From: a virus
DNA: 64,000 nucleotides
IMG/VR virus record: IMGVR_UViG_3300035181_000949
Location: 22,693-86,692 of that record
Strand: one strand, 5' to 3'
Numbering within the stretch: the first letter of the stretch is position 1; every line of letters begins with the position of its first letter. Under the pieces are notes generated by a model. The model had not been told where the DNA came from. It worked only from the letters and a program-made list of their open reading frames with translations, and ran no database searches. The position numbers and the translations under genes were made by a program. This document shows positions 1 through 64,000 of this stretch, piece by piece.

Positions 1-142
1 CGGTCAGAACATTCACGAGCGGGATTAATGACACAAACACTAAGAAAGTGAAATCACTGACCGTCAGATTATCCCCAGCATACCAGTTTATAGCAATTAA
101 AATTGCAAGACAAACTGCGCTCAATATTAAAATCCCAATCAT
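1..142 (-). CDS. small membrane protein, 3' end cut by window edge
   Basis: An open frame begins at an ATG (140-142) that overlaps the stop of the upstream CCA-enzyme gene as ATGA and runs off the left edge without a stop. The visible 47 residues begin MIGILILSAVCLAILIAI, a hydrophobic helix, followed by a short polar stretch and a second hydrophobic segment (FLVFVSLIPLV). This predicts a small two-helix inner-membrane protein. Function is unknown; tight coupling to the gene before it is the only context. Confidence 0.6.
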   Translation of the reverse strand, partial: MIGILILSAVCLAILIAINWYAGDNLTVSDFTFLVFVSLIPLVNVLT

Positions 143-1239
143 AGTACTCCATCAATTCTTTTAACACGTTCTTTGTTCATTGCATATCCTAGAGCGATAC
201 CTTCCAGTCCAGCAAACGTTGGTTCGTCAGACTTAACAGAATGTGCTGCTTCAAAAATAGTAGTCAAACTGTCAGCACTCAGTTTTGTATCCAAAGATTT
301 TGGACCTAGGCGAAGTAGATCGTACAGATTTTCTAGTGTCTTCGAAGGCTTTGTGCTTGCGCCCATGTTCTTCAAAAAGTTTAGCAAATCCAATCCCGTC
401 ATTTCATCTGGCAGACTTCTGACTGCTTGCACAGCCTTATGCAACTTCATCATCTCAGTAGTCGTTCCCTTGATGTCGTGCGCAAACTTTCCAGCTACTG
501 CAACGAATGCAGTCAGCCTAAAGTCTGGATGAGTACGAGAAGCCATAATAGCAAACTCTTCAATGCAAGTCAGATCTTCTATGGTAGTTCTGTCACCAAA
601 CAGATCCTTGAAAAACTTCACATTGTCTAGAGCATAGAAGCTCCACAGCGCAGCAAAGAAGCGGTCAGGCTTTCTGCAAGTGCGAAACATCTTGTCCATT
701 TCAGCCCAAAAACGTTCTTCGGACAGAGTATCCATTTCACCAGACTGAACAACCTTCTGAGCCATTGCCAGCGTCTCATCTGCCACTCCGAAGTCGTCAA
801 AGCGAGCATAGAATCTGGCAAGGCGAACCACGCGCAGGGGGTCTTCAGCAAAAGCATCGGACGTATGACGCAGGATTTTGTGCTTCAAATCTCGTTGACC
901 ATGGAATGGGTCAACGATTTCTCCAGTTTCCAGATCCTTTGCCATCGCATTGATCGTCAGATCACGCCGAGCTAGGTCTTCCTCCAGGGTAACTTCCTTG
1001 TCGAATTCTACAGTGAAAGCCGTATGGCCTGCTCCACTCTTCTTTTCCTTACGGGCGAGGGCGTATTCGTCCCCGGTAGTAGGGTGTAGAAAGACAGGAA
1101 AGAATGCTCCAGCAGGTTTAAATCCAGCATCCAGCATTTCTCGCTCGGTGGAACCCACAACAACATAATCCATGTCGCTGACAGGTAGGTCCAGTAATTT
1201 ATCGCGGACTGCTCCACCGCAGCTATATATTTTCATCAT
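139..1239 (-). CDS. cca: CCA tRNA nucleotidyltransferase (poly(A) polymerase family)
   Basis: The 366-residue protein has the class II nucleotidyltransferase core: GGAVRD near residue 8, the catalytic MDYVV motif around 23, the RRDLTINAMA motif around 91, then DPFHGQRDL and EDPLRVVRLARF of the neck region. The family adds or repairs the 3' CCA end of tRNAs using CTP and ATP. The helical C-terminal part is less conserved. It follows a 20-codon ORF and an early-type promoter. With the Thg1-like and HD/Pnk genes elsewhere in the window it forms part of an apparent tRNA-maintenance set. Start chosen at the first of two Met codons. Confidence 0.9.
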   Translation of the reverse strand: MMKIYSCGGAVRDKLLDLPVSDMDYVVVGSTEREMLDAGFKPAGAFFPVFLHPTTGDEYALARKEKKSGAGHTAFTVEFDKEVTLEEDLARRDLTINAMAKDLETGEIVDPFHGQRDLKHKILRHTSDAFAEDPLRVVRLARFYARFDDFGVADETLAMAQKVVQSGEMDTLSEERFWAEMDKMFRTCRKPDRFFAALWSFYALDNVKFFKDLFGDRTTIEDLTCIEEFAIMASRTHPDFRLTAFVAVAGKFAHDIKGTTTEMMKLHKAVQAVRSLPDEMTGLDLLNFLKNMGASTKPSKTLENLYDLLRLGPKSLDTKLSADSLTTIFEAAHSVKSDEPTFAGLEGIALGYAMNKERVKRIDGVL

Positions 1240-1302
1240 TTATTCTTCCCAGATGCTCATCACATCTTCATCAATTTCTTTGACCATCCTCATTGAAGTC
1301 AT
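1240..1302 (-). CDS. 20-residue ORF upstream of cca
   Basis: MTSMRMVKEIDEDVMSIWEE is encoded just downstream of an early-type promoter, with AAGGG 7-8 bases before the ATG. Its TAA stop is followed immediately by the ATGATG start of cca. Placement suggests a real micro-gene or translational leader for cca. Function is unknown and coding status is not proven. Confidence 0.4.
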   Translation of the reverse strand: MTSMRMVKEIDEDVMSIWEE

Positions 1303-1328
1303 ATGAAACCCTTTTCGTTAGATAGGTT

Positions 1329-1358
1329 ATTATGCACTGCAGCCTGACAAAAGTACAC
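1329..1358 (-). promoter_or_regulatory. early-type promoter before cca
   Basis: Read on the minus strand: GTGTAC (-35, 1353-1358), an 18-base spacer containing TTGTCAGG and CAGTG, then CATAATA (-10, 1329-1334). It belongs to a promoter family seen at eight places in the window, and its spacer is nearly the same as that at 15107-15136. Confidence 0.6.
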
Positions 1359-1669
1359 TAATTTTGCAAGTATTTTGCAACTTTTTTCACTTTCTTTTCA
1401 CCAGCTTTAGAAATGTTTTCTAAATTCAGTCCATGATTGAAACCAAGTTCTGATTCTGTTAGTAACCGAACCATACCAATTACATCCCCAATCTCAATAA
1501 TCAAGTGGTCAATGTTCTGAACTTTCTTTTTATCTGTTGGGTTAAAGCTGTGAAGGCCAAATCTCTTAATCTTGGAAACTGCCTGCACTACCTCCGAACA
1601 CTCCTCTTGAAGAATTTCCAGATATTCAATAGTTCGAGCTGATAGCTGCTTATCTAAAATTCCACTCAT
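1358..1669 (-). CDS. MazG-like nucleotide pyrophosphohydrolase
   Basis: An all-alpha protein of 103 residues with the MazG/dUTPase-superfamily metal-binding pattern: EECSE near residue 25 and EIGDV near 62, an ExxE...ExxD arrangement. Family members hydrolyse (d)NTPs or alarmone-like nucleotides to monophosphates. Phage versions are often linked to nucleotide-pool or ppGpp control, but the substrate here is unknown. I chose the ATG at 1669 (MSGILDKQ), which has AAGGA nine bases upstream, rather than an upstream TTG. An early-type promoter lies directly before it. Confidence 0.7.
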   Translation of the reverse strand: MSGILDKQLSARTIEYLEILQEECSEVVQAVSKIKRFGLHSFNPTDKKKVQNIDHLIIEIGDVIGMVRLLTESELGFNHGLNLENISKAGEKKVKKVAKYLQN

Positions 1670-1694
1670 AAAGAACAATCCTTCAATAAAATTT

Positions 1695-1724
1695 ATTATA
1701 CACTGTATCTGCCCAAAGTAAACT
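1695..1724 (-). promoter_or_regulatory. early-type promoter before MazG-like gene
   Basis: Minus-strand GTTTAC (1719-1724), 18-base spacer ending ACAGTG, TATAATA (-10 at 1695-1700). It matches the window's early promoter family. Confidence 0.6.
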
Positions 1725-1785
1725 GTTTGAATGATTTCTGATTAGATTGAATGACTTCAGCATAGATAATTGAAGGAGAAGCATT

Positions 1786-2045
1786 ATGAGATTTTATGTT
1801 TATACTGGCAACCCCCTTTAACTACCAAACAATTCTATAAAATTATATAGAAGATGGCATCTACTAAAATTCAAATCTGAATTTCCAGCATCTATGTCAA
1901 AATTCAGATTTAATTTTGGAAAAGATTTTGTGGGCCTATTTTAGAGAGCGAGACTGGTTATGAATATTATTCCCACAAAAAATGGAATACAAAATTAAAC
2001 CCTGCTGCTTCATATGATGCCGGCAGATATAAGGTGGAGCTGTAG
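1786..2045 (+). pseudogene. frameshifted small gene on the opposite strand
   Basis: This is the only plus-strand coding trace I could support. A good Shine-Dalgarno (AAGGAG) precedes ATG at 1786, giving MRFYVYTGNPL then a stop. Protein-like sequence continues in neighbouring frames: YRRWHLLKFKSEFPAS, then SETGYEYYSHKKWNTK up to a stop near 2045. The frame changes lie at short C, T and A runs. Read together it would be a protein of about 86 residues, family unknown. The rest of the 1679-2009 gap holds only the promoter at 1695. Confidence 0.35.
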
Positions 2046-2585
2046 CACCACCACCATAGCATAACTCACCGCATGCGCCTTCTTAAATGAGTAGCCGTTC
2101 TCATCCTTTGCATAAAGGATTCGACGAGTAGCATCTCGCTGTGAATGATAAAGCTTTACCAACTGCTTCTTGCCTGGTCTAATAAGAGCTAACACGTCAG
2201 CCAATTCCTCAATGCACTTTGGCTTTACTGCTGTTAGAATATCACCGTGCTTTGCAAGTTGAAACAACTTTACTTGCTCTGAGGGTATCAGCAACAACCC
2301 CCAATCTGGTTCTTCTTCAAGTAGAGCATCAATCTCTTCTCGCGTTTCAAAGTAATCGTAGACGGACAAATGCAGAAAGTCGATTTTTCCGTACCCTAAT
2401 TCTTCTGCATCACCGTAAGGTATAGCAGCAAGTTTAGTGATTTGATCTACTGGAATATTCTGAGGATAGTATCCGCACGGATGAGGACCCAACTCTCCAT
2501 TCTTTACCATACTTGCTCTAGTCCAAGGGAACAAAGTTTTAGGTTTGAACTGCGTCGGTAAGTCTATGTCAATATCTGCAAGCAT
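2010..2585 (-). CDS. DnaE-type DNA polymerase III alpha, C-terminal catalytic fragment
   Basis: These 191 residues start exactly at the DnaE catalytic motif: residues 3-8 ADIDID match E. coli PDFDVD, aligning D6 and D8 with D401 and D403. GKIDFLHL (D69) matches the third catalytic aspartate motif KFDFLGL. Next come a QL...KP..IEELADVLALIRPG block, as in DnaE VFQLES...ALVALFRPG, and GYSFKKAHAVSYAM, as in GYGFNKSHSAAYAL. About 80 residues between the first motifs, and much of the fingers, are missing compared with bacterial DnaE. The other half of the palm is the separate gene at 9155-9673. Whether the two associate into an active polymerase is inference. Confidence 0.75.
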   Translation of the reverse strand: MLADIDIDLPTQFKPKTLFPWTRASMVKNGELGPHPCGYYPQNIPVDQITKLAAIPYGDAEELGYGKIDFLHLSVYDYFETREEIDALLEEEPDWGLLLIPSEQVKLFQLAKHGDILTAVKPKCIEELADVLALIRPGKKQLVKLYHSQRDATRRILYAKDENGYSFKKAHAVSYAMVVVLQLHLISAGII

Positions 2586-3362
2586 TTATAAACAAATTTC
2601 AGTTGCGATTTCTTTTATAGATGCAACAACAGATTTATTCATTGTAAATTTCTTAGACCAATATTCAGCATTGATAATTCTGTTCAGGGCAGCTCTTTCA
2701 CCGCTGTCAAGTTGCTCAAGGATTGGCTTAAAGGATGTTGCGTTAAAGAGTAACCATGGAGTTATTCGCTTTTGCCGCACAAGAGCAAAAATTCTCTGGA
2801 CACCAAGGTGTGCAAAAATCCTACGAATATCTGGAGCACCTTCACTTGTGAGAATATCTTCCTTCTCGCAGATGTCAAACAGGTAGTTGATCGATGCTTG
2901 AACATCCTCAATAGGATCGGAATTCTTGTCAGCCCATTCTAGGTACAAAGCGTAGGCACTTTGGCGACACCATAGAGTTGGGTCAATACTGCCAGCAACC
3001 ATCAGCTCCATATACTTTTCTGGATCACCGATGTTTGCGTCGATAACCATCTGAGCAAACTTTACAAAAGTCTTAAAGAACTTTGATTCGATGAAGGTTG
3101 ATGAAGTTTGCTGAGTGTAGCGTCGCATCTTCATCCACGCATTGTAGTAACCAAATGCAGCTTGTCCAGTAGGGCTCATTAGCTCTTGAGTGCGGCGTTT
3201 AGGTTCGCAAAAATGCTTCATGAATACTGATTCATTCGACATCTTGCGCTTGCAATAATGGCAATACCAATTCGCATTCTTACCTAAGGATACTTCTGCA
3301 TCCTCAAGTGGAATACGTCGAGCAGCAATCTGCTCCTTATCAAGTAGAACTACTTCTGTCAT
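2586..3362 (-). CDS. unknown protein with a zinc-finger-like motif
   Basis: The protein begins MTEVVLLDKEQ if started at 3362; a longer frame to 3437 overlaps the upstream gene much more. Near residue 33 it has WYCHYCKRKM followed by KHFC, a CxxC...HxxxC pattern able to bind zinc. The next conserved-looking stretch (SPTGQAAFGYYNAWM) is typical of uncharacterised T4-like phage proteins. It lies between the clamp-loader cluster and the DnaE fragment, so a replication or transcription role is possible but not shown. Confidence 0.6.
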   Translation of the reverse strand: MTEVVLLDKEQIAARRIPLEDAEVSLGKNANWYCHYCKRKMSNESVFMKHFCEPKRRTQELMSPTGQAAFGYYNAWMKMRRYTQQTSSTFIESKFFKTFVKFAQMVIDANIGDPEKYMELMVAGSIDPTLWCRQSAYALYLEWADKNSDPIEDVQASINYLFDICEKEDILTSEGAPDIRRIFAHLGVQRIFALVRQKRITPWLLFNATSFKPILEQLDSGERAALNRIINAEYWSKKFTMNKSVVASIKEIATEICL

Positions 3363-3978
3363 TTTTGTAGATGTTCGCCGGTATGACTTCAATCTCTTCA
3401 CCTTTCCAGACCAGGCCTGGTTTAGTTGGTTCGCCAAGGCTTCGATAGAAGTCTATAAATTCTGCAATGTATGCCTCGTCGATATATGGTCTATTTACTG
3501 TTGCCCAGACCCCCACAACAAGCTTACCATAGTCCTTAGCTAGAATTCTAGGAGTTTCTTTATAAGTATTCAATCCTAGCGCAGTGACTTTTTCCTTGAA
3601 CATTTTGTATCGGTTATCGTCATTTTCAGAACGTTCTGTTCTCCATTGTTCGATACTGCACCTGGCAGTGTGATGTTCTTCATATGGATAATTCTCTCTT
3701 GCAATTTCCCATGCAGCATCTTCAACCTGCTCGTGTGCTTTATATTCAGCAGTAACCATAGCACAAGCGAAATAGCGCTTCAGTTTAGTATGGAAGAAGC
3801 GGAAATCAACCCATACCCATGGAAATGCTGGGTCCCATACATGATCACAATATGCTTGACCATTTGCAATAACGCATTCTGGATATTCCTTCATCAACCC
3901 AGTAACTCTACGCCAAGTAGCCTTTCGTTCCTTGCGAGTACTGTCACGATGCTTTGCTGATTTATATCTGAAAGTCAT
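3340..3978 (-). CDS. hypothetical protein
   Basis: A 212-residue soluble protein rich in aromatic and charged residues (for example FPWVWVDFRFFHTKLKRYFA). No motif I can assign. Its start overlaps the end of the gp62-like gene by four bases (ATGA) and its 3' end overlaps the next gene by 23 bases, so it is translated as part of the replication operon. Confidence 0.6.
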   Translation of the reverse strand: MTFRYKSAKHRDSTRKERKATWRRVTGLMKEYPECVIANGQAYCDHVWDPAFPWVWVDFRFFHTKLKRYFACAMVTAEYKAHEQVEDAAWEIARENYPYEEHHTARCSIEQWRTERSENDDNRYKMFKEKVTALGLNTYKETPRILAKDYGKLVVGVWATVNRPYIDEAYIAEFIDFYRSLGEPTKPGLVWKGEEIEVIPANIYKNDRSSST

Positions 3979-4439
3979 TCTTTGAATTCCTTTTTAAGAG
4001 CTGCTAGCTCCTCCTTCTGCCATCCAAGTTCTTCTGCCATCTGCATAATCTCTGCCTCACAAGGAAACGGATTCACGAGATTAACTTCTCGTGAAGACAT
4101 TTCAAAATACTCCTGAACAACCTTGCGAGAGTTGGTGTTCTTCTTATTAGATTTTACACCAATCCATTGGTAACGTTTACTTGTTTTTGAGGATGCTACC
4201 TGCATTAGCTGCATCAAGAGTTGCGGATGCTTAGCAAGAGTGAAGACATACTTATTTACAAACTCATTGAGTAGGATAATCTGCCGCTCATCTGATGTTC
4301 CAGACAACCAGCGCATGACAACTAATGGGTTGAATCCTTTCTTCTCGTCGTCACTCAACGTAGAATAGATATCACCACTCTTTGCAGAGTTAATGCGAGA
4401 CAGCAAGTCGAAGATGTCAAGTTTATGTGTTGTTGCCAT
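3975..4439 (-). CDS. 62: clamp loader small subunit (gp62-like)
   Basis: 154 residues, starting MATTHKLDIFDLLSRINS and continuing FNPLVVMRWLSGTSDERQI and LLNEFVNKYVF. This pattern recalls the small clamp-loader subunit of T4-superfamily phages, which joins the AAA+ gp44 subunits to load the sliding clamp at primer ends. The gp44-like gene is two genes upstream in the same overlapping operon. The family is divergent and I cannot align it to T4 gp62 by eye along its length, so the call rests on motif resemblance plus context. Confidence 0.55.
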   Translation of the reverse strand: MATTHKLDIFDLLSRINSAKSGDIYSTLSDDEKKGFNPLVVMRWLSGTSDERQIILLNEFVNKYVFTLAKHPQLLMQLMQVASSKTSKRYQWIGVKSNKKNTNSRKVVQEYFEMSSREVNLVNPFPCEAEIMQMAEELGWQKEELAALKKEFKE

Positions 4440-4632
4440 CTTTCTTTACCCACATCAATCGTGTTTGAGAATCAACAAGCTCATATCCATTCTCAATAAG
4501 CCATTTTTCAGATTTTCCTTCAACCATTGCATGCGTAAAAATTTCATCATCCATAGGCTGCACCTCGCACAGTTCTTCAGCCATGATATTAGGTACCATT
4601 TTTCTAAGCGTATCAATTAATTCTTGGTTCAT
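4423..4632 (-). CDS. hypothetical protein between clamp-loader genes
   Basis: A 69-residue acidic protein (MNQELIDTLRKMVPNIM...) overlapping the gp44-like gene by four bases upstream and the gp62-like gene by 17 bases downstream. No recognisable motif. The double overlap supports it as a real coupled gene. Confidence 0.55.
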   Translation of the reverse strand: MNQELIDTLRKMVPNIMAEELCEVQPMDDEIFTHAMVEGKSEKWLIENGYELVDSQTRLMWVKKDGNNT

Positions 4633-5537
4633 ACTTTACTTAGTTCCACGAAAAGGGCAGCAATGTTGAGCTCAGTGTCTGAGCTTTGAATGTGACCGCG
4701 CATGTAACTAGCAATCGTCACGATGGCAGCTTCTTTGTCACTAACCTTCATCTTGTTAATATTCTGATACAGAAATGTAAAGACATCCTCATGTTCTTCA
4801 CGAGTAGCAGTTTCGCAAACTAGCTTACGCGCTTTCTTGAAGTCACCAGAACTAATCGCATCAAGCAAACCAAATTTCCAATCACTGTCTATTGCAGCAT
4901 TAGATGGAGGTAGAAGCTTTCCGCTTTGAGTGTTCTGCTGAAGAAGCTGAATTGTTTTTCTTATATCTGGGTAACCAACGTCGATGTATGTCAGCAAATC
5001 TTCTGGTTCATACTCTACTTTTTCAGCATCAAGGATTTCAATCATGCGCCCAGCGATGAGGTCCTTGTCAGGAGCTTTGAAGCTGAATTGCTGAAAGCGA
5101 GATTTGAGCGGAGGAATGATCTTGTTCTCGTAATTGCAAGTAGCAATAAAGCGAGTGGAGGCAGATGTATCCTCAATCAAGCTGCGAAGTAGAGCCTGAC
5201 CATCAAGGGATAGATAATCGAATTCTTCAAGCTGAACAACCTTGAACTTACCAATTGGCATAGTCCATGCAAAGCTGGTAACCTTGCTGCGCATTGCTTC
5301 AATCTTTTCATCAGAGCAGTTAACACGTAAGATGTCAGACGAATCAACTCCCAAATCATTCAAGAGGGCTCTTGAGATTGTTGTCTTACCAGTTCCTTGG
5401 ATACCAGTAAGAAGTAAGTTTTGAAGGTCACCCTCCCTTACAAAATTCTCAAAGGTGGTACGCTGCCGGTCATCTTGGAAAATGACATCAGCGATGGTTT
5501 TAGGACGGTATTTTGCAACCCAAATAGAAGGCTTCAT
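4629..5537 (-). CDS. 44: clamp loader large subunit, AAA+ ATPase (gp44-like)
   Basis: 302 residues with a full AAA+ core: Walker A GIQGTGKT at about residues 45-52, a Walker B-like VVQLEEFDYL around 100-109, and the arginine-finger SRF motif (LKSRFQQF) around 145-150. The opening WVAKYRPKTIADVI is the classic clamp-loader N-terminus. In T4 this subunit forms a gp44(4)-gp62(1) complex that opens and loads the gp45 clamp. The clamp gene itself is not in the window. The start overlaps a short upstream ORF as ATGA. Confidence 0.9.
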   Translation of the reverse strand: MKPSIWVAKYRPKTIADVIFQDDRQRTTFENFVREGDLQNLLLTGIQGTGKTTISRALLNDLGVDSSDILRVNCSDEKIEAMRSKVTSFAWTMPIGKFKVVQLEEFDYLSLDGQALLRSLIEDTSASTRFIATCNYENKIIPPLKSRFQQFSFKAPDKDLIAGRMIEILDAEKVEYEPEDLLTYIDVGYPDIRKTIQLLQQNTQSGKLLPPSNAAIDSDWKFGLLDAISSGDFKKARKLVCETATREEHEDVFTFLYQNINKMKVSDKEAAIVTIASYMRGHIQSSDTELNIAALFVELSKV

Positions 5538-5638
5538 TTAATCTCCAATATACAAATGTAGTTTTGCGAAATGCACAGAGCAATTCGTTCTTCATCTATC
5601 CTGTTATCTGCTAGCATTGTGATCACTGCTGGCACCAT
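5534..5638 (-). CDS. short ORF or 5'-truncated remnant before gp44
   Basis: A frame ending in TGA inside the gp44 start (ATGA) encodes, from an internal ATG at 5638, MVPAVITMLADNRIDEERIA and a further 14 residues. The frame stays open back to about 5706 with protein-like sequence (VIDPKSLKRVHLVAELREI) but has no good start there. It is either a 34-residue gene or the C-terminus of a gene whose front was lost. Confidence 0.3.
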   Translation of the reverse strand: MVPAVITMLADNRIDEERIALCISQNYICILEIK

Positions 5639-5723
5639 TGTAATCTCACGAAGCTCAGCAACAAGATGAACTCGCTTCAACGATTTAGGGTCAATGACTG
5701 AATTGATTCATGTCATACTAAAA

Positions 5724-5758
5724 TGCGGTGTGGATTATTCATTATAATCCACACCGCA
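5724..5758 (-). terminator. hairpin terminator after membrane-protein gene
   Basis: A perfect 15-bp inverted repeat (TGCGGTGTGGATTAT, 5-base loop) lies just after the stop of the gene at 5782. On the minus strand the stem is followed by ATTTTAG, as in an intrinsic terminator. It separates that gene from the clamp-loader operon. Confidence 0.65.
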
Positions 5759-5781
5759 CTTGGAAGAAACTTCAATCAGAT

Positions 5782-7095
5782 TTAGACTCTATCAGATGGT
5801 CCGCCAATTGAGACAGCTTCATCACCGTAAATTCGTCGCAAAGCTTCTGTGTTTGGTTGATGTGCAAGAGCACCTTCACCGACAAGGACGTCACCTTTTA
5901 CGGTGACGTCCTCAAGTTGAGAGCGATGTATTGGCACTACAACATCCTCAAGCTGAGAGCGCGCAATGATGGGCTGTGTAGCATTATTCTTCATTAACTG
6001 ATTTAGCTTTATGATCTCTCGTTCTCCGGCGATATGAGCTTGTTCAAATACCGCTGGGGTTTCAGCTGGAGCGTGTTCTTCTTCAATAGGAGAAAATTCT
6101 ACGACGGGAGCATGCTCAGCCCCGCTAACAACAGGCAGTTCAGTTTCTGGTTCCTCAGGAGTTGGAGGGATAACTTGTTCGATAATTTCTGCTTGGTCTC
6201 GATACGTAGCCCGCATCGAGAAAGTATTCGGATTGATAACAGCAGCTCCAGTCACATTGTAGCGAGTTATATACGTGTCAAAAGAATTTGCGACTGCTGG
6301 CGGCGATGTTGTCGGCGTGAAGGCTTCACTTGCTGGCACCACGGTAATGTCATCGTCCTTCTTCAAGCTTGGATCTGGTGGTATTTCTAGCTTGCGTATC
6401 TGTATGTTAATTCTTTCTTGGCCCTTCTGCTCAAACAAAAAGTTACCAGAAAGAAGAAGAGTGATAGCAAGCGGGTCAAATACAAAGATGATGATCAGAA
6501 TAACCCACTTAACCGCCTGAGCAGGCGTAGTGTGAAATGCTTCAGCGATGTAGATGATTGGACCAACCTCTACGTTCTGCTTAAGGGTTTCTACCTTAAG
6601 CTTTGGAAGCTCAGTATCAATTGCAACCAGTCGGGTGTTGATTTGCTCTACCTCTGGCGCAAACTGCTTCATAAGCGATCTACGACCAGCCACCATGTTG
6701 CCAGGCAGCTTTGCTATCTGAGTGTCAATCTCTTCCTTACGCTTTTGAAGACGTGTCTGCTCATCGGCTAAGGCAGTGATAACGACTGATGATTCATTAG
6801 TACTGGAGATTGCCTTTTGGAACTGTGCTGATAGATAACCAAATGCCCCAGCTGAAGTAATGCTCATTAGGACAATAGCTGCAATCGTCATGTATGTCTT
6901 CATTAGAAGATTTACTTTCTTCCAATACTTATAGAGGAAGGAAACTGCAATCAGTTTTGCAAAATCTAAACACACTGCTAATATAACTATTATGTAGCTA
7001 CCCGAAAAAATCGACGATAACCCTATAACACTTATGATAGTGCCTATTATTTCCAGCGATAGCGCTGAAAGCATTGTCAGTATTGAAAAAATCAT
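5782..7095 (-). CDS. integral membrane protein with periplasmic coiled coil
   Basis: 437 residues. Hydrophobic segments lie at about 5-30, 33-56, 65-90 and 194-220. Between the third and fourth is a charged, heptad-like stretch (residues 110-175) likely to be a coiled coil. The C-terminal half is rich in Pro, Glu and Ala with two SQLEDV repeats (RSQLEDVVV, RSQLEDVTV), suggesting a flexible cytoplasmic tail. I do not recognise the family. Its ATG overlaps the end of a dead homing endonuclease, which may have inserted just upstream. Confidence 0.65.
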   Translation of the reverse strand: MIFSILTMLSALSLEIIGTIISVIGLSSIFSGSYIIVILAVCLDFAKLIAVSFLYKYWKKVNLLMKTYMTIAAIVLMSITSAGAFGYLSAQFQKAISSTNESSVVITALADEQTRLQKRKEEIDTQIAKLPGNMVAGRRSLMKQFAPEVEQINTRLVAIDTELPKLKVETLKQNVEVGPIIYIAEAFHTTPAQAVKWVILIIIFVFDPLAITLLLSGNFLFEQKGQERINIQIRKLEIPPDPSLKKDDDITVVPASEAFTPTTSPPAVANSFDTYITRYNVTGAAVINPNTFSMRATYRDQAEIIEQVIPPTPEEPETELPVVSGAEHAPVVEFSPIEEEHAPAETPAVFEQAHIAGEREIIKLNQLMKNNATQPIIARSQLEDVVVPIHRSQLEDVTVKGDVLVGEGALAHQPNTEALRRIYGDEAVSIGGPSDRV

Positions 7096-7746
7096 TTTTG
7101 TGCCCTATTAATCCTAAAAGTATTTAATCTTTTTCCAGTTAGTAATGCTTGTTTTTCGGGTGTAATATTTCTAGTGAATTTCTTTTGGCCCTTAAGCGCA
7201 ACCGGATACCATTCGTGACTTAATTCTTTTCTGTATCCATTCTGGATTTTGAGGACCAAGTTTTATTCCTGTTTTCGCCTTTGACAAATTTTCTTTCATC
7301 TGTTTTTTAGCTTCACCTGATATATTAGTTGGGGCACCCATCTTTGATTTAGAAATTTTGTTTTTAGTTTCTTCAGATAGTGGTTTTCCTTTAGTCCACC
7401 CAGTCCCACCTTTTCGTGACGCTGATATTTTATTTTTTGTTTCTTGAGATAATGGTCCGGACCGGTTAAATAGAGTATTTCCTAATCTAATATTAAGTAA
7501 TTTATCTCGAGGACAAGAAAGTTGTAATTCACTTTCCCTAAGTTGAGCTTCTTTAGGAGAATTAAATTCTTCAATAAAATCAATTCGCCAAACATCTTTA
7601 CCATGTATTTTAATTAACTCCTTAATTTTTTAGATGATGTAAAATATGTTTTCCACAAATTTTCTGGGTGAGCGTTTTTGCGAATTGACGCCTATATAAA
7701 ATTCACCAGTATGTATTAGTGTTATTTGATATACATACGGGACCAT
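7092..7746 (-). pseudogene. dead GIY-YIG homing endonuclease with NUMOD3-type tail
   Basis: Coding sequence is spread over all three frames. It starts MVPYVYQITLIHTGEFYIGV, a GIY-YIG-type core, then shifts to AHPENLWKTYF, then to KELIKIHGKDVWRIDFIEEF. LSQETKNKISASRKG and LSEETKNKISKSKMG follow, repeated NUMOD3-like DNA-binding units, with a last shift to WYPVALKGQKKF before the stop. At least three frameshifts, some in A runs, destroy the ORF. This explains the gap between the flanking genes. Confidence 0.75.
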
Positions 7747-7756
7747 TTAATTTCCT

Positions 7757-8443
7757 TTAAAGAAATATGCGGCTAACGCCAGCACTAACATTAATTTTAC
7801 CAGTTATAGATTCTAAGATAGAAGTGTTTTTATATGCTGGTCGATTCTTTTTGATCTCTTCTTGAATTTTCTTTTGGTGAGAGACTCCTGATCCCATTAA
7901 TGCCAGATGAAATCTTGGTGCATCATGAGATGTGCTTTTATCTTCTTTAGGAGAAATAATTTCAACATCATCTTCAGTCTTTTTTCCAATATCAGACATA
8001 GCATAAAATTTATCTAATTTAGAATCGTAAATTTTACATTTGTTCTGCAGATTTAACCATATCTTTTCGGCAGGCTTTGATAATTGATCACCCGAGATAA
8101 TAGTTAACCCCGAAGCAGACACGATTGCTAGATAAGCATTCTCTATAATCTGTTTCCCCCTAAAGGGTGGCTTAATAACAACTGATAAAATCTGTTCTCC
8201 ACCTTTGAGATGCTTGGTTAAAATTTCACCAATAGGTTCGCCTTTTGAAGCAAGAATAAATCCATGAGAAGGCTTAAGCGACTTATCCCAATAAACAACA
8301 ATAGGGATTCCATCTAATGCAGCTGTGGTAAAGTGAACTAATATTTCCCCATCATCTAATTTTAGAGTGCCAATATCATCTAGATTAGTATCTAGTGCTC
8401 CCGCATTCCATTCATTGATAGGTTTTATTTCGTCCAACTTCAT
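7757..8443 (-). CDS. GNAT-like protein of the MKL-x-EI paralogue group
   Basis: 228 residues. It starts MKLDEIKPINEW, and around residues 90-100 has VIKPPFRGKQIIENAYLAI, resembling the acetyl-CoA-binding RGxG loop of GNAT proteins. The block after it (GLTIISGDQLSKPAEKIWLN) aligns with GYSLKSGDLLSEDMERVWQT in the gene at 11339. It is one of three paralogues sharing the N-terminal MKL[DQ]EI (here, 11339-11998 and 23553-24128). Acetyltransferase activity is a fold-level inference. The C-terminal 60 residues are unique. Confidence 0.55.
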   Translation of the reverse strand: MKLDEIKPINEWNAGALDTNLDDIGTLKLDDGEILVHFTTAALDGIPIVVYWDKSLKPSHGFILASKGEPIGEILTKHLKGGEQILSVVIKPPFRGKQIIENAYLAIVSASGLTIISGDQLSKPAEKIWLNLQNKCKIYDSKLDKFYAMSDIGKKTEDDVEIISPKEDKSTSHDAPRFHLALMGSGVSHQKKIQEEIKKNRPAYKNTSILESITGKINVSAGVSRIFL

Positions 8444-8446
8444 AAT

Positions 8447-8764
8447 TTAGTATGCGTAAGTCACCGTCTCGTCATCACCTAGAGCAATGACCTTAGTATC
8501 GTCAGACTTCCAGTAGGATTGTCCTTCAAACTTCATTTCAATTGTCCATTGAAGAGCTTCGATCAACACGATGTCACCAACGTTAAAGTCAATGACTTCC
8601 TCACCAATGGCGATGACCTTACCCCAACGAGCTTGAGTAGCTTGGGTGCTAAGGTCCTGGTTAGTGAGAATGATTCTGCCACTATTTCGGTCTACGAATT
8701 TCCCACCGTATGTATCAGCGAAAAATTCAAACAAAAAAGTATTCTTGAGCGGACGCAGCGCCAT
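8447..8764 (-). CDS. GroES-like co-chaperonin (gp31-type)
   Basis: The 105-residue beta-rich protein follows the GroES pattern: N-terminal ALRPLKNTFLFEF, a mobile-loop-like region, WGKVIAIGEEVIDFNVGDIVLIEAL matching the Vxxx-G......VGDxV core, then TKVIAL near the end. T4 gp31 replaces GroES so that GroEL can fold the major capsid protein; a similar role is likely here. Length fits the family (about 97-111). Sequence similarity to T4 gp31 is low, so this rests on the pattern. Confidence 0.65.
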   Translation of the reverse strand: MALRPLKNTFLFEFFADTYGGKFVDRNSGRIILTNQDLSTQATQARWGKVIAIGEEVIDFNVGDIVLIEALQWTIEMKFEGQSYWKSDDTKVIALGDDETVTYAY

Positions 8765-8791
8765 AATTATTCTCCCAGTATATGTGATGGA

Positions 8792-9085
8792 TTATTTTTT
8801 CGTGCTCGTTGTTTCAACAGCGATGTCTTCAGTGACTTGTTCAGCTAGCGCTTCTACTTCATCCGCTGCCGCACTTACAGATGCAGCTTCCATTGCCACT
8901 GAAAGAGCTGATGGAAGAGGCAGTGGTTTCGCTGCTGTTTTAACCTTAATCCCGTCCTTCTCATCAATGAACTTTCTGCGCTGGTTCACGCTGACCGGAA
9001 CTGGTTTGGTTGCGAGTTGTTGTTTAATTGCTAGTAGGTCAAAGTCTACTAAATCACCACGGGCGCTTCGTGCTTGCTTGCTCAT
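8792..9085 (-). CDS. conserved-type hypothetical protein
   Basis: 97 residues from the ATG at 9085 (MSKQARSARGDLVDFDLLAI), with GGAG about nine bases upstream; a longer TTG-started frame to 9100 is less likely. The first 50 residues are basic and well structured. The rest is low-complexity Ala/Val/Glu. I know no function. A late-type promoter box at 9130-9137 sits 45 bases upstream. Confidence 0.55.
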   Translation of the reverse strand: MSKQARSARGDLVDFDLLAIKQQLATKPVPVSVNQRRKFIDEKDGIKVKTAAKPLPLPSALSVAMEAASVSAAADEVEALAEQVTEDIAVETTSTKK

Positions 9086-9129
9086 TAGGGAGTTCTCCAA
9101 AAACAGGATATAGGATAAATATACTCTTG

Positions 9130-9137
9130 TATTTATT
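9130..9137 (-). promoter_or_regulatory. late-type promoter box AATAAATA
   Basis: Minus-strand AATAAATA, close to the T4 late consensus TATAAATA, upstream of the gene ending at 8792. Confidence 0.45.
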
Positions 9138-9154
9138 ATCTGACCGGCGCTATG

Positions 9155-9673
9155 TCAATCGTGGAAGAACTCTGTCATTGGAATATTATATTTGATGGGG
9201 TCAACCTTATGCAGATCAATCAGAAATAAAATTAGACTAGCACAGGATGAACCTCGCCCAACTCCCCAAACAGTGCCCAACTCTTTAAACTTGTCTACAA
9301 TGTAGATCAGGGTGATGTAAAGCTTCTCCATACCTCTCTTCTTGATCTCAATCATCTCAGCTTCAACTCGAGCTAGGTAAGCTGGTTCATCAGCAAACTT
9401 TTCACTGACCTTCTTGCGAATGTATCCCTCAAGATCAAAGCGATCATATTCTTTTGCAATAAGGTAGGTAAAGTCGAATGGTTTGTTCTCATTCTTTTCT
9501 GTTAGAATGGGTTCTTCTTCAAGAAGGTTAAATAACCTGAGATCATCGTTCAGTTCAGAAACAACCAACTCATCTATCTTGCACCCACCCAGAAGTAAAC
9601 TTGGGACATCCTCAGGAGCAACCTGACTAGTGCCGTCAAACCAAAGCGTTCTAGTATTCAGTTCTGTTTTCAC
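9155..9673 (-). CDS. DnaE-type DNA polymerase III alpha, N-terminal palm fragment
   Basis: 172 residues with a GTG start overlapping the previous stop (TAGTG). Residues 83-172 follow DnaE closely: RVEAEMIEIKKRGMEKLYI matches the ELxVIxxMGFxGYFLI segment, and GVGRGSSCASLILFL (137-151) matches the GPGRGSxAGSLVAYAL nucleotide-binding motif. DPIKYNIPMTEFF matches DPLxxDLLFERFL. The protein ends just before the PDxDxD catalytic motif, which opens the gene at 2010-2585. No PHP domain and no intein residues are present. The first 60 residues have no match I can name. Confidence 0.75.
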   Translation of the reverse strand: MKTELNTRTLWFDGTSQVAPEDVPSLLLGGCKIDELVVSELNDDLRLFNLLEEEPILTEKNENKPFDFTYLIAKEYDRFDLEGYIRKKVSEKFADEPAYLARVEAEMIEIKKRGMEKLYITLIYIVDKFKELGTVWGVGRGSSCASLILFLIDLHKVDPIKYNIPMTEFFHD

Positions 9674-9897
9674 TACTTATTCTCAAGTGCCCAATGAGCC
9701 ATCTTGCGAAGAACTGTTTCAGGAACATTCAAGCAAGGAGCCTCTGGGTAAAATTGTATTTTACCCCAGTTACCAGTATCCAAAAACTCGCGAAGTGAAT
9801 CACGATGATCACTATTTAATGGGTCGAACTCCTCGCGAACTATGCGGGCATTTCGCAGAATACCTGATTGGCCAAGCATATCAGCAACTTGAGACAT
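9673..9897 (-). CDS. hypothetical protein upstream of the DnaE fragment
   Basis: 74 residues (MSQVADMLGQSGILRNARIV...), overlapping the polymerase fragment's GTG start by one base. No motif recognised. Coupling suggests it is made together with the DnaE N-fragment and might be an extra piece of that polymerase, but nothing in the sequence proves it. Confidence 0.5.
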   Translation of the reverse strand: MSQVADMLGQSGILRNARIVREEFDPLNSDHRDSLREFLDTGNWGKIQFYPEAPCLNVPETVLRKMAHWALENK

Positions 9898-9967
9898 TAT
9901 ATTTAATCTCCTGTTTTTGAATTAGTTCTATAAGCTTTTGAATTGTTTCAATCCTATTTACTTTCAT
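9881..9967 (-). CDS. 28-residue overlapping micro-ORF
   Basis: ATG at 9967 lies inside the end of the dCMP deaminase gene and the frame (MKVNRIETIQKLIELIQKQE...) stops inside the next gene. It bridges the otherwise empty 9898-9953 gap and forms an amphipathic helix. It may be a translational bridge. Confidence 0.25.
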   Translation of the reverse strand: MKVNRIETIQKLIELIQKQEIKYNVSSC

Positions 9968-10400
9968 TTTGACCTTTCAGTTGAATAACAGGAACATCCA
10001 GTGCCTTAAGCATATCAATACCATCAAGCAGCCGATAGTTGTGCCGATAAACTACCCGAGAAATACCTGCTTGCTTAATAAGCTTTGCACATTCTGGGCA
10101 TGGCGAATATGTTGTGTAGATGGTCGCGCCGAGAGAACCTACTCCTCCACTACGAGCCAACTTCATAAGAGCATTACTCTCAGCATGAAGTGTTTCTGGT
10201 CTAGTGGATAGATGTCCATCCTCATGCTCGATTTCACAGTTGTTATCCATCCCGGATGGCATACCGTTCCAACCCATGGAAATTACGTTATCACCTTTTA
10301 CAATGACTGCTCCTACCTTTAAACGTCTGCCATAAGACATATCAGATACGCGTGCCGCAATATCCATATACAGGAAATCAAGTTTTTCTTGTTTGTTCAT
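9954..10400 (-). CDS. cd: deoxycytidylate (dCMP) deaminase
   Basis: 148 residues with the zinc-deaminase signature: HAE (H72, catalytic E74) and PCPEC (C101, C104). It converts dCMP to dUMP, feeding dTMP synthesis during phage replication; T4 gene cd does the same. VGAVIVKGDNVISMGWNGMP is the usual nucleotide-binding opening. Length is slightly below T4 Cd (193). It shares the nucleotide-metabolism theme with nrdA/nrdB in this window. Confidence 0.9.
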   Translation of the reverse strand: MNKQEKLDFLYMDIAARVSDMSYGRRLKVGAVIVKGDNVISMGWNGMPSGMDNNCEIEHEDGHLSTRPETLHAESNALMKLARSGGVGSLGATIYTTYSPCPECAKLIKQAGISRVVYRHNYRLLDGIDMLKALDVPVIQLKGQNESK

Positions 10401-10406
10401 ATTCAG

Positions 10407-10772
10407 TTAATGAATAGTCCTGGGTGTTTCGCCATCGTCCATTCCAAAGTCTTCATCAGGAGCAATGTTCATGTCTTCTTCAAGATCATGGATAACATCA
10501 CGGAGAATTGCGAACAGTTGAGGCTGACCATTTTCAAGTTGATCACGAAGTTCAGAATACAAACCTTCCCCAAGGATTCCAAAGTATCCAACGGCCATGA
10601 TATAGGTCTCAACAGATTCCTTTACCTTCTCACTACCTTCAGTGTATTTTACCCCAAAGTAAAGGGCAGCGTGGTTATCGCTGGCATCAATCAAATCAGC
10701 AGTTTCGTTGGCATGCTCTGAACATGCCAGAAGGATTTCGTCCTTCACATCAATATTTTTTACCTTACTCAT
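10407..10772 (-). CDS. hypothetical protein
   Basis: 121-residue acidic, helical protein ending in an Asp/Glu-rich tail. Its start overlaps the upstream 77-residue gene by four bases. No motif recognised. The pair lies directly upstream of dCMP deaminase in the same direction. Confidence 0.55.
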   Translation of the reverse strand: MSKVKNIDVKDEILLACSEHANETADLIDASDNHAALYFGVKYTEGSEKVKESVETYIMAVGYFGILGEGLYSELRDQLENGQPQLFAILRDVIHDLEEDMNIAPDEDFGMDDGETPRTIH

Positions 10773-11002
10773 TGTCTCTCCATAAGTTGTTTAGCTACCA
10801 GACGCATAATCTCAGCTGAGTTGTTGTAAGTAGATGGAGGAGGAACCTTAACCTGTGTCGCAGCTTCAGTAAGGTCAAGCATGGTATTTACAGACTCATG
10901 CAATCGAAGAGCCAATGTATCAAATCCCAAAGCTAGACATTTACTTCTAGCATCTTCGAGGTCCTGAATGACATCTTTAATTCTGTCTAAGAATGAATCC
11001 AT
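10769..11002 (-). CDS. hypothetical small helical protein
   Basis: 77 residues (MDSFLDRIKDVIQDLEDA...), predicted mainly alpha-helical, overlapping the following gene as ATGA. No family recognised. Confidence 0.5.
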   Translation of the reverse strand: MDSFLDRIKDVIQDLEDARSKCLALGFDTLALRLHESVNTMLDLTEAATQVKVPPPSTYNNSAEIMRLVAKQLMERQ

Positions 11003-11065
11003 ATTACTTGAAGCTCCATGTTATGGAGGAATTATACAACACCATGACTGCAAAGAAAACTAGAG

Positions 11066-11335
11066 TCAGAAGCTGGACAGGAAGATTTCTCCACCTTGAT
11101 CGTAACCACATTCTTGGACGATGTTATACATCTTCTTGTTTTCGATTTGAACGTGGAGGGCAATCTTTCTCCAAGCACCGTAACCGAAAGAGTGAACCGT
11201 TCCAGCTTGAGCAACTCTCCAGTCATAGCCAGTCTTTTCCAGCTTTGACTTGAGTTCGTCAGCAATGGATTTGTTGTAAGCCATGATAGCGATATCACCA
11301 AGCTTACCTTCAACAATGGCATCCACGACCTTCAT
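11066..11335 (-). pseudogene. fragment of a UvrD/Dda-like superfamily 1 helicase
   Basis: The 89-residue ORF reads KVVDAIVEGKLGDIAIMAYN, then KSIADELKSKL and AGTVHSFGYGAWRK. These match helicase motif Ia (hAYNKxxAxEhxxRh) and the TxHSxG motif that follow the Walker A of SF1A helicases. The Walker A itself, which should come just before residue 1, is missing, as are all later motifs. The start lies four bases after the preceding stop, as if a deletion joined the two. A remnant is more likely than a functional protein. Confidence 0.65.
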
Positions 11336-11338
11336 GAT

Positions 11339-11998
11339 TCAAGCAGAAGCATATAGAAGTATTACCTTTAAACCTAGTGTACCATTAGTGCCATATTGCC
11401 CACCAGAAAGATAGTAATCTTTACATTCTGCTAGTTTATCTGCACCGCCAGTATGGAAGAGAGTGCTAGCACCTTCACCTTCCATAACCCAGTAATATTT
11501 AGGAGGTATACCTGAAATAAGATCACCAGAACCTATTGGGCTGTTATCAAAAGATTTAAGTTTGCCAGATTCAGCATCAAGAACCTTAGCTCCTTCTTTA
11601 CCTAGAGTTTGCCAAACACGCTCCATATCCTCGCTAAGCAAATCTCCACTCTTTAAAGAATAACCTGACTTGCTAAGTGTGAATAAAACATTCGACATCA
11701 ACCCCTTACCTCTAAAACTGGGATCAAGGTTAGCATCATCTACTTCCCACCACTTCCCAGTCTTGTGAAGTACACAATATCCTATAGGTTCATTCTGCTT
11801 TGCCCATTCAACAATCACAAAGATATGGTTGTTGGGGCCTTCCTTATTCAGAAAGAGAACAGCACTCTTACCTTCAAATCCAGTGGGATTGTCAATGCGT
11901 GTGCCAGCATTCAACCACTTAAGTTGAGTTTCTTTAGAAGCAATATCAACGTGCGGTCCAGTTCTATGTTCAAAAGTTTTGATCTCTTGCAACTTCAT
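11339..11998 (-). CDS. GNAT-like protein of the MKL-x-EI paralogue group
   Basis: 219 residues starting MKLQEIKTFEHR. Residues 94-103 (DPSFRGKGLM) fit the acetyl-CoA-binding loop of GNAT acetyltransferases. The following GYSLKSGDLLSEDMERVWQT block is shared with the protein at 7757, and more weakly with 23553. Its C-terminal extension (about 70 residues) is unrelated to theirs. A late-type box lies at 12021-12028. Substrate unknown; function is inferred from fold-like motifs only. Confidence 0.55.
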   Translation of the reverse strand: MKLQEIKTFEHRTGPHVDIASKETQLKWLNAGTRIDNPTGFEGKSAVLFLNKEGPNNHIFVIVEWAKQNEPIGYCVLHKTGKWWEVDDANLDPSFRGKGLMSNVLFTLSKSGYSLKSGDLLSEDMERVWQTLGKEGAKVLDAESGKLKSFDNSPIGSGDLISGIPPKYYWVMEGEGASTLFHTGGADKLAECKDYYLSGGQYGTNGTLGLKVILLYASA

Positions 11999-12020
11999 TT
12001 AACATCCTTAATCAAGAATG

Positions 12021-12028
12021 TATTTATT
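12021..12028 (-). promoter_or_regulatory. late-type promoter box AATAAATA
   Basis: Minus-strand AATAAATA with an AAGAAT/ATTCTT repeat around it, 23 bases before the gene ending at 11339. Confidence 0.4.
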
Positions 12029-12130
12029 CTTTACAGCTTCTCGATCAAGTCTGCTGTTAGTGATACATCGAATGTACTGGACCATATAGGAGTATTTTCA
12101 AGCGTCTAAGCCTGCTCTTTCGTCCAGTAC

Positions 12131-12985
12131 TTATTTTGCTTTGAAGACTGCGAGTATTTCGCTAGCAGCATTTTCATGGTCTTTGTATCTTCCCATACTT
12201 CGTGAAACATCAAATGTCATGGTTTCATCAGCTGTAGCATAAAGTTCTTTAGCTAAAGAAGAGTTATGATTGGAAATAACAGTTGTCACTCCAACGTTGC
12301 GAAGTTCATCTGCTAAATTCGCAAGTAATGTCTGTTGCTCAATAGAGAACTCACCTTTAGCATATTGAACAAATGTAGCAAGCTTATCATCTTGTGGAAG
12401 ATAAGGAGGGTCACAATAAATAACATCTCCTCTCTTAGCAGTTATCATTAGCTCTTCAAAAGAGGCATGTACAAACTGCGCTGAATTAGACATCTCATGT
12501 GCATAAAGAAATCGTTCTTCAGCGAAGGCTGCAGGCTTTCCCTTATGTTTAAAACCAAGATTATAAGGTGTAGTGAATTTACCATGCCGGTTATATCTGC
12601 ACAGTCCATTAAAGCAATGCTGATTTAAATAAATGAAAAGAGCAGCTTTGCGCCGGAGGTCCGTAGTCTCATTAAACTCTGCACGACGCTCATAGAAGTT
12701 TGCTTCACCGTCAGTACCAAATTCTTCTTGTGAGAAGAGCGGGCGTATAACTTCTACAAAATCTTGACCTTCTGTTTTTATAAAATTGAAAACAGAAATC
12801 AAATCCCCGTTAATGTCTCCGCCAACATAGTTGAGAATAGGCCTATTAATCATTAAAGAACCTGAACCAATAAATGGTTCAATAAGTCGCTCTCCATGAG
12901 AGATTAACGGGATTATTGTTGGAAGAACTTTAAACTTGTTTCCTGCCCACTTCAAAAATGGACGAATATTTTTTTCTGATGTCAT
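12131..12985 (-). CDS. dam: DNA adenine methyltransferase (Dam class)
   Basis: 284 residues with Dam-class motifs: RPFLKWAGNKFKV (motif X region, AdoMet contact), LIEPFIGSGSLMIN (FxGxG, motif I) and DVIYCDPPYLP (DPPY catalytic motif IV). The family methylates adenine N6, usually in GATC; the actual site is not visible. Length matches T4 Dam (259) and E. coli Dam (278). It is one of two adenine methyltransferases next to each other, close to a candidate nuclease. Confidence 0.9.
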   Translation of the reverse strand: MTSEKNIRPFLKWAGNKFKVLPTIIPLISHGERLIEPFIGSGSLMINRPILNYVGGDINGDLISVFNFIKTEGQDFVEVIRPLFSQEEFGTDGEANFYERRAEFNETTDLRRKAALFIYLNQHCFNGLCRYNRHGKFTTPYNLGFKHKGKPAAFAEERFLYAHEMSNSAQFVHASFEELMITAKRGDVIYCDPPYLPQDDKLATFVQYAKGEFSIEQQTLLANLADELRNVGVTTVISNHNSSLAKELYATADETMTFDVSRSMGRYKDHENAASEILAVFKAK

Positions 12986-13023
12986 TATGCTCCATCGCTT
13001 TGACTGTTATTAAGAATGATTCT

Positions 13024-14109
13024 TTACTCCAATAAAGCAGATAATGCTTCTTTCATCTCTTCTGTTATAGGGCAGTTTTCAAATTGCTTCACGCCGCATA
13101 TCCATCTACCACCTTTAATAAGTGATAGCGCTTCACCATTAGCTTTAAACCACTCATTAAGCAGAGCTGCTCCCATTACAATATCAATTTTATGTTTTGG
13201 CAACAAAGCATTATCTAAGTGCTTTCCTGAAGTTCCACTAAAAAAAACAGGCCATCTACGAATAGGTCCGCCAACATAGAATAGTTTATCACCTACTGGA
13301 GTATGATGAACCCTCGGCCATTTATCACATTCTGTTTCTTCAATGAGAACAATCTTTCCTTCTTTAATGTACTCACCACCTCGCTTAGCTTCCACAGCAG
13401 CGCGCAGAGGTGCGCTGCCGACAGTAGCTTTAAACCATTCACCCATTGTTCCAGCAGGAATAAAATCAATCAACCAAGTAAAACCATTGCTCTCAAAAAG
13501 AATTTTATCTCCAAGATTAGTCTTAACTTTTTTCTGTTTTAAACCCTTTTGCCATCTGAAGATCAAAGTATCTACAGCAGCATTTTCCCATTCTACCTGT
13601 TCGTGACAAAAAATAACATCAGTAAATGCACCAAGAGAAAGCATTTTCTTACGAAGTTCTTTCCCTCTGCTACTATCTGAAAATAATGATGATGGAACAA
13701 TAAAAATTATTTCACCCTTATCATTCAAATGATTTATACACTTATCAATGATATGCAAATATGCATTAGCAGTGCGTGGCAAAACACCAGTCCAATTATT
13801 GAACCAATCTGGGGTTAAAAGTTTTCCAGCAACATATGGGGGATTACCAATTACAGTGTCGAACTTCTGATCTTCATCTACATCGAAGAAATTGCTTATC
13901 AGATATTGGTGCTTTAGATTATCTGGCACTACAGATGCATCTATTTCAATAGCAATGCAATCTGGTAAAACTTCAACAAACCTGCCGGAACCCGCTGATG
14001 GCTCGAGAGTGAGACCCTTATTTTTCTTCAATTTTACCATCGTCTGGACAACATCGCGAGGTGTCCAGTGTTGCCCAAGATCACCAACTTTTTGATTTTC
14101 ATTTATCAT
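13024..14109 (-). CDS. TaqI/Eco57I-type N6-adenine DNA methyltransferase
   Basis: 361 residues. GQHWTPRDVVQTMVKL and LTLEPSAGSGRFVE form the AdoMet-binding start, and VIGNPPYVAGKL is the NPPY catalytic motif of gamma-class enzymes. The C-terminal part is a target-recognition-like region with WPRVHHTPVGDKLFYVGGP. It has AAGGA before the ATG and follows a hairpin with an embedded late-type box. A PD-(D/E)xK-like gene lies immediately upstream, so the pair could be a restriction-modification-like unit. Confidence 0.8.
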   Translation of the reverse strand: MINENQKVGDLGQHWTPRDVVQTMVKLKKNKGLTLEPSAGSGRFVEVLPDCIAIEIDASVVPDNLKHQYLISNFFDVDEDQKFDTVIGNPPYVAGKLLTPDWFNNWTGVLPRTANAYLHIIDKCINHLNDKGEIIFIVPSSLFSDSSRGKELRKKMLSLGAFTDVIFCHEQVEWENAAVDTLIFRWQKGLKQKKVKTNLGDKILFESNGFTWLIDFIPAGTMGEWFKATVGSAPLRAAVEAKRGGEYIKEGKIVLIEETECDKWPRVHHTPVGDKLFYVGGPIRRWPVFFSGTSGKHLDNALLPKHKIDIVMGAALLNEWFKANGEALSLIKGGRWICGVKQFENCPITEEMKEALSALLE

Positions 14110-14122
14110 TTACTGTCCTTAA

Positions 14123-14162
14123 TCAGGTTCGTATAACAATATTTATTGTTATACGAACCTGA
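14123..14162 (-). promoter_or_regulatory. 19-bp perfect hairpin with nested late-type promoter
   Basis: Arms 14123-14141 and 14144-14162 are a perfect 19-bp inverted repeat with a two-base centre. Minus-strand AATAAATA (14140-14147) spans the tip. The hairpin overlaps the last codons of the upstream gene and ends 15 bases before the AAGGACAG leader of the methyltransferase, so it may act as both terminator and late promoter. Confidence 0.6.
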
Positions 14163-15081
14163 AGTACCAACCAAGATCATTGTTGTTAAAAATACGAAAA
14201 TAGTTGCCAACTGTATCCTTCTCATTTGATCCTGGAATGATAACACCAGCATCAACAAGTGCGTCAAATGATGTAGCATCAGGGCTGACAGAACGAATAA
14301 TACCATCCTTTATACAAGTGAAAGCATCCCATTCCTTTGTTGTATTTCTAAAAAATGATTTTATAATTTCACAACGCAATTGATGCGATGAAAAAATTCC
14401 ATTCTTGAAACAGTTATCAATTGATGCTGCTGAGAATTCCGAACCTGTAGCATTCATAAGCTTAATCAAAAACTCTTTAGCAATTTTTGGTCCAGATTGT
14501 TTAAATTGTGCAGACCACATTTCACCAGTCTTTCCGTCTTTCCAAGGTTCAAATGCTGTACGACCTTTATTAACTTCATTTGGTATGAAGTTGTAAAGTT
14601 TGCTCAATGCCATCATTTCTTTATAGAAAGAATTTCCAGATTTAGTTGAAAATACTCTAACGCCATCACCTTTGAGTTCAATTGTTTTATTATCAACTTT
14701 CAAATCACCTTCGTTCTTCTTTTTAGAAATTTTTACTCTTGGCGAGCAAACGATTGCCATAAGTTCTCCCTCTCCACAAGCTGCAGTAGGAGTACCGAGA
14801 CCAGTCGATCGACGTGCAAATAAATGGGCAGCAAGTTCAATATATTTCTTGTTGAAATACTTAAACATTTCAACATTGTCAAGCAGCAAACAATCAGGAT
14901 TAAAAATTTTGTCAGATTGAAAATCAGCAATATATTCTTTTACAGAAATATTTGTTCTTGAAATGCATCCGGACACATTGAAAATAATGTCTTCCAAAGC
15001 TTTATCCTGCTTGCCGGTAATCTTTTGCAAGTGAGAACGTAATTGGGTATCAATTTCAAGTGTTTCATCTTTGAGTGTCAT
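14149..15081 (-). CDS. candidate PD-(D/E)xK-type endonuclease
   Basis: 310 residues from the ATG at 15081, which has GGAG nine bases upstream. The central segment ACGEGELMAI...GDLKVDNKTIELKGDGVRV has the E...D-x(n)-ExK spacing of PD-(D/E)xK nucleases (candidate D and ELK). Regions either side are helical with no match. Its position directly before an adenine methyltransferase favours a restriction-like or host-DNA-degrading enzyme whose own genome is protected by methylation. The nuclease call is by motif only. Confidence 0.5.
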   Translation of the reverse strand: MTLKDETLEIDTQLRSHLQKITGKQDKALEDIIFNVSGCISRTNISVKEYIADFQSDKIFNPDCLLLDNVEMFKYFNKKYIELAAHLFARRSTGLGTPTAACGEGELMAIVCSPRVKISKKKNEGDLKVDNKTIELKGDGVRVFSTKSGNSFYKEMMALSKLYNFIPNEVNKGRTAFEPWKDGKTGEMWSAQFKQSGPKIAKEFLIKLMNATGSEFSAASIDNCFKNGIFSSHQLRCEIIKSFFRNTTKEWDAFTCIKDGIIRSVSPDATSFDALVDAGVIIPGSNEKDTVGNYFRIFNNNDLGWYFRFV

Positions 15082-15106
15082 CGTACTATCTCCATCAATT
15101 AAATGT

Positions 15107-15136
15107 ATTATACACTGCAACCTGACAAATGTACAT
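15107..15136 (-). promoter_or_regulatory. early-type promoter before candidate nuclease
   Basis: Minus-strand ATGTAC (-35, 15131-15136), spacer with TTTGTCAGGTTGCAGTG, TATAATA (-10 at 15107-15112). The 15121-15284 gap otherwise holds a GGTAAC/GTTACC dyad at about 15171-15186 and no convincing gene. Confidence 0.6.
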
Positions 15137-15284
15137 ACTTATTTGCTGTTATTTTGTTACTAACTTTTAAGGTAACTTTTGTTACCGAAATCTCTACTCC
15201 AGACAATGCATCTGAATGATGACATAAGTCAAACACTCTTAAAATCCCTGAGCAGAACAAACCTACCCAGGAATTTGGCTTAGA

Positions 15285-15734
15285 TCAAAGCAACCGAGCA
15301 GAGCCTAGAGAGAAGTAGAAGCTGTCACCGAATTTGGAATTGCGGATCTTGTTATGTTCTATCAATGCTTTGTAAGAGACATAACCCTTAAACTTGAATT
15401 CTGGATGTGTGAGCTGTTCGAAGATGGCATAGATAACGTCGCGACCCGATCTAATCTCTGAATCAGCGAATCCTTTTTCTCGGGCGCTGATAGTGATAGT
15501 TGTCCCAGCATAAGATTTGATGTCGTATGCAGTGCCTTGAAAATCGAAGTCAAGCGTGGCGTACTTGTCATCAGGAACGACAATGCCTTTTGGTTGGAGA
15601 TAATTTTTAATATGAGCGTCTATCGCCATACCAAATTGTGCAGTTTGATTTTTACTACGATTCACATCAGCGTAATCTTCTGCTGTGAGTTTGAATTTTT
15701 GACCTGCTGTGAGGCCTAGAGAACTGAATGTCAT
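15285..15734 (-). CDS. hypothetical, possible small PD-(D/E)xK-fold nuclease
   Basis: 149 residues. The middle (YATLDFDFQGTAYDIKSY) has acidic residues then DIKS on the next strand, a D...(D/E)xK pattern. The tail FKFKGYVSYKALIEHNKIR would be a following strand and helix. This is suggestive of a small nuclease fold but short of proof; an unknown protein remains possible. It is preceded by its own early-type promoter at 15812-15840. Confidence 0.35.
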   Translation of the reverse strand: MTFSSLGLTAGQKFKLTAEDYADVNRSKNQTAQFGMAIDAHIKNYLQPKGIVVPDDKYATLDFDFQGTAYDIKSYAGTTITISAREKGFADSEIRSGRDVIYAIFEQLTHPEFKFKGYVSYKALIEHNKIRNSKFGDSFYFSLGSARLL

Positions 15735-15811
15735 AAGTATTCCTTTTTTAGGTTTGCTGAATTTAGTGAATCAGCGTCATCTACAACAGTCAATCTGCTG
15801 TAGATGTTTTA

Positions 15812-15840
15812 ATTATACCACGAATTTAGTATAAGCAAAC
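15812..15840 (-). promoter_or_regulatory. early-type promoter
   Basis: Minus-strand GTTTGC (15835-15840), 17-base spacer, TGGTATAAT (-10 at 15812-15817). A dyad (CATCTACAGCAG and its partner) at about 15778-15806 lies just downstream. Confidence 0.45.
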
Positions 15841-15846
15841 TGGGAT

Positions 15847-16245
15847 TTATTTCTCGTTTAGTTTAGCTACCCATTTATTCGCAATTTCACACATTGCATT
15901 TATTTTATCAGGGGTGAGTTCGCCATGATTAGATTTTGTTATTAACAGATAATCAGCACCATAAGTTGCATAATAAAGAATAATGTTGCTAACTCTGTCT
16001 CTGCATCTAGCTTTTTCTGTTTTGCTTTCAAAGTTCCGCATCCATTTATTGTAATCAAATGCGTCTTCAGGAATACCATTTAATGATAATGGTATAAGAT
16101 GCACATGCATAAGTTTATTAAAATCCTGCCCAACAGGTACTTTAGTAGCTACATCTCGACCAAAGACTTTACTAGAACACGGGTCAAACAACTTTTTCCA
16201 AGCCTTGAATTCTTCTGCTAATTTACCATTGAAGTGTAACTGCAT
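15847..16245 (-). CDS. YafO-family-like toxin (ribosome-dependent mRNA interferase)
   Basis: 132 residues. KVFGRDVATKV, HVHLIPLSLNG, ILYYATYGADYLLITKSNHG and a helical end follow the order and spacing of E. coli YafO (FGRD, HIHL, LVYC...WLLI..., helical tail). YafO cleaves mRNA on translating ribosomes. The true start may be upstream: an ATG at 16268 gives MRVFTSK, like the YafO start MRVFKTK, but one missing A in an AAG-AAA run puts it out of frame with the rest. The upstream reading frame ends TAA directly before that ATG, the usual antitoxin-toxin arrangement. Confidence 0.55.
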   Translation of the reverse strand: MQLHFNGKLAEEFKAWKKLFDPCSSKVFGRDVATKVPVGQDFNKLMHVHLIPLSLNGIPEDAFDYNKWMRNFESKTEKARCRDRVSNIILYYATYGADYLLITKSNHGELTPDKINAMCEIANKWVAKLNEK

Positions 16246-16268
16246 TTCTTAGAAGTAAAAACTCTCAT

Positions 16269-16429
16269 TTATACTTCCACAAATTCCATTTCTTCAATTT
16301 CTTTATCAGAAGGAAAATCACATTTGACAGAAATGGTTTTCGCAAGCTCTTCCATTTCTTTTCTTTCTTTAAGAGTAATTACTCTTTCTGATTGGTCATT
16401 TTTTTAAATTCTGCTAATAGCATATCCAT
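16269..16429 (-). pseudogene. possible antitoxin gene with a one-base frameshift
   Basis: After AAGGA and ATG at 16429 the frame reads MDMLLAEFKK, then a stop follows a run of seven A. One base more would continue into SERVITLKERKEMEELAK and end SDKEIEEMEFVEV, stop at 16269 directly abutting the toxin's upstream ATG. About 54 residues in total. I do not recognise the family. The placement, not the sequence, suggests an antitoxin. The gap to 16461 otherwise holds a late-type box. Confidence 0.45.
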
Positions 16430-16448
16430 ATCCTTATTTTATCAATGC

Positions 16449-16456
16449 TATTTATC
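16449..16456 (-). promoter_or_regulatory. late-type promoter box GATAAATA
   Basis: Minus-strand GATAAATA 20 bases upstream of the antitoxin-like ATG, between it and the Thg1-like stop. Confidence 0.45.
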
Positions 16457-16461
16457 AGATT

Positions 16462-17253
16462 TTAAGCTTCTAAAACGCTCGGGTTGTTACGTAGATACCC
16501 AATGTCAGTTCGCACTTGAACATCACTACGCATTACAAGCCCAGTAGGTCGAAACTTTTCTGGGATTTTAGCGAGCTGTTCTTCAGTAAGAGGTGCCTCG
16601 AAGCTGACTCTCGAAACATACGAACCCCACTTAAAAAATTCGGGTTCATCTTCCCATGGCTTACCAGCTTCACGAAGCATTTTCTTCTTAGCTTCCGAAC
16701 CAACCCCATGCAGAGTTTTGTGAGAGAAGATAGCTTGTGCTGCCATCGAGATACTATTCTTAATAGCATCATCCTGACGCCAGATAAAGTTATCTTTAAC
16801 GTCCTCAAAACTTTCTACATTCCAAACACGGCAATCAAAGACACCAAGCAGATGAGCTTTTTCAGGGAGACGTGTAGCAAGTTCTTTTGTGAAGAACGCA
16901 CTTGCCATCCCAGCAAGAACAGAAGTTAGCTTCTGAAACTTACCATCAAACATGTACGAGGACTCTGCGAGTGGATCTTTGTTTAACCAGTAGAGAGTGA
17001 TCTCATCCGATTGAGTGTAACCTAACTTTGCATGAGTGTGCTCAACTAGATAGCGAGCAGTATCGATCATGAGCGTGCTTAGACGCACATCATACGGCCG
17101 AGCAAGACCCTTCGTGAAGGTGTGAAATGCTTTGCCATCAAGACGAGCCATTAGAGGCTTGTTAGGATCGCAACGTCTTCCAGCTTCAACTCGTTCTGCT
17201 GCCTTTAGGCGATCACCCATAGGGTCCATTACAACATTTGTTTCTTGTTCCAC
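16462..17253 (-). CDS. Thg1-like 3'-5' RNA polymerase (tRNA-His guanylyltransferase family)
   Basis: 263 residues with the Thg1 catalytic motifs: MARLDGKAFHTFTKG (metal-binding D39, RxDGxxFHxF) and GYTQSDEITL (S82-D83-E84). Thg1 adds G-1 to tRNA-His; bacterial and phage Thg1-like proteins repair truncated tRNA 5' ends by templated 3'-5' synthesis. The GTG start overlaps the Acb1-like stop as TAGTG. Together with the CCA enzyme it could restore both ends of damaged tRNAs. The exact substrate is inferred. Confidence 0.85.
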   Translation of the reverse strand: MEQETNVVMDPMGDRLKAAERVEAGRRCDPNKPLMARLDGKAFHTFTKGLARPYDVRLSTLMIDTARYLVEHTHAKLGYTQSDEITLYWLNKDPLAESSYMFDGKFQKLTSVLAGMASAFFTKELATRLPEKAHLLGVFDCRVWNVESFEDVKDNFIWRQDDAIKNSISMAAQAIFSHKTLHGVGSEAKKKMLREAGKPWEDEPEFFKWGSYVSRVSFEAPLTEEQLAKIPEKFRPTGLVMRSDVQVRTDIGYLRNNPSVLEA

Positions 17254-17714
17254 TATTTACCCCATTTTAAATCCAACGCTTCCACATATGCCTCGCCCAA
17301 TATGATGTCATGAGGGAAGATTGGTATGCCCATTGTACTGTTGTCAGTGTAATTATATGAGAGCGTAATGTGTGGTCTATATACGGCATAGTCGTACGTC
17401 GCATCTTCATTCTCAGACATAATCTGATTATGCAGGGCAGATACACCAGGTGCGTCAAGCTTCATCACTAAAACGTTTTCACCCTTTTGACCACTAAAGA
17501 TGTCATACCCAGCAAATCGAGCAACATATTTCTGACCATGATCAAGATTTATTTGATTACAATGTGTTCGACTGTAAATCACAGTCGTGTGCAATCGATT
17601 TTTGAACATGGAAGTTCGTACTGGTACCCCAGCATCCTTACAGTGTTTATACAGAAGTTCATTGGCTGGATTCAGGACGTGAAGACCTACGTAAGTTCCC
17701 AACTTAGATGCCAT
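17253..17714 (-). CDS. acb1: Acb1-like anti-CBASS 2H phosphoesterase
   Basis: 153 residues with two HxT motifs, LHTTVIYSR (H42, T44) and RPHITLSYN (H115, T117), the catalytic pairs of 2H phosphoesterases. Length, motif spacing and flanking sequence (GTYVGLHV, YDIF, NVLVMKLD, L.LKW at the end) fit T4 gp57B/Acb1, which cleaves the cyclic nucleotides made by CBASS and so blocks abortive infection. It overlaps the Thg1-like gene by one codon position, putting two counter-defence-type functions in one transcript. Confidence 0.75.
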   Translation of the reverse strand: MASKLGTYVGLHVLNPANELLYKHCKDAGVPVRTSMFKNRLHTTVIYSRTHCNQINLDHGQKYVARFAGYDIFSGQKGENVLVMKLDAPGVSALHNQIMSENEDATYDYAVYRPHITLSYNYTDNSTMGIPIFPHDIILGEAYVEALDLKWGK

Positions 17715-17782
17715 TTAAATTTTTCCTTATGTGAATTTGTAGCATAGTCCTATTATAAACAGGGCTATGCTTGGTTAAATCT

Positions 17783-18217
17783 TTAACCTGGTGCTTTTGG
17801 TGAAGGACCTGAGAAGTCTTCTGCTGGCGCAGGTTGAGGAATTGCAGGTTGAACAACATGCGCTGTTGCATGTGAGTCGTCAGATGCTTCAGCACCATAC
17901 TTTGCCATGATATACTTAGCATAGCCATCAGAACCAGCAATGTACATGAGATATGTTACGAACATATCCATCGAGAGCTCTTTGTTGAGGGTAAGCTTGA
18001 TGATAACCCACGTAGCTACAACGCCACCAATAAGCTGAAGCAACTTGGTTGTTGATACTTTACTGCCATCGCGGGTGAGCATGTCTGTCCAGTCAAGTCT
18101 GTTATCTCGCTGCGCTCTGTACAGGGCAACACCGAAGAACACGAAGAACGTGAAGATTGAAAGCGCGTATGCATTCATTTGAATGCCGAAGATATCCATC
18201 ATAGTATTACCAAACAC
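17783..18217 (-). CDS. two-helix membrane protein, holin candidate
   Basis: 144 residues. Hydrophobic helices lie at about 15-35 (YALSIFTFFVFFGVALY) and 62-80 (LIGGVVATWVIIKLTL), with a charged linker and a Pro/Ala-rich tail after residue 115. Size and topology would suit a class II holin or an unknown inner-membrane protein. The endolysin is 10 kb away, so context does not decide. Preceded by a late-type box. Confidence 0.5.
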   Translation of the reverse strand: MFGNTMMDIFGIQMNAYALSIFTFFVFFGVALYRAQRDNRLDWTDMLTRDGSKVSTTKLLQLIGGVVATWVIIKLTLNKELSMDMFVTYLMYIAGSDGYAKYIMAKYGAEASDDSHATAHVVQPAIPQPAPAEDFSGPSPKAPG

Positions 18218-18290
18218 GATAACCCTTTAAATCACTGTAGCATGACATTAGGGAGTCATTCATCCTCTCGTATAGGTTGTTGATTTGAAT

Positions 18291-18298
18291 TATTTATG
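18291..18298 (-). promoter_or_regulatory. late-type promoter box CATAAATA
   Basis: Minus-strand CATAAATA between the long fibre gene and the two-helix membrane protein gene. Confidence 0.45.
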
Positions 18299-18307
18299 AA
18301 ATGGTAA

Positions 18308-21300
18308 TTAGCAGGGAGCAACATCCCATTCATTAGGCCCAACTTTAATTAGCTTCAGTTTTGAAAACTGAGTGCTTATTGTAAGTGGAAGCGCTGAGTT
18401 GATTATGACTGCAGTATCATCAGCGACAACGGTAACAGTTCCAGTTCCCTGCATAACAACCCAAACGTAACCACCAACTGGCATTGGCGCTGCAGTGGAA
18501 CCAGATTCTGTCTGCTGCATAATCCAGTAGCCGTCGGATTTTACTCTAATTTCAACTGGGGTTGATAGCGTAGAGCGGAAATATCCATTGTGATGACCAT
18601 CTTGCCCAAAATTAAGGAATGCATTAGCATTGTCATTAGCTACTTTAAGCAGTGGTGCGCTTACATCGGCCCAATAAACAGGTGACCCCGCACCGTGAGA
18701 TGTAAGAACTTGCCCGATGTTACCAGCATTCCACGTTTGAACAGCATCACTAGCTGGTCCATTGGGATCCATTTCAATCTCACCATTAGGGCCAATTGCT
18801 AAGTAGTTACGGTTTCCCGGAGCAAATTTGATTCTGCCGATGTTAATAGGGTCAGCACCACTGCCAGCTCCTGTAGCCAGTGTGATATCTCCAGATGCCC
18901 ACGTTATAGCACCACCTGATGAAGATGCTCCAGTATAAACGTCGCCAGTGGATACTACGATGGTACCAGACGTTCTGTTTAGATTGTGAAGCTGACTATA
19001 CGGGGTAGTGTCATACCAACCAACAGAACCAGAGTGAAGGAAGATTCCACCACCATCATCGGGTGCATCAACAGACCCAGTACCACCACCATAGGCTTGA
19101 ATACGAGCACCATCTGACATGTAATTGAAGTTGCCACCAGCATATAGGCCAATAGCACCACCAATAGCGATAGGTGAATTATCATCTGACTTTCCAGCCA
19201 TAACAGCAAGATTACCGCCGCTCTCAAAATATGGTTGCGCTGCAACATAACCATTGCGTGTGTACACATTTGTGTCAGTAGTATTCGTGGCCACAGCTGG
19301 ATCAGTAACCTCGTTGAAGAAGAATTCGCCGTACGAGCTAATTCTCAATCTTGACAGATTGTTAGTTAGCAATGTGATATCACCAGCAATGTTTTGATTG
19401 ATCTGAGTTTGGTAATCAGGCGCGAACGGGGCACCAATTCGCACTTGACCAGGTGTGGTTGTTGGATTTGAGGATGCGTTAACGTTGAGTGTGAATGATC
19501 CATCTGAATCCTTGAAGCCAAGGTTTGCTGAAGATGTAGCAACATTACCGACAGTACCATAAGCTATTTCATCTTGTGTAAGGGAAATTGTTCCAATGGA
19601 ATCTGCCCAGTGCGCTGCAGCCCCCGCACCACCAGATGTAAGTACTTGTCCAGCTGCCCCTGCCATTCCAGTGATCTTAATTTCACCAACATCTGAAAGA
19701 AGAATAGAGGCTGAAGGAGCTGGGCTATTAGCATTGTTACCGCCAACTGCCATCATGACTGAAGTGTTTGTCTTGCCACGAAGAACAAGTCCACCAGCAT
19801 CTGGAACTACGCTTGCCTCTTCAACGATGGCACCATTAGGACTTACAAATGGCCACGTAGCTGCACCACCATTTGAGCTGATAGTCAGCGTCATGTTAAC
19901 ATCATTTGGCGTGATAGTGACATTTGGACCAGGCACAAGAGCTGCGCGAGCCGCGATGTATGAAGCATTAACGAAGTCAGTGATCGTTGATGCAAGCTGA
20001 GTGTGATTAACGTTAGCCTTCAAGTCAAGCGCTGGCTGGAGATCAGTGATATCAGCAATGACGTGGGCATGAACAACGTCAGCCTTACTGTCCAACACGA
20101 TTTGAAGACCAGTTACTTCATTGATTCCATGGATGTGTCCAATGGCTGACTTACCATCAAGAGCCGTTTGAAGACCAGTTACTTCAGCAATACTGTGAGA
20201 GTGAATGGTGTTTGCTTTACCGTCAAGAGTTGACTGAAGACCTGCTACGTCAGCAATAGCGTGAACGTGGATAGTAGGTGCTTTACCAGCAAGGGCGTCA
20301 GCCAATCCAGCCACATCGTCGATGACGTGAGAGTGAATTAGATTCGCCTTATCATCAAGAGCTAGCTGAAGCCCACCTACGTCAGAGATGATGTGAGTGT
20401 GAACAAGAGCTGCTTTCCCGTTAAGAGCAGTTGAAAGTTCAATGATATCAACCATCGCGTGGGTGTGAGAAGCTAGCGCGAAGCTTGCTGCATTAAGGTA
20501 GCTGTCAGCGACTGTACCTGAAGCTGTTATCGTTGTAAAGTTGCCAACTGTTCCACCGACAATCATTGGCATCTTAGAGTTAAGTGCAGTGTTGATGTTG
20601 ATGAAGATTGGCTGAATGTCAGTGATGTCAGCTACAGCGTGAGTGTGAACTGTGTTTGCCTTGTTGTCAAGAGCGAGCTGAAGACCATTCACGTCAGAGA
20701 TAGCGTGAGCGTGAATCAACGGCGCCTTTCCATCTAGCGAGGTTTGTAGGCCTAATACTGAAGAGATGGGCTGGGTGTGAGTAATGTCGGCTTTGAGAGC
20801 GACTACAGTTTCAAGAGCTGGGATACGGGCGAAGTCGGAGCTGTTCATGAAGCCGTCAAGTACCTCTGTAGCACGTGGCATTGAGATTACCGGCGTGCTA
20901 AGCTGACCTGATACTACAAGTGGAGCCTGAACTGCAATGCCTGAAATTCCAGATGCAGCTACGGCTGCATCTGTTTCCCAGTCAAAGTTAAGCAACACAC
21001 TTTGAGCGGAGATGATCGTACCTACGCGAACGTTCTTTGGAGACTCTGGGCGAGTAAGGGTGACTTCACCGTGAGGACCGCAATAGACAGTCTTACCCCA
21101 AGTAGAGATATCCCAGCTCCATTGGTCAAATGAAACTGTCTTGCCAGCTGGAGTGATGGTAATGACGTCATTCTGATATGCGTCAGTCGTGCAAATAGCT
21201 ACTGGAGCTTTCGCGATATTGTCTGGAGGAATACCTGAAGCAAGAGCAGCTCTACCACCAATAAGGTAGATCAAGGAGAACTTAGGGATGTTCTCATTTG

Positions 21301-21898
21301 CTTGCACCAGGATCTGCGCACCATCAAGCTTAACAAGAGAACCAGTATCAGCGCTTGTAAGTGGCGTGTCAGTAGTAAGAAGGTTGCCCTGGTTGTCCCT
21401 GAAGACATTACCAAAGCTGTCAGTAAGAATAAAGCCGGCATCAGCTGCAGTGTTCAATCCTACCTGCGAAATGAATCCAACAGGAGAAAGGATTCCACCA
21501 GAGCGGAGCGTTCCAGCGAGAACGCGCTTTGCCTCTACCCAGCGCTCACCATCATAAACAAAGTAGCAGTTATTTACTGTGTCCCACCACATCTGTCCCA
21601 CAAGTCTGATAGGTTCAGCAGGAGAAGTGATTGGGGAGATCGTTGTAGAGCCACGAACAAGCTTACCAAGACCGTTAATTTCCCAATAGAGGTACTGAGT
21701 TTGGGTTCCCTCAAAAGGCCCCCACGCGTTCTGAACCGTCTTGTACTCACCAATTAGGTAGTCCTTATCATGGCTGGCAAGCGCTGCAAGAACTGGTGTA
21801 GGGCTAACAACTAGATCGACGTATCTAGAGTCAGCTTGACCAACTTGCAAGAAATCAGGTTGAGCAGAAACTAAACCTTGTCTGTATGAAATTCGCAT
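18308..21898 (-). CDS. long tail-fibre protein with HxH repeats
   Basis: 1196 residues. Residues 374-634 are about ten copies of a 22-residue unit of the form HxHxIxDVxGLQxALDxKA, the histidine-rich trimeric fibre repeat common in phage fibres. N-terminal to this is a WYVYDGERWVEA-like segment typical of fibre attachment regions. The later part has two GQVLTS-x-GAG-x-W units (about residues 765 and 1085) and ends in a beta-rich tip. It should form a trimeric, host-binding fibre. Transcribed from a late-type promoter nested in a hairpin. Confidence 0.85.
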   Translation of the reverse strand: MRISYRQGLVSAQPDFLQVGQADSRYVDLVVSPTPVLAALASHDKDYLIGEYKTVQNAWGPFEGTQTQYLYWEINGLGKLVRGSTTISPITSPAEPIRLVGQMWWDTVNNCYFVYDGERWVEAKRVLAGTLRSGGILSPVGFISQVGLNTAADAGFILTDSFGNVFRDNQGNLLTTDTPLTSADTGSLVKLDGAQILVQANENIPKFSLIYLIGGRAALASGIPPDNIAKAPVAICTTDAYQNDVITITPAGKTVSFDQWSWDISTWGKTVYCGPHGEVTLTRPESPKNVRVGTIISAQSVLLNFDWETDAAVAASGISGIAVQAPLVVSGQLSTPVISMPRATEVLDGFMNSSDFARIPALETVVALKADITHTQPISSVLGLQTSLDGKAPLIHAHAISDVNGLQLALDNKANTVHTHAVADITDIQPIFININTALNSKMPMIVGGTVGNFTTITASGTVADSYLNAASFALASHTHAMVDIIELSTALNGKAALVHTHIISDVGGLQLALDDKANLIHSHVIDDVAGLADALAGKAPTIHVHAIADVAGLQSTLDGKANTIHSHSIAEVTGLQTALDGKSAIGHIHGINEVTGLQIVLDSKADVVHAHVIADITDLQPALDLKANVNHTQLASTITDFVNASYIAARAALVPGPNVTITPNDVNMTLTISSNGGAATWPFVSPNGAIVEEASVVPDAGGLVLRGKTNTSVMMAVGGNNANSPAPSASILLSDVGEIKITGMAGAAGQVLTSGGAGAAAHWADSIGTISLTQDEIAYGTVGNVATSSANLGFKDSDGSFTLNVNASSNPTTTPGQVRIGAPFAPDYQTQINQNIAGDITLLTNNLSRLRISSYGEFFFNEVTDPAVATNTTDTNVYTRNGYVAAQPYFESGGNLAVMAGKSDDNSPIAIGGAIGLYAGGNFNYMSDGARIQAYGGGTGSVDAPDDGGGIFLHSGSVGWYDTTPYSQLHNLNRTSGTIVVSTGDVYTGASSSGGAITWASGDITLATGAGSGADPINIGRIKFAPGNRNYLAIGPNGEIEMDPNGPASDAVQTWNAGNIGQVLTSHGAGSPVYWADVSAPLLKVANDNANAFLNFGQDGHHNGYFRSTLSTPVEIRVKSDGYWIMQQTESGSTAAPMPVGGYVWVVMQGTGTVTVVADDTAVIINSALPLTISTQFSKLKLIKVGPNEWDVAPC
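19997..20779 (-). repeat. HxHxIxDVxGLQxALDxKA repeat region in fibre gene
   Basis: Ten imperfect 66-base units encoding residues 374-634, interrupted once (about residues 427-475) by a different segment. Histidine pairs may bind metal along the trimer axis; this is inferred from known fibre repeats. Confidence 0.75.
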
Positions 21899-21904
21899 GA
21901 GAGT

Positions 21905-21944
21905 GTTCCCGGATAACTTAGTAATAAGTTATTTATCCGGGAAC
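21905..21944 (-). promoter_or_regulatory. hairpin with nested late-type promoter before fibre gene
   Basis: Arms 21905-21916 and 21933-21944 form a perfect 12-bp stem. Minus-strand GATAAATA (21930-21937) overlaps the 5' arm in the transcript, while the 3' arm lies just before the fibre ATG. Read-through mRNA would fold; late-initiated mRNA would lack the 5' arm. Confidence 0.6.
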
Positions 21945-21959
21945 AACAATCGAATTGCT

Positions 21960-22211
21960 TTATGCTAAGCGTTGCTTTAGGGAGTCGTAACCACCGATGA
22001 GCGTAGTTCCCTTGAAAATCTGAGGAACCGTTCTCGCTTCAGGAACTTTCTCCTTGAGCTGAGCAACTGTGTAGTACTGCTTTGCTGGGTCCTTAACCTG
22101 ACCAACGTCAAGAATCAACTCCGTGTAGGAAAGATTCTTAGAAGCTAGAAGGCTTTTGGCTTGTTCGCAGTATGTGCAACCGGGTTTTGAGTATATTGTA
22201 TAGTCAGACAT
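21960..22211 (-). CDS. nrdC: glutaredoxin
   Basis: 83 residues with the thioredoxin-fold start YTIYSKPGCTYCEQAKSLL, active site C-T-Y-C at 12-15, and the cis-Pro motif RTVPQIF near residue 62, followed by GGYDSL. It would recycle the reduced form of ribonucleotide reductase, whose nrdB and nrdA genes are immediately upstream in the same direction. Length is typical for class I glutaredoxins. Confidence 0.85.
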   Translation of the reverse strand: MSDYTIYSKPGCTYCEQAKSLLASKNLSYTELILDVGQVKDPAKQYYTVAQLKEKVPEARTVPQIFKGTTLIGGYDSLKQRLA

Positions 22212-22219
22212 TTTTCGAT

Positions 22220-22447
22220 TTACCAGACCACTGGATCCTTTGTGATTTTTCTAAGCGCGATGTTGATAAAGGACATACCAAGCATTTGGTATTCCGCTGG
22301 GATAAGGAATCCATACTTCAACTGAGCAAGCATCGTTAGACCAGCTACGATGTTAGTCCAGAAAGTCTTTGATTCATACCACTTCTTTCCAAGAGCATTA
22401 CCTACTACAGCTTCAGTGAGTGCCGCATTCAATTGTTCATTAGCCAT
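22220..22447 (-). CDS. small membrane protein
   Basis: 75 residues from the ATG at 22447, which has AAAGGA upstream and lies 11 bases after the nrdB stop. The longer frame overlaps nrdB. WYESKTFWTNIVAGLTMLAQLKYG includes one hydrophobic helix and a second weaker one follows. Such short KTFW...N proteins occur as holin-like or lysis-accessory proteins in phages, but I cannot assign a role. Confidence 0.45.
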   Translation of the reverse strand: MANEQLNAALTEAVVGNALGKKWYESKTFWTNIVAGLTMLAQLKYGFLIPAEYQMLGMSFINIALRKITKDPVVW

Positions 22448-22457
22448 TTTTAATCCT

Positions 22458-23543
22458 TTACAAATCAGGAAGTTCGTCATAATTTACGCTGTTGGTCATT
22501 GAGCCAATAACGTAAGCCACGCTCTCATTTTCTTGAAGAGCTGTTTGTTTCTTATTTGTGTTCAGATGTTTATTGAACCAAGGAATTGGAGTGGACTTGA
22601 CCCCCGCATCATATTTAATGCCGATGTCCTTCAGACGGTACTGAGCTGTCCAATCAACGAAGTTAATCATTGTTCGTTCGTTAAGACCGATAACGGAACC
22701 TTCCTTAAACAGATACTTAGCCCATGACTTCTCTTCCTCGATAACCATCGTGAGGATGTCGTACGCTTCCTTCTTGCACTCAGCTGCAACAGCTGCGAAG
22801 CGAGGGTCATCCTTGACTACTGTATTTATTATGTAGGCAGTCCAATCCACGTGAAGCATTTCATCTGAAAGAATAAGCGAAATCTCATTCCCATTACCGA
22901 TAAAGATCTTATTTTCAACCATTCCCAAGCTTGTAGCAAATGAAACAGTGAATCGAATAGCCTCAAGTCCATAAGAAGCGATAAGTGCCAAGTAGATTGC
23001 CTTGATGTAATCGTGCTCACTTACTTCCTTTCCAGTCTCAACCAGGCAGTTGAGATGGTGAAGAGCATCATAGTACTTCCCAATGGAGGAAGTCATCGCG
23101 ACAATCTCAGCATTGTCATGAATCTTGTTGAACTCATCCTTAGGAACGTTGTAGATGTTCCGAATGATGTGCGAGTAAGCACGAGAGTGAATGGCTTCGA
23201 ACCACGTCCATGTAAGAGTGAGGAGTTCGAGCTCGGGAATAGAGCATACCGGCGTAAAGATTTGCGCTGGAGCTCTGCCCTGAATCGAATCGAGAGTCGT
23301 CTGACGCAACAAGTTGGCTGTAAAGATGTGGCGAACAGCCTTGCTAGCTTCCTTGAAGTCAATCTTGTCCTTCGTCAGGGTGATTTCCTCAGGAACCCAA
23401 AAGGCTCCACGCTGTGTCTCTTCAAACTTTGCAATCTTTGGATACGCGTAGTCATCAAAACGCTGAGTGGTTACTGGGCCAGCTTTATCCAAGAACATCT
23501 GACGCTTGGAGTAATTTGGAACGATACTAAAATCTCTAATCAT
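22458..23543 (-). CDS. nrdB: ribonucleoside-diphosphate reductase beta subunit
   Basis: 361 residues of the class I small subunit. Helical core includes FWVPEEITL, LTLTWTWFEAIHSRAYSHI (metal-ligand E and H), LALIASYGLEAIRFTVSFA and LILSDEMLHVDWTAYI (ExxxH ligands), with a short acidic C-terminal tail that would dock on NrdA. It holds the di-metal/tyrosyl-radical centre. It sits between nrdA and glutaredoxin in one reductase operon. Confidence 0.9.
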   Translation of the reverse strand: MIRDFSIVPNYSKRQMFLDKAGPVTTQRFDDYAYPKIAKFEETQRGAFWVPEEITLTKDKIDFKEASKAVRHIFTANLLRQTTLDSIQGRAPAQIFTPVCSIPELELLTLTWTWFEAIHSRAYSHIIRNIYNVPKDEFNKIHDNAEIVAMTSSIGKYYDALHHLNCLVETGKEVSEHDYIKAIYLALIASYGLEAIRFTVSFATSLGMVENKIFIGNGNEISLILSDEMLHVDWTAYIINTVVKDDPRFAAVAAECKKEAYDILTMVIEEEKSWAKYLFKEGSVIGLNERTMINFVDWTAQYRLKDIGIKYDAGVKSTPIPWFNKHLNTNKKQTALQENESVAYVIGSMTNSVNYDELPDL

Positions 23544-23552
23544 GTGCTTCCT

Positions 23553-24128
23553 TTATAAATCTTCATTCCACAGATATTCGAATGTGCCCATATCTATGTG
23601 TGCTTCACTAATAAATGGAAATTTTTGTCCATCAATTATTAATGTTATATCGGGGTCATTTGCCCCGATATCACTATTTGAAAATTTTGTAATCTTGTTT
23701 GTTTTGAAATTCAGTATGCTAACACTGAAATTGCTTTTTTCAGCAAGGGATGCAAGAAGCATCCCACCATCCTTTGACAATGAACCTCCTTTATCTGCTT
23801 CATTACCGATTATTAGTGGGTATTTCAATAGCTTAGACAATCCAAGAATGAATAGACCAGATGCTCGCGTTTTTCTAAATTGTTCAATAACAAAAAGCAT
23901 TTTTACTGGAAGATAATGCTTATCATCAATAACTTCCGTTGGGCCTAATGATAAAAAGCCGACTATTTTGGAATCAACTATAAGTGTGTATTTATTTTGT
24001 GATCTACCGATAACAATTCGTGTTGTTAGTCGCAAAATCTCCATGTTATTTTCTTCTAATGATGGTAGTAGATTTTCAAATCCCACATCATTTATAGTAT
24101 TTGGCCAAACTATTTCATCTAATTTCAC
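23553..24128 (-). CDS. third member of the MKL-x-EI GNAT-like group
   Basis: 191 residues if started at GTG 24128, which overlaps the nrdA stop (GTGA) and gives MKLDEIVWPN, the same opening as the proteins at 7757 and 11339. An ATG at 24146 gives six more residues. FRKTRASGLFILGLSKLLKY and IIGNEADKGGSLSKDG align loosely with the RGKG and SGDLLS blocks of those paralogues. A degenerate acetyltransferase-like fold is the best guess. It separates nrdB from nrdA. Confidence 0.5.
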   Translation of the reverse strand: MKLDEIVWPNTINDVGFENLLPSLEENNMEILRLTTRIVIGRSQNKYTLIVDSKIVGFLSLGPTEVIDDKHYLPVKMLFVIEQFRKTRASGLFILGLSKLLKYPLIIGNEADKGGSLSKDGGMLLASLAEKSNFSVSILNFKTNKITKFSNSDIGANDPDITLIIDGQKFPFISEAHIDMGTFEYLWNEDL

Positions 24129-25213
24129 AGTATGCAGCTTTCGCAATATTCTTCAACTTCGGGTTCAGCTTGAACAGGAACAAAACTTTCTTGAAGCATC
24201 TCCTTTGATCCTTGCTTATCTCTCAAATCGTAATACCAAGATTTTATCCCCCATCTCGCTCCTAGCATAAGGTTCTTAGCAATCAATGTAGCAGGAATCT
24301 TTCCTTCTGGGAAATACTTTCCAGAGTAAAATGTATCAGTAGAGATACCTTGATCAACATAGACTTGCAAAACTGCAGCAGTCTTGATGTACTCGATGCA
24401 ATCCTTTTGATCCCAAAGCAGCTGGTAATGATTCTTCAGCTTACGATACTCAGGAACAACTTGCGCGAATGCACCAGCTTTGGATTCCTTAATGATGATC
24501 AGCTGTTTAACAAGATTGAAACCATTTGTTGAATTGATAACAACAGAAGAAGATTCAACTGGAGCAATTGCCATGTTTGTAGCATTACGAATGCCATACT
24601 GTTTCATCTTAGCACGAAGACCTTCCCAATCCAAATCTTCAGAAGGTGTGAAGTCAGTTAGTTCATTGACACCTTCAGCACGAAGCTCCCAAGGAAAGAT
24701 ACCTTGACCATAACGTGTCTGAGCAGATGCAAGGCAAGGACCTTTCTCTTTAGCAAGATTGACAGAAGCTTCGATCAAGTAGAAGGATTGGTGTTCCATC
24801 CAGCGCTTTACTTCAGCTAGTTGATCTGCTTCACCATACTTCAGCTTACGCTTAGCTTGCCAGTATGCAAGGTTGGTGATGCCGATACCAAGAGGTTCAA
24901 ATTCCTTGTTGTGAAGTTCAGAATGCACTGACAGGAAGTCTTGGTACTGAAGAAGGTTGTGAAGAGCTCTGTGAAGAACTACAGCTGGACGCTTCATGTC
25001 TTCTGGATTGCGGAATGAACCCCAATTAATGGAGCCAAGCGTGCATAGAGCAATGCGGCCCTCCGGATCTTCAATTGTTTGGAATGGACGGGTATGCTGC
25101 ATGATTTCTGTGCAGTTATGAACCAATATTCCATCTCCATAAAAAGTGTGAGTGTTTTCAACAGTGATATCAAAAACATCACTTACATCATCTAATTCTT
25201 CTATAATTAACAT
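24125..25213 (-). CDS. nrdA: NrdA C-terminal part preceded by C-intein (split nrdA)
   Basis: 362 residues. The first 33 are a C-intein: VFDITVENTHTFYGDGILVHN carries block F and block G ending His-Asn. The extein then begins with Cys: CTEIMQHTRP. In E. coli NrdA the motif NLCLE contains the thiyl-radical Cys439; here the N-part ends TNL and this part starts C-T-E. The nucleophile for splicing would therefore also be the catalytic radical cysteine. NrdA C-terminal barrel sequence follows, with PVESSSVVINSTNGF and a CESC tail. The start overlaps the endonuclease stop. Confidence 0.85.
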   Translation of the reverse strand: MLIIEELDDVSDVFDITVENTHTFYGDGILVHNCTEIMQHTRPFQTIEDPEGRIALCTLGSINWGSFRNPEDMKRPAVVLHRALHNLLQYQDFLSVHSELHNKEFEPLGIGITNLAYWQAKRKLKYGEADQLAEVKRWMEHQSFYLIEASVNLAKEKGPCLASAQTRYGQGIFPWELRAEGVNELTDFTPSEDLDWEGLRAKMKQYGIRNATNMAIAPVESSSVVINSTNGFNLVKQLIIIKESKAGAFAQVVPEYRKLKNHYQLLWDQKDCIEYIKTAAVLQVYVDQGISTDTFYSGKYFPEGKIPATLIAKNLMLGARWGIKSWYYDLRDKQGSKEMLQESFVPVQAEPEVEEYCESCIL

Positions 25214-25974
25214 TTTCTGCCTTTAATAATAGTGTCTAATTTTAATTCAGTAGCAAAAGCTAAATAAGATTTGTTAGCTGCAGTATCTGTTACCCAAATT
25301 TTACCTAAATTCTGTTTGCTTACTTTGCTGCGGTGGGCAGGTGTTGCAGAATATTTAATTTCTGAAATATCATATCCATCACTCTTTAGTTTATCTAGCA
25401 TTGCAGCTTTCAATCCCCTGAGGCCCCCACCAAATTTAGAAAATCTCCATTTAACCAGGTGCGTTGGCCACTTTTTCAACTTACACAAATCAAACCATTT
25501 TGACTGAATCCAATTGCATCCATTATCTTTCCACAGAGCAATTGCTGCAACAAGTAGCTCATCATCTATTACTGTGGCTGCCCTTGGATTATTTCTGCCA
25601 GAGTTACTCTTGCTCAACACTTCTTTTCTTGCAGCAACATTTTCGCCGAACCATGTATTGCCACCACTGCCACCAGGTGTTGAATTATATCCATTAGGAG
25701 CTAAAGTATCCAGTTCTTTAATCATTTTAATTTCAATTAGTTTAGCTTCATGCTCCAAATGAGTATCAAAAATGATCTTGCATACCCAATCATCTACACC
25801 ATGTTTTCTTATTGCCTTATCAAAATATGTCTTTCCACCAGTTGTTGCCCTCAAAACATGTTTCGACCATCTAAAATAAACACCATCTCCAGTGTATCCA
25901 ATATAAGATTTGCCTGAACTTTTACTTGTCCAACAATAAACTCTGTACATTACATCTTTCATAGTGTGCCCCAT
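25207..25974 (-). CDS. GIY-YIG homing endonuclease between the nrdA split-intein halves
   Basis: About 255 residues. YRVYCWTSKSSGKSYIGYTG is the GIY-YIG core; IRKHGVDDWVCKIIFDTH, with a Glu in HEAKLIEIKMI, continues the catalytic domain. A DNA-binding-like C-terminal half with KVSKQNLGK and IWVTDTAANKSY follows. A free-standing gene in this place would cut intein-less nrdA alleles and spread the split intein. Start codons at 25974 and 25962 lie in or next to a hairpin containing a TATAAATA late-type box; a GTG at 26013 is less likely. Confidence 0.8.
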   Translation of the reverse strand: MGHTMKDVMYRVYCWTSKSSGKSYIGYTGDGVYFRWSKHVLRATTGGKTYFDKAIRKHGVDDWVCKIIFDTHLEHEAKLIEIKMIKELDTLAPNGYNSTPGGSGGNTWFGENVAARKEVLSKSNSGRNNPRAATVIDDELLVAAIALWKDNGCNWIQSKWFDLCKLKKWPTHLVKWRFSKFGGGLRGLKAAMLDKLKSDGYDISEIKYSATPAHRSKVSKQNLGKIWVTDTAANKSYLAFATELKLDTIIKGRKC

Positions 25975-26015
25975 AATCTCTGTACTATTATTTATAGAGA
26001 AATAACGGGGCACAC
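25964..26015 (-). promoter_or_regulatory. start-codon hairpin with nested late-type promoter
   Basis: Arms 25964-25972 (GTGTGCCCC) and 26007-26015 (GGGGCACAC) pair perfectly, extended by TCTCT/AGAGA. Minus-strand TATAAATA (25989-25996) sits between them. The 3' arm holds the endonuclease start codon, so only transcripts starting at the late box would expose it. Confidence 0.6.
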
Positions 26016-26016
26016 A

Positions 26017-27669
26017 TTAAATCAGGTCTAGTAAATCGTCTGACTTTAAAGAACCAGCTTCTACCCAGCCTCGATTTTTAGTCCATACTTTATGATTTGC
26101 TGTAACTTTAATCGATTTTCCAGTAACAGAGTCAGTAATTTTCAGTAGTTTGCGATTGATATCAGTTTTAGCAGCAGCTGTAACTGACTCGTACGATATT
26201 TCACCAGTAGCTACATTTTTACTAAGTGCCTTTATTTTTTTATTCATGCTGAATAGGCTGGTCAACTCTAATATAGAAATATCCATTTTAGTACCGTCAA
26301 CCGTGCAATTAATAATAGTGTCTGGCGATACACAGAGATTTGTTTGGTAGATTGGGTGAACAGATGGATCAAGAGGACCTTGATTAGCAACGTTGTCGAT
26401 GTTCAGAATGTAGTAACGACCAGTGTCACCACGTTCTTTGATCAACCAATCCTTAATGACGACTTCTGCTGGCTCTACCTTCTTGCGAAGATCAGTGCGC
26501 GCTTCGTACATCTCGTAGAGCTCTTCAAAGCGAACTGAGTCAGCATAGAAGGCTTCGTAAAGATCAGGCACTTCATTTGGATCGAAGAAGGTGATTACGC
26601 CCTGCTGCTTGAAGCGCTTCCAGAAGAACTTGTTCATGACTACGCAGTAGTCCATGTGACGAACGCGTGTCTCGTCAGTACCTTGGTTATTCTTTAGGAC
26701 GATAAGATCGTCAAATTGATAATGCCAAATTGGGAAGTTGATGGTGGCAGACGCATTCCGTATTCCACCTTGAGAGCACGAACGAAGGTCTCCGAACCAT
26801 TTCTTGAGGAATGGAATGTATCCAGTGTGCTTAACTTCTCCTCCTCTAATGGGCGCACCTAATGGTCTAAGGCGGCCAACATCGAGGCCGATTCCCGCAC
26901 GTTTAGCAGCATAGTCGGCCATGACTTGCCCACTTGCAAAGATTGATTTGAGGGTGTCGTCAGACTTGATAAGCACACATGAACTGAATTGCTTAGTTTT
27001 TGTTCCAAGCCCGGCAAGGACTGGTGTAGCAAGAGTGAATAGTCCGTCTGAACTAGAGTTGTAGAAGTCCTTAACCCAGCGCATTCTGTCCTTGGTCTCT
27101 GCATGGAAGGCAGTAGCTGCTGCGACGATGTAGCGGACTTGTGGAGTCTCAACAACCGAGTTGCTCTTTGAGCGATCTTGAACCAGGTATTTTTCAATAA
27201 GCTGTTCAACAGCTGCGATTGGTAGTATTTCATCTTTGTCATGGTCAATGAATTTCTCCATTTGGTTCCATTCATCTTCAGAGTACCACGTGAGCAGCTC
27301 TGGGGTGTAGAGACCCAACTCTACATTCTTCTTTACGATACTCAAAAGGGATGGTGGGGCGTAATCTCCATAAACATCTTTACGAAGCATTGATACGCGC
27401 TGTCTTCCAGCAGCATATTGATAGTTGATATTACCGGTATCTGGGTGTTCTTCTTCGTCAATTAAATCGATCATTGCTCGAAGAGCCATGCGATCTAATT
27501 CTCTTGTCTCCATCCCATCATAGAAGTGGGCTTGAGCCGCAATTTCAATCATGGAGGGAGATACACCATCGAGTCCCTCACATACTTTTTGGATTTGAGC
27601 TTGCCACTTTTCGATGTTGAGTGGAACTTTTTTGCCGCTGCGTTTAACGACACCAATCTCATTTGACAT
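26017..27669 (-). CDS. nrdA: NrdA N-terminal part followed by N-intein (split nrdA)
   Basis: 550 residues. Residues 1-445 are class I NrdA: N-terminal ATP-cone-like start, PQVRYIVAAA, TPVLAGLGTKTKQFSSCVLI (redox Cys), KRAGIGLDVGRLRPLGAPI, and DPSVHPIYQTNL. The last 105 residues are an N-intein: CVSPDTIINCTVDG (block A, Cys1), then KSIKVTANHKVWTKNRGW (block B, TxxH). Both parts are needed for trans-splicing with the C-half at 24125. Start at ATG 27669. Confidence 0.88.
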   Translation of the reverse strand: MSNEIGVVKRSGKKVPLNIEKWQAQIQKVCEGLDGVSPSMIEIAAQAHFYDGMETRELDRMALRAMIDLIDEEEHPDTGNINYQYAAGRQRVSMLRKDVYGDYAPPSLLSIVKKNVELGLYTPELLTWYSEDEWNQMEKFIDHDKDEILPIAAVEQLIEKYLVQDRSKSNSVVETPQVRYIVAAATAFHAETKDRMRWVKDFYNSSSDGLFTLATPVLAGLGTKTKQFSSCVLIKSDDTLKSIFASGQVMADYAAKRAGIGLDVGRLRPLGAPIRGGEVKHTGYIPFLKKWFGDLRSCSQGGIRNASATINFPIWHYQFDDLIVLKNNQGTDETRVRHMDYCVVMNKFFWKRFKQQGVITFFDPNEVPDLYEAFYADSVRFEELYEMYEARTDLRKKVEPAEVVIKDWLIKERGDTGRYYILNIDNVANQGPLDPSVHPIYQTNLCVSPDTIINCTVDGTKMDISILELTSLFSMNKKIKALSKNVATGEISYESVTAAAKTDINRKLLKITDSVTGKSIKVTANHKVWTKNRGWVEAGSLKSDDLLDLI

Positions 27670-27706
27670 ATTTTTGTTTTTCTCCGAAAACTGTTATCTT
27701 CTAATG

Positions 27707-27742
27707 GCAATTGTATCATAGAACGAATCTAAGATACAATGC
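27707..27742 (-). terminator. hairpin between endolysin and nrdA
   Basis: GCAATTGTATC (27707-27717) and GATACAATGC (27733-27742) form an 8-bp perfect stem with two more pairs after a bulge. It lies between the endolysin stop and nrdA. A minus-strand T run follows only weakly, so a role as terminator is likely but not certain. Confidence 0.4.
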
Positions 27743-27764
27743 AATCAGAAGAAAGCGTGAATTT

Positions 27765-28346
27765 TTAAATCTTGGAAAGAGCGAAGGCTGACACATCATT
27801 GATGCGTGCTAACCAGCCGTTTAAGAATCTAGCTTGTGCTGGCTTTGCAGCTACAATGGAGTTGTAGAATGCGGTACGTTGTTGAGCGATTGAATTTATT
27901 ACGGTCGCTTGGTCTGCACCAGCAATTGCTGCTAGAGTTCTAGGTCCAATTTGCCCGTCAGGTGTAGCATCAATGGCAGATTGAAGAAACTTAACAGCGC
28001 GGCCAACTCCATGATTGACACAACCATCAAAGTGAATGATGGCAATGGCTCCAGGCAGCTTATCGCAGGAACCCGCGGTCCAGTATCTGTTAGAGTAGAT
28101 GTCCATCGCGCCGTTCAAATCAAGGGCTGCGATATCGACATCAGGGTTGCCACTCTTAGCGACACCGAATTTTGTCTCACCGCCTGGATCAACTGGATCG
28201 TTCGTATAACCAACCTTACGATTCAAGTCTTGTGACCCAATAGTACCTGCTTGCACATCAGGATCGTTTGGGTTCCAAAATCCACCTACCTCATACTTCA
28301 TAGCGTGGTTAAACGCTAGAAGGAAATCATCTGTAAAGTCCGCCAT
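27765..28346 (-). CDS. endolysin, GH108-type muramidase with peptidoglycan-binding domain
   Basis: 193 residues from ATG 28346 (MADFTDDFLLAFNHAM), with AGGAG five bases upstream. YEVGGFWNPNDPD then NDPVDPGGETKFGVAKSG is the glycoside hydrolase 108 pattern (ExGG...NDPxDPGGxT), giving the catalytic Glu near residue 18. The second half (FDGCVNHGVGRAVKFLQSA, DGQIGPRTLAAI) is a peptidoglycan-binding domain. No signal peptide, so a holin is needed. Expression appears controlled by a start-codon hairpin and a late-type promoter. Confidence 0.85.
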   Translation of the reverse strand: MADFTDDFLLAFNHAMKYEVGGFWNPNDPDVQAGTIGSQDLNRKVGYTNDPVDPGGETKFGVAKSGNPDVDIAALDLNGAMDIYSNRYWTAGSCDKLPGAIAIIHFDGCVNHGVGRAVKFLQSAIDATPDGQIGPRTLAAIAGADQATVINSIAQQRTAFYNSIVAAKPAQARFLNGWLARINDVSAFALSKI

Positions 28347-28392
28347 AAAAACTCCTATCATTATCTGATAGAATATTTATGGCGGACTTTAC
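28333..28392 (-). promoter_or_regulatory. T4-lysozyme-type hairpin switch at endolysin start
   Basis: Arms 28333-28349 and 28376-28392 form a perfect 17-bp inverted repeat. In mRNA the 3' arm contains the endolysin ATG and next codons, and the AGGAG is in the loop. Minus-strand CATAAATA (28374-28381) lies in the 5' arm, so late-initiated transcripts would start inside or after that arm and leave the start codon free. Confidence 0.75.
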
Positions 28393-28410
28393 TAACTCAT
28401 CTTAAACAGG

Positions 28411-28929
28411 TTAATATGAGAAGATGTCGCCAATCACCTTGTTCGCTAAGTGTTTGTAAAGATCGTGAGGACCTATTACCACCGAAAGCTGGATTGGCTT
28501 ACCATTGTTAAGGATAGGGGTAGGTCCTACAGGATGAACGAGTGCAGTGCCCTTGTTGATCATCGGGTGAACTAGCGCCATGGAGTCAGCGTAATCAATG
28601 ACCATTACCTCGAGGGTGCGCAGCTTCATTTCATCAGGAGAAAAACTAAACGCCAGGTGTTCGGTGGAAGCACAGGCCTTGATAGCGACGGTATCGATTT
28701 GGTATGTCTCACGTTCAGTAACGAGGATGTTCCACGTAGCTGGAACCCAGAACTCGCTGTTGTTGATTCGAACTTTAATGACAGCGCCAGTCGTTTCTTC
28801 CAAATAGGTAATAGGCGCCAACATAAAATCTGTTAGAGCTGCATTGAAGATCCAATTATGCTTCACAACTACGGGAGCTGTTAAAGAGTCTATCAAATAG
28901 GGCTTATTGTATTCGGGTAATATCTGCAA
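28411..28929 (-). CDS. hypothetical protein
   Basis: 172 residues beginning at a TTG (MQILPEYNKPYLIDSL) with AGGAG eight to nine bases upstream. Beta-rich, with no transmembrane segment and no motif I know. The leader upstream contains a run of 12 G on the minus strand, unusually close to the ribosome-binding site. Confidence 0.5.
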   Translation of the reverse strand: MQILPEYNKPYLIDSLTAPVVVKHNWIFNAALTDFMLAPITYLEETTGAVIKVRINNSEFWVPATWNILVTERETYQIDTVAIKACASTEHLAFSFSPDEMKLRTLEVMVIDYADSMALVHPMINKGTALVHPVGPTPILNNGKPIQLSVVIGPHDLYKHLANKVIGDIFSY

Positions 28930-28949
28930 AGTAGTTTCTCCTATAAATA

Positions 28950-29021
28950 CCCCCCCCCCCCTATCATATTGGGAAGGGGTATTAAAATGTTTTATGTTTT
29001 ATGTTTTATGTTTTATGTTTA
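28950..29021. repeat. 12-base C homopolymer and ATGTTTT heptamer tandem repeat
   Basis: Twelve C at 28950-28961, then from 28987 nearly five tandem copies of ATGTTTT. On the minus strand AATACCCC and GGGGTATT can pair as a terminator-like stem. Both tracts are prone to slippage. Confidence 0.7.
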
Positions 29022-29089
29022 TCAATACGTGAACCCGGTAACTAATAAACCATTCTATGTTTATAAGGGGAGAATTCACGAGCAGAATC

Positions 29090-29287
29090 TCATTTAAATT
29101 CAGCACTTAGAAATTTGTCCATACAATCAACATGTTCAAAATTCTGTAAATCATTAATTGATTCGAGCCATATGTCTATTATATCATATTTGCTCCAAAA
29201 CGTAACTAAAGAAGCAATGCTAAGACCAGAAATAGTCGCTAAGATGAAATCATCAAGTGCAAACAGATGGGCTAACGTTAGTGAACG
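29090..29287 (-). pseudogene. open frame without a start, possible gene remnant
   Basis: A minus-strand frame is open for about 65 codons and reads like protein (LAHLFALDDFILATISG, then DIWLESINDLQNFEHVD) but has no ATG or GTG near its front. It may be a decayed gene. The rest of the 28930-29441 gap shows only the repeats above. Confidence 0.25.
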
Positions 29288-29441
29288 TCAAAAATAGCAG
29301 ATAGAAATTCACAGACATTTGCTCTTACTCATAAGATATCTGGGAAATCATTCACTATAACAAACTTGGCGCAATACTGCAGAGATAACAAAACTCACCA
29401 CTAAAAAGTGCATTTAGAATTTGATGCTGCAAAGTTATAGT

Positions 29442-30299
29442 TTAACCTTTTACTTTCAAAGTTTGTTTCTTGTTTATTGGGTATCCAGCTTCTTTGTAGT
29501 GCTTCACTCGTTCCTTAAAGTGCCTCACTGCCCATTTTAGTTTAGAGTGAACATCGACAACCATAACAGAATCTTTGTCATGTCCAATACGAAGACCGCG
29601 CCCTACTGATTGAATAGCTTTGATGAAGGATTTACCTGCATCTACAAACATCATACAGAAAATACGGTCAATCGAGAGGCCTGTTGAAGCAATACCTGCT
29701 GAGGCTATTACTATTATATCATCATTCTCTTCAAACATATCATAATGTTCGCGGCGCAAGTCTTTTGGTGATTCGCCATAAAGAAAGACAGCACCCTTAA
29801 TCAGCTTAGCTAACTTTTCACCAAATGGAATAGAGTTAACCAGGACAAGAGTATTGCCATGCGCTGCACATTGAGAGATGATCAAATCAGCAATGATCTC
29901 CATTCGATTAGTGCTCTTAGCTAAGAAGGATTTCTCAGCAGCATAGTCAGGAAAGTCTTCATCGATATAACTCTCATTCAATTCAACAGGCTGAATCTGA
30001 ACCTTAGCAAGATAACCATGGTCAATTAACCACGCAGCAGGAATCTCTTTGAGGATAGGCCCAATTGAAGTAATAAGAGAAAGCTTTTCAGACTCTGGTT
30101 TAGGGAATGTTCCTGTTACGCCAAAGCGGAATGCAATGTGCTTACCATTATCATTGACAAGTTTCTGCGCAACAGTAGCTTTGATACCGTGACAATTCGA
30201 AACAACAGCACCATTAACAATATAGTTGTGGTGTTTATCAACAGTTAAATCATAAACTTTTTCTGGCTTATCTATTTCTTCTTTTTTCAACAGATGCAT
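29442..30299 (-). CDS. uvsW: UvsW C-terminal part preceded by C-intein (split uvsW)
   Basis: 285 residues. The first 35 are a C-intein (VYDLTVDKHHNYIVNG, ending VVSN). The extein starts CHGIKATVAQKL, completing the DECH box whose DE ends the N-part. Then come RFGVTGTFP (motif III-like), ANTLVLVNSIPFGEKLAKLI, DIIVIASAGIASTGLSIDR (motif V) and IQSVGRGLRIGHD (motif VI, QxxGRxxR). UvsW is an SF2 helicase that remodels recombination intermediates and R-loops. The start overlaps the endonuclease gene by 32 bases. Confidence 0.85.
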   Translation of the reverse strand: MHLLKKEEIDKPEKVYDLTVDKHHNYIVNGAVVSNCHGIKATVAQKLVNDNGKHIAFRFGVTGTFPKPESEKLSLITSIGPILKEIPAAWLIDHGYLAKVQIQPVELNESYIDEDFPDYAAEKSFLAKSTNRMEIIADLIISQCAAHGNTLVLVNSIPFGEKLAKLIKGAVFLYGESPKDLRREHYDMFEENDDIIVIASAGIASTGLSIDRIFCMMFVDAGKSFIKAIQSVGRGLRIGHDKDSVMVVDVHSKLKWAVRHFKERVKHYKEAGYPINKKQTLKVKG

Positions 30300-31185
30300 A
30301 TAATCCTCTTAATAGTTTTTCAGTATTTTCATCAAATTCACTAAAATTAACAGTGTGTTTTGGTATTAGTTCTGTTAAAGAAAATTCAGTTAATATAACA
30401 AATTCAAATCCATTGCTAACACACCAGCGTGCTACTATATCAAGAATGGGTTGTTTTAATTTTACGTACTTCTCAGGTTTTATTTCATAAATTACATTAC
30501 CAACTTTAAAATCGGTAATGTAAACGTGATGCTTATCAGTAAAATACGGTATTCTAATCTTTTCGTATTCTGCTTGTGGAAATGCTTGATAAAAAAGAGC
30601 CTCCCAGCTACTTCTGAAAAGTTTATCTCTAAATTTAAGTTGCTTTCTTGTTCTAGAATTAAACGTATTAGGGGTCCATTTACCTGATTCAATATTTTGC
30701 TTTGCTTTTAATGATAACTTTTCACGCGTTAAAGCTGATACTGGTCTACCATACATTGGGTTTTTTGCTCCCATTTTAGCGATAGAGATGTTTTTGCATC
30801 GAACATCAGTATTTTTAGTTAATCCTTTGTTCCATGCCTTAACTAATCCAACTGTCCCTCTATTCCAATGCGTACCATTTTTATTACAAACATAATTTTT
30901 CGGATCTAACATGGCAGCCCTACCACCTTTAGAAGCAGCAATCTGCCTTCGTTGTTTGTTTAATTTTTCAAATTCTTGTGGAGCTGCTACAAAAGTCCTA
31001 GCTTCTTCAAGATGACCTTGCATTAATAGTCTATAAAATTTACCAAACTCTTTTTTATTAAGCTTGCGACCACATGAAAATACAGCTGAATCAAAAGGCA
31101 ATCTGACTGATCCGGTTCTAGGTAAAAACTTAATATCTATTAAAAATTCATCTCCTAGTAAATCATTTATGATTTTCTTCTTCAT
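30268..31185 (-). CDS. PD-(D/E)xK-type homing endonuclease between uvsW halves
   Basis: 305 residues. The N-terminal two-thirds are basic and include NUMOD-like stretches (GAKNPMYGRPVSALTREKLS). The C-terminal part has FRSSWEALFYQAFPQAE, then YITDFKVGNVIYEIKPEKY: Glu in SSWE, Asp in TDF and ExK, a PD-(D/E)xK nuclease layout. The same SSWE...DF...E(V/I)KP order occurs in the gp4-like proteins at 51965 and 52443. Its ends overlap both intein-bearing genes (23 and 32 bases), so all three are co-translated. Confidence 0.7.
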   Translation of the reverse strand: MKKKIINDLLGDEFLIDIKFLPRTGSVRLPFDSAVFSCGRKLNKKEFGKFYRLLMQGHLEEARTFVAAPQEFEKLNKQRRQIAASKGGRAAMLDPKNYVCNKNGTHWNRGTVGLVKAWNKGLTKNTDVRCKNISIAKMGAKNPMYGRPVSALTREKLSLKAKQNIESGKWTPNTFNSRTRKQLKFRDKLFRSSWEALFYQAFPQAEYEKIRIPYFTDKHHVYITDFKVGNVIYEIKPEKYVKLKQPILDIVARWCVSNGFEFVILTEFSLTELIPKHTVNFSEFDENTEKLLRGLYASVEKRRNR

Positions 31186-32221
31186 TCACTTTATCTCCAT
31201 GAGCTTTCATTTTATTTAAGGAGAATTCACATATATCATCACGCTCAGTTAAATCTTTTGCCATAACCTTTCTACCATCTTTTAGATAGAAAATATGATT
31301 TTCGGTAACATCTAAATAACGTCCATTATCAAACGTTAGCCGAAGCATTTTTACCTTAGATTTTGGTAAATTAATGTGAGTTTTTAACACTTTACAAGGC
31401 TCGAAATTTCCGTTTGCGTCCATTGATAAAACATAATCACCGACCCGAACGTCTTTTATTTTCTTTTCCGTCATGTCAGACATCAATACAGGAGTCTCAC
31501 CACAAAAACACTCATCCCAAATCAGACATTGAAAGTCATGCATGATTGTAGGATTATACTGTACTGCCTGCCACGTTGCAACGATGTGCATGTGGTCAAG
31601 GTCCTTCTCTGTACCAGAATAGGTGCCTACATCTAGACCTAGGAGTTCATACCACTCAGCTGTTTGGTCTACAAGATCACCGGATGGAACAATCGTGATT
31701 ACTTTATAGCCGGCATTGGCATAGTAGTAGGAGAGAGCACCTGTGATGGAGGTTTTGCCTGCACCAGTTCCTGCGATAATGAAACCACTTCCATTCTCTA
31801 CAGCAATCTGAACACACTGTAATTGGTATGGGCGGAGATTGAATACCTTTCCGCCAACGACAACATCATCGCCCATTATGTTAGTCCCAGAAGCAGTGAG
31901 AGCAATGCCCGCAGGGTCAATAGTCAAAAGCTTACCGCCAACTACAGGAGGTTCAAAGTACTTTCGATTATCTATCAGCTCAATGTCATATCCCCACTTC
32001 TCTAAGTAAGGGATAACCTGATCTAATAGACGGACATAGGTCTTACCTGTTGGAGAATAAAATTGGATATATCCGTTCCATCTCCCAAGCTTGAAGGCAG
32101 GCATAAAAAAATAACCTTCTGGGTGAACAGAAAATGCTTTTACTAATGTCTCTACATGCCCAGGCATTATACCAGATATCTGGCACCATACTTCATCGGT
32201 TATTCGCAGAATACATTTCAT
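31163..32221 (-). CDS. uvsW: UvsW N-terminal part followed by N-intein (split uvsW)
   Basis: 352 residues. UvsW N-domain, then FNLRPYQLQCVQIAVENGSG (Q-motif-like), Walker A IIAGTGAGKTSITG, IVPSGDLVDQTAEWYELLG and LIWDE at the helicase motif II. The last 115 residues are an N-intein: CFCGETPVLMSDM (block A) and GRYLDVTENHIFYLKDG (block B, TENH). The break falls inside the DECH box, a highly conserved site. Splicing with the part at 29442 restores the helicase. Confidence 0.85.
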   Translation of the reverse strand: MKCILRITDEVWCQISGIMPGHVETLVKAFSVHPEGYFFMPAFKLGRWNGYIQFYSPTGKTYVRLLDQVIPYLEKWGYDIELIDNRKYFEPPVVGGKLLTIDPAGIALTASGTNIMGDDVVVGGKVFNLRPYQLQCVQIAVENGSGFIIAGTGAGKTSITGALSYYYANAGYKVITIVPSGDLVDQTAEWYELLGLDVGTYSGTEKDLDHMHIVATWQAVQYNPTIMHDFQCLIWDECFCGETPVLMSDMTEKKIKDVRVGDYVLSMDANGNFEPCKVLKTHINLPKSKVKMLRLTFDNGRYLDVTENHIFYLKDGRKVMAKDLTERDDICEFSLNKMKAHGDKVNEEENHK

Positions 32222-32250
32222 GTGATTTAGAAGTGCCGTTCTAGTTTGTG

Positions 32251-32364
32251 TTATGCAGCAAAAGTGTATGAATACTTTGACAACTCTTTATCTTCTAGAC
32301 CAGCAATCTAGCTAAGAAGATCTTCATCAACTTTAAATTTTCCTGTAAATCCTGGTGTGTTCAT
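32251..32364 (-). pseudogene. 37-codon ORF with an internal TAG
   Basis: ATG at 32364 overlaps the uvsY stop as ATGA. The frame reads MNTPGFTGKFKVDEDLLS, TAG, IAGLEDKELSKYSYTFAA, TAA. Both halves are in the same frame and protein-like. Either a small gene killed by one nonsense change or a suppressed stop; only the 18-codon first part would normally be made. Confidence 0.3.
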
Positions 32365-32822
32365 AGTACAGCATCTTGCATTTCTGCAACTCTCAATTTA
32401 GTTATATGACCTACCATCCATCCAAGATTCTTAATAGCCTCTACAATAGATAAAGCGTTACTCTTCATAAGAGCAACTTCAATGATGATTTGATTGAGCT
32501 CAACAATTTCTTTTTCGCCAGCAATGTATGCTTGGATATCGCGAGAGGTAAGTGTGCGCTGATAACCTTCCAGATACTTTTTCCAGTATTTAGCAACACG
32601 TTTCTCTTTTAAATTGTTCAACCACTCTTCAAGAGCTCTCAACTCTTGAAGAGTTTGATCATAAGAGGCCTGATAGTGTGGAAGTGTTCTAGCAATCTCT
32701 TCAAGACGTCTGCCTTCTAATTTGAAGATTGGCTCAGCGTCTTGAAGTTTCTTTTCATAGGCCGGTAATCTATCCAACACCGCGCCTAATTTATCTTCTT
32801 CAAGCAAAAGCAGGAATGACAT
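32361..32822 (-). CDS. uvsY: recombination mediator UvsY-like
   Basis: 153 residues, almost all helix. The second half (LRALEEWLNNLKEKRVAKYW, RTLTSRDIQAYIAGEKEIVE, AIKNLGWMVGHITKLRVAEM) follows the UvsY pattern of W, Y, DI/DxxYI...GDKE-like and C-terminal AI.GF.I..IR..R. UvsY helps UvsX displace gp32 from ssDNA. Its place between uvsX/32 and uvsW supports this. It is slightly longer than T4 UvsY (137). Confidence 0.75.
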   Translation of the reverse strand: MSFLLLLEEDKLGAVLDRLPAYEKKLQDAEPIFKLEGRRLEEIARTLPHYQASYDQTLQELRALEEWLNNLKEKRVAKYWKKYLEGYQRTLTSRDIQAYIAGEKEIVELNQIIIEVALMKSNALSIVEAIKNLGWMVGHITKLRVAEMQDAVL

Positions 32823-33087
32823 TTGAATCCTTTGTTATTATGAATTCCCCTGAATCATAACTGAAATCTACTGAATCTTCCTTCATGAGTTGAAGGGTTG
32901 GAACATCAGTAAAGACTCTGGGTGAATTAGAGATCATTATATCACTCTTTGACCCGGAAGAAAACAAAAATTCTATTTCAAACCCACCACCTTTACCAGC
33001 AGTGAGAGCAACAGCTACACACCCGGGCGTAGACTCAATTAGATGTTTGAATTTTGCTAGAGCGCAATACGTCAAAAAATTATTCAT
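32800..33087 (-). CDS. IscA/HesB-like A-type carrier fold lacking cysteines
   Basis: 95 residues. ALTAGKGGGFEIEF, PRVFTDVPTLQLMKEDSVDF and GEFIITKDSNV follow the IscA/HesB order (hRVxxxGGCSGFxY...hxxDxxSxxhLxGxxhDY...GFxhxNPN). The first conserved Cys is replaced (GKGGGF) and the C-terminal CGC is absent. It therefore probably does not carry an Fe-S cluster in the usual way. It overlaps uvsY by 23 bases. Related genes are known in T4-like cyanophages; the role is unclear. Confidence 0.5.
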   Translation of the reverse strand: MNNFLTYCALAKFKHLIESTPGCVAVALTAGKGGGFEIEFLFSSGSKSDIMISNSPRVFTDVPTLQLMKEDSVDFSYDSGEFIITKDSNVIPAFA

Positions 33088-33132
33088 TTGAAAGGGAGAG
33101 GGCTAAATTTAGCCCTCTCCTGGTTTGGTTAC

Positions 33133-33333
33133 TTAGTCTTCGTCAGCTACAAGCCCAATGTCCTTGATAACCTCTTGGATTTTCTTATTTAGTTTGCGGG
33201 GTGAAGCAAATACTTCACGTTGAGCGCTGTCATAAGAGTCAGATGCTTGATCGCTCTTAACTGGGTAAGTAAGAATGAAACCGCCTGAAACGATTTCGAT
33301 TGTGATTGATTCACCGTATGTATTTTTTGCCAT
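33133..33333 (-). CDS. hypothetical 66-residue protein
   Basis: Starts MAKNTYGESITIEIVSGGFI at 33333 with AGGAGAATAAC before it. A longer frame overlaps the end of uvsX and is unlikely. Beta-rich first half, helical second half. It belongs to the 32-uvsX-uvsY operon; function unknown. Confidence 0.55.
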   Translation of the reverse strand: MAKNTYGESITIEIVSGGFILTYPVKSDQASDSYDSAQREVFASPRKLNKKIQEVIKDIGLVADED

Positions 33334-33334
33334 G

Positions 33335-34411
33335 TTATTCTCCTTCTTCAGCATCGAGATCAGGAAGTTCTGGCATCTCATCTGCTGCAATTGTTGGTTG
33401 TGCCTTAGGGTGCTTGAAGAGCTTTGCTGCATCTTCGTGCGTCATGTTGTCAGGCTTAAAGAAATATGTTTCACCATCAATAGGCCCAACGGACATCATC
33501 CATCCCTGTTTCTTACCAGGAACATCAGATTTTGTAATCACACCAAGATCTTCCAAAAGCTCTGCTAGACCAGAGAATGGAGATAATCCAGTGCTGTATG
33601 GAAGTTCAAGTTCAACTTTACTTCCGATTTTCGCAAAGCGCGATTTGTATGTTTCAACTCGCATTCTGATACCGACAATGTCAGTACCTTCCCTCAACTT
33701 AAGCTTGGTAGCCAAAGCAGTAATAGACGGGAAGAACTTAACGCTGTTAGTCATTGCCCATGCGCCATCTCCCATCATGATGTCTTGCGGGTAGACGTGG
33801 TCGGTAAACACGAGTGCCATTGGAAGCATTGCAATTTTGCCATGAAGCATCTTCAACATTGCCTTACGACGTTTTGCTAGCTGACCAAGGTCACCTTTAA
33901 CAGTGCCGTCGCGTTCATAGTTTTCCAATTCAGTGGTAGATGCAAGCATAGCCAAAGAATCAATAACAATAAGAACACGAGGGGCATCATAATTATTAGT
34001 GCCATAGCTCTTGATGTATGAACTAAAGAACTCAGAGAGAACTTGGTTCACATCTTCAATCATGGTGACCTTGACATACGTCATTGAGTCTTCGTCAATC
34101 TTAACACCAATCTTTTGAAGATAAGTAATGTCAAGAGCATTTTCAGAATCAAGAAGCAATACGTGCCAGCCCGATCGCTGTGCCTCACGAATAGCAGAGG
34201 TTGCTAGAAATGATTTGCCTGAACCAGATGGGCCTACAAGAGCTGTAGAGCGGCCAAGTGGTACAAATTTATTCCAGTCGCCAGTGAGCGAGTAGTTTAA
34301 TGCATAATTTCCAGATGAAAGCCACTCATTAACCTGTCGAACCCCAATAGAGATCGTACTGATTTTCTTAGCAGCCTTTTGGAAATCTTTTAGAAATGAT
34401 AATCCGGCCAT
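33335..34411 (-). CDS. uvsX: UvsX, RecA-like strand-exchange protein
   Basis: 358 residues from ATG 34411 (MAGLSFLKDFQKAAKKI), with AGGAAAAAT upstream. Walker A GPSGSGKS is at 60-67; VLLLDSENALD is the RecA-type segment after it; RVLIVIDSLAMLAS is Walker B; TDHVYPQDIMMGDGAWAM is the L2-like region. The C-terminus is acidic (EMPELPDLDAEEGE). UvsX pairs homologous DNA in recombination-dependent replication. It lies directly downstream of gene 32 and upstream of uvsY. Confidence 0.92.
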   Translation of the reverse strand: MAGLSFLKDFQKAAKKISTISIGVRQVNEWLSSGNYALNYSLTGDWNKFVPLGRSTALVGPSGSGKSFLATSAIREAQRSGWHVLLLDSENALDITYLQKIGVKIDEDSMTYVKVTMIEDVNQVLSEFFSSYIKSYGTNNYDAPRVLIVIDSLAMLASTTELENYERDGTVKGDLGQLAKRRKAMLKMLHGKIAMLPMALVFTDHVYPQDIMMGDGAWAMTNSVKFFPSITALATKLKLREGTDIVGIRMRVETYKSRFAKIGSKVELELPYSTGLSPFSGLAELLEDLGVITKSDVPGKKQGWMMSVGPIDGETYFFKPDNMTHEDAAKLFKHPKAQPTIAADEMPELPDLDAEEGE

Positions 34412-34473
34412 ATTTTTCCTCGTGAAAGGAAATGCTGGAGGGTAATTATCCCCCAAGCATTCCTATTTGTGGA

Positions 34474-35349
34474 TTACTGAGCTTCAGCTGCTGCTTTAGC
34501 TTTAGCGCGAGCCTTGAGTTGTTCAAGGACAGAACCAGTCTTAGCTGGTGTAGGTGCTTCCTCTTCTACAGGAGTAGGTGCTGGAGCTTGCTTAGCTACT
34601 AGAGCTGGCTTTGCAGCAGGAGCTTCATCTTCATCATGACTACTTTCCTTGAATGCTGCACCAGTTTGGTCTGCTGTAAGCAGAGCTTCAACTGTAGCAC
34701 GGTCCATCTTGGCACCACGGTAGTCAGCAAGGTTGTAAAGATTGATGGCTTCAAGAATCTCATCTTCCAAATCAGATTGCTTAGGAGCAAAGCTGGATGT
34801 GGTGTAAGAAGCGTACTGACCATTCTTTGTCTTCTTGATGCGGAAGTTGTATCCACCCTTAAGCTCGTAAGGAGGTACTTCCAAGTCTCCAGACTGGAAT
34901 GCAGCTTGGATTTGTTTGAACACTGCTGGTCCAAATTCGATCAACTTAACAAGTTGAGATTGGTCATGTTCAATTGGGGACTCGATAACAATTACCTGTC
35001 CGATGTAGGACTTCTTGCGGTAATACTTCTTACCCATCTCTTCATTCTTCTCATCGTAGTACTTACGTGAAAGAGCACAGATTGGGCAATCTTCACCATA
35101 CATGGAAAGGCAAGGAACAGTCTTTTTCTGCCCATTAATAATCAACTCGTGCTGAAGATTTTCAACAAGGAATCCGAGGCTGTTTTCGTCGTCAAGGTCG
35201 GGGAGGAAACGAACAACTGCTGTAGAGTCATCTGGCATTTTCCAGAAGGGATACTTAAGCTTCCAAGATTGGTCGCCTCCACCTGTAGTGGAGGCCTTCT
35301 TATCAAAGGCGCTCTTTAGAGCTTCAAGTTTGTTTTTTGCGCTGGACAT
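34474..35349 (-). CDS. 32: single-stranded DNA-binding protein (gp32-like)
   Basis: 291 residues. N-terminal basic segment KLEALKSAFDKKAS, core YPFWKMPDDSTAVVRFLPD, zinc-site region VPCLSMYGEDCPICALS with an upstream His, then a conserved YIGQVIVIESP...NFRIKKTKNG stretch. An acidic, Ala/Pro-rich linker and C-terminal tail follow, as in T4 gp32, where the tail contacts partner proteins. Promoters of early and late type and a palindrome lie upstream. Confidence 0.9.
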   Translation of the reverse strand: MSSAKNKLEALKSAFDKKASTTGGGDQSWKLKYPFWKMPDDSTAVVRFLPDLDDENSLGFLVENLQHELIINGQKKTVPCLSMYGEDCPICALSRKYYDEKNEEMGKKYYRKKSYIGQVIVIESPIEHDQSQLVKLIEFGPAVFKQIQAAFQSGDLEVPPYELKGGYNFRIKKTKNGQYASYTTSSFAPKQSDLEDEILEAINLYNLADYRGAKMDRATVEALLTADQTGAAFKESSHDEDEAPAAKPALVAKQAPAPTPVEEEAPTPAKTGSVLEQLKARAKAKAAAEAQ

Positions 35350-35390
35350 AAATTTCTCCTAAAAATTAAAAATCAAAGTAAAATAAACTG

Positions 35391-35418
35391 TGCAATTGAA
35401 TTGCACAAAATATTTATA
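35391..35418 (-). promoter_or_regulatory. late-type promoter TATAAATA and palindrome before gene 32
   Basis: Minus-strand TATAAATA (35411-35418), an exact T4 late box, followed by GTGCAATTCAATTGCAC (35391-35407), an 8-bp inverted repeat in the 32 leader. The palindrome could be a terminator for upstream transcripts or a translational operator; T4 gp32 regulates its own mRNA. Confidence 0.5.
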
Positions 35419-35527
35419 GTACGCTCAACCAGTATGTAGTTAAGACATTAAATTCATCATGGGTGGTTCAAGAAGAACTCTTGAACAAAGTCATCATCTA
35501 GACAACATTGCATTGTCTGTAAAGGTT

Positions 35528-35556
35528 ATTATACACTGCGCTGGCGGTGTAGTAAA
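35528..35556 (-). promoter_or_regulatory. early-type promoter upstream of gene 32
   Basis: Minus-strand TTTACT (35551-35556), 17-base spacer ending GCAGTG, TATAATA (-10 at 35528-35533). Confidence 0.6.
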
Positions 35557-35559
35557 CTC

Positions 35560-35725
35560 TTATTTTGCAATTAAAGAAGTCAGAGTGATCTTCTCGATGG
35601 GTCCCTGTGCTGCTTTCTTCTCGCCAAGTTTCAGAAGTATTGGTGACTTTGTTTCAGCCTTGACGAGCAAATTTGACAATGCAGAATTACCCCACTTTGC
35701 TCTAGTACCCGCTTTTCAGTTGCAT
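35560..35725 (-). pseudogene. 54-residue gene with one-base frameshift
   Basis: ATG at 35725 gives MQLKSGY then stop. Removing one A from a run of four gives MQLKAGTRAKWGNSALSNLL and on to LLKLGEKKAAQGPIEKITLT, ending at 35560, a convincing small protein. The remaining 35350-35559 gap carries only promoter elements. Confidence 0.4.
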
Positions 35726-35859
35726 ATTACATAGCCTCAGCAGGAGTATGAGCAAAGCTCCACTTGTAATGAGGCTGCTTTTAGAGTAGTAACCCTTGTC
35801 TTTGAACACATCCAGGTACACCGTTTTAGTAATAGGATTTGGAGTGTTCAGGATATCAA

Positions 35860-36420
35860 TCAGCCCGGAACAGGATACCTTTCAGTTGCTGTTCGATCTT
35901 TGGAGCCGTCTACAACAACCAGAAAATCTACTTCATCACCAACCATCAGAGATTGCTGGCGCATGTACATATCACGTACCATAGATTCAGGCACAGTCTT
36001 ATCAGTACGAGTTGACTGACGAGAGAGGATGGTATCCAGAGGAGTCATCATCTCAACACCCCAAATCGCAAACTTCTTCGAACGTGCATCTTGAATCCAA
36101 CGAGCCCGAGACTTACGAGTCAGGTTCATGTTGTCGACAAACAGAATATCTGCAGCCAGGCACTTAGCCCACAATTCATTTACGAATGCGTCGAACTCCT
36201 TCTGATTATCATTTGCATGTTGGAAAGCCATCTCGTAGATGGACTTCTCATCATCCAGGTCAGAAACCATTCCAGTCTTTGACATCAGGAAACGAATACG
36301 ACAGTTATCCAGGGAGAAGACCATGTGTAGTCCATCACCAGCAATCTTCTTGATGCGCGATATGGTCGTGGACTTGCCCGAACCAGATACACCAACCATG
36401 ACAAAACAAACCTTAGCCAT
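35860..36420 (-). CDS. P-loop polynucleotide kinase (Pnk-like 5'-OH kinase)
   Basis: 186 residues. P-loop GVSGSGKS at 10-17 (VCFVMVGVSGSGKSTTISRI), VFSLDNCRIRFLM with the base-like Asp, ADILFVDNMNLTRKSR, and an arginine-rich lid LSRQSTRTDKTVPES. This is the kinase pattern of T4 Pnk and of HD-Pnk proteins. The reading frame continues after the stop if one G is added to a GGG run: LIDILNTPNPITKTVYLDVF, then HYKWSFAHTPAEAM, ending near 35727. The protein may thus be truncated by a frameshift. Its HD partner gene lies upstream. Confidence 0.75.
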   Translation of the reverse strand: MAKVCFVMVGVSGSGKSTTISRIKKIAGDGLHMVFSLDNCRIRFLMSKTGMVSDLDDEKSIYEMAFQHANDNQKEFDAFVNELWAKCLAADILFVDNMNLTRKSRARWIQDARSKKFAIWGVEMMTPLDTILSRQSTRTDKTVPESMVRDMYMRQQSLMVGDEVDFLVVVDGSKDRTATERYPVPG

Positions 36421-36591
36421 TCTCTTCTCCAGACTTGACTGGTAATTCCAGCCCCATTAATGATGTTGTACTAGTAGAGATGAAACGCTATGTGCTCACG
36501 CTAATTCAATAGCTCCTTCGCCATTCGATTTTACATCTACTAGTGAGCGAGTAAAGCTGAAGCTTCAATTCAGCCGTCTCTTGATCTTGTA

Positions 36592-37209
36592 TTATACTAT
36601 TTCCCAGCCCTTCATCCAGGCATCTACAGCGGCCAGATTTTCAGCTTGATCATCAGAGTTACGGCCATGGGTATCACACAGCAGCATATCCAGCCACGCT
36701 TGATGCCCAGCATTACCCATTCGATTAATCAGAGATTCCTTTAGAGCCTTACGCTTCTTCTTATCCTTCAGCATAAATGGAACGTGATACTCGATCATCA
36801 GCGCTATGTTGGAGATATCTAAGTTGGACAGTCTCAGGGTTTCCTTTACCATCTCTTGGTTAGACATCGCATAATCTATCCACATGCGAGCAGACAATTG
36901 CTCATGACCATGGTAGGAACGATACTCACCACGCTCGGCAGAGGTCTTTACCACTTGAGCTGGTGGCTTACCCACATCATGAAACAGACAGGCTACCATT
37001 GTCAAAACACGCTGCACATCATTACGATAGTTGAACAGGTTATCTTTGTACCAATCCAGCAACATGCGCGTATGCACTGACACGTTCTCTTCACGATGCC
37101 ATGTGCTATCTTCACGAGTGTTAACCATGTCGCGCCACATTTGAGTCATTCGAAAACGCTTAAAGAAAGCATCGAAACGTTCTTGTACATCAGACAACAT
37201 TATCTCCAA
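36592..37209 (-). CDS. HD-domain phosphohydrolase
   Basis: 205 residues. HREENVSVHTRMLLDWY, VACLFHDVGKPPAQ (HD pair), YHGHEQLSARM and MIEYHVPF give the H...HD...H...H metal set of HD phosphohydrolases. In bacterial HD-Pnk enzymes an HD 2',3'-phosphoesterase domain precedes a Pnk kinase. Here the same two activities lie as consecutive genes in the same order, suggesting an end-healing pair for cut RNA. The 36421-36591 gap between them holds an ACTAGTAGATG inverted repeat but no gene I can support. Confidence 0.75.
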   Translation of the reverse strand: MEIMLSDVQERFDAFFKRFRMTQMWRDMVNTREDSTWHREENVSVHTRMLLDWYKDNLFNYRNDVQRVLTMVACLFHDVGKPPAQVVKTSAERGEYRSYHGHEQLSARMWIDYAMSNQEMVKETLRLSNLDISNIALMIEYHVPFMLKDKKKRKALKESLINRMGNAGHQAWLDMLLCDTHGRNSDDQAENLAAVDAWMKGWEIV

Positions 37210-37227
37210 AATTCCATTATAATCTTA

Positions 37228-37500
37228 TTAGGGTCGTTTGTAAACTTGAGTTAGAACATCCCGCAAAAACCAGATAGGTTCTGAATCATAAGCACCATAC
37301 TCAGCAAACTGTCGCATGATGCTCATCATGTATTCTTGGGCAGTGTCTTTGGTGCTACCATCAGTATTCACTGCCAGCCTGAGAGCTTTATTCAAAGCAT
37401 CTGCAGCAGGTTTACAATCCCTGGAAGCAGTGTTCAGCTGCCACTCTCCAGCAGAAAACTTCGGATAAATCTTGACTTGCCTTGCTATGTTTTTCATCAT
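37228..37500 (-). CDS. hypothetical protein
   Basis: 90 residues (start MMKNIARQVKIYPKF), basic N-terminus and a helical C-terminal half. Overlaps the preceding 70-residue gene by four bases. No family recognised; part of a run of small genes ahead of the HD gene. Confidence 0.5.
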   Translation of the reverse strand: MMKNIARQVKIYPKFSAGEWQLNTASRDCKPAADALNKALRLAVNTDGSTKDTAQEYMMSIMRQFAEYGAYDSEPIWFLRDVLTQVYKRP

Positions 37501-37709
37501 ATTTGTCCCATTCTATATGCCATAATGGCTGTTACTAAAGGTAAACATTCCCTCCATTCTTGGAGGTCTTCATCATCCTTCATCTCTTGCATGTATCGTC
37601 CATAATGACCAGCTCGAACAGCAAAGATGTTCAGTAAAATCTCATTTACACATCGAGTATAAAATCTCGATGCCTCTGGAGCCATGTGCTTGAAATGCTG
37701 CTCCATCAA
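37497..37709 (-). CDS. hypothetical protein
   Basis: 70-residue helical protein (MMEQHFKHMAPEASRFYTRC...), coupled by four-base overlaps to genes on both sides. Unknown. Confidence 0.5.
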   Translation of the reverse strand: MMEQHFKHMAPEASRFYTRCVNEILLNIFAVRAGHYGRYMQEMKDDEDLQEWRECLPLVTAIMAYRMGQI

Positions 37710-38044
37710 TCAATTCTAGATTGTACAGTTGCATTGACTCCCATCTTCTTGAGCACACCAGCAAAAGCACGGGCCCCTTCAATCTTTGCATCCATCCATT
37801 GAGTAGCATTACCACTTGGGTTATAAACCATGTATCCGCCAGCGTAGCTATCTACCTTTCCAAGACCCATCTCTTTGAGAGCCTTTACAACTGGACCACG
37901 AGCTGGACGAATCTTTACCCATGCAAAACCGCAAGGATACCAGACATCTGGATTATCATTGATCATCTTTTGAGCTGCAGCCCGTGCAGCTTGAAGAGCT
38001 AGTTCGATTTGGGTCTTGATTTGATCAACTTGCATTTTTTGCAC
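37706..38044 (-). CDS. hypothetical protein
   Basis: 112 residues. Middle part has VWYPCGFAWVKIRPARGP and GYMVYNPSGNATQWMDAKI, giving a compact alpha/beta look resembling uncharacterised phage proteins. It overlaps the following and preceding small genes. No function assigned. Confidence 0.55.
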   Translation of the reverse strand: MQKMQVDQIKTQIELALQAARAAAQKMINDNPDVWYPCGFAWVKIRPARGPVVKALKEMGLGKVDSYAGGYMVYNPSGNATQWMDAKIEGARAFAGVLKKMGVNATVQSRID

Positions 38045-38366
38045 CTTTAGTATAAAAGCCAGAACGAATTCCCATCAGAAACGATACCACGACATCTGCA
38101 GAATTCTCAGTATTGATTGATGTTTCGGAATTGGCCCGATAAAAGTTTATCAACTGCCAAGGACCGAATCCGCCAATCCACTTGTAAAGTTCAAAATACT
38201 TTACAACAACAGGCTTCTTGAAAATCTTACGTTGAACATAAGAGCGTTCGATAACCTGCCAATCTTCTTTGGTCTCATCACGAACAGTCTTTAATATCTT
38301 GTTCAACTCCTCATTAGAGGTAGGAACATTCAATTCACTATCGTGGAGAAAAGTGGTGATGCACAT
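38025..38366 (-). CDS. hypothetical protein
   Basis: 113 residues (MCITTFLHDSELNVPTSNEE...), with YFELYKWIGGFGPWQLINFY in the middle. Unknown. An early-type promoter at 38432-38460 lies about 70 bases upstream, inside the preceding ORF. Confidence 0.5.
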   Translation of the reverse strand: MCITTFLHDSELNVPTSNEELNKILKTVRDETKEDWQVIERSYVQRKIFKKPVVVKYFELYKWIGGFGPWQLINFYRANSETSINTENSADVVVSFLMGIRSGFYTKGAKNAS

Positions 38367-38523
38367 CTGATTCTTCCTTTGTTAATTTGCAATAACCATA
38401 AGTACTTGCTGTTTCAAACCTGTGTTGAGCTATTATACACTGCTCTTCTGTTTGGTAAACGTGGGTTTCAAATTTAGTTTGTTCTCCACCATTTATCAGA
38501 ATGACTAGAAGAAGAGTCCACAT
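38338..38523 (-). CDS. small exported-type protein
   Basis: 61 residues with a short hydrophobic start (MWTLLLVILINGG) and two cysteines further on (EEQCII, YGYCKL). It may be a membrane-anchored or periplasmic micro-protein. It overlaps the next gene by 29 bases and contains an internal promoter, so coding status is moderate. Confidence 0.4.
   Translation of the reverse strand: MWTLLLVILINGGEQTKFETHVYQTEEQCIIAQHRFETASTYGYCKLTKEESDVHHHFSPR
38432..38460 (-). promoter_or_regulatory. early-type promoter
   Basis: Minus-strand GTTTAC (38455-38460), 17-base spacer ending GCAGTG, TATAATA (-10 at 38432-38437). Confidence 0.6.
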
Positions 38524-38552
38524 TTACATTTCACCTTAGCATAGGTGGTATA

Positions 38553-38708
38553 CTATTTGAGAAAATCGGCAATTGGAGCAGTGTAAATGAAACCATTACC
38601 AGCATCACAGAGGAATGCATAATTAATCATGTCATAGCCAAATTCAACCTCAACCACTGGTGCCTTACTTTCGCGGTGCTTATAACGATCTTGAACTTTC
38701 GTAATCAC
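38553..38708 (-). CDS. 51-residue hypothetical protein
   Basis: GTG start overlaps the metallopeptidase-like stop (GTGA). The product reads ITKVQDRYKHRESKAPVVEV, then FGYDMINYAFLCDAGNGFI and ends DFLK. It fills the gap between the neighbouring genes. Coupling and amino-acid make-up support a real gene; function unknown. Confidence 0.55.
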   Translation of the reverse strand: MITKVQDRYKHRESKAPVVEVEFGYDMINYAFLCDAGNGFIYTAPIADFLK

Positions 38709-39145
38709 ATCAATTCTATGGCCCGCCGCATAATCAATTCTTGACGGGAGAATGCTTCAATCTCCCATGGACGATCCAAATATGGTGTATCTGCTGGATA
38801 ACTCTTTCCTAACCAGGTCTGAGAACCATCAGCCATACTCTTTAACTGACCCTTTACCAATTGCTTTACATGAACCATCTCGTGTGCTAAAGACAAAGCG
38901 AGTTCCTTGTGAGCAATCAAGAACTTATTGCCACGAAGAAGTTGGGGCTTGATCACAACCAAGATGCAATCAACACCACTAATACCCATGTTAACCGTAA
39001 TACCCTCATTGTCACCAAAGCCATCATCAATGATCACACAAACCGCAGAAACACTGTTTTCGATCTTGAGTTGCTTGATAATCGAGGGCATCAAAGCATT
39101 TGCAAACTTGCTATTCTTGGCGCTTCCTTCAACTGAGAATTCCAT
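38705..39145 (-). CDS. metallopeptidase-like protein (HExxH)
   Basis: 146 residues. ALSLAHEMVHVKQLVKG contains HEMVH, the zinc-binding HExxH of gluzincin-type peptidases; RPWEIEAF downstream could supply the third ligand Glu. The preceding strand (CILVVIKPQLL) fits the fold. Similar short proteins occur in large phages as SprT- or M48-like peptidases. Target unknown; may act in the host or on phage structural proteins. Confidence 0.55.
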   Translation of the reverse strand: MEFSVEGSAKNSKFANALMPSIIKQLKIENSVSAVCVIIDDGFGDNEGITVNMGISGVDCILVVIKPQLLRGNKFLIAHKELALSLAHEMVHVKQLVKGQLKSMADGSQTWLGKSYPADTPYLDRPWEIEAFSRQELIMRRAIELM

Positions 39146-39154
39146 TTTCCTCTT

Positions 39155-39469
39155 TCAGTCGTTATAGATGGTAACCTTAACAGAACGTAATGCTGGATGT
39201 GCATTCACTGTAGCAGCAGTAGGAACAAAATCCCATCGGATAACATCACCATCTGAGTTACGAAAAACATCTTCAAGAGTGAAGTAAACAATGCTGCCTG
39301 TCTTCGAGGAACGCATCGCGAAACCAAGGTCCATCGAATCATTGAACATTTGACGGAGAACTGAGGGAACTTCAGCAATATTGGCGGAGAAATGACCGTA
39401 TTCCTTACTCCAAAGGAAATTGTCTGAAGAGTAGCAATGACCGATAAAGTTAAAAGGCAGATTCATCAT
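39155..39469 (-). CDS. hypothetical protein
   Basis: 104-residue beta-rich protein (MMNLPFNFIGHCYSSDNFLW...). No motif. Directly downstream of an early-type promoter, so probably expressed early. Confidence 0.5.
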   Translation of the reverse strand: MMNLPFNFIGHCYSSDNFLWSKEYGHFSANIAEVPSVLRQMFNDSMDLGFAMRSSKTGSIVYFTLEDVFRNSDGDVIRWDFVPTAATVNAHPALRSVKVTIYND

Positions 39470-39488
39470 TTGTTTCCGTTGATAAGTT

Positions 39489-39517
39489 ATTATACAACAG
39501 AACCTGATAAATGAACA
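39489..39517 (-). promoter_or_regulatory. early-type promoter
   Basis: Minus-strand TGTTCA (39512-39517), spacer with TTATCAGGTT, TTGTATAATA (-10 at 39489-39494). A GTAACC/GGTTAC dyad lies just upstream, as at the 15107 promoter. Confidence 0.55.
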
Positions 39518-39646
39518 CAGTTATTTGTGTAACAAAGTAACCAAATTAAGGTTACTTTTATGTTACTCTGTTACAACTTGAACTCTAAAGTGGTAGAAAT
39601 AGTCGGATCAGTTAGCATTTCTGACATCGCTGCTGGATCTGCAGTT

Positions 39647-39958
39647 CTAACTGGAACTTGCAGCGTGGCGAGAACGCTTCATTTTACCGGCCCTTCCCGC
39701 CTTGGACCATTCATATGCATAACCGTCTGGAGTCTTCCCATCAACAATGGAATCAACTCCTGACTTACCGACAGAATTCTTGTTCTGTGATGCCATCGTA
39801 ACAAATTGGTTCTGAGGTTCAATACGAAGTTCAGCCATAAGCTTCATCGCTTCACCCATTGGGTCAGCATAATCTTCGTGGCTGAAAAATGCACTACGCG
39901 AACCGATGTCAGTAACATCGATCCAAAATACCATAAATCCTTCAATTTGTTCCATCAT
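39647..39958 (-). CDS. hypothetical protein, C-terminus possibly frameshifted
   Basis: 103 residues (MMEQIEGFMVFWIDVTDIGS...), ending in a basic tail. After the stop, another frame reads protein-like sequence, VLATLQVPVRTADPAAMSEM then LTDPTISTTLEFKL to about 39570, suggesting either a longer original C-terminus or a lost separate gene in the 39470-39646 gap. No family recognised. Confidence 0.5.
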   Translation of the reverse strand: MMEQIEGFMVFWIDVTDIGSRSAFFSHEDYADPMGEAMKLMAELRIEPQNQFVTMASQNKNSVGKSGVDSIVDGKTPDGYAYEWSKAGRAGKMKRSRHAASSS

Positions 39959-40160
39959 CTTCTTTTGTAAGGTCTATCGCATCGTCGGTTTGCGTTTTAA
40001 CAGGAGCCATTTCCTTGAGCTGTTCAAAGACGTAAAGCATGACAACAGCATCATCGTTTAAATGTTTTTGCTGCTTAATCGTCGTGGCAATTTCAAAGTT
40101 GCGGGCGAATTGAGCAATGTCGCCACCAATCTTGATACCATATCCTGCAAATTTGTACAT
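39942..40160 (-). CDS. hypothetical protein
   Basis: 72 residues (MYKFAGYGIKIGGDIAQFAR...), acidic C-terminus; overlaps the next gene by 17 bases. Has its own promoter-like element at 40184-40212. Unknown. Confidence 0.5.
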   Translation of the reverse strand: MYKFAGYGIKIGGDIAQFARNFEIATTIKQQKHLNDDAVVMLYVFEQLKEMAPVKTQTDDAIDLTKEDDGTN

Positions 40161-40183
40161 GTCTGATCCTTAATCTAAGTTAG

Positions 40184-40212
40184 ATTATATTACAATGTCA
40201 GACCGAAAGTAA
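40184..40212 (-). promoter_or_regulatory. early-type promoter, weak match
   Basis: Minus-strand TTACTT (40207-40212), 17-base spacer, TATAAT (-10 at 40184-40189). Confidence 0.4.
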
Positions 40213-40214
40213 TC

Positions 40215-40613
40215 TTATGTTCCAGCAGGATAGGCTGGTTTTACAGGAAGAGCAACGATTGCTGTTCCAGAGATAATCGCTCTAAGAGCTGAACGATAGT
40301 CCTTCCAGTCCTGAGGAACAGCCACACCGGCTTCTGCACATCGGATAACCACAGTGTCAGATTGGTTGAGAGCTGCACTTGCTGCCGACTTTAAAATGCG
40401 AAGCTGCTCAGCAGGATTAATAACTGGTTCTACGTAAGGAACCAGAACCACTCCTGAAGAAGCGTCAGCAAGATCTGCTTGAAGAGCCATCCACGCTTCA
40501 GGAGTAGCAGTCTCATGAATGTGATATGGGTAGGTTTTGAAGATTGCGTTAACGCTACCATCAGCATTTAAGTTGTATGGACCAGAAAATCCAAGATTGG
40601 TTAGTTTAGACAT
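40215..40613 (-). CDS. tail-fibre assembly/chaperone-like protein
   Basis: 132 residues from ATG 40613, which overlaps the fibre stop as TAATG. The C-terminal half (ALNQSDTVVIRCAEAGVAVP, then DWKDYRSALRAII) has the form seen in phage tail-fibre assembly proteins: a helix ending in SD/TD, then W..YR..LR.I. Immediately downstream of a fibre gene, the usual place for its chaperone. The N-terminal half resembles a fibre-tip or adhesin fragment. Confidence 0.6.
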   Translation of the reverse strand: MSKLTNLGFSGPYNLNADGSVNAIFKTYPYHIHETATPEAWMALQADLADASSGVVLVPYVEPVINPAEQLRILKSAASAALNQSDTVVIRCAEAGVAVPQDWKDYRSALRAIISGTAIVALPVKPAYPAGT

Positions 40614-41956
40614 TATGCAATTCTCCAAGCAAATCCTTGACCTGAGTGGAAGACAGCGCTACCAACCAGAAGTGTACCACCAGCCGCAACACCAGCGAGA
40701 CTTTCAATATCAGTTACGTTACCATCATCCACGATATTCATCACAAAGTAAGCCCATGTTCCACCTGGGGGTAGTTGGGCTGGAACGCCATCACCACTCG
40801 GTCCGCTACCAAGAACAACCCATGATCCAATACCACCACTATTATTTGGAGCTGTTGCTGTATTTGTGCCAGAAGAAGCCCCGATTACTCTACCATATCC
40901 GTCAAGCTGAACGCTCGCATTAGTGAAGTAACCACCGCCATGGATTACTGCCATGTCAAGGGTAGCAGTGCCACCAGATCCAATAGTTCCGCCCCCACTA
41001 AGAGCACCAGTACCTTGAACTGTTAGAGTGCCGGGAACTGCGCTTGTGATTCTACCGTAGGCGTCAACATTTACGTTTGCCATTCCGTAGTAACCAGCGG
41101 ATACTCCAGAAGTTGCTAGGTCAAGAGCGATTGAGCCTGATGATGTAATCGTTCCAGAACCAGTAATTCTGCCAGCTGTACCACCAACTGTAACACTAGT
41201 AACCGTTCCCGGCATACCGCTAATAGTTACGTTACCCTGACTGTGGTCAATCGTAATGTTACTTCCAGCTATGATGCTCGATACACTGTGGTTGTCAACG
41301 TAATTTTTGGTAGCAGCGCCATTTGAATTAGTTGGATCACCTGCGAGGATCAGTGGCCCAGTCATCGTGTCACCATCAGTCACCATGATGGTTCCAGTGC
41401 TTGTTGTTGGAAACTTGCTTTGCACGGTGTCAAAGCGAGACCAGTCCGCAGCTGCTAGGTAACCATCGTGCGTACCATCTGACTTGTTGATGTGAAGAGT
41501 TGTTTGGGTGCCGCCACCCGTAATAGCAACTGACATTGCTGTCTGAGAATCGGACGCGATTGCAACGGGTGGAGCTGGGATATAGCCTAGACCTACAGAA
41601 ATATCCCCAATTGCAGTTGAGCTACCAGCCTTAAGCCAAACGTAGCGACCATTTATATGGTACTGCTGCATGGTAGCTGGAACGGTTTGGGAGTCGGCAC
41701 AGACATAGAGAGTGCTCTCAGTCGTGTTAAACCAAATTTGACCTATCGTTGGGTTTGCTGGTATGTTTGCAGATGCAAAGCTTTCGAGGATGCGCAGGAA
41801 ATTTTCCTGCTGATACTCACCATAGTTGAAGACCCCCTTGCCAGTAAGGGATAGGGATGTGGAAGATTGGTTAAGGGTCTTAGGTGGAAGAACAATTGTT
41901 GACTTCCCGAGAATACCTTCTGTACCACCACTTGTCCAAGTGATATTATTTGACAT
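40613..41956 (-). CDS. tail fibre or baseplate fibre-like structural protein
   Basis: 447 residues. The N-terminus (LNQSSTSLSLTGKGVFNYGE, QQENFLRILESFA, then PTIGQIWFNTTESTLYVC) is a common attachment module of T4-like virus fibres. The rest is Gly/Ser/Thr-rich beta sequence with repeated VDAYGRI and LDGYGRV units and a final VFHSGQGFAWRI. A trimeric beta-structured fibre is likely. Followed by its assembly-like protein; preceded by a late-type box at 42024-42031. Confidence 0.7.
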   Translation of the reverse strand: MSNNITWTSGGTEGILGKSTIVLPPKTLNQSSTSLSLTGKGVFNYGEYQQENFLRILESFASANIPANPTIGQIWFNTTESTLYVCADSQTVPATMQQYHINGRYVWLKAGSSTAIGDISVGLGYIPAPPVAIASDSQTAMSVAITGGGTQTTLHINKSDGTHDGYLAAADWSRFDTVQSKFPTTSTGTIMVTDGDTMTGPLILAGDPTNSNGAATKNYVDNHSVSSIIAGSNITIDHSQGNVTISGMPGTVTSVTVGGTAGRITGSGTITSSGSIALDLATSGVSAGYYGMANVNVDAYGRITSAVPGTLTVQGTGALSGGGTIGSGGTATLDMAVIHGGGYFTNASVQLDGYGRVIGASSGTNTATAPNNSGGIGSWVVLGSGPSGDGVPAQLPPGGTWAYFVMNIVDDGNVTDIESLAGVAAGGTLLVGSAVFHSGQGFAWRIA

Positions 41957-42023
41957 TTTTACTCCATGCGCCGGGTCGCATTAAAAATTCAGAACAGCTT
42001 TCCGGCCTTACTGATCTTGAATC

Positions 42024-42031
42024 TATTTATC
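42024..42031 (-). promoter_or_regulatory. late-type promoter box GATAAATA
   Basis: Minus-strand GATAAATA overlapping the end of the terminase C-part, upstream of the fibre gene. Confidence 0.45.
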
Positions 42032-43169
42032 AGACTATTGCAAACGGAACGTAGTCATCTCCAAATTGATCTGGGTTTTCCTCCGGAAGCTTGTCAGAGT
42101 CCGGGTCAACTGACTCATACACAAGCTTTCTTGCCTTGTCATCGTATGATGCGAGTCTGCCGAGAACCTTCATAACAACCGCCATTGCCATGATCGTGTC
42201 ATCAGTACAACCCTGCTTAGCTTGGTAGGTGCCATTAACTGCCACGAAGTTCTGAAGCTCGTATAGCAAGTGTTCTGAGTTGATCTTGATACCATCTCCC
42301 TTTTCCAAAAGGTTCTTAAGCTGCATACAGGCAAGAAGCTTTGACTTACCAGTAGTGTAGCAACCAAGGCGCTGACTGGTTGAGCTCTCATTGTACAGTT
42401 CAACACCGTCAAGGTAGATACCACCATCCATAGAGTCGTCATTTTGAATCATTGCAACAAGAGCTTCACCAACACCGTTGCGCTCAAATGACCAGATAAT
42501 TTCAGCTCTACCCCTGTTTGGATCAGGTTGATGAAGGAACTTAAACAACCACTTGAGCTTAGCATAGATCAGTGGAATGTGAACGGTGTTGCTTCTGAAT
42601 TCTGCCACCTGCTCCATTGACGGGTACTCGATAACTTCAATGACAGTAAAGTCCTTACTGTTACCAGTAGCCGGGTCTACACCTACTAAGTACGTCTTAC
42701 CTCGCCCACCTATTGACTCTCGCCAGAAGTTAAAGCCCATGTTCTGGGTAACCGGAGGTGTGGCCTTAATGTAGGACAGTTTAAGTGAGTCCATCAACAG
42801 CGCGTCTGATGAAATAAATTCACAGTTGTGCGATATGACCCCCTCTGTTATGTAGGCACTACCACCCTCAACATCAAGTAGATCATACAACCACTGTGGA
42901 TCATTTTTAACCTGAACACTAAGGATAGGATCATCCTTGCCATCAATTGTCGTAAATGACATACCCGGCTCAATGTGCTCAGCATCAACCCAACCTGGCT
43001 CAACAAGAAATTTATGCTTCATCCCGCACGTTATTTTTCTTGTTGCTGATACTATTTCAACAACTTGCTCATGCCAGCTTTTAGACATACCGCTAAAATT
43101 CTTCATCCCAGTTGGAGTTTGAACTTTAACGCCCTTTGTGTTCTTTATTGTTTGAGCCATGCTATGCAT
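42030..43169 (-). CDS. 17: terminase large subunit C-part preceded by long C-intein (split gene 17)
   Basis: 379 residues. The first 115 (or 112 from a second ATG) are a C-intein that unusually includes block B (KITCGMKHKFLVEPGW) as well as blocks F and G (WLYDLLDVEGGSAYITEGVI, then SHN). The extein starts CEFISSDALLMDSLKL, matching T4 gp17 CEFLGTSGTLISGMKL. The nuclease domain follows: YLVGVDPATGNSKDFTVIEV with the first metal-binding Asp, FERNGVGEALV, and a late D near GCTDDTIMAMAV. This is the packaging motor's nuclease half. Confidence 0.87.
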   Translation of the reverse strand: MHSMAQTIKNTKGVKVQTPTGMKNFSGMSKSWHEQVVEIVSATRKITCGMKHKFLVEPGWVDAEHIEPGMSFTTIDGKDDPILSVQVKNDPQWLYDLLDVEGGSAYITEGVISHNCEFISSDALLMDSLKLSYIKATPPVTQNMGFNFWRESIGGRGKTYLVGVDPATGNSKDFTVIEVIEYPSMEQVAEFRSNTVHIPLIYAKLKWLFKFLHQPDPNRGRAEIIWSFERNGVGEALVAMIQNDDSMDGGIYLDGVELYNESSTSQRLGCYTTGKSKLLACMQLKNLLEKGDGIKINSEHLLYELQNFVAVNGTYQAKQGCTDDTIMAMAVVMKVLGRLASYDDKARKLVYESVDPDSDKLPEENPDQFGDDYVPFAIV

Positions 43170-43629
43170 TCATCTACCACCTTCTTAGGTTTTTCTTGTA
43201 TTCCGGTTCTTATACTATCTTAACTTGATACCATGCATCTTCTGCCAACTTGATCTTGGTGGCATCCGCGTCACAGATTTGCCGTGATGTTTGGCCTTTA
43301 CAACCTACCACTTCATCAGGTCTGTACTTTTTAGGCAAGCATACCAATAGTTACCATAGAACTCTATAATCTTTTTGTTTTCAACACGCGTCAGAACATA
43401 GATTTCGTCCTTTTGCAGTGCGCTTGTAACCGTTAACCATCCTCACCTGCTTTTAAGTTAGCTTCGTGAATTATCTTAGTTCTTGCTGCAAGAACATTCG
43501 GATGTTCTTCGAATGTTTTCTATACTTATCAGAAGAAGCAGTCCAGTTTTCCGTAGTGCGGAAGAGGTGCGCCCTGGGGTCACCACATGCTTGAAATGCC
43601 CCCCAGTCGTCAGGTTGTAATCCTTCGTG
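43170..43629 (-). pseudogene. decayed gene between the terminase intein halves
   Basis: Protein-like segments lie in shifting frames in order: PDDWGAFQACGDPRAHLFRT, KYRKHSKNIRMFLQQELR, KIIHEANLKAGED, KDEIYVLTRVENKKIIEFYG, KYRPDEVVGCKGQTSRQI, DADATKIKLAEDAWYQVKIV, KPKKVVDECIAWLKQ. At least four frameshifts. By position it could be what is left of a homing endonuclease, as in the nrdA and uvsW loci, but I see no GIY-YIG, HNH or PD-(D/E)xK motif, and another kind of gene is possible. Confidence 0.5.
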
Positions 43630-44514
43630 TCAAACATTGATGTGATACACCTGCTCTTGCCCTTCTAATAGGCATTCATAAAGTTCTTCTAAAGTGGTTT
43701 TACCAATAGAAGTATTTATAGAGGCCCAACTTGAGCAACACAGAACTTCCTGTCGGAAACCTACAGGACCAAGTTCGCCCTGCATCTGCTTAATGTACTC
43801 TTCCTTGCGATCAGGGTGAAGGTGCCACGGGAAGAACACTGGCTTGAAGTTGTTCTCACCTGATTTAGCACCACGCCAAAGAGTAGCAAACAGGTCAGTA
43901 TCACCATTAGGAGTAGATGAGATGATAGCAGAACCACCAGTTGAAAGAGTTGGCGATAGTGAGCGCCACATTTCAGTTTGAACGCGTGGTGAGATGAAGG
44001 CCAATTCGTCAAGGTAAAGCTTTGAAATTGCCAATCCCCGACCAGTCTTTTCGGTAGTAGCTTCAGACTTAATGCGGGAACCATTGTCGAATTCAATGTT
44101 GTGCTTGTTATAGTACTTACAACCTGCCTTTAGCCAGTGCGGAAGTTCTTCGTACGCGAAGCGGATACGATCCATAATTTCCATAGCGTGGCTATTGTTC
44201 TTAGAAGCGATGACAATCGTTTGATCTCGGTGGAACATCGCATACCACAAAAGGTACATGGAGATGGTCTGCGTCTTACCCATCTGACGGGAGATAAGAG
44301 CGATAACACGGGTATTGTTCTCACACGCGTGAATAAGCTCCTCTTGATAGGGATACAAGTCAAATAGAATTTTACCGCGCTTTGGGTGCTGGAGCCAGAC
44401 GTACTTTCTAATAAAGTAGACGGGGTCCTTTTGACACCTTACGAGCTCTTGAATAAGCTCGGGGGTATATTCCGATTCCGTATATGCTCGTTTAATGAGC
44501 TCATTTCCTGCCAT
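43630..44514 (-). CDS. 17: terminase large subunit ATPase part followed by short N-intein (split gene 17)
   Basis: 294 residues. ATPase domain: YPYQEELIHACENNTRVIAL, Walker A SRQMGKT at 75-81, Walker B region LYLDELAFIS, coupling motif ISSTPNG, ending GPVGFRQEVL. The last 36 residues are a very short N-intein (CCSSWASINTSIGKTTLEEL, then YECL...). A break this early in an intein is the atypical split known from metagenomic TerL inteins such as AceL-TerL, where the N-piece is about 25 residues. A TATAAATA late box and AGGAGATAATT precede the ATG. Confidence 0.87.
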   Translation of the reverse strand: MAGNELIKRAYTESEYTPELIQELVRCQKDPVYFIRKYVWLQHPKRGKILFDLYPYQEELIHACENNTRVIALISRQMGKTQTISMYLLWYAMFHRDQTIVIASKNNSHAMEIMDRIRFAYEELPHWLKAGCKYYNKHNIEFDNGSRIKSEATTEKTGRGLAISKLYLDELAFISPRVQTEMWRSLSPTLSTGGSAIISSTPNGDTDLFATLWRGAKSGENNFKPVFFPWHLHPDRKEEYIKQMQGELGPVGFRQEVLCCSSWASINTSIGKTTLEELYECLLEGQEQVYHINV

Positions 44515-44568
44515 AATTATCTCCTATAATATCGCAGGGACACGTGAGACGTTTTAATAACCTGCAAT

Positions 44569-44875
44569 TTATTTATAGTGACAGGAAGGCAATCGGTGCT
44601 CGTTAAGAGCTTCCTTTACTTCTTGCAGTAGGTCAGGTCTGATAAAAACTACTTTACCACCAACCCAAACTTCAGTTGTTTCTGAGACGGTATGGAGCGT
44701 TTTAGTGGTGAGAACCTTAAAACCAGTCTTTTCAGGACTGTAAGCACCCACCACCGTGGGTGCGCTCCGTAGTTTTTATGAAGAAAGCTTTAATAGCTTT
44801 CTTCACATTCACCACCTCAAAGTCCGGCATCTTACTAATGACAGCTTCTGCAAGAAATTCTCTGGATGATAATAT
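44569..44875 (-). pseudogene. capsid-targeted small protein, frameshifted, with ATA in start position
   Basis: Directly after the upstream stop, with AAGAG eight bases earlier, the frame reads ILSSREFLAEAVISKMPDFE. REFLAEA lines up with the T4 internal-protein tag (M-KTYQEFIAEA) residue by residue, with ATA where ATG is expected. It continues VVNVKKAIKAFFIKTTERTH, then a one-base shift near 44752 leads into VGAYSPEKTGFKVLTTKTLH and a WVGGKVVFIRPDLLQEVKEA end at 44569. An 8-bp GCACCCAC/GTGGGTGC hairpin (44744-44763) sits at the shift. About 100 residues if intact. Confidence 0.45.
44570..44577 (-). promoter_or_regulatory. late-type promoter TATAAATA before gene 17
   Basis: Exact T4 late box on the minus strand, 56 bases upstream of the terminase start codon. 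Confidence 0.6.
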
Positions 44876-45379
44876 TTAGCTTCTCTTAAGTTGAGTCCAA
44901 ATAACAAGTGGCATGCTGGTAATAACCTGTCCGCCTTTCGTGATCGTAACAATTTCAGACTTTTGATCAAGCATGACGAGGTAATCACCAGCCTTACCAA
45001 TTTGTTCTGGTGGAAGTGGTGCTTGAGCTGGTGCTTGAGCTACGTCGGAAGGTTGCTCACCTTGAGTAGAAGCAAAGTTAGGATTCATTGACGCGTCTTC
45101 GCCACAAACAAGTTGCTTAGCAAGGTCTGCAGATTCTGCAACATACTCGTCCTCAGTAAAGTATTCCTTTACATAGCCAGTTAGTTCTGATACTGAGCAC
45201 TCAGCAGCTATGGTGTCTGTTTTGCGAATGCTCTTTACGATAGCAGCAACTGCTTGATCATATGATGCGCCCTTTGGAATATCTGCATTGCGGCACTGGT
45301 CTTCAACCGTATCCATAATTGCATTCTTCATCTGACCTTCTTTGATGGTCTTAACTTCCATTAGTTGTTTAAGTAGCAT
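44876..45379 (-). CDS. hypothetical protein of the internal-protein cluster
   Basis: 167 residues from ATG 45379 (MLLKQLMEVKTIKEGQMKN), which overlaps the upstream stop. A longer frame to 45481 is mostly overlap. Helical first half, an Ala/Pro/Gln-rich linker (QAPAQAPLPPEQ) and a beta C-terminus (AGDYLVMLDQKSEIVTITKG). The LME-V and IKE-G sequences near the start could be prohead-protease sites, but this is weaker than in its neighbours. Confidence 0.5.
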   Translation of the reverse strand: MLLKQLMEVKTIKEGQMKNAIMDTVEDQCRNADIPKGASYDQAVAAIVKSIRKTDTIAAECSVSELTGYVKEYFTEDEYVAESADLAKQLVCGEDASMNPNFASTQGEQPSDVAQAPAQAPLPPEQIGKAGDYLVMLDQKSEIVTITKGGQVITSMPLVIWTQLKRS

Positions 45380-45671
45380 ATTCTTCCTCTTTATTAACTG
45401 GAACATAGAACTCCTGTGGTGCAGGAGAACCCTTAGGTGGGTCAATTCGAATGAACTTACCCCATGTCGCTTTGAACACATTGATTATCCAAGAACCATC
45501 TGCTGCCTTTACAAAGCGGTGCAGAAGTTCTCTTGCTGTTTCAATATCTCTTTCCTTGATGGAGTCAATCTTTTGAATCGGTCCTCCGACCATCTGCATC
45601 GCAACATTATTAATGGTCGCTTGAAGAGTCTGTTCTTCAATAAACTGGCGAAATGATGGCTTATAGGACAT
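45369..45671 (-). CDS. capsid-targeted protein (SFRQFIEE tag)
   Basis: 100 residues from ATG 45671; the longer frame overlaps the polyprotein gene. It opens MSYKPSFRQFIEEQTLQATI, whose SFRQFIEE matches the tag of the other internal proteins here and the T4 internal-protein leader. The body has ERDIETARELLHRFVKAADG and KFIRIDPPKGSPAPQEFYVP. No catalytic motif. Likely packaged in the head and trimmed after the tag. Confidence 0.55.
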   Translation of the reverse strand: MSYKPSFRQFIEEQTLQATINNVAMQMVGGPIQKIDSIKERDIETARELLHRFVKAADGSWIINVFKATWGKFIRIDPPKGSPAPQEFYVPVNKEEEYAT

Positions 45672-47829
45672 AGGACACCAACTTTCCCGTAGCTTTATCC
45701 ATAAGATCCATGAGAAGAGACTTGTGCTTACGCATGAATTCATAGCACTCTTCCTTGTTGCCAGTGAAGAGAACTTTCTTAGGAAGGCCATGCTCTATGT
45801 GAGATCTGTTAATAACCTCAAGCTGAGTATCTTTTGCTTCCTTTACTGGCCCACGAATAAGCTTGATGTCCCTTGGTTGAAGTCTCACTGACTTAGCACC
45901 GAAGTTAGGTTTGCTTGACTTGTAGTCATGATCGTAGTCAACGGTGTAGGATTTTTGACCATTGGTAGTAACTACCTCGCCAATCGTTCCTTCCTTACCA
46001 ATGCAGTCCTTAGGCCCAGAGATGATCTTTACTCGCGCATTTGGCTTGTAAGGAGATATACCTTCATTAGCTTCGTCATGCACTACCTTAGCTGTCCCGA
46101 CCATATGGTTCGTGTTACCAATCTTTTCAGTATTCTTGATATTCTCTGGCTTATTCTCTTCTTCCTTGCGTTTCATCATTGCATTATAGGCAATGGAACC
46201 CTTGCGTGGCACCTTAGCTTCGTTAAATGTCATTGCAAGTTCCTTTTCCTTTATTTGTCTTTTCGGATCTTTAATCTGCTTTGCGACGGATGGTTTCTTC
46301 TCAATCTGCTTTTCAAGCACAGCAATCTTATTCTTGCGCCACTGAATCTCGGGTGAGAAGTTAGAAAGGTCTAATGCTTCTTCAATTGGCTTAAGGTGCT
46401 TAGCCTTCATACCACGCATTACAACATTTCCATTGCCAAGCTTGTGCTCACCGCCATAAACAGTTTTGTAGCTATCCTTACCACCAGCGTACTTAACAAC
46501 CTCATTTGTTTTTGGATTTACTTCATACCAATCGTCGTCGTTAAAGCTACCCTTAAACGCTTCTGAAACCTTCTCACCCTTATGCTTGCTGTTCTTGTTG
46601 AGCTCGATAGCATAATCAGTTTCACGCTGGCCATATACTTCAGCATCATTCTTCTCGGCCCACTTGATGAGAGCATCCTCATTCTTGAAGGTACGCCGCC
46701 ACGGAGTACGCTTCATACCACGAATTCCATAAGCTTCAATCATGTCCTTTGCAGCTTCAGAAAGAACAACACCCTTCTCTTTGTCTTGACTCCACACGCC
46801 ATAGCAACGGTCTTCTCCTGGAACTTCAGCAGAGATAGTATCCTTACCACCTTCCATGCGACCCTTGAATTTAATCTTCTTAGCTTGTCGTGGATATGAA
46901 TTCAAAACTGCTTGCTTCCAATCTTCAAAGTCAGTATAAGCTTGGGCTTCCGTCATCCCAACTGATTCTTTAATAGAACCCCCATTGTGTTCTGCATACT
47001 CAATAGCTTCTGCTGGAGTAAAGAATGGACCTTCAATTTCCAAACCACGACGAGAGCTATAGTCTTTATGAATCCAGTTCATAACGTCTTGTGGCTTCAA
47101 GTAGCTCATGTATGAAGTGCCCCAATGATAGTCGGGCTTACCTTGATACTTCTCTTCACGCCACTTACCACCATTTGTCTTAGTGACTTTACCAATCCAT
47201 GAGCGGTGCTCATCTTCATAACAGAATGCTACATAGAAAGTATTTGGGTCTTCATCATCTTCATCATCTTCATAATCTTCATCATCTTCATAATCTTCAT
47301 CATCTTCCTCCATTAGATCAGCATTCTTATTAGCACCCTCTTTCTTCTTATCTTCCATGTAATTAATGGTGGCATCATTCAGTTCGGAAGCTTCTTTTAT
47401 GATTGTTAATTCTGTTGTAGAACCTTGATCGAAAATATTTTTAACAGAACGACCCCCGATTCTCATCCCACCATTATATTTTGGATCAGCAATAATAGTG
47501 CCTATTTTTTCGTCACCGTCTTCTACCCAACGAATCTTCATTCCTGGTTTTAATTTTGATAAAGGAACGATTTCTTCTTTGACTGCACCTTTTAGCTTAC
47601 CATTGTTGTATGATGCAATAGTTTCATCGTCATCATACCAATCAGATGCATAAATGCGACCTGTGTTCTTATCCTTATTGATGTATTGAACTACGCCTTG
47701 ATCTGCACTGACCTTCTTAGCTTTCTGGTGAGCCTTTAGTAAGTCTGCTTGCAGCTGAGCTGACTTTGCTACTGCTGATTCTTCTGAAATAGAAAGAAGT
47801 TGCTGTGTAAGTTTCATTAGTGTCTCCAA
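45661..47829 (-). CDS. probable internal head polyprotein with repeated protease-like sites
   Basis: 722 residues, starting MKLTQQLLSISEESAV from the second Met. It consists of short domains separated by IKE-A, SIKE-S, MTE-A, LSE-A, VSE-A, IEE-A, FNE-A and VKE-A junctions (after residues 146, 288, 294, 358, 423, 484, 537 and 664). These fit the T4 gp21 prohead-protease rule (hydrophobic-x-Glu then a small residue). Domains include SH3/KOW-like units (KPGMKIRWVEDGDEKIGTII; RVKIISGPKDCIGKEGTIGE) and a very acidic stretch at 174-193. I infer cleavage into several internal peptides during head maturation. A late-type box precedes it. Confidence 0.6.
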   Translation of the reverse strand: METLMKLTQQLLSISEESAVAKSAQLQADLLKAHQKAKKVSADQGVVQYINKDKNTGRIYASDWYDDDETIASYNNGKLKGAVKEEIVPLSKLKPGMKIRWVEDGDEKIGTIIADPKYNGGMRIGGRSVKNIFDQGSTTELTIIKEASELNDATINYMEDKKKEGANKNADLMEEDDEDYEDDEDYEDDEDDEDPNTFYVAFCYEDEHRSWIGKVTKTNGGKWREEKYQGKPDYHWGTSYMSYLKPQDVMNWIHKDYSSRRGLEIEGPFFTPAEAIEYAEHNGGSIKESVGMTEAQAYTDFEDWKQAVLNSYPRQAKKIKFKGRMEGGKDTISAEVPGEDRCYGVWSQDKEKGVVLSEAAKDMIEAYGIRGMKRTPWRRTFKNEDALIKWAEKNDAEVYGQRETDYAIELNKNSKHKGEKVSEAFKGSFNDDDWYEVNPKTNEVVKYAGGKDSYKTVYGGEHKLGNGNVVMRGMKAKHLKPIEEALDLSNFSPEIQWRKNKIAVLEKQIEKKPSVAKQIKDPKRQIKEKELAMTFNEAKVPRKGSIAYNAMMKRKEEENKPENIKNTEKIGNTNHMVGTAKVVHDEANEGISPYKPNARVKIISGPKDCIGKEGTIGEVVTTNGQKSYTVDYDHDYKSSKPNFGAKSVRLQPRDIKLIRGPVKEAKDTQLEVINRSHIEHGLPKKVLFTGNKEECYEFMRKHKSLLMDLMDKATGKLVSYVL

Positions 47830-47839
47830 TATGATAGCT

Positions 47840-47847
47840 TATTTATC
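47840..47847 (-). promoter_or_regulatory. late-type promoter box GATAAATA
   Basis: Minus-strand GATAAATA 11 bases before the longest ORF start and 23 before the likely ATG of the polyprotein gene. Confidence 0.5.
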
Positions 47848-47872
47848 GAATGTCCAGAAGAAGTAGGTTAGA

Positions 47873-48517
47873 TCAGATTGATAGAAAGAAGTCTTGAAAC
47901 TCAGGGCTTTCTGCAGTAGGTCCATTATGATTGAAAGCATAAAACTTACCACATCTGAACATTATTTCGTTATTAGACTTTATGCATCCAACAATGTCCT
48001 CACTATCTTTCCAATGCCATTTTTCCATCTTATCTTTCATAATTTCTACAGCAAGCTTATTACTCTTTTCAATTTCAGGATTGTCATATGTTGGATCATT
48101 ACGACCACCGCACCGGTTGTAGAAACCAGTCATATCATGAGCATCATCGTCAGTTGCACAAAGCCATTCAAAATTGCCTATTGGAAAAATGATAGTAAGG
48201 TCTTTACGACTTGCACTGTAGATTGCTGCATCATTAGGACTACCTGAGCAGAACATCCAGTCTCTAGCCTTTACGCCAAACTTGTCTTCGAAGTATTTGT
48301 TAATACCGTCATGCATAGTGAATGAAGAATCTCTGGGTCCTTCACGTTCTTTCCAAGTTTCTACTTGATAGTCTTTCGGTATATTGTGGGTGCCGCGATA
48401 TAGCATCTGTCGGCCATGCGTACCCTTTAGCATGGCAAGATATACAGAACACTCTTTCTTGAATTTTTCTAAGTCAAACTCAGATGCTTCGCTTAAGAAT
48501 TGTTTAAAAGAGATCAT
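47873..48517 (-). CDS. capsid-targeted ADP-ribosyltransferase-like protein
   Basis: 214 residues from ATG 48517, overlapping the previous stop as ATGA. Tag MISFKQFLSE then Ala (cleavage site). Then MLYRGTH (Arg41, ART block I-like), DWMFCSGSPNDAAIYSAS (block II S-x-S-like) and LTIIFPIGNFEWLCATDDD, an order shared with the proteins at 50563 and 55188. T4 Alt is a packaged ADP-ribosyltransferase with R-S-E motifs; this could be a smaller analogue. The catalytic Glu is not certain. Confidence 0.5.
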   Translation of the reverse strand: MISFKQFLSEASEFDLEKFKKECSVYLAMLKGTHGRQMLYRGTHNIPKDYQVETWKEREGPRDSSFTMHDGINKYFEDKFGVKARDWMFCSGSPNDAAIYSASRKDLTIIFPIGNFEWLCATDDDAHDMTGFYNRCGGRNDPTYDNPEIEKSNKLAVEIMKDKMEKWHWKDSEDIVGCIKSNNEIMFRCGKFYAFNHNGPTAESPEFQDFFLSI

Positions 48518-49248
48518 TCTCGGTACCATCCATTGCAAAGAAGTTCTAACTCTTTTCTTGACATTATTTCTGGAGCAAGATACTTGGTCTTCTTGCTATT
48601 CATTTCTTCTAGAACCCTACGGCCAGTAAGGTTAGATACTTTCTTAGAATAGAAGTCTTGCACTTCATTGAATAATTTTTTCATAGCAGCATCATCTAGT
48701 ACGCCAGAATCATTATTGATTTCTCTAAAGAATGAAACTTGACTTTTTAATTCGGCTGCATTTTCAGCGCTCTTCTTAAAATTAGCTTCGATAAATGACA
48801 CATCAACAGCTCTACCAATTTTTTCTTCTCGTTCCTTTGCTCGCTTCTTTGCCGTTTCTAGTGATGTAGTCACATTAATAATGCCGATATCATAGCCCAC
48901 CGATTTTAAAATGCCAATACGTCTATGGATATTTTTCAAATTACTAGATGTACCATCGATGAATAGTGGTAATACCCCGTCCAGATAATTCATTAACATA
49001 GTCTTTGTTATGCGGTGTGCAGAGTCTTTAAAATCATCCCATGTTTCAGAATTAATTTTCTTATCAATTTTTGCAGACATAAACTCTGAAGCTTTGTCAG
49101 TATTCACAATCTTTGGGGATACCACCCCATTTAGTTGTGCAGTAGTGTAAGACTTACCAGATCCAGGTATTCCAATAACAAAGATAGCCTTTAGGATGCC
49201 CTTGTCCGAACTAGATTCTAATAAATAATTTTTGAAAGATAACTGCAC
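48514..49248 (-). CDS. capsid-targeted P-loop kinase (zeta-toxin/Pnk-like)
   Basis: 244 residues. Tag-like start MQLSFKNYLLE then Ser. P-loop GIPGSGKS at 26-33 (AIFVIGIPGSGKSYTTAQLN), VNTDKASEFM as in zeta-toxin/kinase motif 2, LPLFIDGTSSNLKNI, and an arginine/lysine-rich lid (ETAKKRAKEREEKIGRAV). The family phosphorylates nucleic-acid ends or small molecules. With the N-terminal tag it would be a virion-delivered kinase. Preceded by a TATAAATA box at 49324-49331. Confidence 0.6.
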   Translation of the reverse strand: MQLSFKNYLLESSSDKGILKAIFVIGIPGSGKSYTTAQLNGVVSPKIVNTDKASEFMSAKIDKKINSETWDDFKDSAHRITKTMLMNYLDGVLPLFIDGTSSNLKNIHRRIGILKSVGYDIGIINVTTSLETAKKRAKEREEKIGRAVDVSFIEANFKKSAENAAELKSQVSFFREINNDSGVLDDAAMKKLFNEVQDFYSKKVSNLTGRRVLEEMNSKKTKYLAPEIMSRKELELLCNGWYRE

Positions 49249-49323
49249 GGTAGTCCTTGTGTTACTTCAGAACAAATATAGTAGATGGTATTTCTCTATC
49301 ATAGAGAATGCTAAGTGTAAAGA

Positions 49324-49331
49324 TATTTATA
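49324..49331 (-). promoter_or_regulatory. late-type promoter TATAAATA
   Basis: Exact T4 late box on the minus strand at the end of the kinase-like gene, 75 bases before the P-loop kinase gene; an ATTCTCTAT/ATAGAGAAT-like dyad lies between. Confidence 0.5.
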
Positions 49332-50001
49332 TTACCCAAGGATCAACGATGACGGGAATACCGTCATTACGATGCATGAAATTGCCGCCATGAAGATCAA
49401 ACCTATAACCATCGTCATAAGCTATTCTAGATAGATCACCAATAGTTGTTAGAAGAAGTCTAAAATCCTTTTCTCCTAGAAGAACCATTAATTCTTCAAT
49501 TGCTTCCGCTTGTGATCTTAAAAGATGAATGGGGGATTCATCCTCATTGTCTAGCTCGTGCACGTGCATTACAATGTCATTGATTGTCTTTGCTTTATTA
49601 TGTGATCGATCAATCTCTTCTGAGATATTTTCAAGAGCGTTAGCAAGATCGTCTGGAAGCTTCTGTAATTTTTCCATTCTGATCTGAAGATACATTTCTT
49701 CTTTCCACTTAAATGATTCCCAACCATCAAATTTTGGAAGAAATTCATTAGTGCTATTCTTTTTACAATAAGCAGCCCAGGCTTTAAACATGTATTGATC
49801 TTTAGAAAATCCAGCATCATCGCCACCATGACCAGTGCCAAATACTTTCAGCACCCTACCAGTCTTTGGTTCAAGATATGCAGATTGATCAACACCTTTG
49901 CCAATATACTTATAGCCCTTCTTTTCTAAGGATTTTCTGATACCACTGGCTGTGTTTGACCACTCTGTTATGAATTCTTTGAATCTCATTTTTAATCTCA
50001 T
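49327..50001 (-). CDS. capsid-targeted protein-kinase-like protein
   Basis: 224 residues. Tag MRFKEFITE (from the second Met). GKGVDQSAYLEPKTGRVLKV looks like a kinase glycine loop and ATP-binding Lys52. Near the end, FDLHGGNFMHRNDGIPVIVD has the catalytic-loop D202-x-H-x-x-N207 and a D-P (221-222) in place of DFG, as in aminoglycoside/atypical kinases. The tag implies packaging and injection. Target unknown. Frame overlaps the GNAT gene upstream by four bases. Confidence 0.6.
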   Translation of the reverse strand: MRLKMRFKEFITEWSNTASGIRKSLEKKGYKYIGKGVDQSAYLEPKTGRVLKVFGTGHGGDDAGFSKDQYMFKAWAAYCKKNSTNEFLPKFDGWESFKWKEEMYLQIRMEKLQKLPDDLANALENISEEIDRSHNKAKTINDIVMHVHELDNEDESPIHLLRSQAEAIEELMVLLGEKDFRLLLTTIGDLSRIAYDDGYRFDLHGGNFMHRNDGIPVIVDPWVI

Positions 50002-50570
50002 TTTGAATGATCCTTATTCCAGAATGTCTTACCCATTCCTGTTTGAAGTTTAGAAGGTGCTACGTCATTGCCGCACTCTCGTGCGAGCTTATACATTTCA
50101 GTAGCAATGCCTTTACGTCTGTGAGCTGGTTGCACAGAAAGATCAAGAGCCTCTAGATGATCACCATGCTTCTCGAAATTTACCCAGCCACACTCAGTGC
50201 CGCCTGCTGTTTTAGCTACTATTCTAAACTGTTCGCTCTTGTGTGCTGGCTTAGCATTCATCTTTACCCAACCACAAGTAGCAACTAGCTTGTACTTACC
50301 ATCGAGGATTTCCTTTTCTTTCTTGAAGTCAGTGTAGAAAATCTTGTCATTAACTTCTTCCTCGATCTTGATTTTCTTCTGCTGTTTGGTCGCGTCGTCA
50401 ATACTATCAAACTTGTCGTCCTTAGTCAAAATAGCTTTGCTTGAGAACCAAACCTCTCGATCAAGAGGAAGCTTCTTACCAAACTCAACAAGCTTAAGGC
50501 TTAAGTTTTGCTGGTCCCGCTTCTTAAGGACAGCATCAGCGAGGAATTCTTTAAAGGAAATATTACTCAT
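49998..50570 (-). CDS. capsid-targeted GNAT acetyltransferase-like protein
   Basis: 190 residues from ATG 50570 (AGGGA upstream): MSNISFKEFLADAVLKK, a tag with Asp in place of Glu at the cleavage position. The C-terminal half has LDLSVQPAHRRKGIATEMYK, the GNAT acetyl-CoA loop (Q/RxxGxG/A: RRKGIA), after a beta-rich CGWVNFEKHGDHLEAL. It could modify a host protein after injection. The middle domain (FRIVAKTAGG) is unassigned. Confidence 0.6.
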   Translation of the reverse strand: MSNISFKEFLADAVLKKRDQQNLSLKLVEFGKKLPLDREVWFSSKAILTKDDKFDSIDDATKQQKKIKIEEEVNDKIFYTDFKKEKEILDGKYKLVATCGWVKMNAKPAHKSEQFRIVAKTAGGTECGWVNFEKHGDHLEALDLSVQPAHRRKGIATEMYKLARECGNDVAPSKLQTGMGKTFWNKDHSK

Positions 50571-51504
50571 TTGACTGGTCCCTGCGTAGCTGTGCATCAT
50601 AGCGTTCTGCAGCCTTCTTAAGTTCCAACTTCATATACTTGTCGAATGATTTATGCACTGGGAATCCGCTCTTCTTCAAATCATAAAGCATATCAGCAAA
50701 GGTGGCCAGTGGCATTGATACTGCCACGCCCGAGAACCATGCTTCAACCCCCAATTGATTGTGAGGTGGAATGTCATCACCCGCTGTAAGCAGTCTAATG
50801 TCCATTGAGGTAGGAGAGAACAACGCATTGGCGAGAGTTGTCATCTTTTTATCATCAAGACAGCGTGAGAAGAGCTTAAGGCATTCAGTGTAGTTAAAGC
50901 AATTACCAGTTTCACTGTCACTTATAGCTTTTATAATTTTGTCCGGGGCAACATTAGTTAAAAAATCATCAAGCACCTGCATATCATCAAATACCTTATT
51001 GCCACGCAGTCCTAGTTCTCTCAGAAACATTTCAATTTCATTACTCACCTCCTGCACCCCAATTCCTGATTGGACAAGTGGGGTGTGCAATGATTGTGAA
51101 AAAATATCAGGATGTTTAAGTGCTGCTATTTTTGTTCCATCTATCGGAATCAAAACATTTACAGTGCCATAGTTTTCAGCTGTTGTTAATCCAGTTGAAC
51201 AGATAAGTGAATTCTTTCTCTTTGGATAATCCTTAAAGCCCGCTGAATTATCCATTAGCAGCTGGTAAATATTGTTTGTATCTCTAGATGTTCGGTGCGC
51301 TTTAGTAGTGTCGATTATTTTATAACCATCTGCTTCGTTCTTTCCACCAGACAGCCCACGAAACAAGATGCTACCATTCTTAATGGACTCAAGTCCAGAC
51401 TTAAACTGGGCATTAAGAAGCGTTACCAGACCCTCGAGGCCAATGTGTTCGACATCCCACTTCTTTATGGCTGTCTCAGACAGGAATTGCTTGAACGAAA
51501 TCAT
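50563..51504 (-). CDS. capsid-targeted ADP-ribosyltransferase-like protein
   Basis: 313 residues. Tag MISFKQFLSE then Thr; start overlaps the gp16-like stop as ATGA. SILFRGLSGG (Arg49), SLICSTGLTTAENYGTVNV (block II STG), then VLIPIDGTK give the same block order as the proteins at 47873 and 55188. The second half is helical and unique. An ADP-ribosyltransferase-like fold is the best reading, at moderate confidence. Confidence 0.5.
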   Translation of the reverse strand: MISFKQFLSETAIKKWDVEHIGLEGLVTLLNAQFKSGLESIKNGSILFRGLSGGKNEADGYKIIDTTKAHRTSRDTNNIYQLLMDNSAGFKDYPKRKNSLICSTGLTTAENYGTVNVLIPIDGTKIAALKHPDIFSQSLHTPLVQSGIGVQEVSNEIEMFLRELGLRGNKVFDDMQVLDDFLTNVAPDKIIKAISDSETGNCFNYTECLKLFSRCLDDKKMTTLANALFSPTSMDIRLLTAGDDIPPHNQLGVEAWFSGVAVSMPLATFADMLYDLKKSGFPVHKSFDKYMKLELKKAAERYDAQLRRDQSNE

Positions 51505-51968
51505 TTTACCTCTTTACTAATTCCATCAATATTGATCATACGTAATACTTCTTCCCTGGAGGCAATCACCAAGTTGTTGGTTGTCTTACCTCCACCTGGT
51601 GAATAAGGTGCGAACACTTGGTTTGCTCTCTTACGATCTGACTTTACCTTAGCGCGGCTGTTCACTGCTGCTAAAGCTATATTTAAGTAATTGGCAGCAA
51701 CTTCTGCATTTCTGGCTGCATATCGAGGTTCAATGATCTCGGTATAAGCTGTTTGTTGGTGGAATGTTTGGAGTGCAGTCTCATAGACCAAGTCGAGACG
51801 TTCTTCAATGACCTTGTCATCCTCATCCTTGTGATCTACTGGAGCTTCAGTAAGCTGTCCTTGCGGAACTTGTTCAGCTACCGTATATTCCTGCGCGATG
51901 TCAATAGTACCATCTTCCATTCCAAAGACGGATTCGAGTGGGTGGGACATTGATGTAACAGGTTTCAT
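51501..51968 (-). CDS. 16: terminase small subunit (gp16-like)
   Basis: 155 residues. An acidic N-terminal part is followed by a helical core: EERLDLVYETALQTFHQQTA, IIEPRYAARNAEVAANYLNI, ALAAVNSRAK. This is the layout of T4-like gp16, with a central coiled-coil that forms a ring to recognise DNA for packaging. Sequence identity to T4 gp16 is weak by eye. Its place close to gp17 and the gp4-like genes supports it. Confidence 0.55.
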   Translation of the reverse strand: MKPVTSMSHPLESVFGMEDGTIDIAQEYTVAEQVPQGQLTEAPVDHKDEDDKVIEERLDLVYETALQTFHQQTAYTEIIEPRYAARNAEVAANYLNIALAAVNSRAKVKSDRKRANQVFAPYSPGGGKTTNNLVIASREEVLRMINIDGISKEVK

Positions 51969-52450
51969 TTTCTCATACCTCTAGTTCTAATGGTTCTATT
52001 TCCTGGTCTCGCAGGATTCGTTCTTGCTGTCTGCTTCTTGTTAATAAGACCAGCGAGGTCCTTCTCAGTATAGACTCTGAATCCCCATCCTTGTGTCTTA
52101 GCAAATGCTGCAGCTGCCTGCCACTTTGCCGTGTTCTGTAGGACCATTGCCTTATCGTAAAGCGTTCTAGCCTTTTCAGCAAGAGCTTCTTTCAATGGCT
52201 TGATCTCCACTATTAACACAAAGCCATTAGCATACTCAACTACAAAGTCTGGCCAGTAAAGCGTGTTGCGCTTCTTGATTGGATTGTAGTACGTGATGCT
52301 AAATGGTTCAGAAGACCAGGACTTTACGGCTGGTGATCTTTCAAGAGCTCCAGCGTAAGCTGTTTCCCAGGATGACCTGAATGTAGGAATCTTATGACCT
52401 GAGTATTTAGCGAACCGTGGATCGATTGACTGTCTGGTTACGTTAGCCAC
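51965..52450 (-). CDS. gp4-like head-completion protein, PD-(D/E)xK fold, copy 2
   Basis: 161 residues. TFRSSWETAYAGALERSPAV, WSSEPFSITYYNPIKKRNTL, YWPDFVVEYANGFVLIVEIK give Glu (SSWE), Asp (PDF) and ExK, the layout of T4 gp4/gp50-type head completion proteins, which have a TnsA-like nuclease fold. It is a diverged paralogue of the gene just upstream and overlaps it by eight bases. Basic C-terminus (RTNPARPGNRTIRTRGMRK). Confidence 0.65.
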   Translation of the reverse strand: MANVTRQSIDPRFAKYSGHKIPTFRSSWETAYAGALERSPAVKSWSSEPFSITYYNPIKKRNTLYWPDFVVEYANGFVLIVEIKPLKEALAEKARTLYDKAMVLQNTAKWQAAAAFAKTQGWGFRVYTEKDLAGLINKKQTARTNPARPGNRTIRTRGMRK

Positions 52451-52919
52451 TTACTAGCTCCTTCTTCTTTCGAACCTTCGGAGGTTTAGTCTGCTTAACG
52501 CCTTGGTGGTAGATGCTGTGCTCTGTAATTACCCTGAACGTCCAGCCTCTTGATTCACAGAAGATATTGGCTGCCTTCCACTTTGCTTCATTTACTTCAA
52601 GTGCCGCCTTTGATCGTTCTGACTTAGCATACTGCTCTACTGATTCATGACGTGGTTTTACCTCTACGACTTCCTTCTTAGTAGCTCCAGTCTTATCGAC
52701 GTACTCAACAAAGAAGTCAGGCCAGTACTCATGAACTCTACTATCTACGGGGCTAAGGTATGGTATAACCTGCTCTTCTGATCCCCATCTGATAACAGCT
52801 GAAGATGAGTCAAAGAATTTCATTACTGTTAGCTCCCATGAAGAGCGGGCAAATATTTTTTCAATGTCTCCAACGTACTTGGAAGCATTCTTAGGAATGA
52901 ATCGTGCTCTAAAGGCCAT
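52443..52919 (-). CDS. 4: gp4-like head-completion protein, PD-(D/E)xK fold, copy 1
   Basis: 158 residues. FARSSWELTVMKFFDSSSAV, IRWGSEEQVIPYLSPVDSRV, HEYWPDFFVEY and KEVVEVKPRHES closely follow T4 gp4. In T4 this protein acts at the packaging vertex of the filled head. The start overlaps the stop of the tube-initiator-like gene by one base. Two tandem copies are unusual; either could be the functional gp4. Confidence 0.75.
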   Translation of the reverse strand: MAFRARFIPKNASKYVGDIEKIFARSSWELTVMKFFDSSSAVIRWGSEEQVIPYLSPVDSRVHEYWPDFFVEYVDKTGATKKEVVEVKPRHESVEQYAKSERSKAALEVNEAKWKAANIFCESRGWTFRVITEHSIYHQGVKQTKPPKVRKKKELVSG

Positions 52920-54199
52920 TATTCTGAACTGCTAATTACCTGTGAAGGTGGTGTTGTAACTCCAGCATTGTCAGTGACAAGAGTAGGAGATGGGCGGGCA
53001 ATAGCTTGGGATACACCACTTGCTGCATTAGCAAGAGTCTTTGCCGTTGCTTGTCCAAGGGTACCACTTACTGAAGAGATTGTAGTTGATAAAGCTCCAC
53101 CCGCAACATCACCAAACATTCCGCGAAGAGCATTGCTAACAGTCGTCTGAGCCATTCTAGAACCTTGGCGCGCGAGGATGTCAATAAATGGATTGCGATT
53201 GTTACCAGCAGCAGAACCAGACTGGCCTCTAATGATGTTGGCTTCAGTAGCGCTGTAGCCATTCAATATGTCACCACCCGGGAATGTGTTGCCCAGCACC
53301 GTTGTTGCTCCCATACCATCACCACCAAGGGTGATGTGAAGAGCATCATAGTCGAATGAGGCTGAAATTGTTGCAGCTTCAGAACCACTTTCATGGTCTT
53401 GGTTTTGAGTGTTGTACTCTGCTAGACGCGGATTTGTGAAAATGAAGCTGTTAACGCGCACCAAGTTTGGAAGACTTGAGGCAGTCTTATCTGACATGTT
53501 CACGTAAAACTGGTCGATTGTCAATGACTTTAAGATGTCCTTTCGACCACGATTACCATTTGCAATAGCACCGCGATTACCAGTGTCAAGCCCTTGATAG
53601 TTTGGATTAAAGGCGAAGCCATGGTTTTCCATGTTGTCATCATCTTGCTGTTTGTTGCGTGTGATTGGGCTGAAGAGCATCATGTACGCATTAACGAAAG
53701 CTAAAGCATGATTCGCAACGTCATCATAAAAGACCAAGTTAAGGTTTTCATGGGCGATGCCCTTAAGAATCTTCGTTTTGAAGTTGTACATATTCACTTC
53801 TTCATAGTCAAACTTTACCTTTGGCAGATCGATTGACTTAACTACGAACGTAAGGTCTCGGCTGATGTCATTGACATTGAAGCCAAGTGATGAAGCCATT
53901 TGCGCTGGCTCTGGGTGGAATTTAAATTCAACCTTGAAGAGGAACTTATTCTTAGGATCAAAGCCACCAGAAAAGTTTGTAAGAGCTGAAGCGTATGGAG
54001 TAGGATCCCAGACCCCAGTCTGAACATTTTTAATGACAGATGCAGCGTCATTCGGGCCAGCTATTTGAGTAGAAGCAGTCGTGAATATTTTTCCAAGCTC
54101 ACCACTAACCTGATTTTCAACTGCAGCCCCGAACTGGCGGTACGCTTCTGACTCGAGAGCTACGCCCGTGCTACCAATTAAACCTGAGATATCTGACAT
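52919..54199 (-). CDS. baseplate tail-tube initiator-like protein (gp54/gp48-type)
   Basis: 426 residues. The central half (FLFKVEFKFHPEPAQMA, LTFVVKSIDLPKVKFDYEEV, MYNFKTKILKGIAHENLNLV) has the tube-fold pattern shared by gp19, gp48 and gp54: an FxVxF strand, K-x-IDLP and an NxYNxK segment. Large flexible Gly/Ala/Ser-rich C-terminus. Located next to gp19, so a tube-base or tube-initiator role is likely; which T4 counterpart is uncertain. Confidence 0.6.
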   Translation of the reverse strand: MSDISGLIGSTGVALESEAYRQFGAAVENQVSGELGKIFTTASTQIAGPNDAASVIKNVQTGVWDPTPYASALTNFSGGFDPKNKFLFKVEFKFHPEPAQMASSLGFNVNDISRDLTFVVKSIDLPKVKFDYEEVNMYNFKTKILKGIAHENLNLVFYDDVANHALAFVNAYMMLFSPITRNKQQDDDNMENHGFAFNPNYQGLDTGNRGAIANGNRGRKDILKSLTIDQFYVNMSDKTASSLPNLVRVNSFIFTNPRLAEYNTQNQDHESGSEAATISASFDYDALHITLGGDGMGATTVLGNTFPGGDILNGYSATEANIIRGQSGSAAGNNRNPFIDILARQGSRMAQTTVSNALRGMFGDVAGGALSTTISSVSGTLGQATAKTLANAASGVSQAIARPSPTLVTDNAGVTTPPSQVISSSE

Positions 54200-54223
54200 T
54201 GCATTTCCTAAATGTGGATGACT

Positions 54224-54231
54224 TATTTATT
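54224..54231 (-). promoter_or_regulatory. late-type promoter box AATAAATA
   Basis: Minus-strand AATAAATA 25 bases before the tube-initiator-like gene, within CCTAA/TTAGG short arms. Confidence 0.45.
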
Positions 54232-54298
54232 AGGACCTGCACTACTTGGAAGATGAGGAAGATGATTTATGAGGAAGATGATTTAGCCAAGCAAAATA

Positions 54299-54320
54299 AA
54301 AGGGACCGTTCGGTCCCTTT
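54299..54320 (-). terminator. intrinsic terminator after the tail-tube genes
   Basis: AAAGGGACCG (54299-54308) and CGGTCCCTTT (54311-54320) form a 10-bp stem; on the minus strand TTATTTTG follows. It ends the gp19/micro-gene transcript. Confidence 0.7.
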
Positions 54321-54337
54321 TAAAAGTTGCTATCCTA

Positions 54338-54487
54338 TTAAGAAGCTGGTGATGCTGGAGGAGCTGGAGGAACCCAATCTTCCTTCCAATCAGCTATAGC
54401 GTCTTCCTTCCAATCTTCCTTCCAATCCGTCTTAACCCCGGGAACGGAATCAAAAAGATCCTTGATAGGGGTTGGTGATGTTGCCAT
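54338..54487 (-). CDS. 49-residue micro-protein with DWKED repeats
   Basis: ATG at 54487 has AGGAGA nine bases upstream. It starts MATSPTPIKDLFDSVPG and then carries three WKED units (TDWKEDWKEDAIADWKEDW) and a Pro/Ala tail (VPPAPPASPAS). It ends just before an intrinsic terminator and follows gp19, so it should be made at tail-tube levels. Function unknown; a tube or sheath accessory is possible. Confidence 0.6.
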   Translation of the reverse strand: MATSPTPIKDLFDSVPGVKTDWKEDWKEDAIADWKEDWVPPAPPASPAS

Positions 54488-54505
54488 AATTTGTTTCTCC
54501 TAAGT

Positions 54506-55096
54506 TTAAAGGTTACCAGCCAATGCTGTACCGTATCCTTGACCGGTAAGCTCTTGACGCGCATGGTCAAAACGAATCGTAAGATCAATTGTTAATGCTT
54601 CGCTTGAACCGTAGTCAAGGCCACTATAGCTAGCCTTCTGCAAGAAGCAACCTTCAAGCTTCCACGTTTCAACAACACCTTCGTTACCATCCAACTGTTG
54701 AAGGATAGTACCAAACTTGTAGTCAGAACCAGTAGCTGCTGAATTCAACCATGTGCCTGCAAGGTCGGCGCCAATCAAGCGTTGTTGAGTTTCAAGTTGT
54801 CCTTGGACAGCGTAAGCTGCAAGACCAGTAATATCGTCTTCAACCGTAATGTTAATAGCTTCCCATGAGTGCTTGCCAGCAACGTAAGCCGTGCTGTTAT
54901 AGCGCTCAATTTTTATTTCTTCAAATGACAAGTTAGGTCTGTCCATCTTGACAGCTTGACGAGTAATTTCGCGAGATGAAGCACCTGAAACTAAGCGTGC
55001 AAGATTCACGAAGGTGACCTGCCATCTATATTGTTGCTTAGGATGCAACACGCCAAAGCCGGCACCCGGAATCCCCATTTGACTTAATGTTGCCAT
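54506..55096 (-). CDS. 19: tail tube protein (gp19)
   Basis: 196 residues. GVLHPKQQYRWQVTFVNL, VKMDRPNLSFEEIKIERYNS, YVAGKHSWEAINITVEDDIT, ETWKLEGCFLQKASYSGLDY and DLTIRFDHARQEL follow T4 gp19 in order and length. It polymerises as hexamer rings into the inner tail tube. A late-type box at 55145-55152 and an AAGGAGATA leader precede it. Confidence 0.88.
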   Translation of the reverse strand: MATLSQMGIPGAGFGVLHPKQQYRWQVTFVNLARLVSGASSREITRQAVKMDRPNLSFEEIKIERYNSTAYVAGKHSWEAINITVEDDITGLAAYAVQGQLETQQRLIGADLAGTWLNSAATGSDYKFGTILQQLDGNEGVVETWKLEGCFLQKASYSGLDYGSSEALTIDLTIRFDHARQELTGQGYGTALAGNL

Positions 55097-55144
55097 AGTA
55101 TCTCCTTGTTTGATAAGTCGTAAGAGTTAATCTCATTCATAGGT

Positions 55145-55152
55145 TATTTATC
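55145..55152 (-). promoter_or_regulatory. late-type promoter box GATAAATA
   Basis: Minus-strand GATAAATA 49 bases before gp19; an ATCAC/GTGAT dyad lies directly upstream. Confidence 0.5.
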
Positions 55153-55187
55153 ACTTAATCGTGATTTCTCGGTAAAATTGACGGGGG

Positions 55188-56063
55188 CTAAGCGTTCTTT
55201 ATAAGCCGAAGAAGGTACTCGTAGAGCCCCTTAGCATCACCTTTTAATTCAGCGGGTGTATCAAATGAATGATAGTATCTGGTTCCATAGTCCGTTTGAT
55301 CCTGCTTAAGGATTTCATACACTTTAGACATCGGAATAGCCCAGTATCCAGGAAAGTCAAAGAAACCGATCTCGTGCTTTAAATTGATAGCGTGTTCAAG
55401 GTCTCTTGATTCAATATAGTTATGCTTAAAGAGTGACTTGGTAGCCATAACTATTTCTGCTCTAAAGGTTTTCAGATCAATCTTTTCCATTTTCTCATCT
55501 GAAACACTGTGTTCTAAAACATCGGTGATATATTCTTGAACTTCGGGACTGCCCTTGATGAACTCGTCAACTGTAAATTTCTTAGCAAAATCTTCAAACA
55601 TTGACTGAACGAGGTACACGTCAACGGATCCACCTAGCTCTTTAGCTATTTCACTGAACATGGAAGAGGATTCCTCGTATGAGTCAGCGTACTCTGGAGA
55701 GTAGGTGAAGCTAAAATCACCAGCAGGGAAGATAAAGTGGGTGGGTCCGTAAGCCTTCGCCATCGCCTGTGAACCAGTCGCGTAAAGACAGTTTGCGCGA
55801 ATAGACTTATAGCCAAAAGCAAGTTGATAGCCCATGTTGAACATGAAGTTGAATCCTGGACCAGAATCCTTGGGGGCTCTATTCTTTGAGGCTGGTGAGA
55901 AGGTGGCTTGATCTTCGCTTATACCGCGAATTCCTCTTAAAAGTGGGGAATCCCCAGACTCGTTAAGAAAGTACTTGCACTCGTTCTTAATACGGGGCAG
56001 ACTCACGAATAGAGGAACCACAGCCGCGCTCTCGTTAAGGAATTCTTTAAAGCTTGGTCTCAT
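55188..56063 (-). CDS. capsid-targeted ADP-ribosyltransferase-like protein
   Basis: 291 residues. Tag MRPSFKEFLNE then Ser; start overlaps the previous stop as ATGA. SPLLRGIRG (Arg43), RANCLYATGSQAMAKAYGP (block II-like) and FIFPAGDFSFTYSPEYAD follow the block order of the proteins at 47873 and 50563. The C-terminal half is helical. Inferred to be a virion-packed enzyme related in role to T4 Alt. Confidence 0.5.
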   Translation of the reverse strand: MRPSFKEFLNESAAVVPLFVSLPRIKNECKYFLNESGDSPLLRGIRGISEDQATFSPASKNRAPKDSGPGFNFMFNMGYQLAFGYKSIRANCLYATGSQAMAKAYGPTHFIFPAGDFSFTYSPEYADSYEESSSMFSEIAKELGGSVDVYLVQSMFEDFAKKFTVDEFIKGSPEVQEYITDVLEHSVSDEKMEKIDLKTFRAEIVMATKSLFKHNYIESRDLEHAINLKHEIGFFDFPGYWAIPMSKVYEILKQDQTDYGTRYYHSFDTPAELKGDAKGLYEYLLRLIKNA

Positions 56064-56416
56064 GTCAAGTTTTCTAATTTATATTTTGCACGGTAGATAA
56101 TAGAAAGAACATTATCCCATTCATTTAAGAGATTAGTGTCTGCTGGATTAAATACTGAGCGTGAAGATTCTGCCCATATAGCTAGTTCACGAATAAATGT
56201 CTGTGCATCTTGTGTTTGAAACACGAGTGCAGTCGTCGCTGGGATATTTAGAATACCATACTTGCCTTGGTAAAGTTCAGCAACAGTGTCAGCACCCTCA
56301 AGCAAGCCTTCATACAAATCATTTAGAGCTAAATGCTGTGCAAAAGAACGCGTGCGAAGATGAAGCATATGTGCTAGATCACGAGCTGCAAATAGTTGTG
56401 CTATAAGATTTTCCAT
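56060..56416 (-). CDS. hypothetical helical protein (ferritin-like pattern)
   Basis: 118 residues from ATG 56416; the longer frame overlaps gp18. ARDLAHMLHLRTRSFAQHLA, LNDLYEGLLEGADTVAELYQ and GKYGILNIP give H...H and long helices like small Dps/ferritin-like phage proteins of unknown role. No good Shine-Dalgarno; the start lies just after a 14-bp hairpin containing GGAGG. Confidence 0.5.
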   Translation of the reverse strand: MENLIAQLFAARDLAHMLHLRTRSFAQHLALNDLYEGLLEGADTVAELYQGKYGILNIPATTALVFQTQDAQTFIRELAIWAESSRSVFNPADTNLLNEWDNVLSIIYRAKYKLENLT

Positions 56417-56423
56417 AGGATTT

Positions 56424-56451
56424 GGGGGGAGGACCTTAAGGTCCTCCCCCC
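56424..56451 (-). terminator. 14-bp perfect palindrome after gp18
   Basis: GGGGGGAGGACCTT and AAGGTCCTCCCCCC are exact complements with no loop bases, giving a very stable hairpin directly after the sheath stop. No T run follows, so it may be an mRNA-stability or attenuator structure instead. Confidence 0.6.
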
Positions 56452-56456
56452 CTCTA

Positions 56457-58298
56457 TTAAGGCATTGAAGCGCCAGTAGAAAGAACGCGGATTGGAATGT
56501 AGATAAATTCAGCTGCATCCATTGGCTTAAGAGCAACGTCCATAATCAGCTGGTTATTGTCGATCACTGTTGGAGTGTTGTTTGATTCGTCGCAAAGAGT
56601 TACGAAGTCATACAAGCCATGCTTAGCCATGATGTCATTCAAGAATCCATCAGCGACTGACTTAAGGTTGTCGCGAGTGATCTTGTCGTTAGGTTCGAAG
56701 ACGAATGGGAAAGCACCCTTGCGAAGAGCTCTCTTGATGTACATAAGCAAGCGCATTACATTAACACGATCAAGAGCGGAAGCTGCACCATAGGAAGTCT
56801 TCTGGCCCCAAACAATCAAACCGTTTCCTGGGAAGAATACAATTGGGTTGATGTTCTTGAAGTACTCGTACAAGTTATCACGCTGACCTTGGTTAAGGTT
56901 GGTCTCAATGAATGTTGTAGCTGTTCCAAGAGTTCCTGAAACGTATCCAACAGAAGTAACACCAGTAACTGAACCACGGCGGACACCAGCTGGAGCAAAC
57001 CAAACATATGCCTGATTGTCGCTGTATGCGTAGGTGCGAACTGCAATCCCGGATGGAGCAACAACAATATTTGTACCATCAAGATTAGATGCCATGCCCC
57101 ATAGGTAGTAGTAAGCTGCATTAGATGATGTAACGCGTTCTGTAGTAAGTGCCCATGTAGCAGCTTGTTCAGGAGTCTTATTGAGAGGAACATCAGCAAT
57201 AACAAACGCTTCATCATTGATGGAGTTTGAAAGAGCTACAAGTTCATTAACAACTTCTGGGTAACCTGGGGCAAGGATCAAGTTATACTCATAAATTTCA
57301 GAACGTACTTCTTGGTTGCTGTTAATTTCAGCAGCCAGCGCTGTAGCGATAGCAACTCTCTTAGCAGCATCATTAGCACCAAGAGGAGCCGTAAGGTTAA
57401 CCATCACAAGTGAAACGGTGAAATCATCTCCGGCAACAAATGGAACTGTTCCAGCACTAATCAAGAAGTTAATGAAGTTGTTGTCATAAGGAACACCAAC
57501 TTGACCCATGATAGATGGACCAGATACTGTACCTGTTACTGAGAAGGTTGTTGCACTGGTAAAAGTGATAACCCATGTTTCAACTGTAGCGTTAACGTCA
57601 GCTACTAAGCCAGTCATCGTACCATTGCCAGTTCCGGTGAAGCTGTTTGGCGTATAAACGATGTCGAAGGTAAAGTAGTCATCTGCTGTAAAGGCAACTG
57701 AACCAGAAGTAATTGTGAACGTAACCTTTGAAGACGTGAATAAGGTGTTAACAGTACCAGTACCAATGATGCCAGTGTCAGAACCAGTTACGGTGTAACC
57801 AGTTGGGCTTGTGAACACCACGTTGATTGTTTCAGGCTTAACTTGGCTGGATGATACATCAGCGCCAGTCATGATACCATTGCCAGCACCCACACGAGTA
57901 GTTGGACCAGCGTGCGGGATACCAACTGCAATAAACGTTTCTGCAGCATCTGTCAAGTCGACGTTTGCGCGAACAACGTAAGCGCGATTTGCCAAACCAA
58001 GGAACTGGTTAAGAGCAAAAAGCCCGTACTCATTACGAGCATCGCCATGGAATTGGTTACCGGCAGAATCAGCTCTGAACGATGGAATACCATAAAGCTG
58101 CGTGCTCTGACCAATAGAGGTTACTGTACGAACAACCGAGTGCTCTGTAGTACCCGATGCAATAGTAAGACCATTTGGTTGAACTTTATTCTTTTCAGTT
58201 GCAACGAAGAACAATGGAACTGTTGATGCCGCTGCTGGGATGAAGAATGATTCATCGATAACTGTAACTGACACGCCTGGGGAAACAAGGGTTGCCAT
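56457..58298 (-). CDS. 18: contractile tail sheath protein (gp18)
   Basis: 613 residues. The N-terminal VSPGVSVTVIDESFF is the sheath strand-swap arm; TVPLFFVATEKNKVQ follows. The middle (about 160-340) contains two beta domains. The C-terminal third (ERVTSSNAAYYYLWGMAS, GIAVRTYAYSDNQAYVWFAP, NPIVFFPGNGLIVWGQKT, VNVMRLLMYIKRALRKGAFP) is the highly conserved sheath core, ending YIPIRVLSTGASMP. Slightly shorter than T4 gp18 (659). Confidence 0.93.
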   Translation of the reverse strand: MATLVSPGVSVTVIDESFFIPAAASTVPLFFVATEKNKVQPNGLTIASGTTEHSVVRTVTSIGQSTQLYGIPSFRADSAGNQFHGDARNEYGLFALNQFLGLANRAYVVRANVDLTDAAETFIAVGIPHAGPTTRVGAGNGIMTGADVSSSQVKPETINVVFTSPTGYTVTGSDTGIIGTGTVNTLFTSSKVTFTITSGSVAFTADDYFTFDIVYTPNSFTGTGNGTMTGLVADVNATVETWVITFTSATTFSVTGTVSGPSIMGQVGVPYDNNFINFLISAGTVPFVAGDDFTVSLVMVNLTAPLGANDAAKRVAIATALAAEINSNQEVRSEIYEYNLILAPGYPEVVNELVALSNSINDEAFVIADVPLNKTPEQAATWALTTERVTSSNAAYYYLWGMASNLDGTNIVVAPSGIAVRTYAYSDNQAYVWFAPAGVRRGSVTGVTSVGYVSGTLGTATTFIETNLNQGQRDNLYEYFKNINPIVFFPGNGLIVWGQKTSYGAASALDRVNVMRLLMYIKRALRKGAFPFVFEPNDKITRDNLKSVADGFLNDIMAKHGLYDFVTLCDESNNTPTVIDNNQLIMDVALKPMDAAEFIYIPIRVLSTGASMP

Positions 58299-58371
58299 AT
58301 TTAATATCTCCTTAATATATCTCTTTTAATGCATCTTGGGTTGTTGAGCTGCATTTGCGTTTGTGACTATG

Positions 58372-58379
58372 TATTTATG
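58372..58379 (-). promoter_or_regulatory. late-type promoter box CATAAATA before gp18
   Basis: Minus-strand CATAAATA in the gap between gp15-like and sheath genes. Confidence 0.5.
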
Positions 58380-58416
58380 TTCTTTCCAGGTTTCGGGGCC
58401 AGAACAACAGCTTCTT

Positions 58417-59163
58417 TTAACCTGTTATATCGATTGTTCCATACTCTGGACCGTTGGTGAAGGGAACAAGGTTACCCTCGTCATCGTACTCGTTGATCTG
58501 GAAGCTTGACAGGTCACCGATTCTAAGCGTAATTTTTCGAACCACATCATCCTTCATATCAACTGGGGCTGAAAGCCAGATGTTTGTCGCAAAGGTAAGT
58601 GTCCACATGAGAAGACGGCGTTCACCACCAGGAGGATAGTTTTCCTCATTGTTGATTCCAGTGAGCTCAACTGAGGCTATCTTCGTCCAGTCAAGAGCAG
58701 CGTCAGAGGTTTGGATCTGAAGAATGGGATCAAACAGAACAAGAAGCTGCTCCAAAATTTGGTGCATTTGCTGCGTGTTAGATGCAATTATAGCAAGCTC
58801 TGTTGTCATGATGTATGGGATAGGCATAACACGAGTAACAGTCTTCAGGTCAGCAGGATAGACACCACCAGCAGGTAGAAATGTTCTACGATCGACTACG
58901 CCGATACCCTTGCGCTGCGATGAGATTTCAAGACCAGCCATATTAGCAACCATTGACGGCACCGTGAATGGTTTGTTCTGCGTGTTACCAGCCTGAATAG
59001 CCGCAACTACCCTATCCCTGCTTCCAATGGCAATAGGAACGGAAATGAACTCTTCTTCAGCACACTCGCCCTTACCTGTCTTTACAGTAAGACCTGCGAA
59101 GATGTTGCAGAACTGAAGGAGGTAGGAACGAAGTTGACCTTCGTAAAAGTAGCTGGTGATCAT
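58417..59163 (-). CDS. 15: tail terminator/sheath stabiliser (gp15)
   Basis: 248 residues. MITSYFYEGQLRSYLLQFCN with an early NIFAGLTVKT and FISVPIAIGSRDRVVA match T4 gp15 FYNSSFRRYATLMGDLFSNI...FIRVPITYASKEH. RVMPIPYIMTTELAIIASNT, QILEQLLVLFDPILQIQTSD and RRLLMWTLTFATNIWLSAPV also line up. In T4 it caps the tail for head joining. Coupled by ATGA to the CTS-tagged gene upstream. Confidence 0.85.
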   Translation of the reverse strand: MITSYFYEGQLRSYLLQFCNIFAGLTVKTGKGECAEEEFISVPIAIGSRDRVVAAIQAGNTQNKPFTVPSMVANMAGLEISSQRKGIGVVDRRTFLPAGGVYPADLKTVTRVMPIPYIMTTELAIIASNTQQMHQILEQLLVLFDPILQIQTSDAALDWTKIASVELTGINNEENYPPGGERRLLMWTLTFATNIWLSAPVDMKDDVVRKITLRIGDLSSFQINEYDDEGNLVPFTNGPEYGTIDITG

Positions 59164-59570
59164 ATTCCGTATGCTCGTTTAAAGTTTGTTTTATCTTGTT
59201 CCGTAAGGTTTGTAGTATCACAAGTGTACGTTCCATCCTTCAGTTTGATGGCTGTAGAGGTCCAGAATGCGTGAGCTGGTTTGCTATCACCTGGTGGAGT
59301 TTCTCTGAAGCTCGTTGAAACTGGAATAGAAGCTTCTTTAAGCTCATCAGGAATCTCGAGCTTTATATCTCGCCACAGTGTGCCATCAGCTCTTTTCTTC
59401 ATCAGCTTTGGATCACGGTGCTTTGGCACGAAGAGCTGTTGCATAATGTTCTTTTCAGACAGGCATCGCTGAATGTCCCTTAGATGAGCATAACCTAACG
59501 CATAGTCATCTACCCACGAAGGTTCAACTACCTTCGTGGCTTCGTTTAGGAAATTTTTAAAGATTATCAT
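59160..59570 (-). CDS. capsid-targeted protein of unknown function
   Basis: 136 residues. Tag MIIFKNFLNE then Ala. Body: PSWVDDYALGYAHLRDIQRC, QLFVPKHRDPKLMKKRADGT, LWRDIKLEIPDELKEASIPV, STSFRETPPGDSKPAHAFWT. The STS and AFWTSTA segments recall toxin-like folds but no catalytic set is clear. It is inserted between the gp14-position gene and gp15 with ATGA overlaps on both sides. Confidence 0.5.
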   Translation of the reverse strand: MIIFKNFLNEATKVVEPSWVDDYALGYAHLRDIQRCLSEKNIMQQLFVPKHRDPKLMKKRADGTLWRDIKLEIPDELKEASIPVSTSFRETPPGDSKPAHAFWTSTAIKLKDGTYTCDTTNLTEQDKTNFKRAYGI

Positions 59571-61471
59571 ACTTTAGTGCTAAGAGCTTGGTTAGTAGGT
59601 GACTGAAGAATGTTTCGTACAGATGGCTTATGCGAGCTGTAGTCACCACGACGATCAGTCTCAAGGTACAACCAGCGGTTCTTTACCATTGAGAAGCGGT
59701 AAAGGCGTGGTGGTAGCTTAAGATGCGCTGGATAGTTAAGACGGTAGTACTCACCATCGGTTGCCGTTGTAACGTCTGGCAGCTTGTATCCCTCGGTGAA
59801 TGGTTGACCATCTTTTGGAAGGCCATCTTCGATGTAGAGATTAGGCTTAGCGCTTGAACCAGCAGCAGGTGGCTGACCTTTTGCATTTGATGGTGGCATG
59901 ATAGGGTGAAGCTTGACAGCATCAAGCTCTCTACCATCTGCGGAACCAGTTTCTGGAACCTTGTTAGCAGCGGCAGTAATAATCTCTTCTGTTTGTGTGA
60001 GCGGTGTGTCATCTATCTGCTCACCAATTCCATCTGAAAGAATGGAATCAGCAACAAGGTACTTCTGAGTATCAATTGTTCCAAAGATGTCGCGTGTCTC
60101 TTGAGATGGGAGAGCTTGAGCAGCAGAAAAGCGATAGACAGTTGGTCTCCACGACGTGCTGAATCCTTCTGATGCCCAACCAGTGTCTGTAACTTCAAGG
60201 AACTTTCTAACTGGACGAAGATTTTGGTCGTACTGAAGCTCAGGAATAACCTCAACAATGTCACCGACAACGATAGGTCTACCTATCAATGAGACCATTG
60301 TAGCAAAGGAGACCGTGAATGAGTATGAGTCAAGGATGGACAAACCAAAGCGGCTCAAGTCAGACATTGAGTCAGCAGGAGAGTACATCGCCTTCATGAA
60401 GGTTGGTTCGAGAGCGTAGTCACGATCGCGGTTCTCATTGAAGAACAGGTCTTGAATGTTGTTGATGTCCGTCGGAACAGTGTCGGTAATGTCAAAGGAA
60501 ATAACTTCCCAGCTACCGCTACCAGTAAACATTGTAGGCGTAACTCTAACAGCTCTTGTCGTCACTACGTGCTTGAAGTTCAACGTCTGTGGAAGCGGTG
60601 ATTGAATAAGGTTGTACATACCAAGGCGCTTCCAAACGTAGTTGATCTGGAAGCTAAACATATCGCCAGAAGCGAAGCTAGTAACGCCTTGATTGATTGT
60701 AAATGATGCATAGGTTGTTTGGAAAGGTGAACCTATGGTAGCTACTCCAAGGTTCAAGATAGAACCATTTGCAAGAGTGGTAGATACAGAAAATGAAGTA
60801 GGAGAGGTTGCGATAGCTCTGACCATTCCCTGACTTACGTTAGGACCAAGGACGGTAATAGCTATCGTGCCATCACCAGTTCCAGTAAAGATAGGAGAAG
60901 TTGCCTCACATGAACCATCTGAAATTTCAACCTTTACTTGGCGAGCATACTCATTAGGAGTATTTGCCTGTGTGATGCTAATTGAACCAATGCTGGTCCA
61001 CTTTGACTTTTGTGGGTCATATTCTGACTCACCACTGTAAACTGTCTTTACGCCAAAGTCAATACCAATGTAGGCAAAGCCGGCGATAGCACTTCCCACC
61101 TGAGATGATTTCCAAGATGAGGAACCCGAATTAATACCTGACAGAGGATAGCCAGGGTAGGACGTTGACGAGAACAAGCTTCCTTGACTGAGAACTGAAC
61201 CATTACCCTGCTCGTGGACACCAAGCATCTTGAAGAGATTGATTGGAGCTCCAGAGATGTTGAGCTGTTCAGCTACGTATGTCTCCTGGCGTGTCTGATC
61301 ATTAGCAGCACAGACGTCTTGGGTTAAACCAGAAATCTGCCAGGTGCCAGAGTCTAAAGTAGGAGCTGCGTATGTTGCTAGCGCGGAGGTGTTTAATCCC
61401 GTCTGTGCGCGAGAACCATCTGGATTGTTAATACTTCCAGCGCCATTTTCGCAAGGTAATGTCTGGGGCAT
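59567..61471 (-). CDS. large virion structural protein in the gp14 (neck) position
   Basis: 634 residues. N-terminal 350 residues are Ser/Gly/Thr-rich with a WKSSQVG...GIDFGVKTVYSGES discoidin-like look. The later part has GDIVEVIPELQYDQNLRPVR, FLEVTDTGWAS and ALPSQETRDIFGT, conserved-looking sequence also seen in other T4-like virion proteins, then a proline-rich tail. Gene order (13-like, this, 15) places it where T4 has gp14. Homology to gp14 itself I cannot confirm. Confidence 0.5.
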   Translation of the reverse strand: MPQTLPCENGAGSINNPDGSRAQTGLNTSALATYAAPTLDSGTWQISGLTQDVCAANDQTRQETYVAEQLNISGAPINLFKMLGVHEQGNGSVLSQGSLFSSTSYPGYPLSGINSGSSSWKSSQVGSAIAGFAYIGIDFGVKTVYSGESEYDPQKSKWTSIGSISITQANTPNEYARQVKVEISDGSCEATSPIFTGTGDGTIAITVLGPNVSQGMVRAIATSPTSFSVSTTLANGSILNLGVATIGSPFQTTYASFTINQGVTSFASGDMFSFQINYVWKRLGMYNLIQSPLPQTLNFKHVVTTRAVRVTPTMFTGSGSWEVISFDITDTVPTDINNIQDLFFNENRDRDYALEPTFMKAMYSPADSMSDLSRFGLSILDSYSFTVSFATMVSLIGRPIVVGDIVEVIPELQYDQNLRPVRKFLEVTDTGWASEGFSTSWRPTVYRFSAAQALPSQETRDIFGTIDTQKYLVADSILSDGIGEQIDDTPLTQTEEIITAAANKVPETGSADGRELDAVKLHPIMPPSNAKGQPPAAGSSAKPNLYIEDGLPKDGQPFTEGYKLPDVTTATDGEYYRLNYPAHLKLPPRLYRFSMVKNRWLYLETDRRGDYSSHKPSVRNILQSPTNQALSTKV

Positions 61472-61472
61472 A

Positions 61473-62173
61473 TTATGCGGCCTTTCTGTTTAGAGCAGCT
61501 TGACGCATACGTTCACAGGAATCCTGTGAACGTATCATTCCAATTTTTGCTTTATTTGAAAGAGCTATTTGTGCTCTAGTTTCCAAACTCATAGGTGCCT
61601 TTTTCTTTGCTGCTGACAGCTTCTTACGATGATTTTCTTTTTCTTCATCTGATCTATTATTTAGACTATTACTGGTGATCTTGGAAAGTTTTGTTTTGTA
61701 CTCTTCATCATTAGCTAATCTAGCTTTAACTTCTTTCTGAGCAGTCCGCATCTTCTGTCTCACTTCTTTGCTACGTTTCTGTCCAGTATTCTTAGCAACT
61801 CTGTTTGTGATCTGTTCTGGAGATTGTTTGGGAGCTATATAGCCATCTGCCAATCTTTGTGCCCACGTTTTTTCAATCCTTCAGAAACTTTTATCTTTGT
61901 CTCTTCTTTTAGAGAAGAGCCGTGCTGATTTCCCGTCCCACCGCTTCTAATATTCATACACATAAGGTCTGATCTAAGTTCAGGATTTATTAGAATTTCA
62001 ATAAAATGTTTCTCTCTACCGTGTTTCTTTATTGAACGTGATAGAATTGAACCACTTCCTAAATACCCACCATCTAAATTATCTGTCGAGTGCATGCCCA
62101 AATAAAACTTCTTGGCGACAATGCACGTCGTTTTATAAATTGCATGATATTTTCTCTGTTCAGCTCTATTCAT
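61473..62173 (-). pseudogene. GIY-YIG homing endonuclease split by a frameshift, NUMOD3-type tail
   Basis: First frame (to 61835): MNRAEQRKYHAIYKTTCIVA, KKFYLGMHSTDNLDGGYLGS, SIKKHGREKHFIEIL, a GIY-YIG type core, then SSLKEETKIKVSEGLKKRG. Second frame (61853 to 61473): DGYIAPKQSPEQ, RSKEVRQKMRTAQKEVK, MSLETRAQIALSNKAKIG. The frames overlap by 19 bases. Part of the catalytic domain after FIEIL also looks deleted. A free-standing homing gene inserted between two neck genes and now broken. Confidence 0.7.
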
Positions 62174-62218
62174 AATTTCTCCTTGTGAAATTTTTATAGA
62201 ACATTGCAAAAATGTGCC

Positions 62219-64000
62219 CTAGCCAAAGAAAAGTGCCGCGTTACCAAAATTAAGACCACCATTACCAACTTCATAGTCGGTGATCTGTCGAAGAAGCTCT
62301 GTCTGTTGTTCGGTGGAGCGCTGAAGCAGGCTTTCACCATTCAAGGTGATGCCACCATTTGCACCTGGAAGAGAGCTCGTGTACTTGGAACGAATCTCGC
62401 CAAGCATTTCCCAAAGTTCAGACTGTGCCCATCCTTGGAGCCACTGCTTAGCCCAACGATCAAGAAGAAGTTCCTGCTCTGTACGTTCCATTACGACTTC
62501 AAGTACAACGCGTTCCTGTTCCTGGTTAAGGTTGCGAAGGATAAGAAGCTGACGAGTAGCTTCATCCCACGTAAAGACAATGTTACCAGCGAAAATCTTC
62601 TCATAGGATTCAGCTAGCTGAGCCATCAAGTGAATTGAAAGGATGTCAACGTTCGAACCCTGGTAAAGCTGGTTGAAGAATGCTTGAGCATACAAACCAT
62701 TTTCAGCTGAGATGGAGCTAATGCCAAGCTGGCCAATCCGGTGAACCTTCAACACGTTCACGATCTTGTCAGTCTTGTCACGCGGATCATTTAGATAGTA
62801 CAGTGTCTGACCGCGCTTAAGCGTGTAAGACACGTGACGGTGACTGTATGCATTGTCGGCCCTACGGCGGAATTCATCAAGCGCGTTGTCAATAGCAACG
62901 TTAAAGTGATCTTCATTTAGCTCGTTACAGACAGCTGGCCATCCAAGCTGGTTCTTCAAAATCTTGATTAGGCGAAGACGCTCGGCATATGAGCCGTCTG
63001 TACCTACTCCGACCTTATCAGAGATCGGGGTGCCAGCGCTAGATGTGTCTGCGCGAGACCATCCCGTTCCAACCCAAACCATTAAGGATGAAGTGGAGGT
63101 ATTGTAGAAGAAGTCACCGATCTGCGGTATGTATGGGTCAAACGTACCACCAATCAGGTTAGACTGGGCAATGCTTACAAAGCTACCACCAGCGAAAACG
63201 TGAACCAAGTCAGGTGAAGGATCAAACCACTGCCCAAGACTGTAGAACTTAAGCGAGTAGGTGGCGGGTGCTGCTATGACTGCCTGGATGGATAAATAGG
63301 CAAAGTCGCCAGTGACAGCTGAAGTAGGAAGAGATGAAACGCTCGCAATGCTGTTGAATGGAGCCCATGCAGCTCCAAGCTTTACAAGGGTGTTGGTTGG
63401 GTCACAGATGACCCACTGCGTACCATCAAAGTATTTAAGGTGTTGATCGATGCTGTTGAAGAACAGCATGCTCTTCTCAATTGGAAGGGAATCACCGATT
63501 GGAACTGTAGCTTGATTACTCTTAATCCAAGCTGACATCTGATCATTCCATACCAGCACACTGTTAGCTGTTGGGTCAAAATAGATTTGACCGTTGACTG
63601 GATTGTCTGGAGGGAGGATGGCAGAAGGGATCGAACCCGCGTAGGAGTTAGAAGACTTCTCAATAACGCTGTTTGAGTCAAGTGGGTATGATTGCTGACC
63701 AAGCGTGTAGTATTGAAGAATGTTTGAGGCAGCATGGATCGAAGCGAAGTAGATCTTATTTGGGTCTACATTAGTAACATCAACGTACGTCTGTTGAATA
63801 TTGTCACCGAAGAAACCGTAGAAGGCGGCAACGACTTGAGCTGTGTCGATCTTATCAGCAGGGGCTGCCCAGTTTGATGATGCAATGTAGCGGGTACCAT
63901 CTGTTGGAAAGTTGACAGCAGAAAAACGCTCTTCTGACAGAAGAACTACCGCGCCAGCATAGGTTGCTGAATTAACAGGTAGGTCCCAGGAAATTCTAAG
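62219..64000 (-). CDS. gp13-like neck protein with a large N-terminal extension, 5' end outside window
   Basis: The frame is open from the stop at 62219 to the window edge (593 residues seen); a GTG at 63559 is only an internal codon, since NPVNGQIYFDPTANSVLVWN reads straight through it. The last 270 residues (RLRLIKILKNQLGWPAVCNE, LDEFRRRADNAYS, LKRGQTLYYLND, AESYEKIFAGNIVF, EIRSKYTSSLPGANGGITLN) match the T4 gp13 neck protein plan. Upstream are repeated PxxGxxYFxxx..VWxG/xxW units and a fibronectin-like start. The fusion suggests a neck protein carrying decoration or whisker-like domains. Confidence 0.7.
   Translation of the reverse strand, partial: LRISWDLPVNSATYAGAVVLLSEERFSAVNFPTDGTRYIASSNWAAPADKIDTAQVVAAFYGFFGDNIQQTYVDVTNVDPNKIYFASIHAASNILQYYTLGQQSYPLDSNSVIEKSSNSYAGSIPSAILPPDNPVNGQIYFDPTANSVLVWNDQMSAWIKSNQATVPIGDSLPIEKSMLFFNSIDQHLKYFDGTQWVICDPTNTLVKLGAAWAPFNSIASVSSLPTSAVTGDFAYLSIQAVIAAPATYSLKFYSLGQWFDPSPDLVHVFAGGSFVSIAQSNLIGGTFDPYIPQIGDFFYNTSTSSLMVWVGTGWSRADTSSAGTPISDKVGVGTDGSYAERLRLIKILKNQLGWPAVCNELNEDHFNVAIDNALDEFRRRADNAYSHRHVSYTLKRGQTLYYLNDPRDKTDKIVNVLKVHRIGQLGISSISAENGLYAQAFFNQLYQGSNVDILSIHLMAQLAESYEKIFAGNIVFTWDEATRQLLILRNLNQEQERVVLEVVMERTEQELLLDRWAKQWLQGWAQSELWEMLGEIRSKYTSSLPGANGGITLNGESLLQRSTEQQTELLRQITDYEVGNGGLNFGNAALFFG

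Follow-up and report, generated by a model that had tools for sequence, protein, structure and literature searches.

Tagged genes and their neighbours

The window, the whole 64,000-nucleotide stretch of viral DNA analysed here, carries eight minus-strand genes that open with variants of one short leader, behind which lie bodies of several kinds; each gene is referred to below by its first coordinate. Three encode ART-like paralogues, namely proteins of 214 aa at 47873..48517 (MISFKQFLSEA; leader MISFKQFLSE at 48517-48488), 313 aa at 50563..51504 (MISFKQFLSET; leader MISFKQFLSE at 51504-51475) and 291 aa at 55188..56063 (MRPSFKEFLNES; leader MRPSFKEFLNE at 56063-56031). Three others encode a zeta-toxin-like P-loop kinase of 244 aa at 48514..49248, which has a GTG start (MQLSFKNYLLES; leader MQLSFKNYLLE at 49248-49216), a protein-kinase-like protein of 224 aa at 49327..50001 (MRLKMRFKEFITEW; leader MRLKMRFKEFITE at 50001-49963) and a GNAT acetyltransferase of 190 aa at 49998..50570 (MSNISFKEFLADA; leader MSNISFKEFLAD at 50570-50535). 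The remaining two, of 100 aa at 45369..45671 (start MSYKPSFRQFIEEQ; leader MSYKPSFRQFIEE at 45671-45633) and 136 aa at 59160..59570 (MIIFKNFLNEA; leader MIIFKNFLNE at 59570-59541), have bodies without assignment.

The surrounding genes, also on the minus strand and named by their PHROG matches, encode the N-terminal part of a terminase large subunit (43630..44514; phrog_5989, E 5.4e-56), a head-closure protein (51965..52450; phrog_218, E 2.6e-32), two tail tube proteins (52919..54199 and 54506..55096; phrog_4542, E 3.5e-12 and 1.8e-42), a member of a starvation-inducible transcriptional regulator family (56060..56536; phrog_858, E 8.8e-19), the tail sheath (56457..58298; phrog_10581, E 1.1e-158), a tail sheath stabilizer (58417..59163; phrog_227, E 2.2e-38) and a virion structural protein (59567..61471; phrog_11591, E 4.9e-23). 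A preliminary description had most tagged genes coupled by ATGA to virion genes. Such coupling is present in five (47873, 49327, 50563, 55188 and 59160), whereas 49998 and 45369 overlap the preceding gene by 8 and 11 bases, respectively, and 48514 follows after a 78-base gap. Virion partners are found for 59160, which is coupled on both sides, to the structural protein gene upstream and to the sheath stabilizer gene, but the gene coupled upstream of 55188 is that of the regulator family. The region gave no match when compared with named phages by Megablast.

A pseudogene at 44569..44875 (-), spread over three frames, consists of a leader-like SSREFLAEA stretch without a start codon and an ART-family C-terminal end in another frame, the middle being missing. 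The earlier statement that this damaged gene starts with the leader holds in that the leader-like stretch is there (at 44.87 kb), but no ATG, GTG or TTG lies upstream in its frame, which differs from that of 44569-44754. The product of 44569-44754 weakly matches the C-terminal end of phrog_12810 (positions 210-252, E 0.006), and the damaged gene, judged by its sequence, is an ART-family remnant.

Form and frequency of the leader

An in-frame start followed by [FY][KR]x[FY][LI]x[ED] from residue 4-7 is present in all eight genes, as the proposal of a shared leader had implied. The tag is of the type F-K-x-F-L-x-E/D, about ten residues long and phased, and its residues are spaced as in the T4 capsid-targeting sequence: in 47873, 50563 and 59160 the residue numbers coincide with those of T4 MKTYQEFIAE, and the other five leaders are offset by 1-3. 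Seven of the eight contain the [LI]xE cleavage motif and end in Glu, as had been claimed for the leader in general, the exception being 49998, with Asp at the cleavage position.

In G001, a 239-kb contig near-identical to the window, the leader is found at nine of 312 ORF starts against none of 879 internal Met; the 45369 gene, displaced from these nine by an overlapping ORF, brings the count to ten leaders among 313 starts (Fisher p = 1.4e-6). There is some circularity in the count at starts, because the pattern was derived from these same proteins, but none in the background count. Of the ten, eight lie within one segment, picked afterwards, that holds 38 of the 328 ORFs (p = 6e-7), and T4's own pattern shows a background of 2/657. 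The leader is real, far beyond chance.

Bodies behind the leader

The bodies had been called unrelated to each other. Several do differ, but 47873, 50563 and 55188 share PHROG families 11975, 12810 and 15932, which rules out that reading for the window as a whole. The match of 47873 is to phrog_11975 (E 2.1e-17) and phrog_15932 (2.4e-13), both annotated 'unknown function', that of 50563 to phrog_12810 over positions 10-251 (E 5.5e-22) and to phrog_11975 (2.2e-5), and that of 55188 to phrog_11975 (E 2.9e-20) and to proteins of phage Atu_ph07 (E down to 1.9e-15); Pfam, NCBIfam and PADLOC supplied no name for any of the three. Across an alignment of the family R49, R96 and E254 are invariant, with a mostly S/T stretch after R96, which gives the R, S/T and E order of ART strands, and R49 and E254 fall in strands of the AF2 model of 50563 (pLDDT 84.9). 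These three residues and the S/T stretch would be the catalytic ART residues. A VIA structure comparison with the ART-like model gave as its best match 2aua (Z 5.5, 126 aligned, 4.0 A), which we take to have an ADP-ribosylation-type fold, followed by the anti-CRISPR protein 6kyf (Z 4.1), presumably AcrIF11, an ART; OspC3 and CopC (on our assumption ADP-riboxanases), ExoS (likewise assumed to be an ART) and cholera toxin came at Z 2.1-2.5, amid unrelated folds of up to Z 2.9. Foldseek with the ART-like model found no match at E <= 0.001, and the ART profile or the kinase against sequences of solved structures found nothing better than E 0.55. The ART assignment of the family is our own, and support for the fold is weak.

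The other bodies are more varied. Pfam places 48514 in Zeta_toxin (1.3e-13; 51.2 bits against a gathering cut-off of 22.3; Zeta toxin / AAA_33 kinase), and the protein also matches positions 261-417 of phrog_12810 (E 3.2e-24); a relative of it on another contig (L226) begins MISFKQFISES. The match of 49327 is to phrog_15752 (protein kinase, inhibitor of host transcription; E 6.8e-13), which presumably stands for T7 gp0.7; it extends over residues 19-221, and GKG, LKxFG, DLHGxN and VDP stretches are kept in three orthologues, while the AF2 model is of low confidence (pLDDT 59) and too poor for a fold search. This likeness to the T7 gp0.7-type kinase goes with a difference, in that 49327 bears a packaging-type tag; T7 makes gp0.7 after entry. 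For 49998 the Pfam matches are Acetyltransf_1 (5.5e-5, over its cut-off) and Acetyltransf_7 (4e-5, under it). Pfam and PHROG profile searches gave no enzyme match for 45369 or 59160 and no family match of any kind for the latter. A related contig (L119) has a 95-aa tagged protein (MHSKISFKQYLVE) beside tagged genes that are ART-like by eye.

Leader dialects in other phages

Where the preliminary description had one single motif, the leader comes instead as a set of dialects, each specific to a phage. ART-family members are also encoded by Atu_ph07, SCTP-2 and LR756508; each of these genomes has a leader dialect of its own that is nearly missing from the others, and homologous ART bodies carry four dialects (SFKxFLxE, MRWxQLxE, MKIxxLLxE and MKLKxLLxE). 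With each pattern derived from its own genome, the dialect stands at 13/835 ORFs in Atu_ph07, 9/544 in SCTP-2 and 22/718 in LR756508, and at 0/1721, 0/1562 and 0/1116 internal Met, respectively. A search by ART body, not by tag, yielded 11 ORFs whose 5' end is complete; they represent 7 distinct proteins, of which 3 are from Atu_ph07 itself, and all 11 begin with a leader, one without Glu. At least 120 IMG/VR stretches carry the FK[QE]FLxE leader; once the leader is removed, 136 leader proteins form 43 body clusters, one body being of a SAM-lyase family. A loose grammar covering all dialects was discarded as a search tool: it fits 38 of 45 ART-family places but also 458 of 2274 other ORFs, and for that reason only dialects are specific. 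For three of its seven misses (Atu 304756, Atu 47218 and SCTP-2 210095) the leader lies at a start below the profile match, and for SCTP-2 366228 no leader was visible by eye.

An S77 protease is encoded in 15 of 26 contigs (from 23 of the 80 listed leader loci and 3 of 10 ART-motif stretches); the 11 without one say little, because the contigs are partial. In Atu_ph07 eleven ART-family genes, by our own count (CDS 53-63; AUZ94865-AUZ94875), lie inside the CDS 31-76 cluster, for which 29 virion proteins are reported by MS, a figure for the whole cluster (PMC6102473). PA5oct, a jumbo phage with MS data, gave 15 pattern matches among 441 ORFs, two of them narrow-type, and no recurrent dialect; its homologue of one leader family (L102), labelled ESI-MS/MS, starts MKSFRDYY and lacks the full tag. 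Among the matches listed in literature searches over titles and abstract starts, mainly outside subscription journals and preprints, we found neither leader dialects nor a tagged effector set outside T4-type phages; further literature drawn on was PMC10665884, PMC9602691 and PMC9146016.

Leader-bearing enzymes are reported by MS in purified virions of the cyanophages S-CREM2, S-SCSM1 and S-SZBM1, including the NMNAT of S-SCSM1 (MKSFLQFLKEA) and the cytidylyltransferase of S-SZBM1 (MRFRQFIIEA). A motif equally frequent in non-virion proteins had been named earlier as evidence against packaging; in the Synechococcus phage S-CREM2 the broad pattern is commoner among virion proteins (5/52 MS-detected versus 4/167 undetected, p 0.037), and a narrower pattern, fixed after the list had been seen, gives 5/52 versus 0/167 (p 6.5e-4). 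The authors of that study caution that non-structural virion proteins may be carry-over. These T4-like cyanophages (S-CREM2 SAM hydrolase, APH/ChoK-like kinase, cytidylyltransferase) resemble the window in having leader-bearing enzymes of similar functional classes, but the S-CREM2 kinase and the window kinase have only a short D-H-G-G-N stretch in common, and the available text of the S-CREM2 description names no shared leader.

A probable T4-type route into the head

In T4 the capsid-targeting sequence is an N-terminal propeptide of 10-19 residues, in which residues 4 and 7 govern targeting and 8 and 10 processing; Asp at the cleavage position stops processing and leaves targeting intact, and the tag alone is enough to package a foreign protein (PMC9026906). 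The start MKTYQEFIAEA, ascribed beforehand to IPI-III, belongs to IPII and IPIII, whereas IPI begins MKTFKEFTSTTT. The leader here is like the IPII and IPIII tag in its N-terminal position, its length of about ten residues, its hydrophobic residues at 4, 7 and 8 and its Glu at 10; IPI and Alt are similar in role, and a packaged ART there (Alt) is paralleled by the ART-like tagged proteins here. Both genomes encode an S77 (gp21) protease; in G001 this gp21-type prohead protease lies at 146325-146762 (PF03420, E 4.4e-25). PHROG matches (phrog_207, phrog_138 and phrog_213) identify the portal, the protease and the major head protein of G001, all of these head genes sitting beyond the end of the window's own record. 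The differences are that the leader sequence is another one, that at least ten genes are tagged in G001, with kinase-like, GNAT and several ART-like ones among them, that other phages use phage-specific dialects, and that leader cleavage, a result from T4, is here predicted from sequence.

We consider it very likely that the leader is a T4-type capsid-targeting sequence that loads interchangeable effectors, with packaging, cleavage and delivery expected in this phage as well; the proposal, made in the preliminary description, is supported indirectly by the protease and head genes, the T4 spacing, the reuse on unrelated bodies and the cyanophage virion MS. F4 and F7 of MISFKQFLSE, hydrophobic/aromatic and three residues apart, would attach to the scaffold core as the head grows, and therefore any protein behind the leader would be trapped in the head with the core. 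The gp21-type prohead protease would then cut after L/I-x-E, and the freed cargo would enter the host together with the DNA. It would be a set of modifying enzymes that probably act early (three ART-like, one protein-kinase-like, a zeta-toxin-like kinase, an acetyltransferase and two unassigned). The decayed ART-family gene and the partly different tagged genes of a related contig point to cargo turnover, and the tag variant of each lineage presumably fits that lineage's own core and protease. For this phage, binding to the core, cleavage, injection and the targets of the enzymes are what we infer. Head-packaged ARTs, GNATs and other effectors with proposed early action are described for other phages (PMC9503650, PMC7824862), where, in the text available, packaging is deduced from MuF/portal fusion, polyvalent proteins or neighbourhood; here, in contrast, separate genes have a common small tag.

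Other readings of the leader

Several tagged genes sit between sheath, tube and sheath-stabilizer genes, a position that would suit a leader whose destination is the tail tube or baseplate instead of the head, much as effectors are loaded by contractile injection systems. We regard this as very unlikely, given that L/I-x-E, as found at prohead protease sites, is part of the tag, that T4's similar tag leads to the head and that no tail or baseplate protein among the 52 S-CREM2 virion proteins has the broad pattern. The tagged proteins could also be core or scaffold parts for head building, their enzyme-like bodies coincidental or inactive, an unlikely reading to our mind even though T4 IPIII mutants have head-assembly defects (PMC9026906) and two window bodies lack an enzyme match: six of the eight match enzyme families or the ART-like family (our assignment) with its invariant R and E, and virions of other phages are reported to contain tagged enzymes (SAM hydrolase, kinase and NMNAT-type).

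It is highly improbable that the leader is mere inherited paralogy or translation-start context (coupled starts, codon choice), without a targeting role. While three of the window proteins belong with the remnant to a single family and five of eight starts are ATGA-coupled, the bodies of the 136 leader proteins make up 43 clusters, a residue common to window leaders has an identical codon in only 59 of 116 cases, a scrambled-order control returned 0 stretches, and homologous bodies bear different dialects in different phages.

Implications

Beyond this giant phage and its probable T4-type loading of effectors, we lean towards the view that large myoviruses run a private address code, a lineage dialect read by their own scaffold core and protease, with mobile effector genes re-tagged locally; the ART family, whose homologous bodies bear four dialects, is the example. 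If true, a genome's dialect would list its injected proteins, and the cargo of one co-infecting phage could not be loaded by another. Phage-injected proteins are mostly unknown and normally need proteomics of purified virions to be found; the proteins that a phage brings into its host may be predictable from the tag, and a readable, genome-specific tag would make finding them a sequence search. Such a search would lead to host-takeover or anti-defence enzymes (ART-like proteins, kinases, SAM lyases, acetyltransferases) among the 'hypothetical proteins' of giant phages, and the dialects would serve as small, perhaps orthogonal tags to bring proteins into phage heads.

A shared N-terminal leader

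The window, which comprises bases 22,693-86,692 of an 86,692-base virus record, is 99.998% identical, in reverse orientation, to bases 153,383-217,383 of the 239,441-base IMG/VR contig G001. As the preliminary description held, the genes at 45369, 47873, 48514, 49327, 49998, 50563, 55188 and 59160, all on the minus strand, share a leader, with [FY][KR]x[FY][LI]x[ED] at each start. The pattern opens nine of the 312 ORFs called in G001 as against none of 879 internal methionines, and a tenth tagged gene, that at 45369, was masked in ORF calling by an overlapping ORF. A further two tagged genes are found beyond the window, at G001 6348-7229 (MISFKQFLME) and 24716-25930 (MISFKQFITE); by eye their bodies have the look of nucleotidyltransferases, and a family search gave no match supporting that reading. 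The former is followed, at 7243, by a gene matching phrog_12810 (E 7.3e-10) with the N-terminus MKVKELFEA. At leader positions with the same residue in different window genes, the codon agrees in just 59 of 116 cases; this makes it less likely that leader DNA was copied recently and favours selection acting on the peptide.

The bodies behind the leader

The bodies had been thought mutually unrelated, which fails for three of them: 47873 and 55188 match PHROGs 11975 and 15932, and 50563 matches 12810 and 11975, so that 11975 is common to all. These PHROGs are annotated as of unknown function, and 'ADP-ribosyltransferase-like' (ART-like) is our own reading. A 14-member alignment has invariant R49, R96, P120 and E254, and in an AlphaFold model (pLDDT 84.9), whose sole segment below 50 is the leader (residues 1-13), R49 lies within one strand and E254 begins a second. 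Among 26 fold matches listed, 2aua (Z 5.5) and the anti-CRISPR 6kyf (Z 4.1) exceed OspC3, CopC, ExoS and cholera toxin (Z 2.1-2.5), with unrelated folds reaching 2.9; this modelled comparison tilts weakly toward ARTs, and Foldseek with the model returned no significant match, hence ART-like rather than proven ART.

The zeta-toxin-like kinase 48514 matches a different part of PHROG 12810 than the ART-like members do, and the full-length PHROG 12810 is a protein of Agrobacterium phage Atu_ph07 that fuses both parts. The 49327 product matches phrog_15752 (protein kinase), which we take to be the T7 gp0.7 type, 49998 is a GNAT, and 45369 and 59160 have bodies without an assigned family. Two other window genes, GNAT-like by eye (7757-8443 and 11339-11998), begin MKLDEIK and MKLQEIK, which do not fit the tag's dialect.

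Leader dialects in other phages

Matches to PHROGs 11975 and 12810, overlapping counts since some places match both, number 13 and 16 in Atu_ph07, nine and three in Salicola phage SCTP-2, 15 and 11 in uncultured phage LR756508, and four and four in G001. Atu_ph07 carries eleven ART-like family genes in a tandem array (CDS 53-63 by our count); M[KR]WxxLxE opens ten of the products and MRLFQLLE the eleventh. The dialects of SCTP-2 and LR756508 are MK[IV]xx[IL]LxE and [LF]KxLLxE. Strict dialect patterns occur at 13 of 835, nine of 544 and 22 of 718 ORF starts in Atu_ph07, SCTP-2 and LR756508, with no occurrence at their 1721, 1562 and 1116 internal methionines, respectively; T4's own pattern gives 3/265 and 2/657. 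Across seven genomes (ORFs of at least 60 aa, two patterns slightly narrowed), the patterns gave 9, 13, 8, 21 and 4 home matches and one elsewhere, the G001 pattern in Atu_ph07; as they derive from their home genomes, only the absence elsewhere is informative.

Other bodies share the dialect of their phage: a zeta/AAA_33 kinase and a second body, kinase-like by eye with no family match, in LR756508, and one with a weak, below-cut-off ART-PolyVal match in Atu_ph07. The 54-aa product of T4 gene 61.1 (18966-19130) has a capsid-targeting-like leader, MKTFKEFIKE, and is not known as an internal protein.

Searching IMG/VR with a DNA motif from the ART-like body, tag excluded, found 10 stretches with 12 ORFs. 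Eleven of these ORFs, representing 7 distinct proteins of which 3 belong to Atu_ph07 itself, have a complete 5' end, and each begins with a leader, one of them (MISFKQFINGD) without the Glu. The leader alone found at least 120 stretches (the 80 listed were examined), as against none for the same codons in scrambled order. With leaders removed, 136 proteins (80 from these stretches, 56 from five genomes) formed 43 clusters at E 1e-4. The largest, of 45, is linked to the ART-like/kinase family; single scanned members of clusters of 27, 12 and 6 match phrog_1742, SAM lyase PF23780 (E 6e-16) and the virion structural phrog_14802, and some smaller clusters weakly match, below cut-off, GNAT, HAD and methyltransferase families.

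Leader-bearing proteins in virions

Synechococcus phage S-CREM2 likewise encodes a prohead protease, and mass spectrometry of its purified virions detected 52 of 219 proteins (PMC10665884). The motif is not equally frequent in non-virion proteins there: a broad pattern, written before N-termini were inspected, matches 5/52 detected and 4/167 undetected proteins (p 0.037), and a narrower one, chosen after the list was inspected, 5/52 and 0/167 (p 6.5e-4). The five are a SAM hydrolase, an APH/ChoK-like kinase, a cytidylyltransferase and two unknowns. The authors of that study allow that such proteins may be carry-over (PMC10665884). Cytidylyltransferase homologues of S-SCSM1 (MKSFLQFLKEA) and S-SZBM1 (MRFRQFIIEA), both reported in virions, and of P-SSM2 (MKSFSQFLTE) and S-CRM01 (MKLFNQFFKE) bear similar N-termini. 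In Atu_ph07, mass spectrometry identified 131 virion proteins, 29 of them among the 46 of CDS 31-76, a range that includes the array, a count that does not prove array genes to be among them. Evidence on the other side is that PA5oct lacks such a tag set. A wide separation of tagged and tail genes in S-CREM2 does not hold as an argument, that genome being circularly permuted, and its loss marginally lowered our confidence in capsid targeting.

The Cas9-like nuclease of S-CREM2 (7704-10313), reported in virions, carries RFASFMAEA at residues 18-26 (leader-like RFASFMAEAA, 18-27); perhaps its annotated start is wrong. The cytidylyltransferase/NMNAT-like protein at G001 130653-131360 (phrog_3041, E 3e-14) starts MDINEQLEIQTLFEDLA, outside the phage's dialect, the cyanophage kind being leader-bearing.

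Gene neighbourhood and probable cargo turnover

Of the description of tagged genes as coupled to and scattered among virion genes, the scattering stands: they are interspersed with genes for head closure, the tail tube, the sheath and its stabilizer, and with one more virion gene, although the coupled neighbour of 55188 matches a regulator family. The damaged gene (44569) is a degenerate ART-like family member. It lacks a start codon before its leader-like stretch and has lost its middle part, and its C-terminal end is in a different frame from that stretch. In the related contig L119, a small tagged gene adjoins two tagged genes, ART-like by eye, among eight leader-bearing ORFs that partly differ from the window's set, so tagged cargo seems to turn over.

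Several window genes look split by eye. The terminase large subunit (42030-44514) has an N-terminal ORF with an intein-like end and a C-terminal ORF (42030-43169) with an intein-like beginning, no long ORF spanning both. The ribonucleotide reductase large subunit (24125-27669) looks fractured into three ORFs: one with an intein-like end, a separate GIY-YIG-like ORF (25207-26013) and one with an intein-like start. A helicase gene, UvsW-like by eye (29442-32221), comprises overlapping ORFs for an intein-like N part, an endonuclease-like protein and an intein-like C part, and two short overlapping ORFs at 61473-62209, between virion genes, resemble homing-endonuclease pieces. A second N-terminus series (window 44876-45379 and 45661-47814, G001 146882 and 150856; MLLKQL, MKLTQQLLSISEE, MLIKQLLCINEA, MLIHQLTTIQEA) is similar to T4 gp22 MLKEQLIAEA, and perhaps represents core-protein leaders.

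A probable T4-type targeting tag

The leader is very probably a T4-type capsid-targeting tag that loads proteins into the head. According to PMC9026906, the first ten residues of the T4 internal protein IPIII are enough for packaging, with targeting set by residues 4 and 7 and processing by 8 and 10, and Asp at 10 blocks cutting while targeting is kept; MISFKQFLSE shares this numbering exactly. The GNAT 49998 (FLAD) is thus predicted to be packaged uncut. The portal, S77 (gp21-type) prohead protease and major head protein of G001 are encoded 3-9 kb past the end of the window's record, so the tag-trimming machine of T4 is present. The two aromatic residues of the leader would dock on the core, the protease would cut after its Glu, and the tagged proteins would enter the cell together with the DNA.

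Packaged ARTs are known from proteins fused to MuF or portal, from polyvalent proteins and from gene neighbourhood (PMC9503650). Among the literature listings examined there was no account of tag dialects, tag-bearing ART-type arrays or a tag-virion proteomics match. The T4 tag itself is known, and the review proposes that it lets T4-like phages add various proteins (PMC9026906); the tag reading advanced here is open to direct test.
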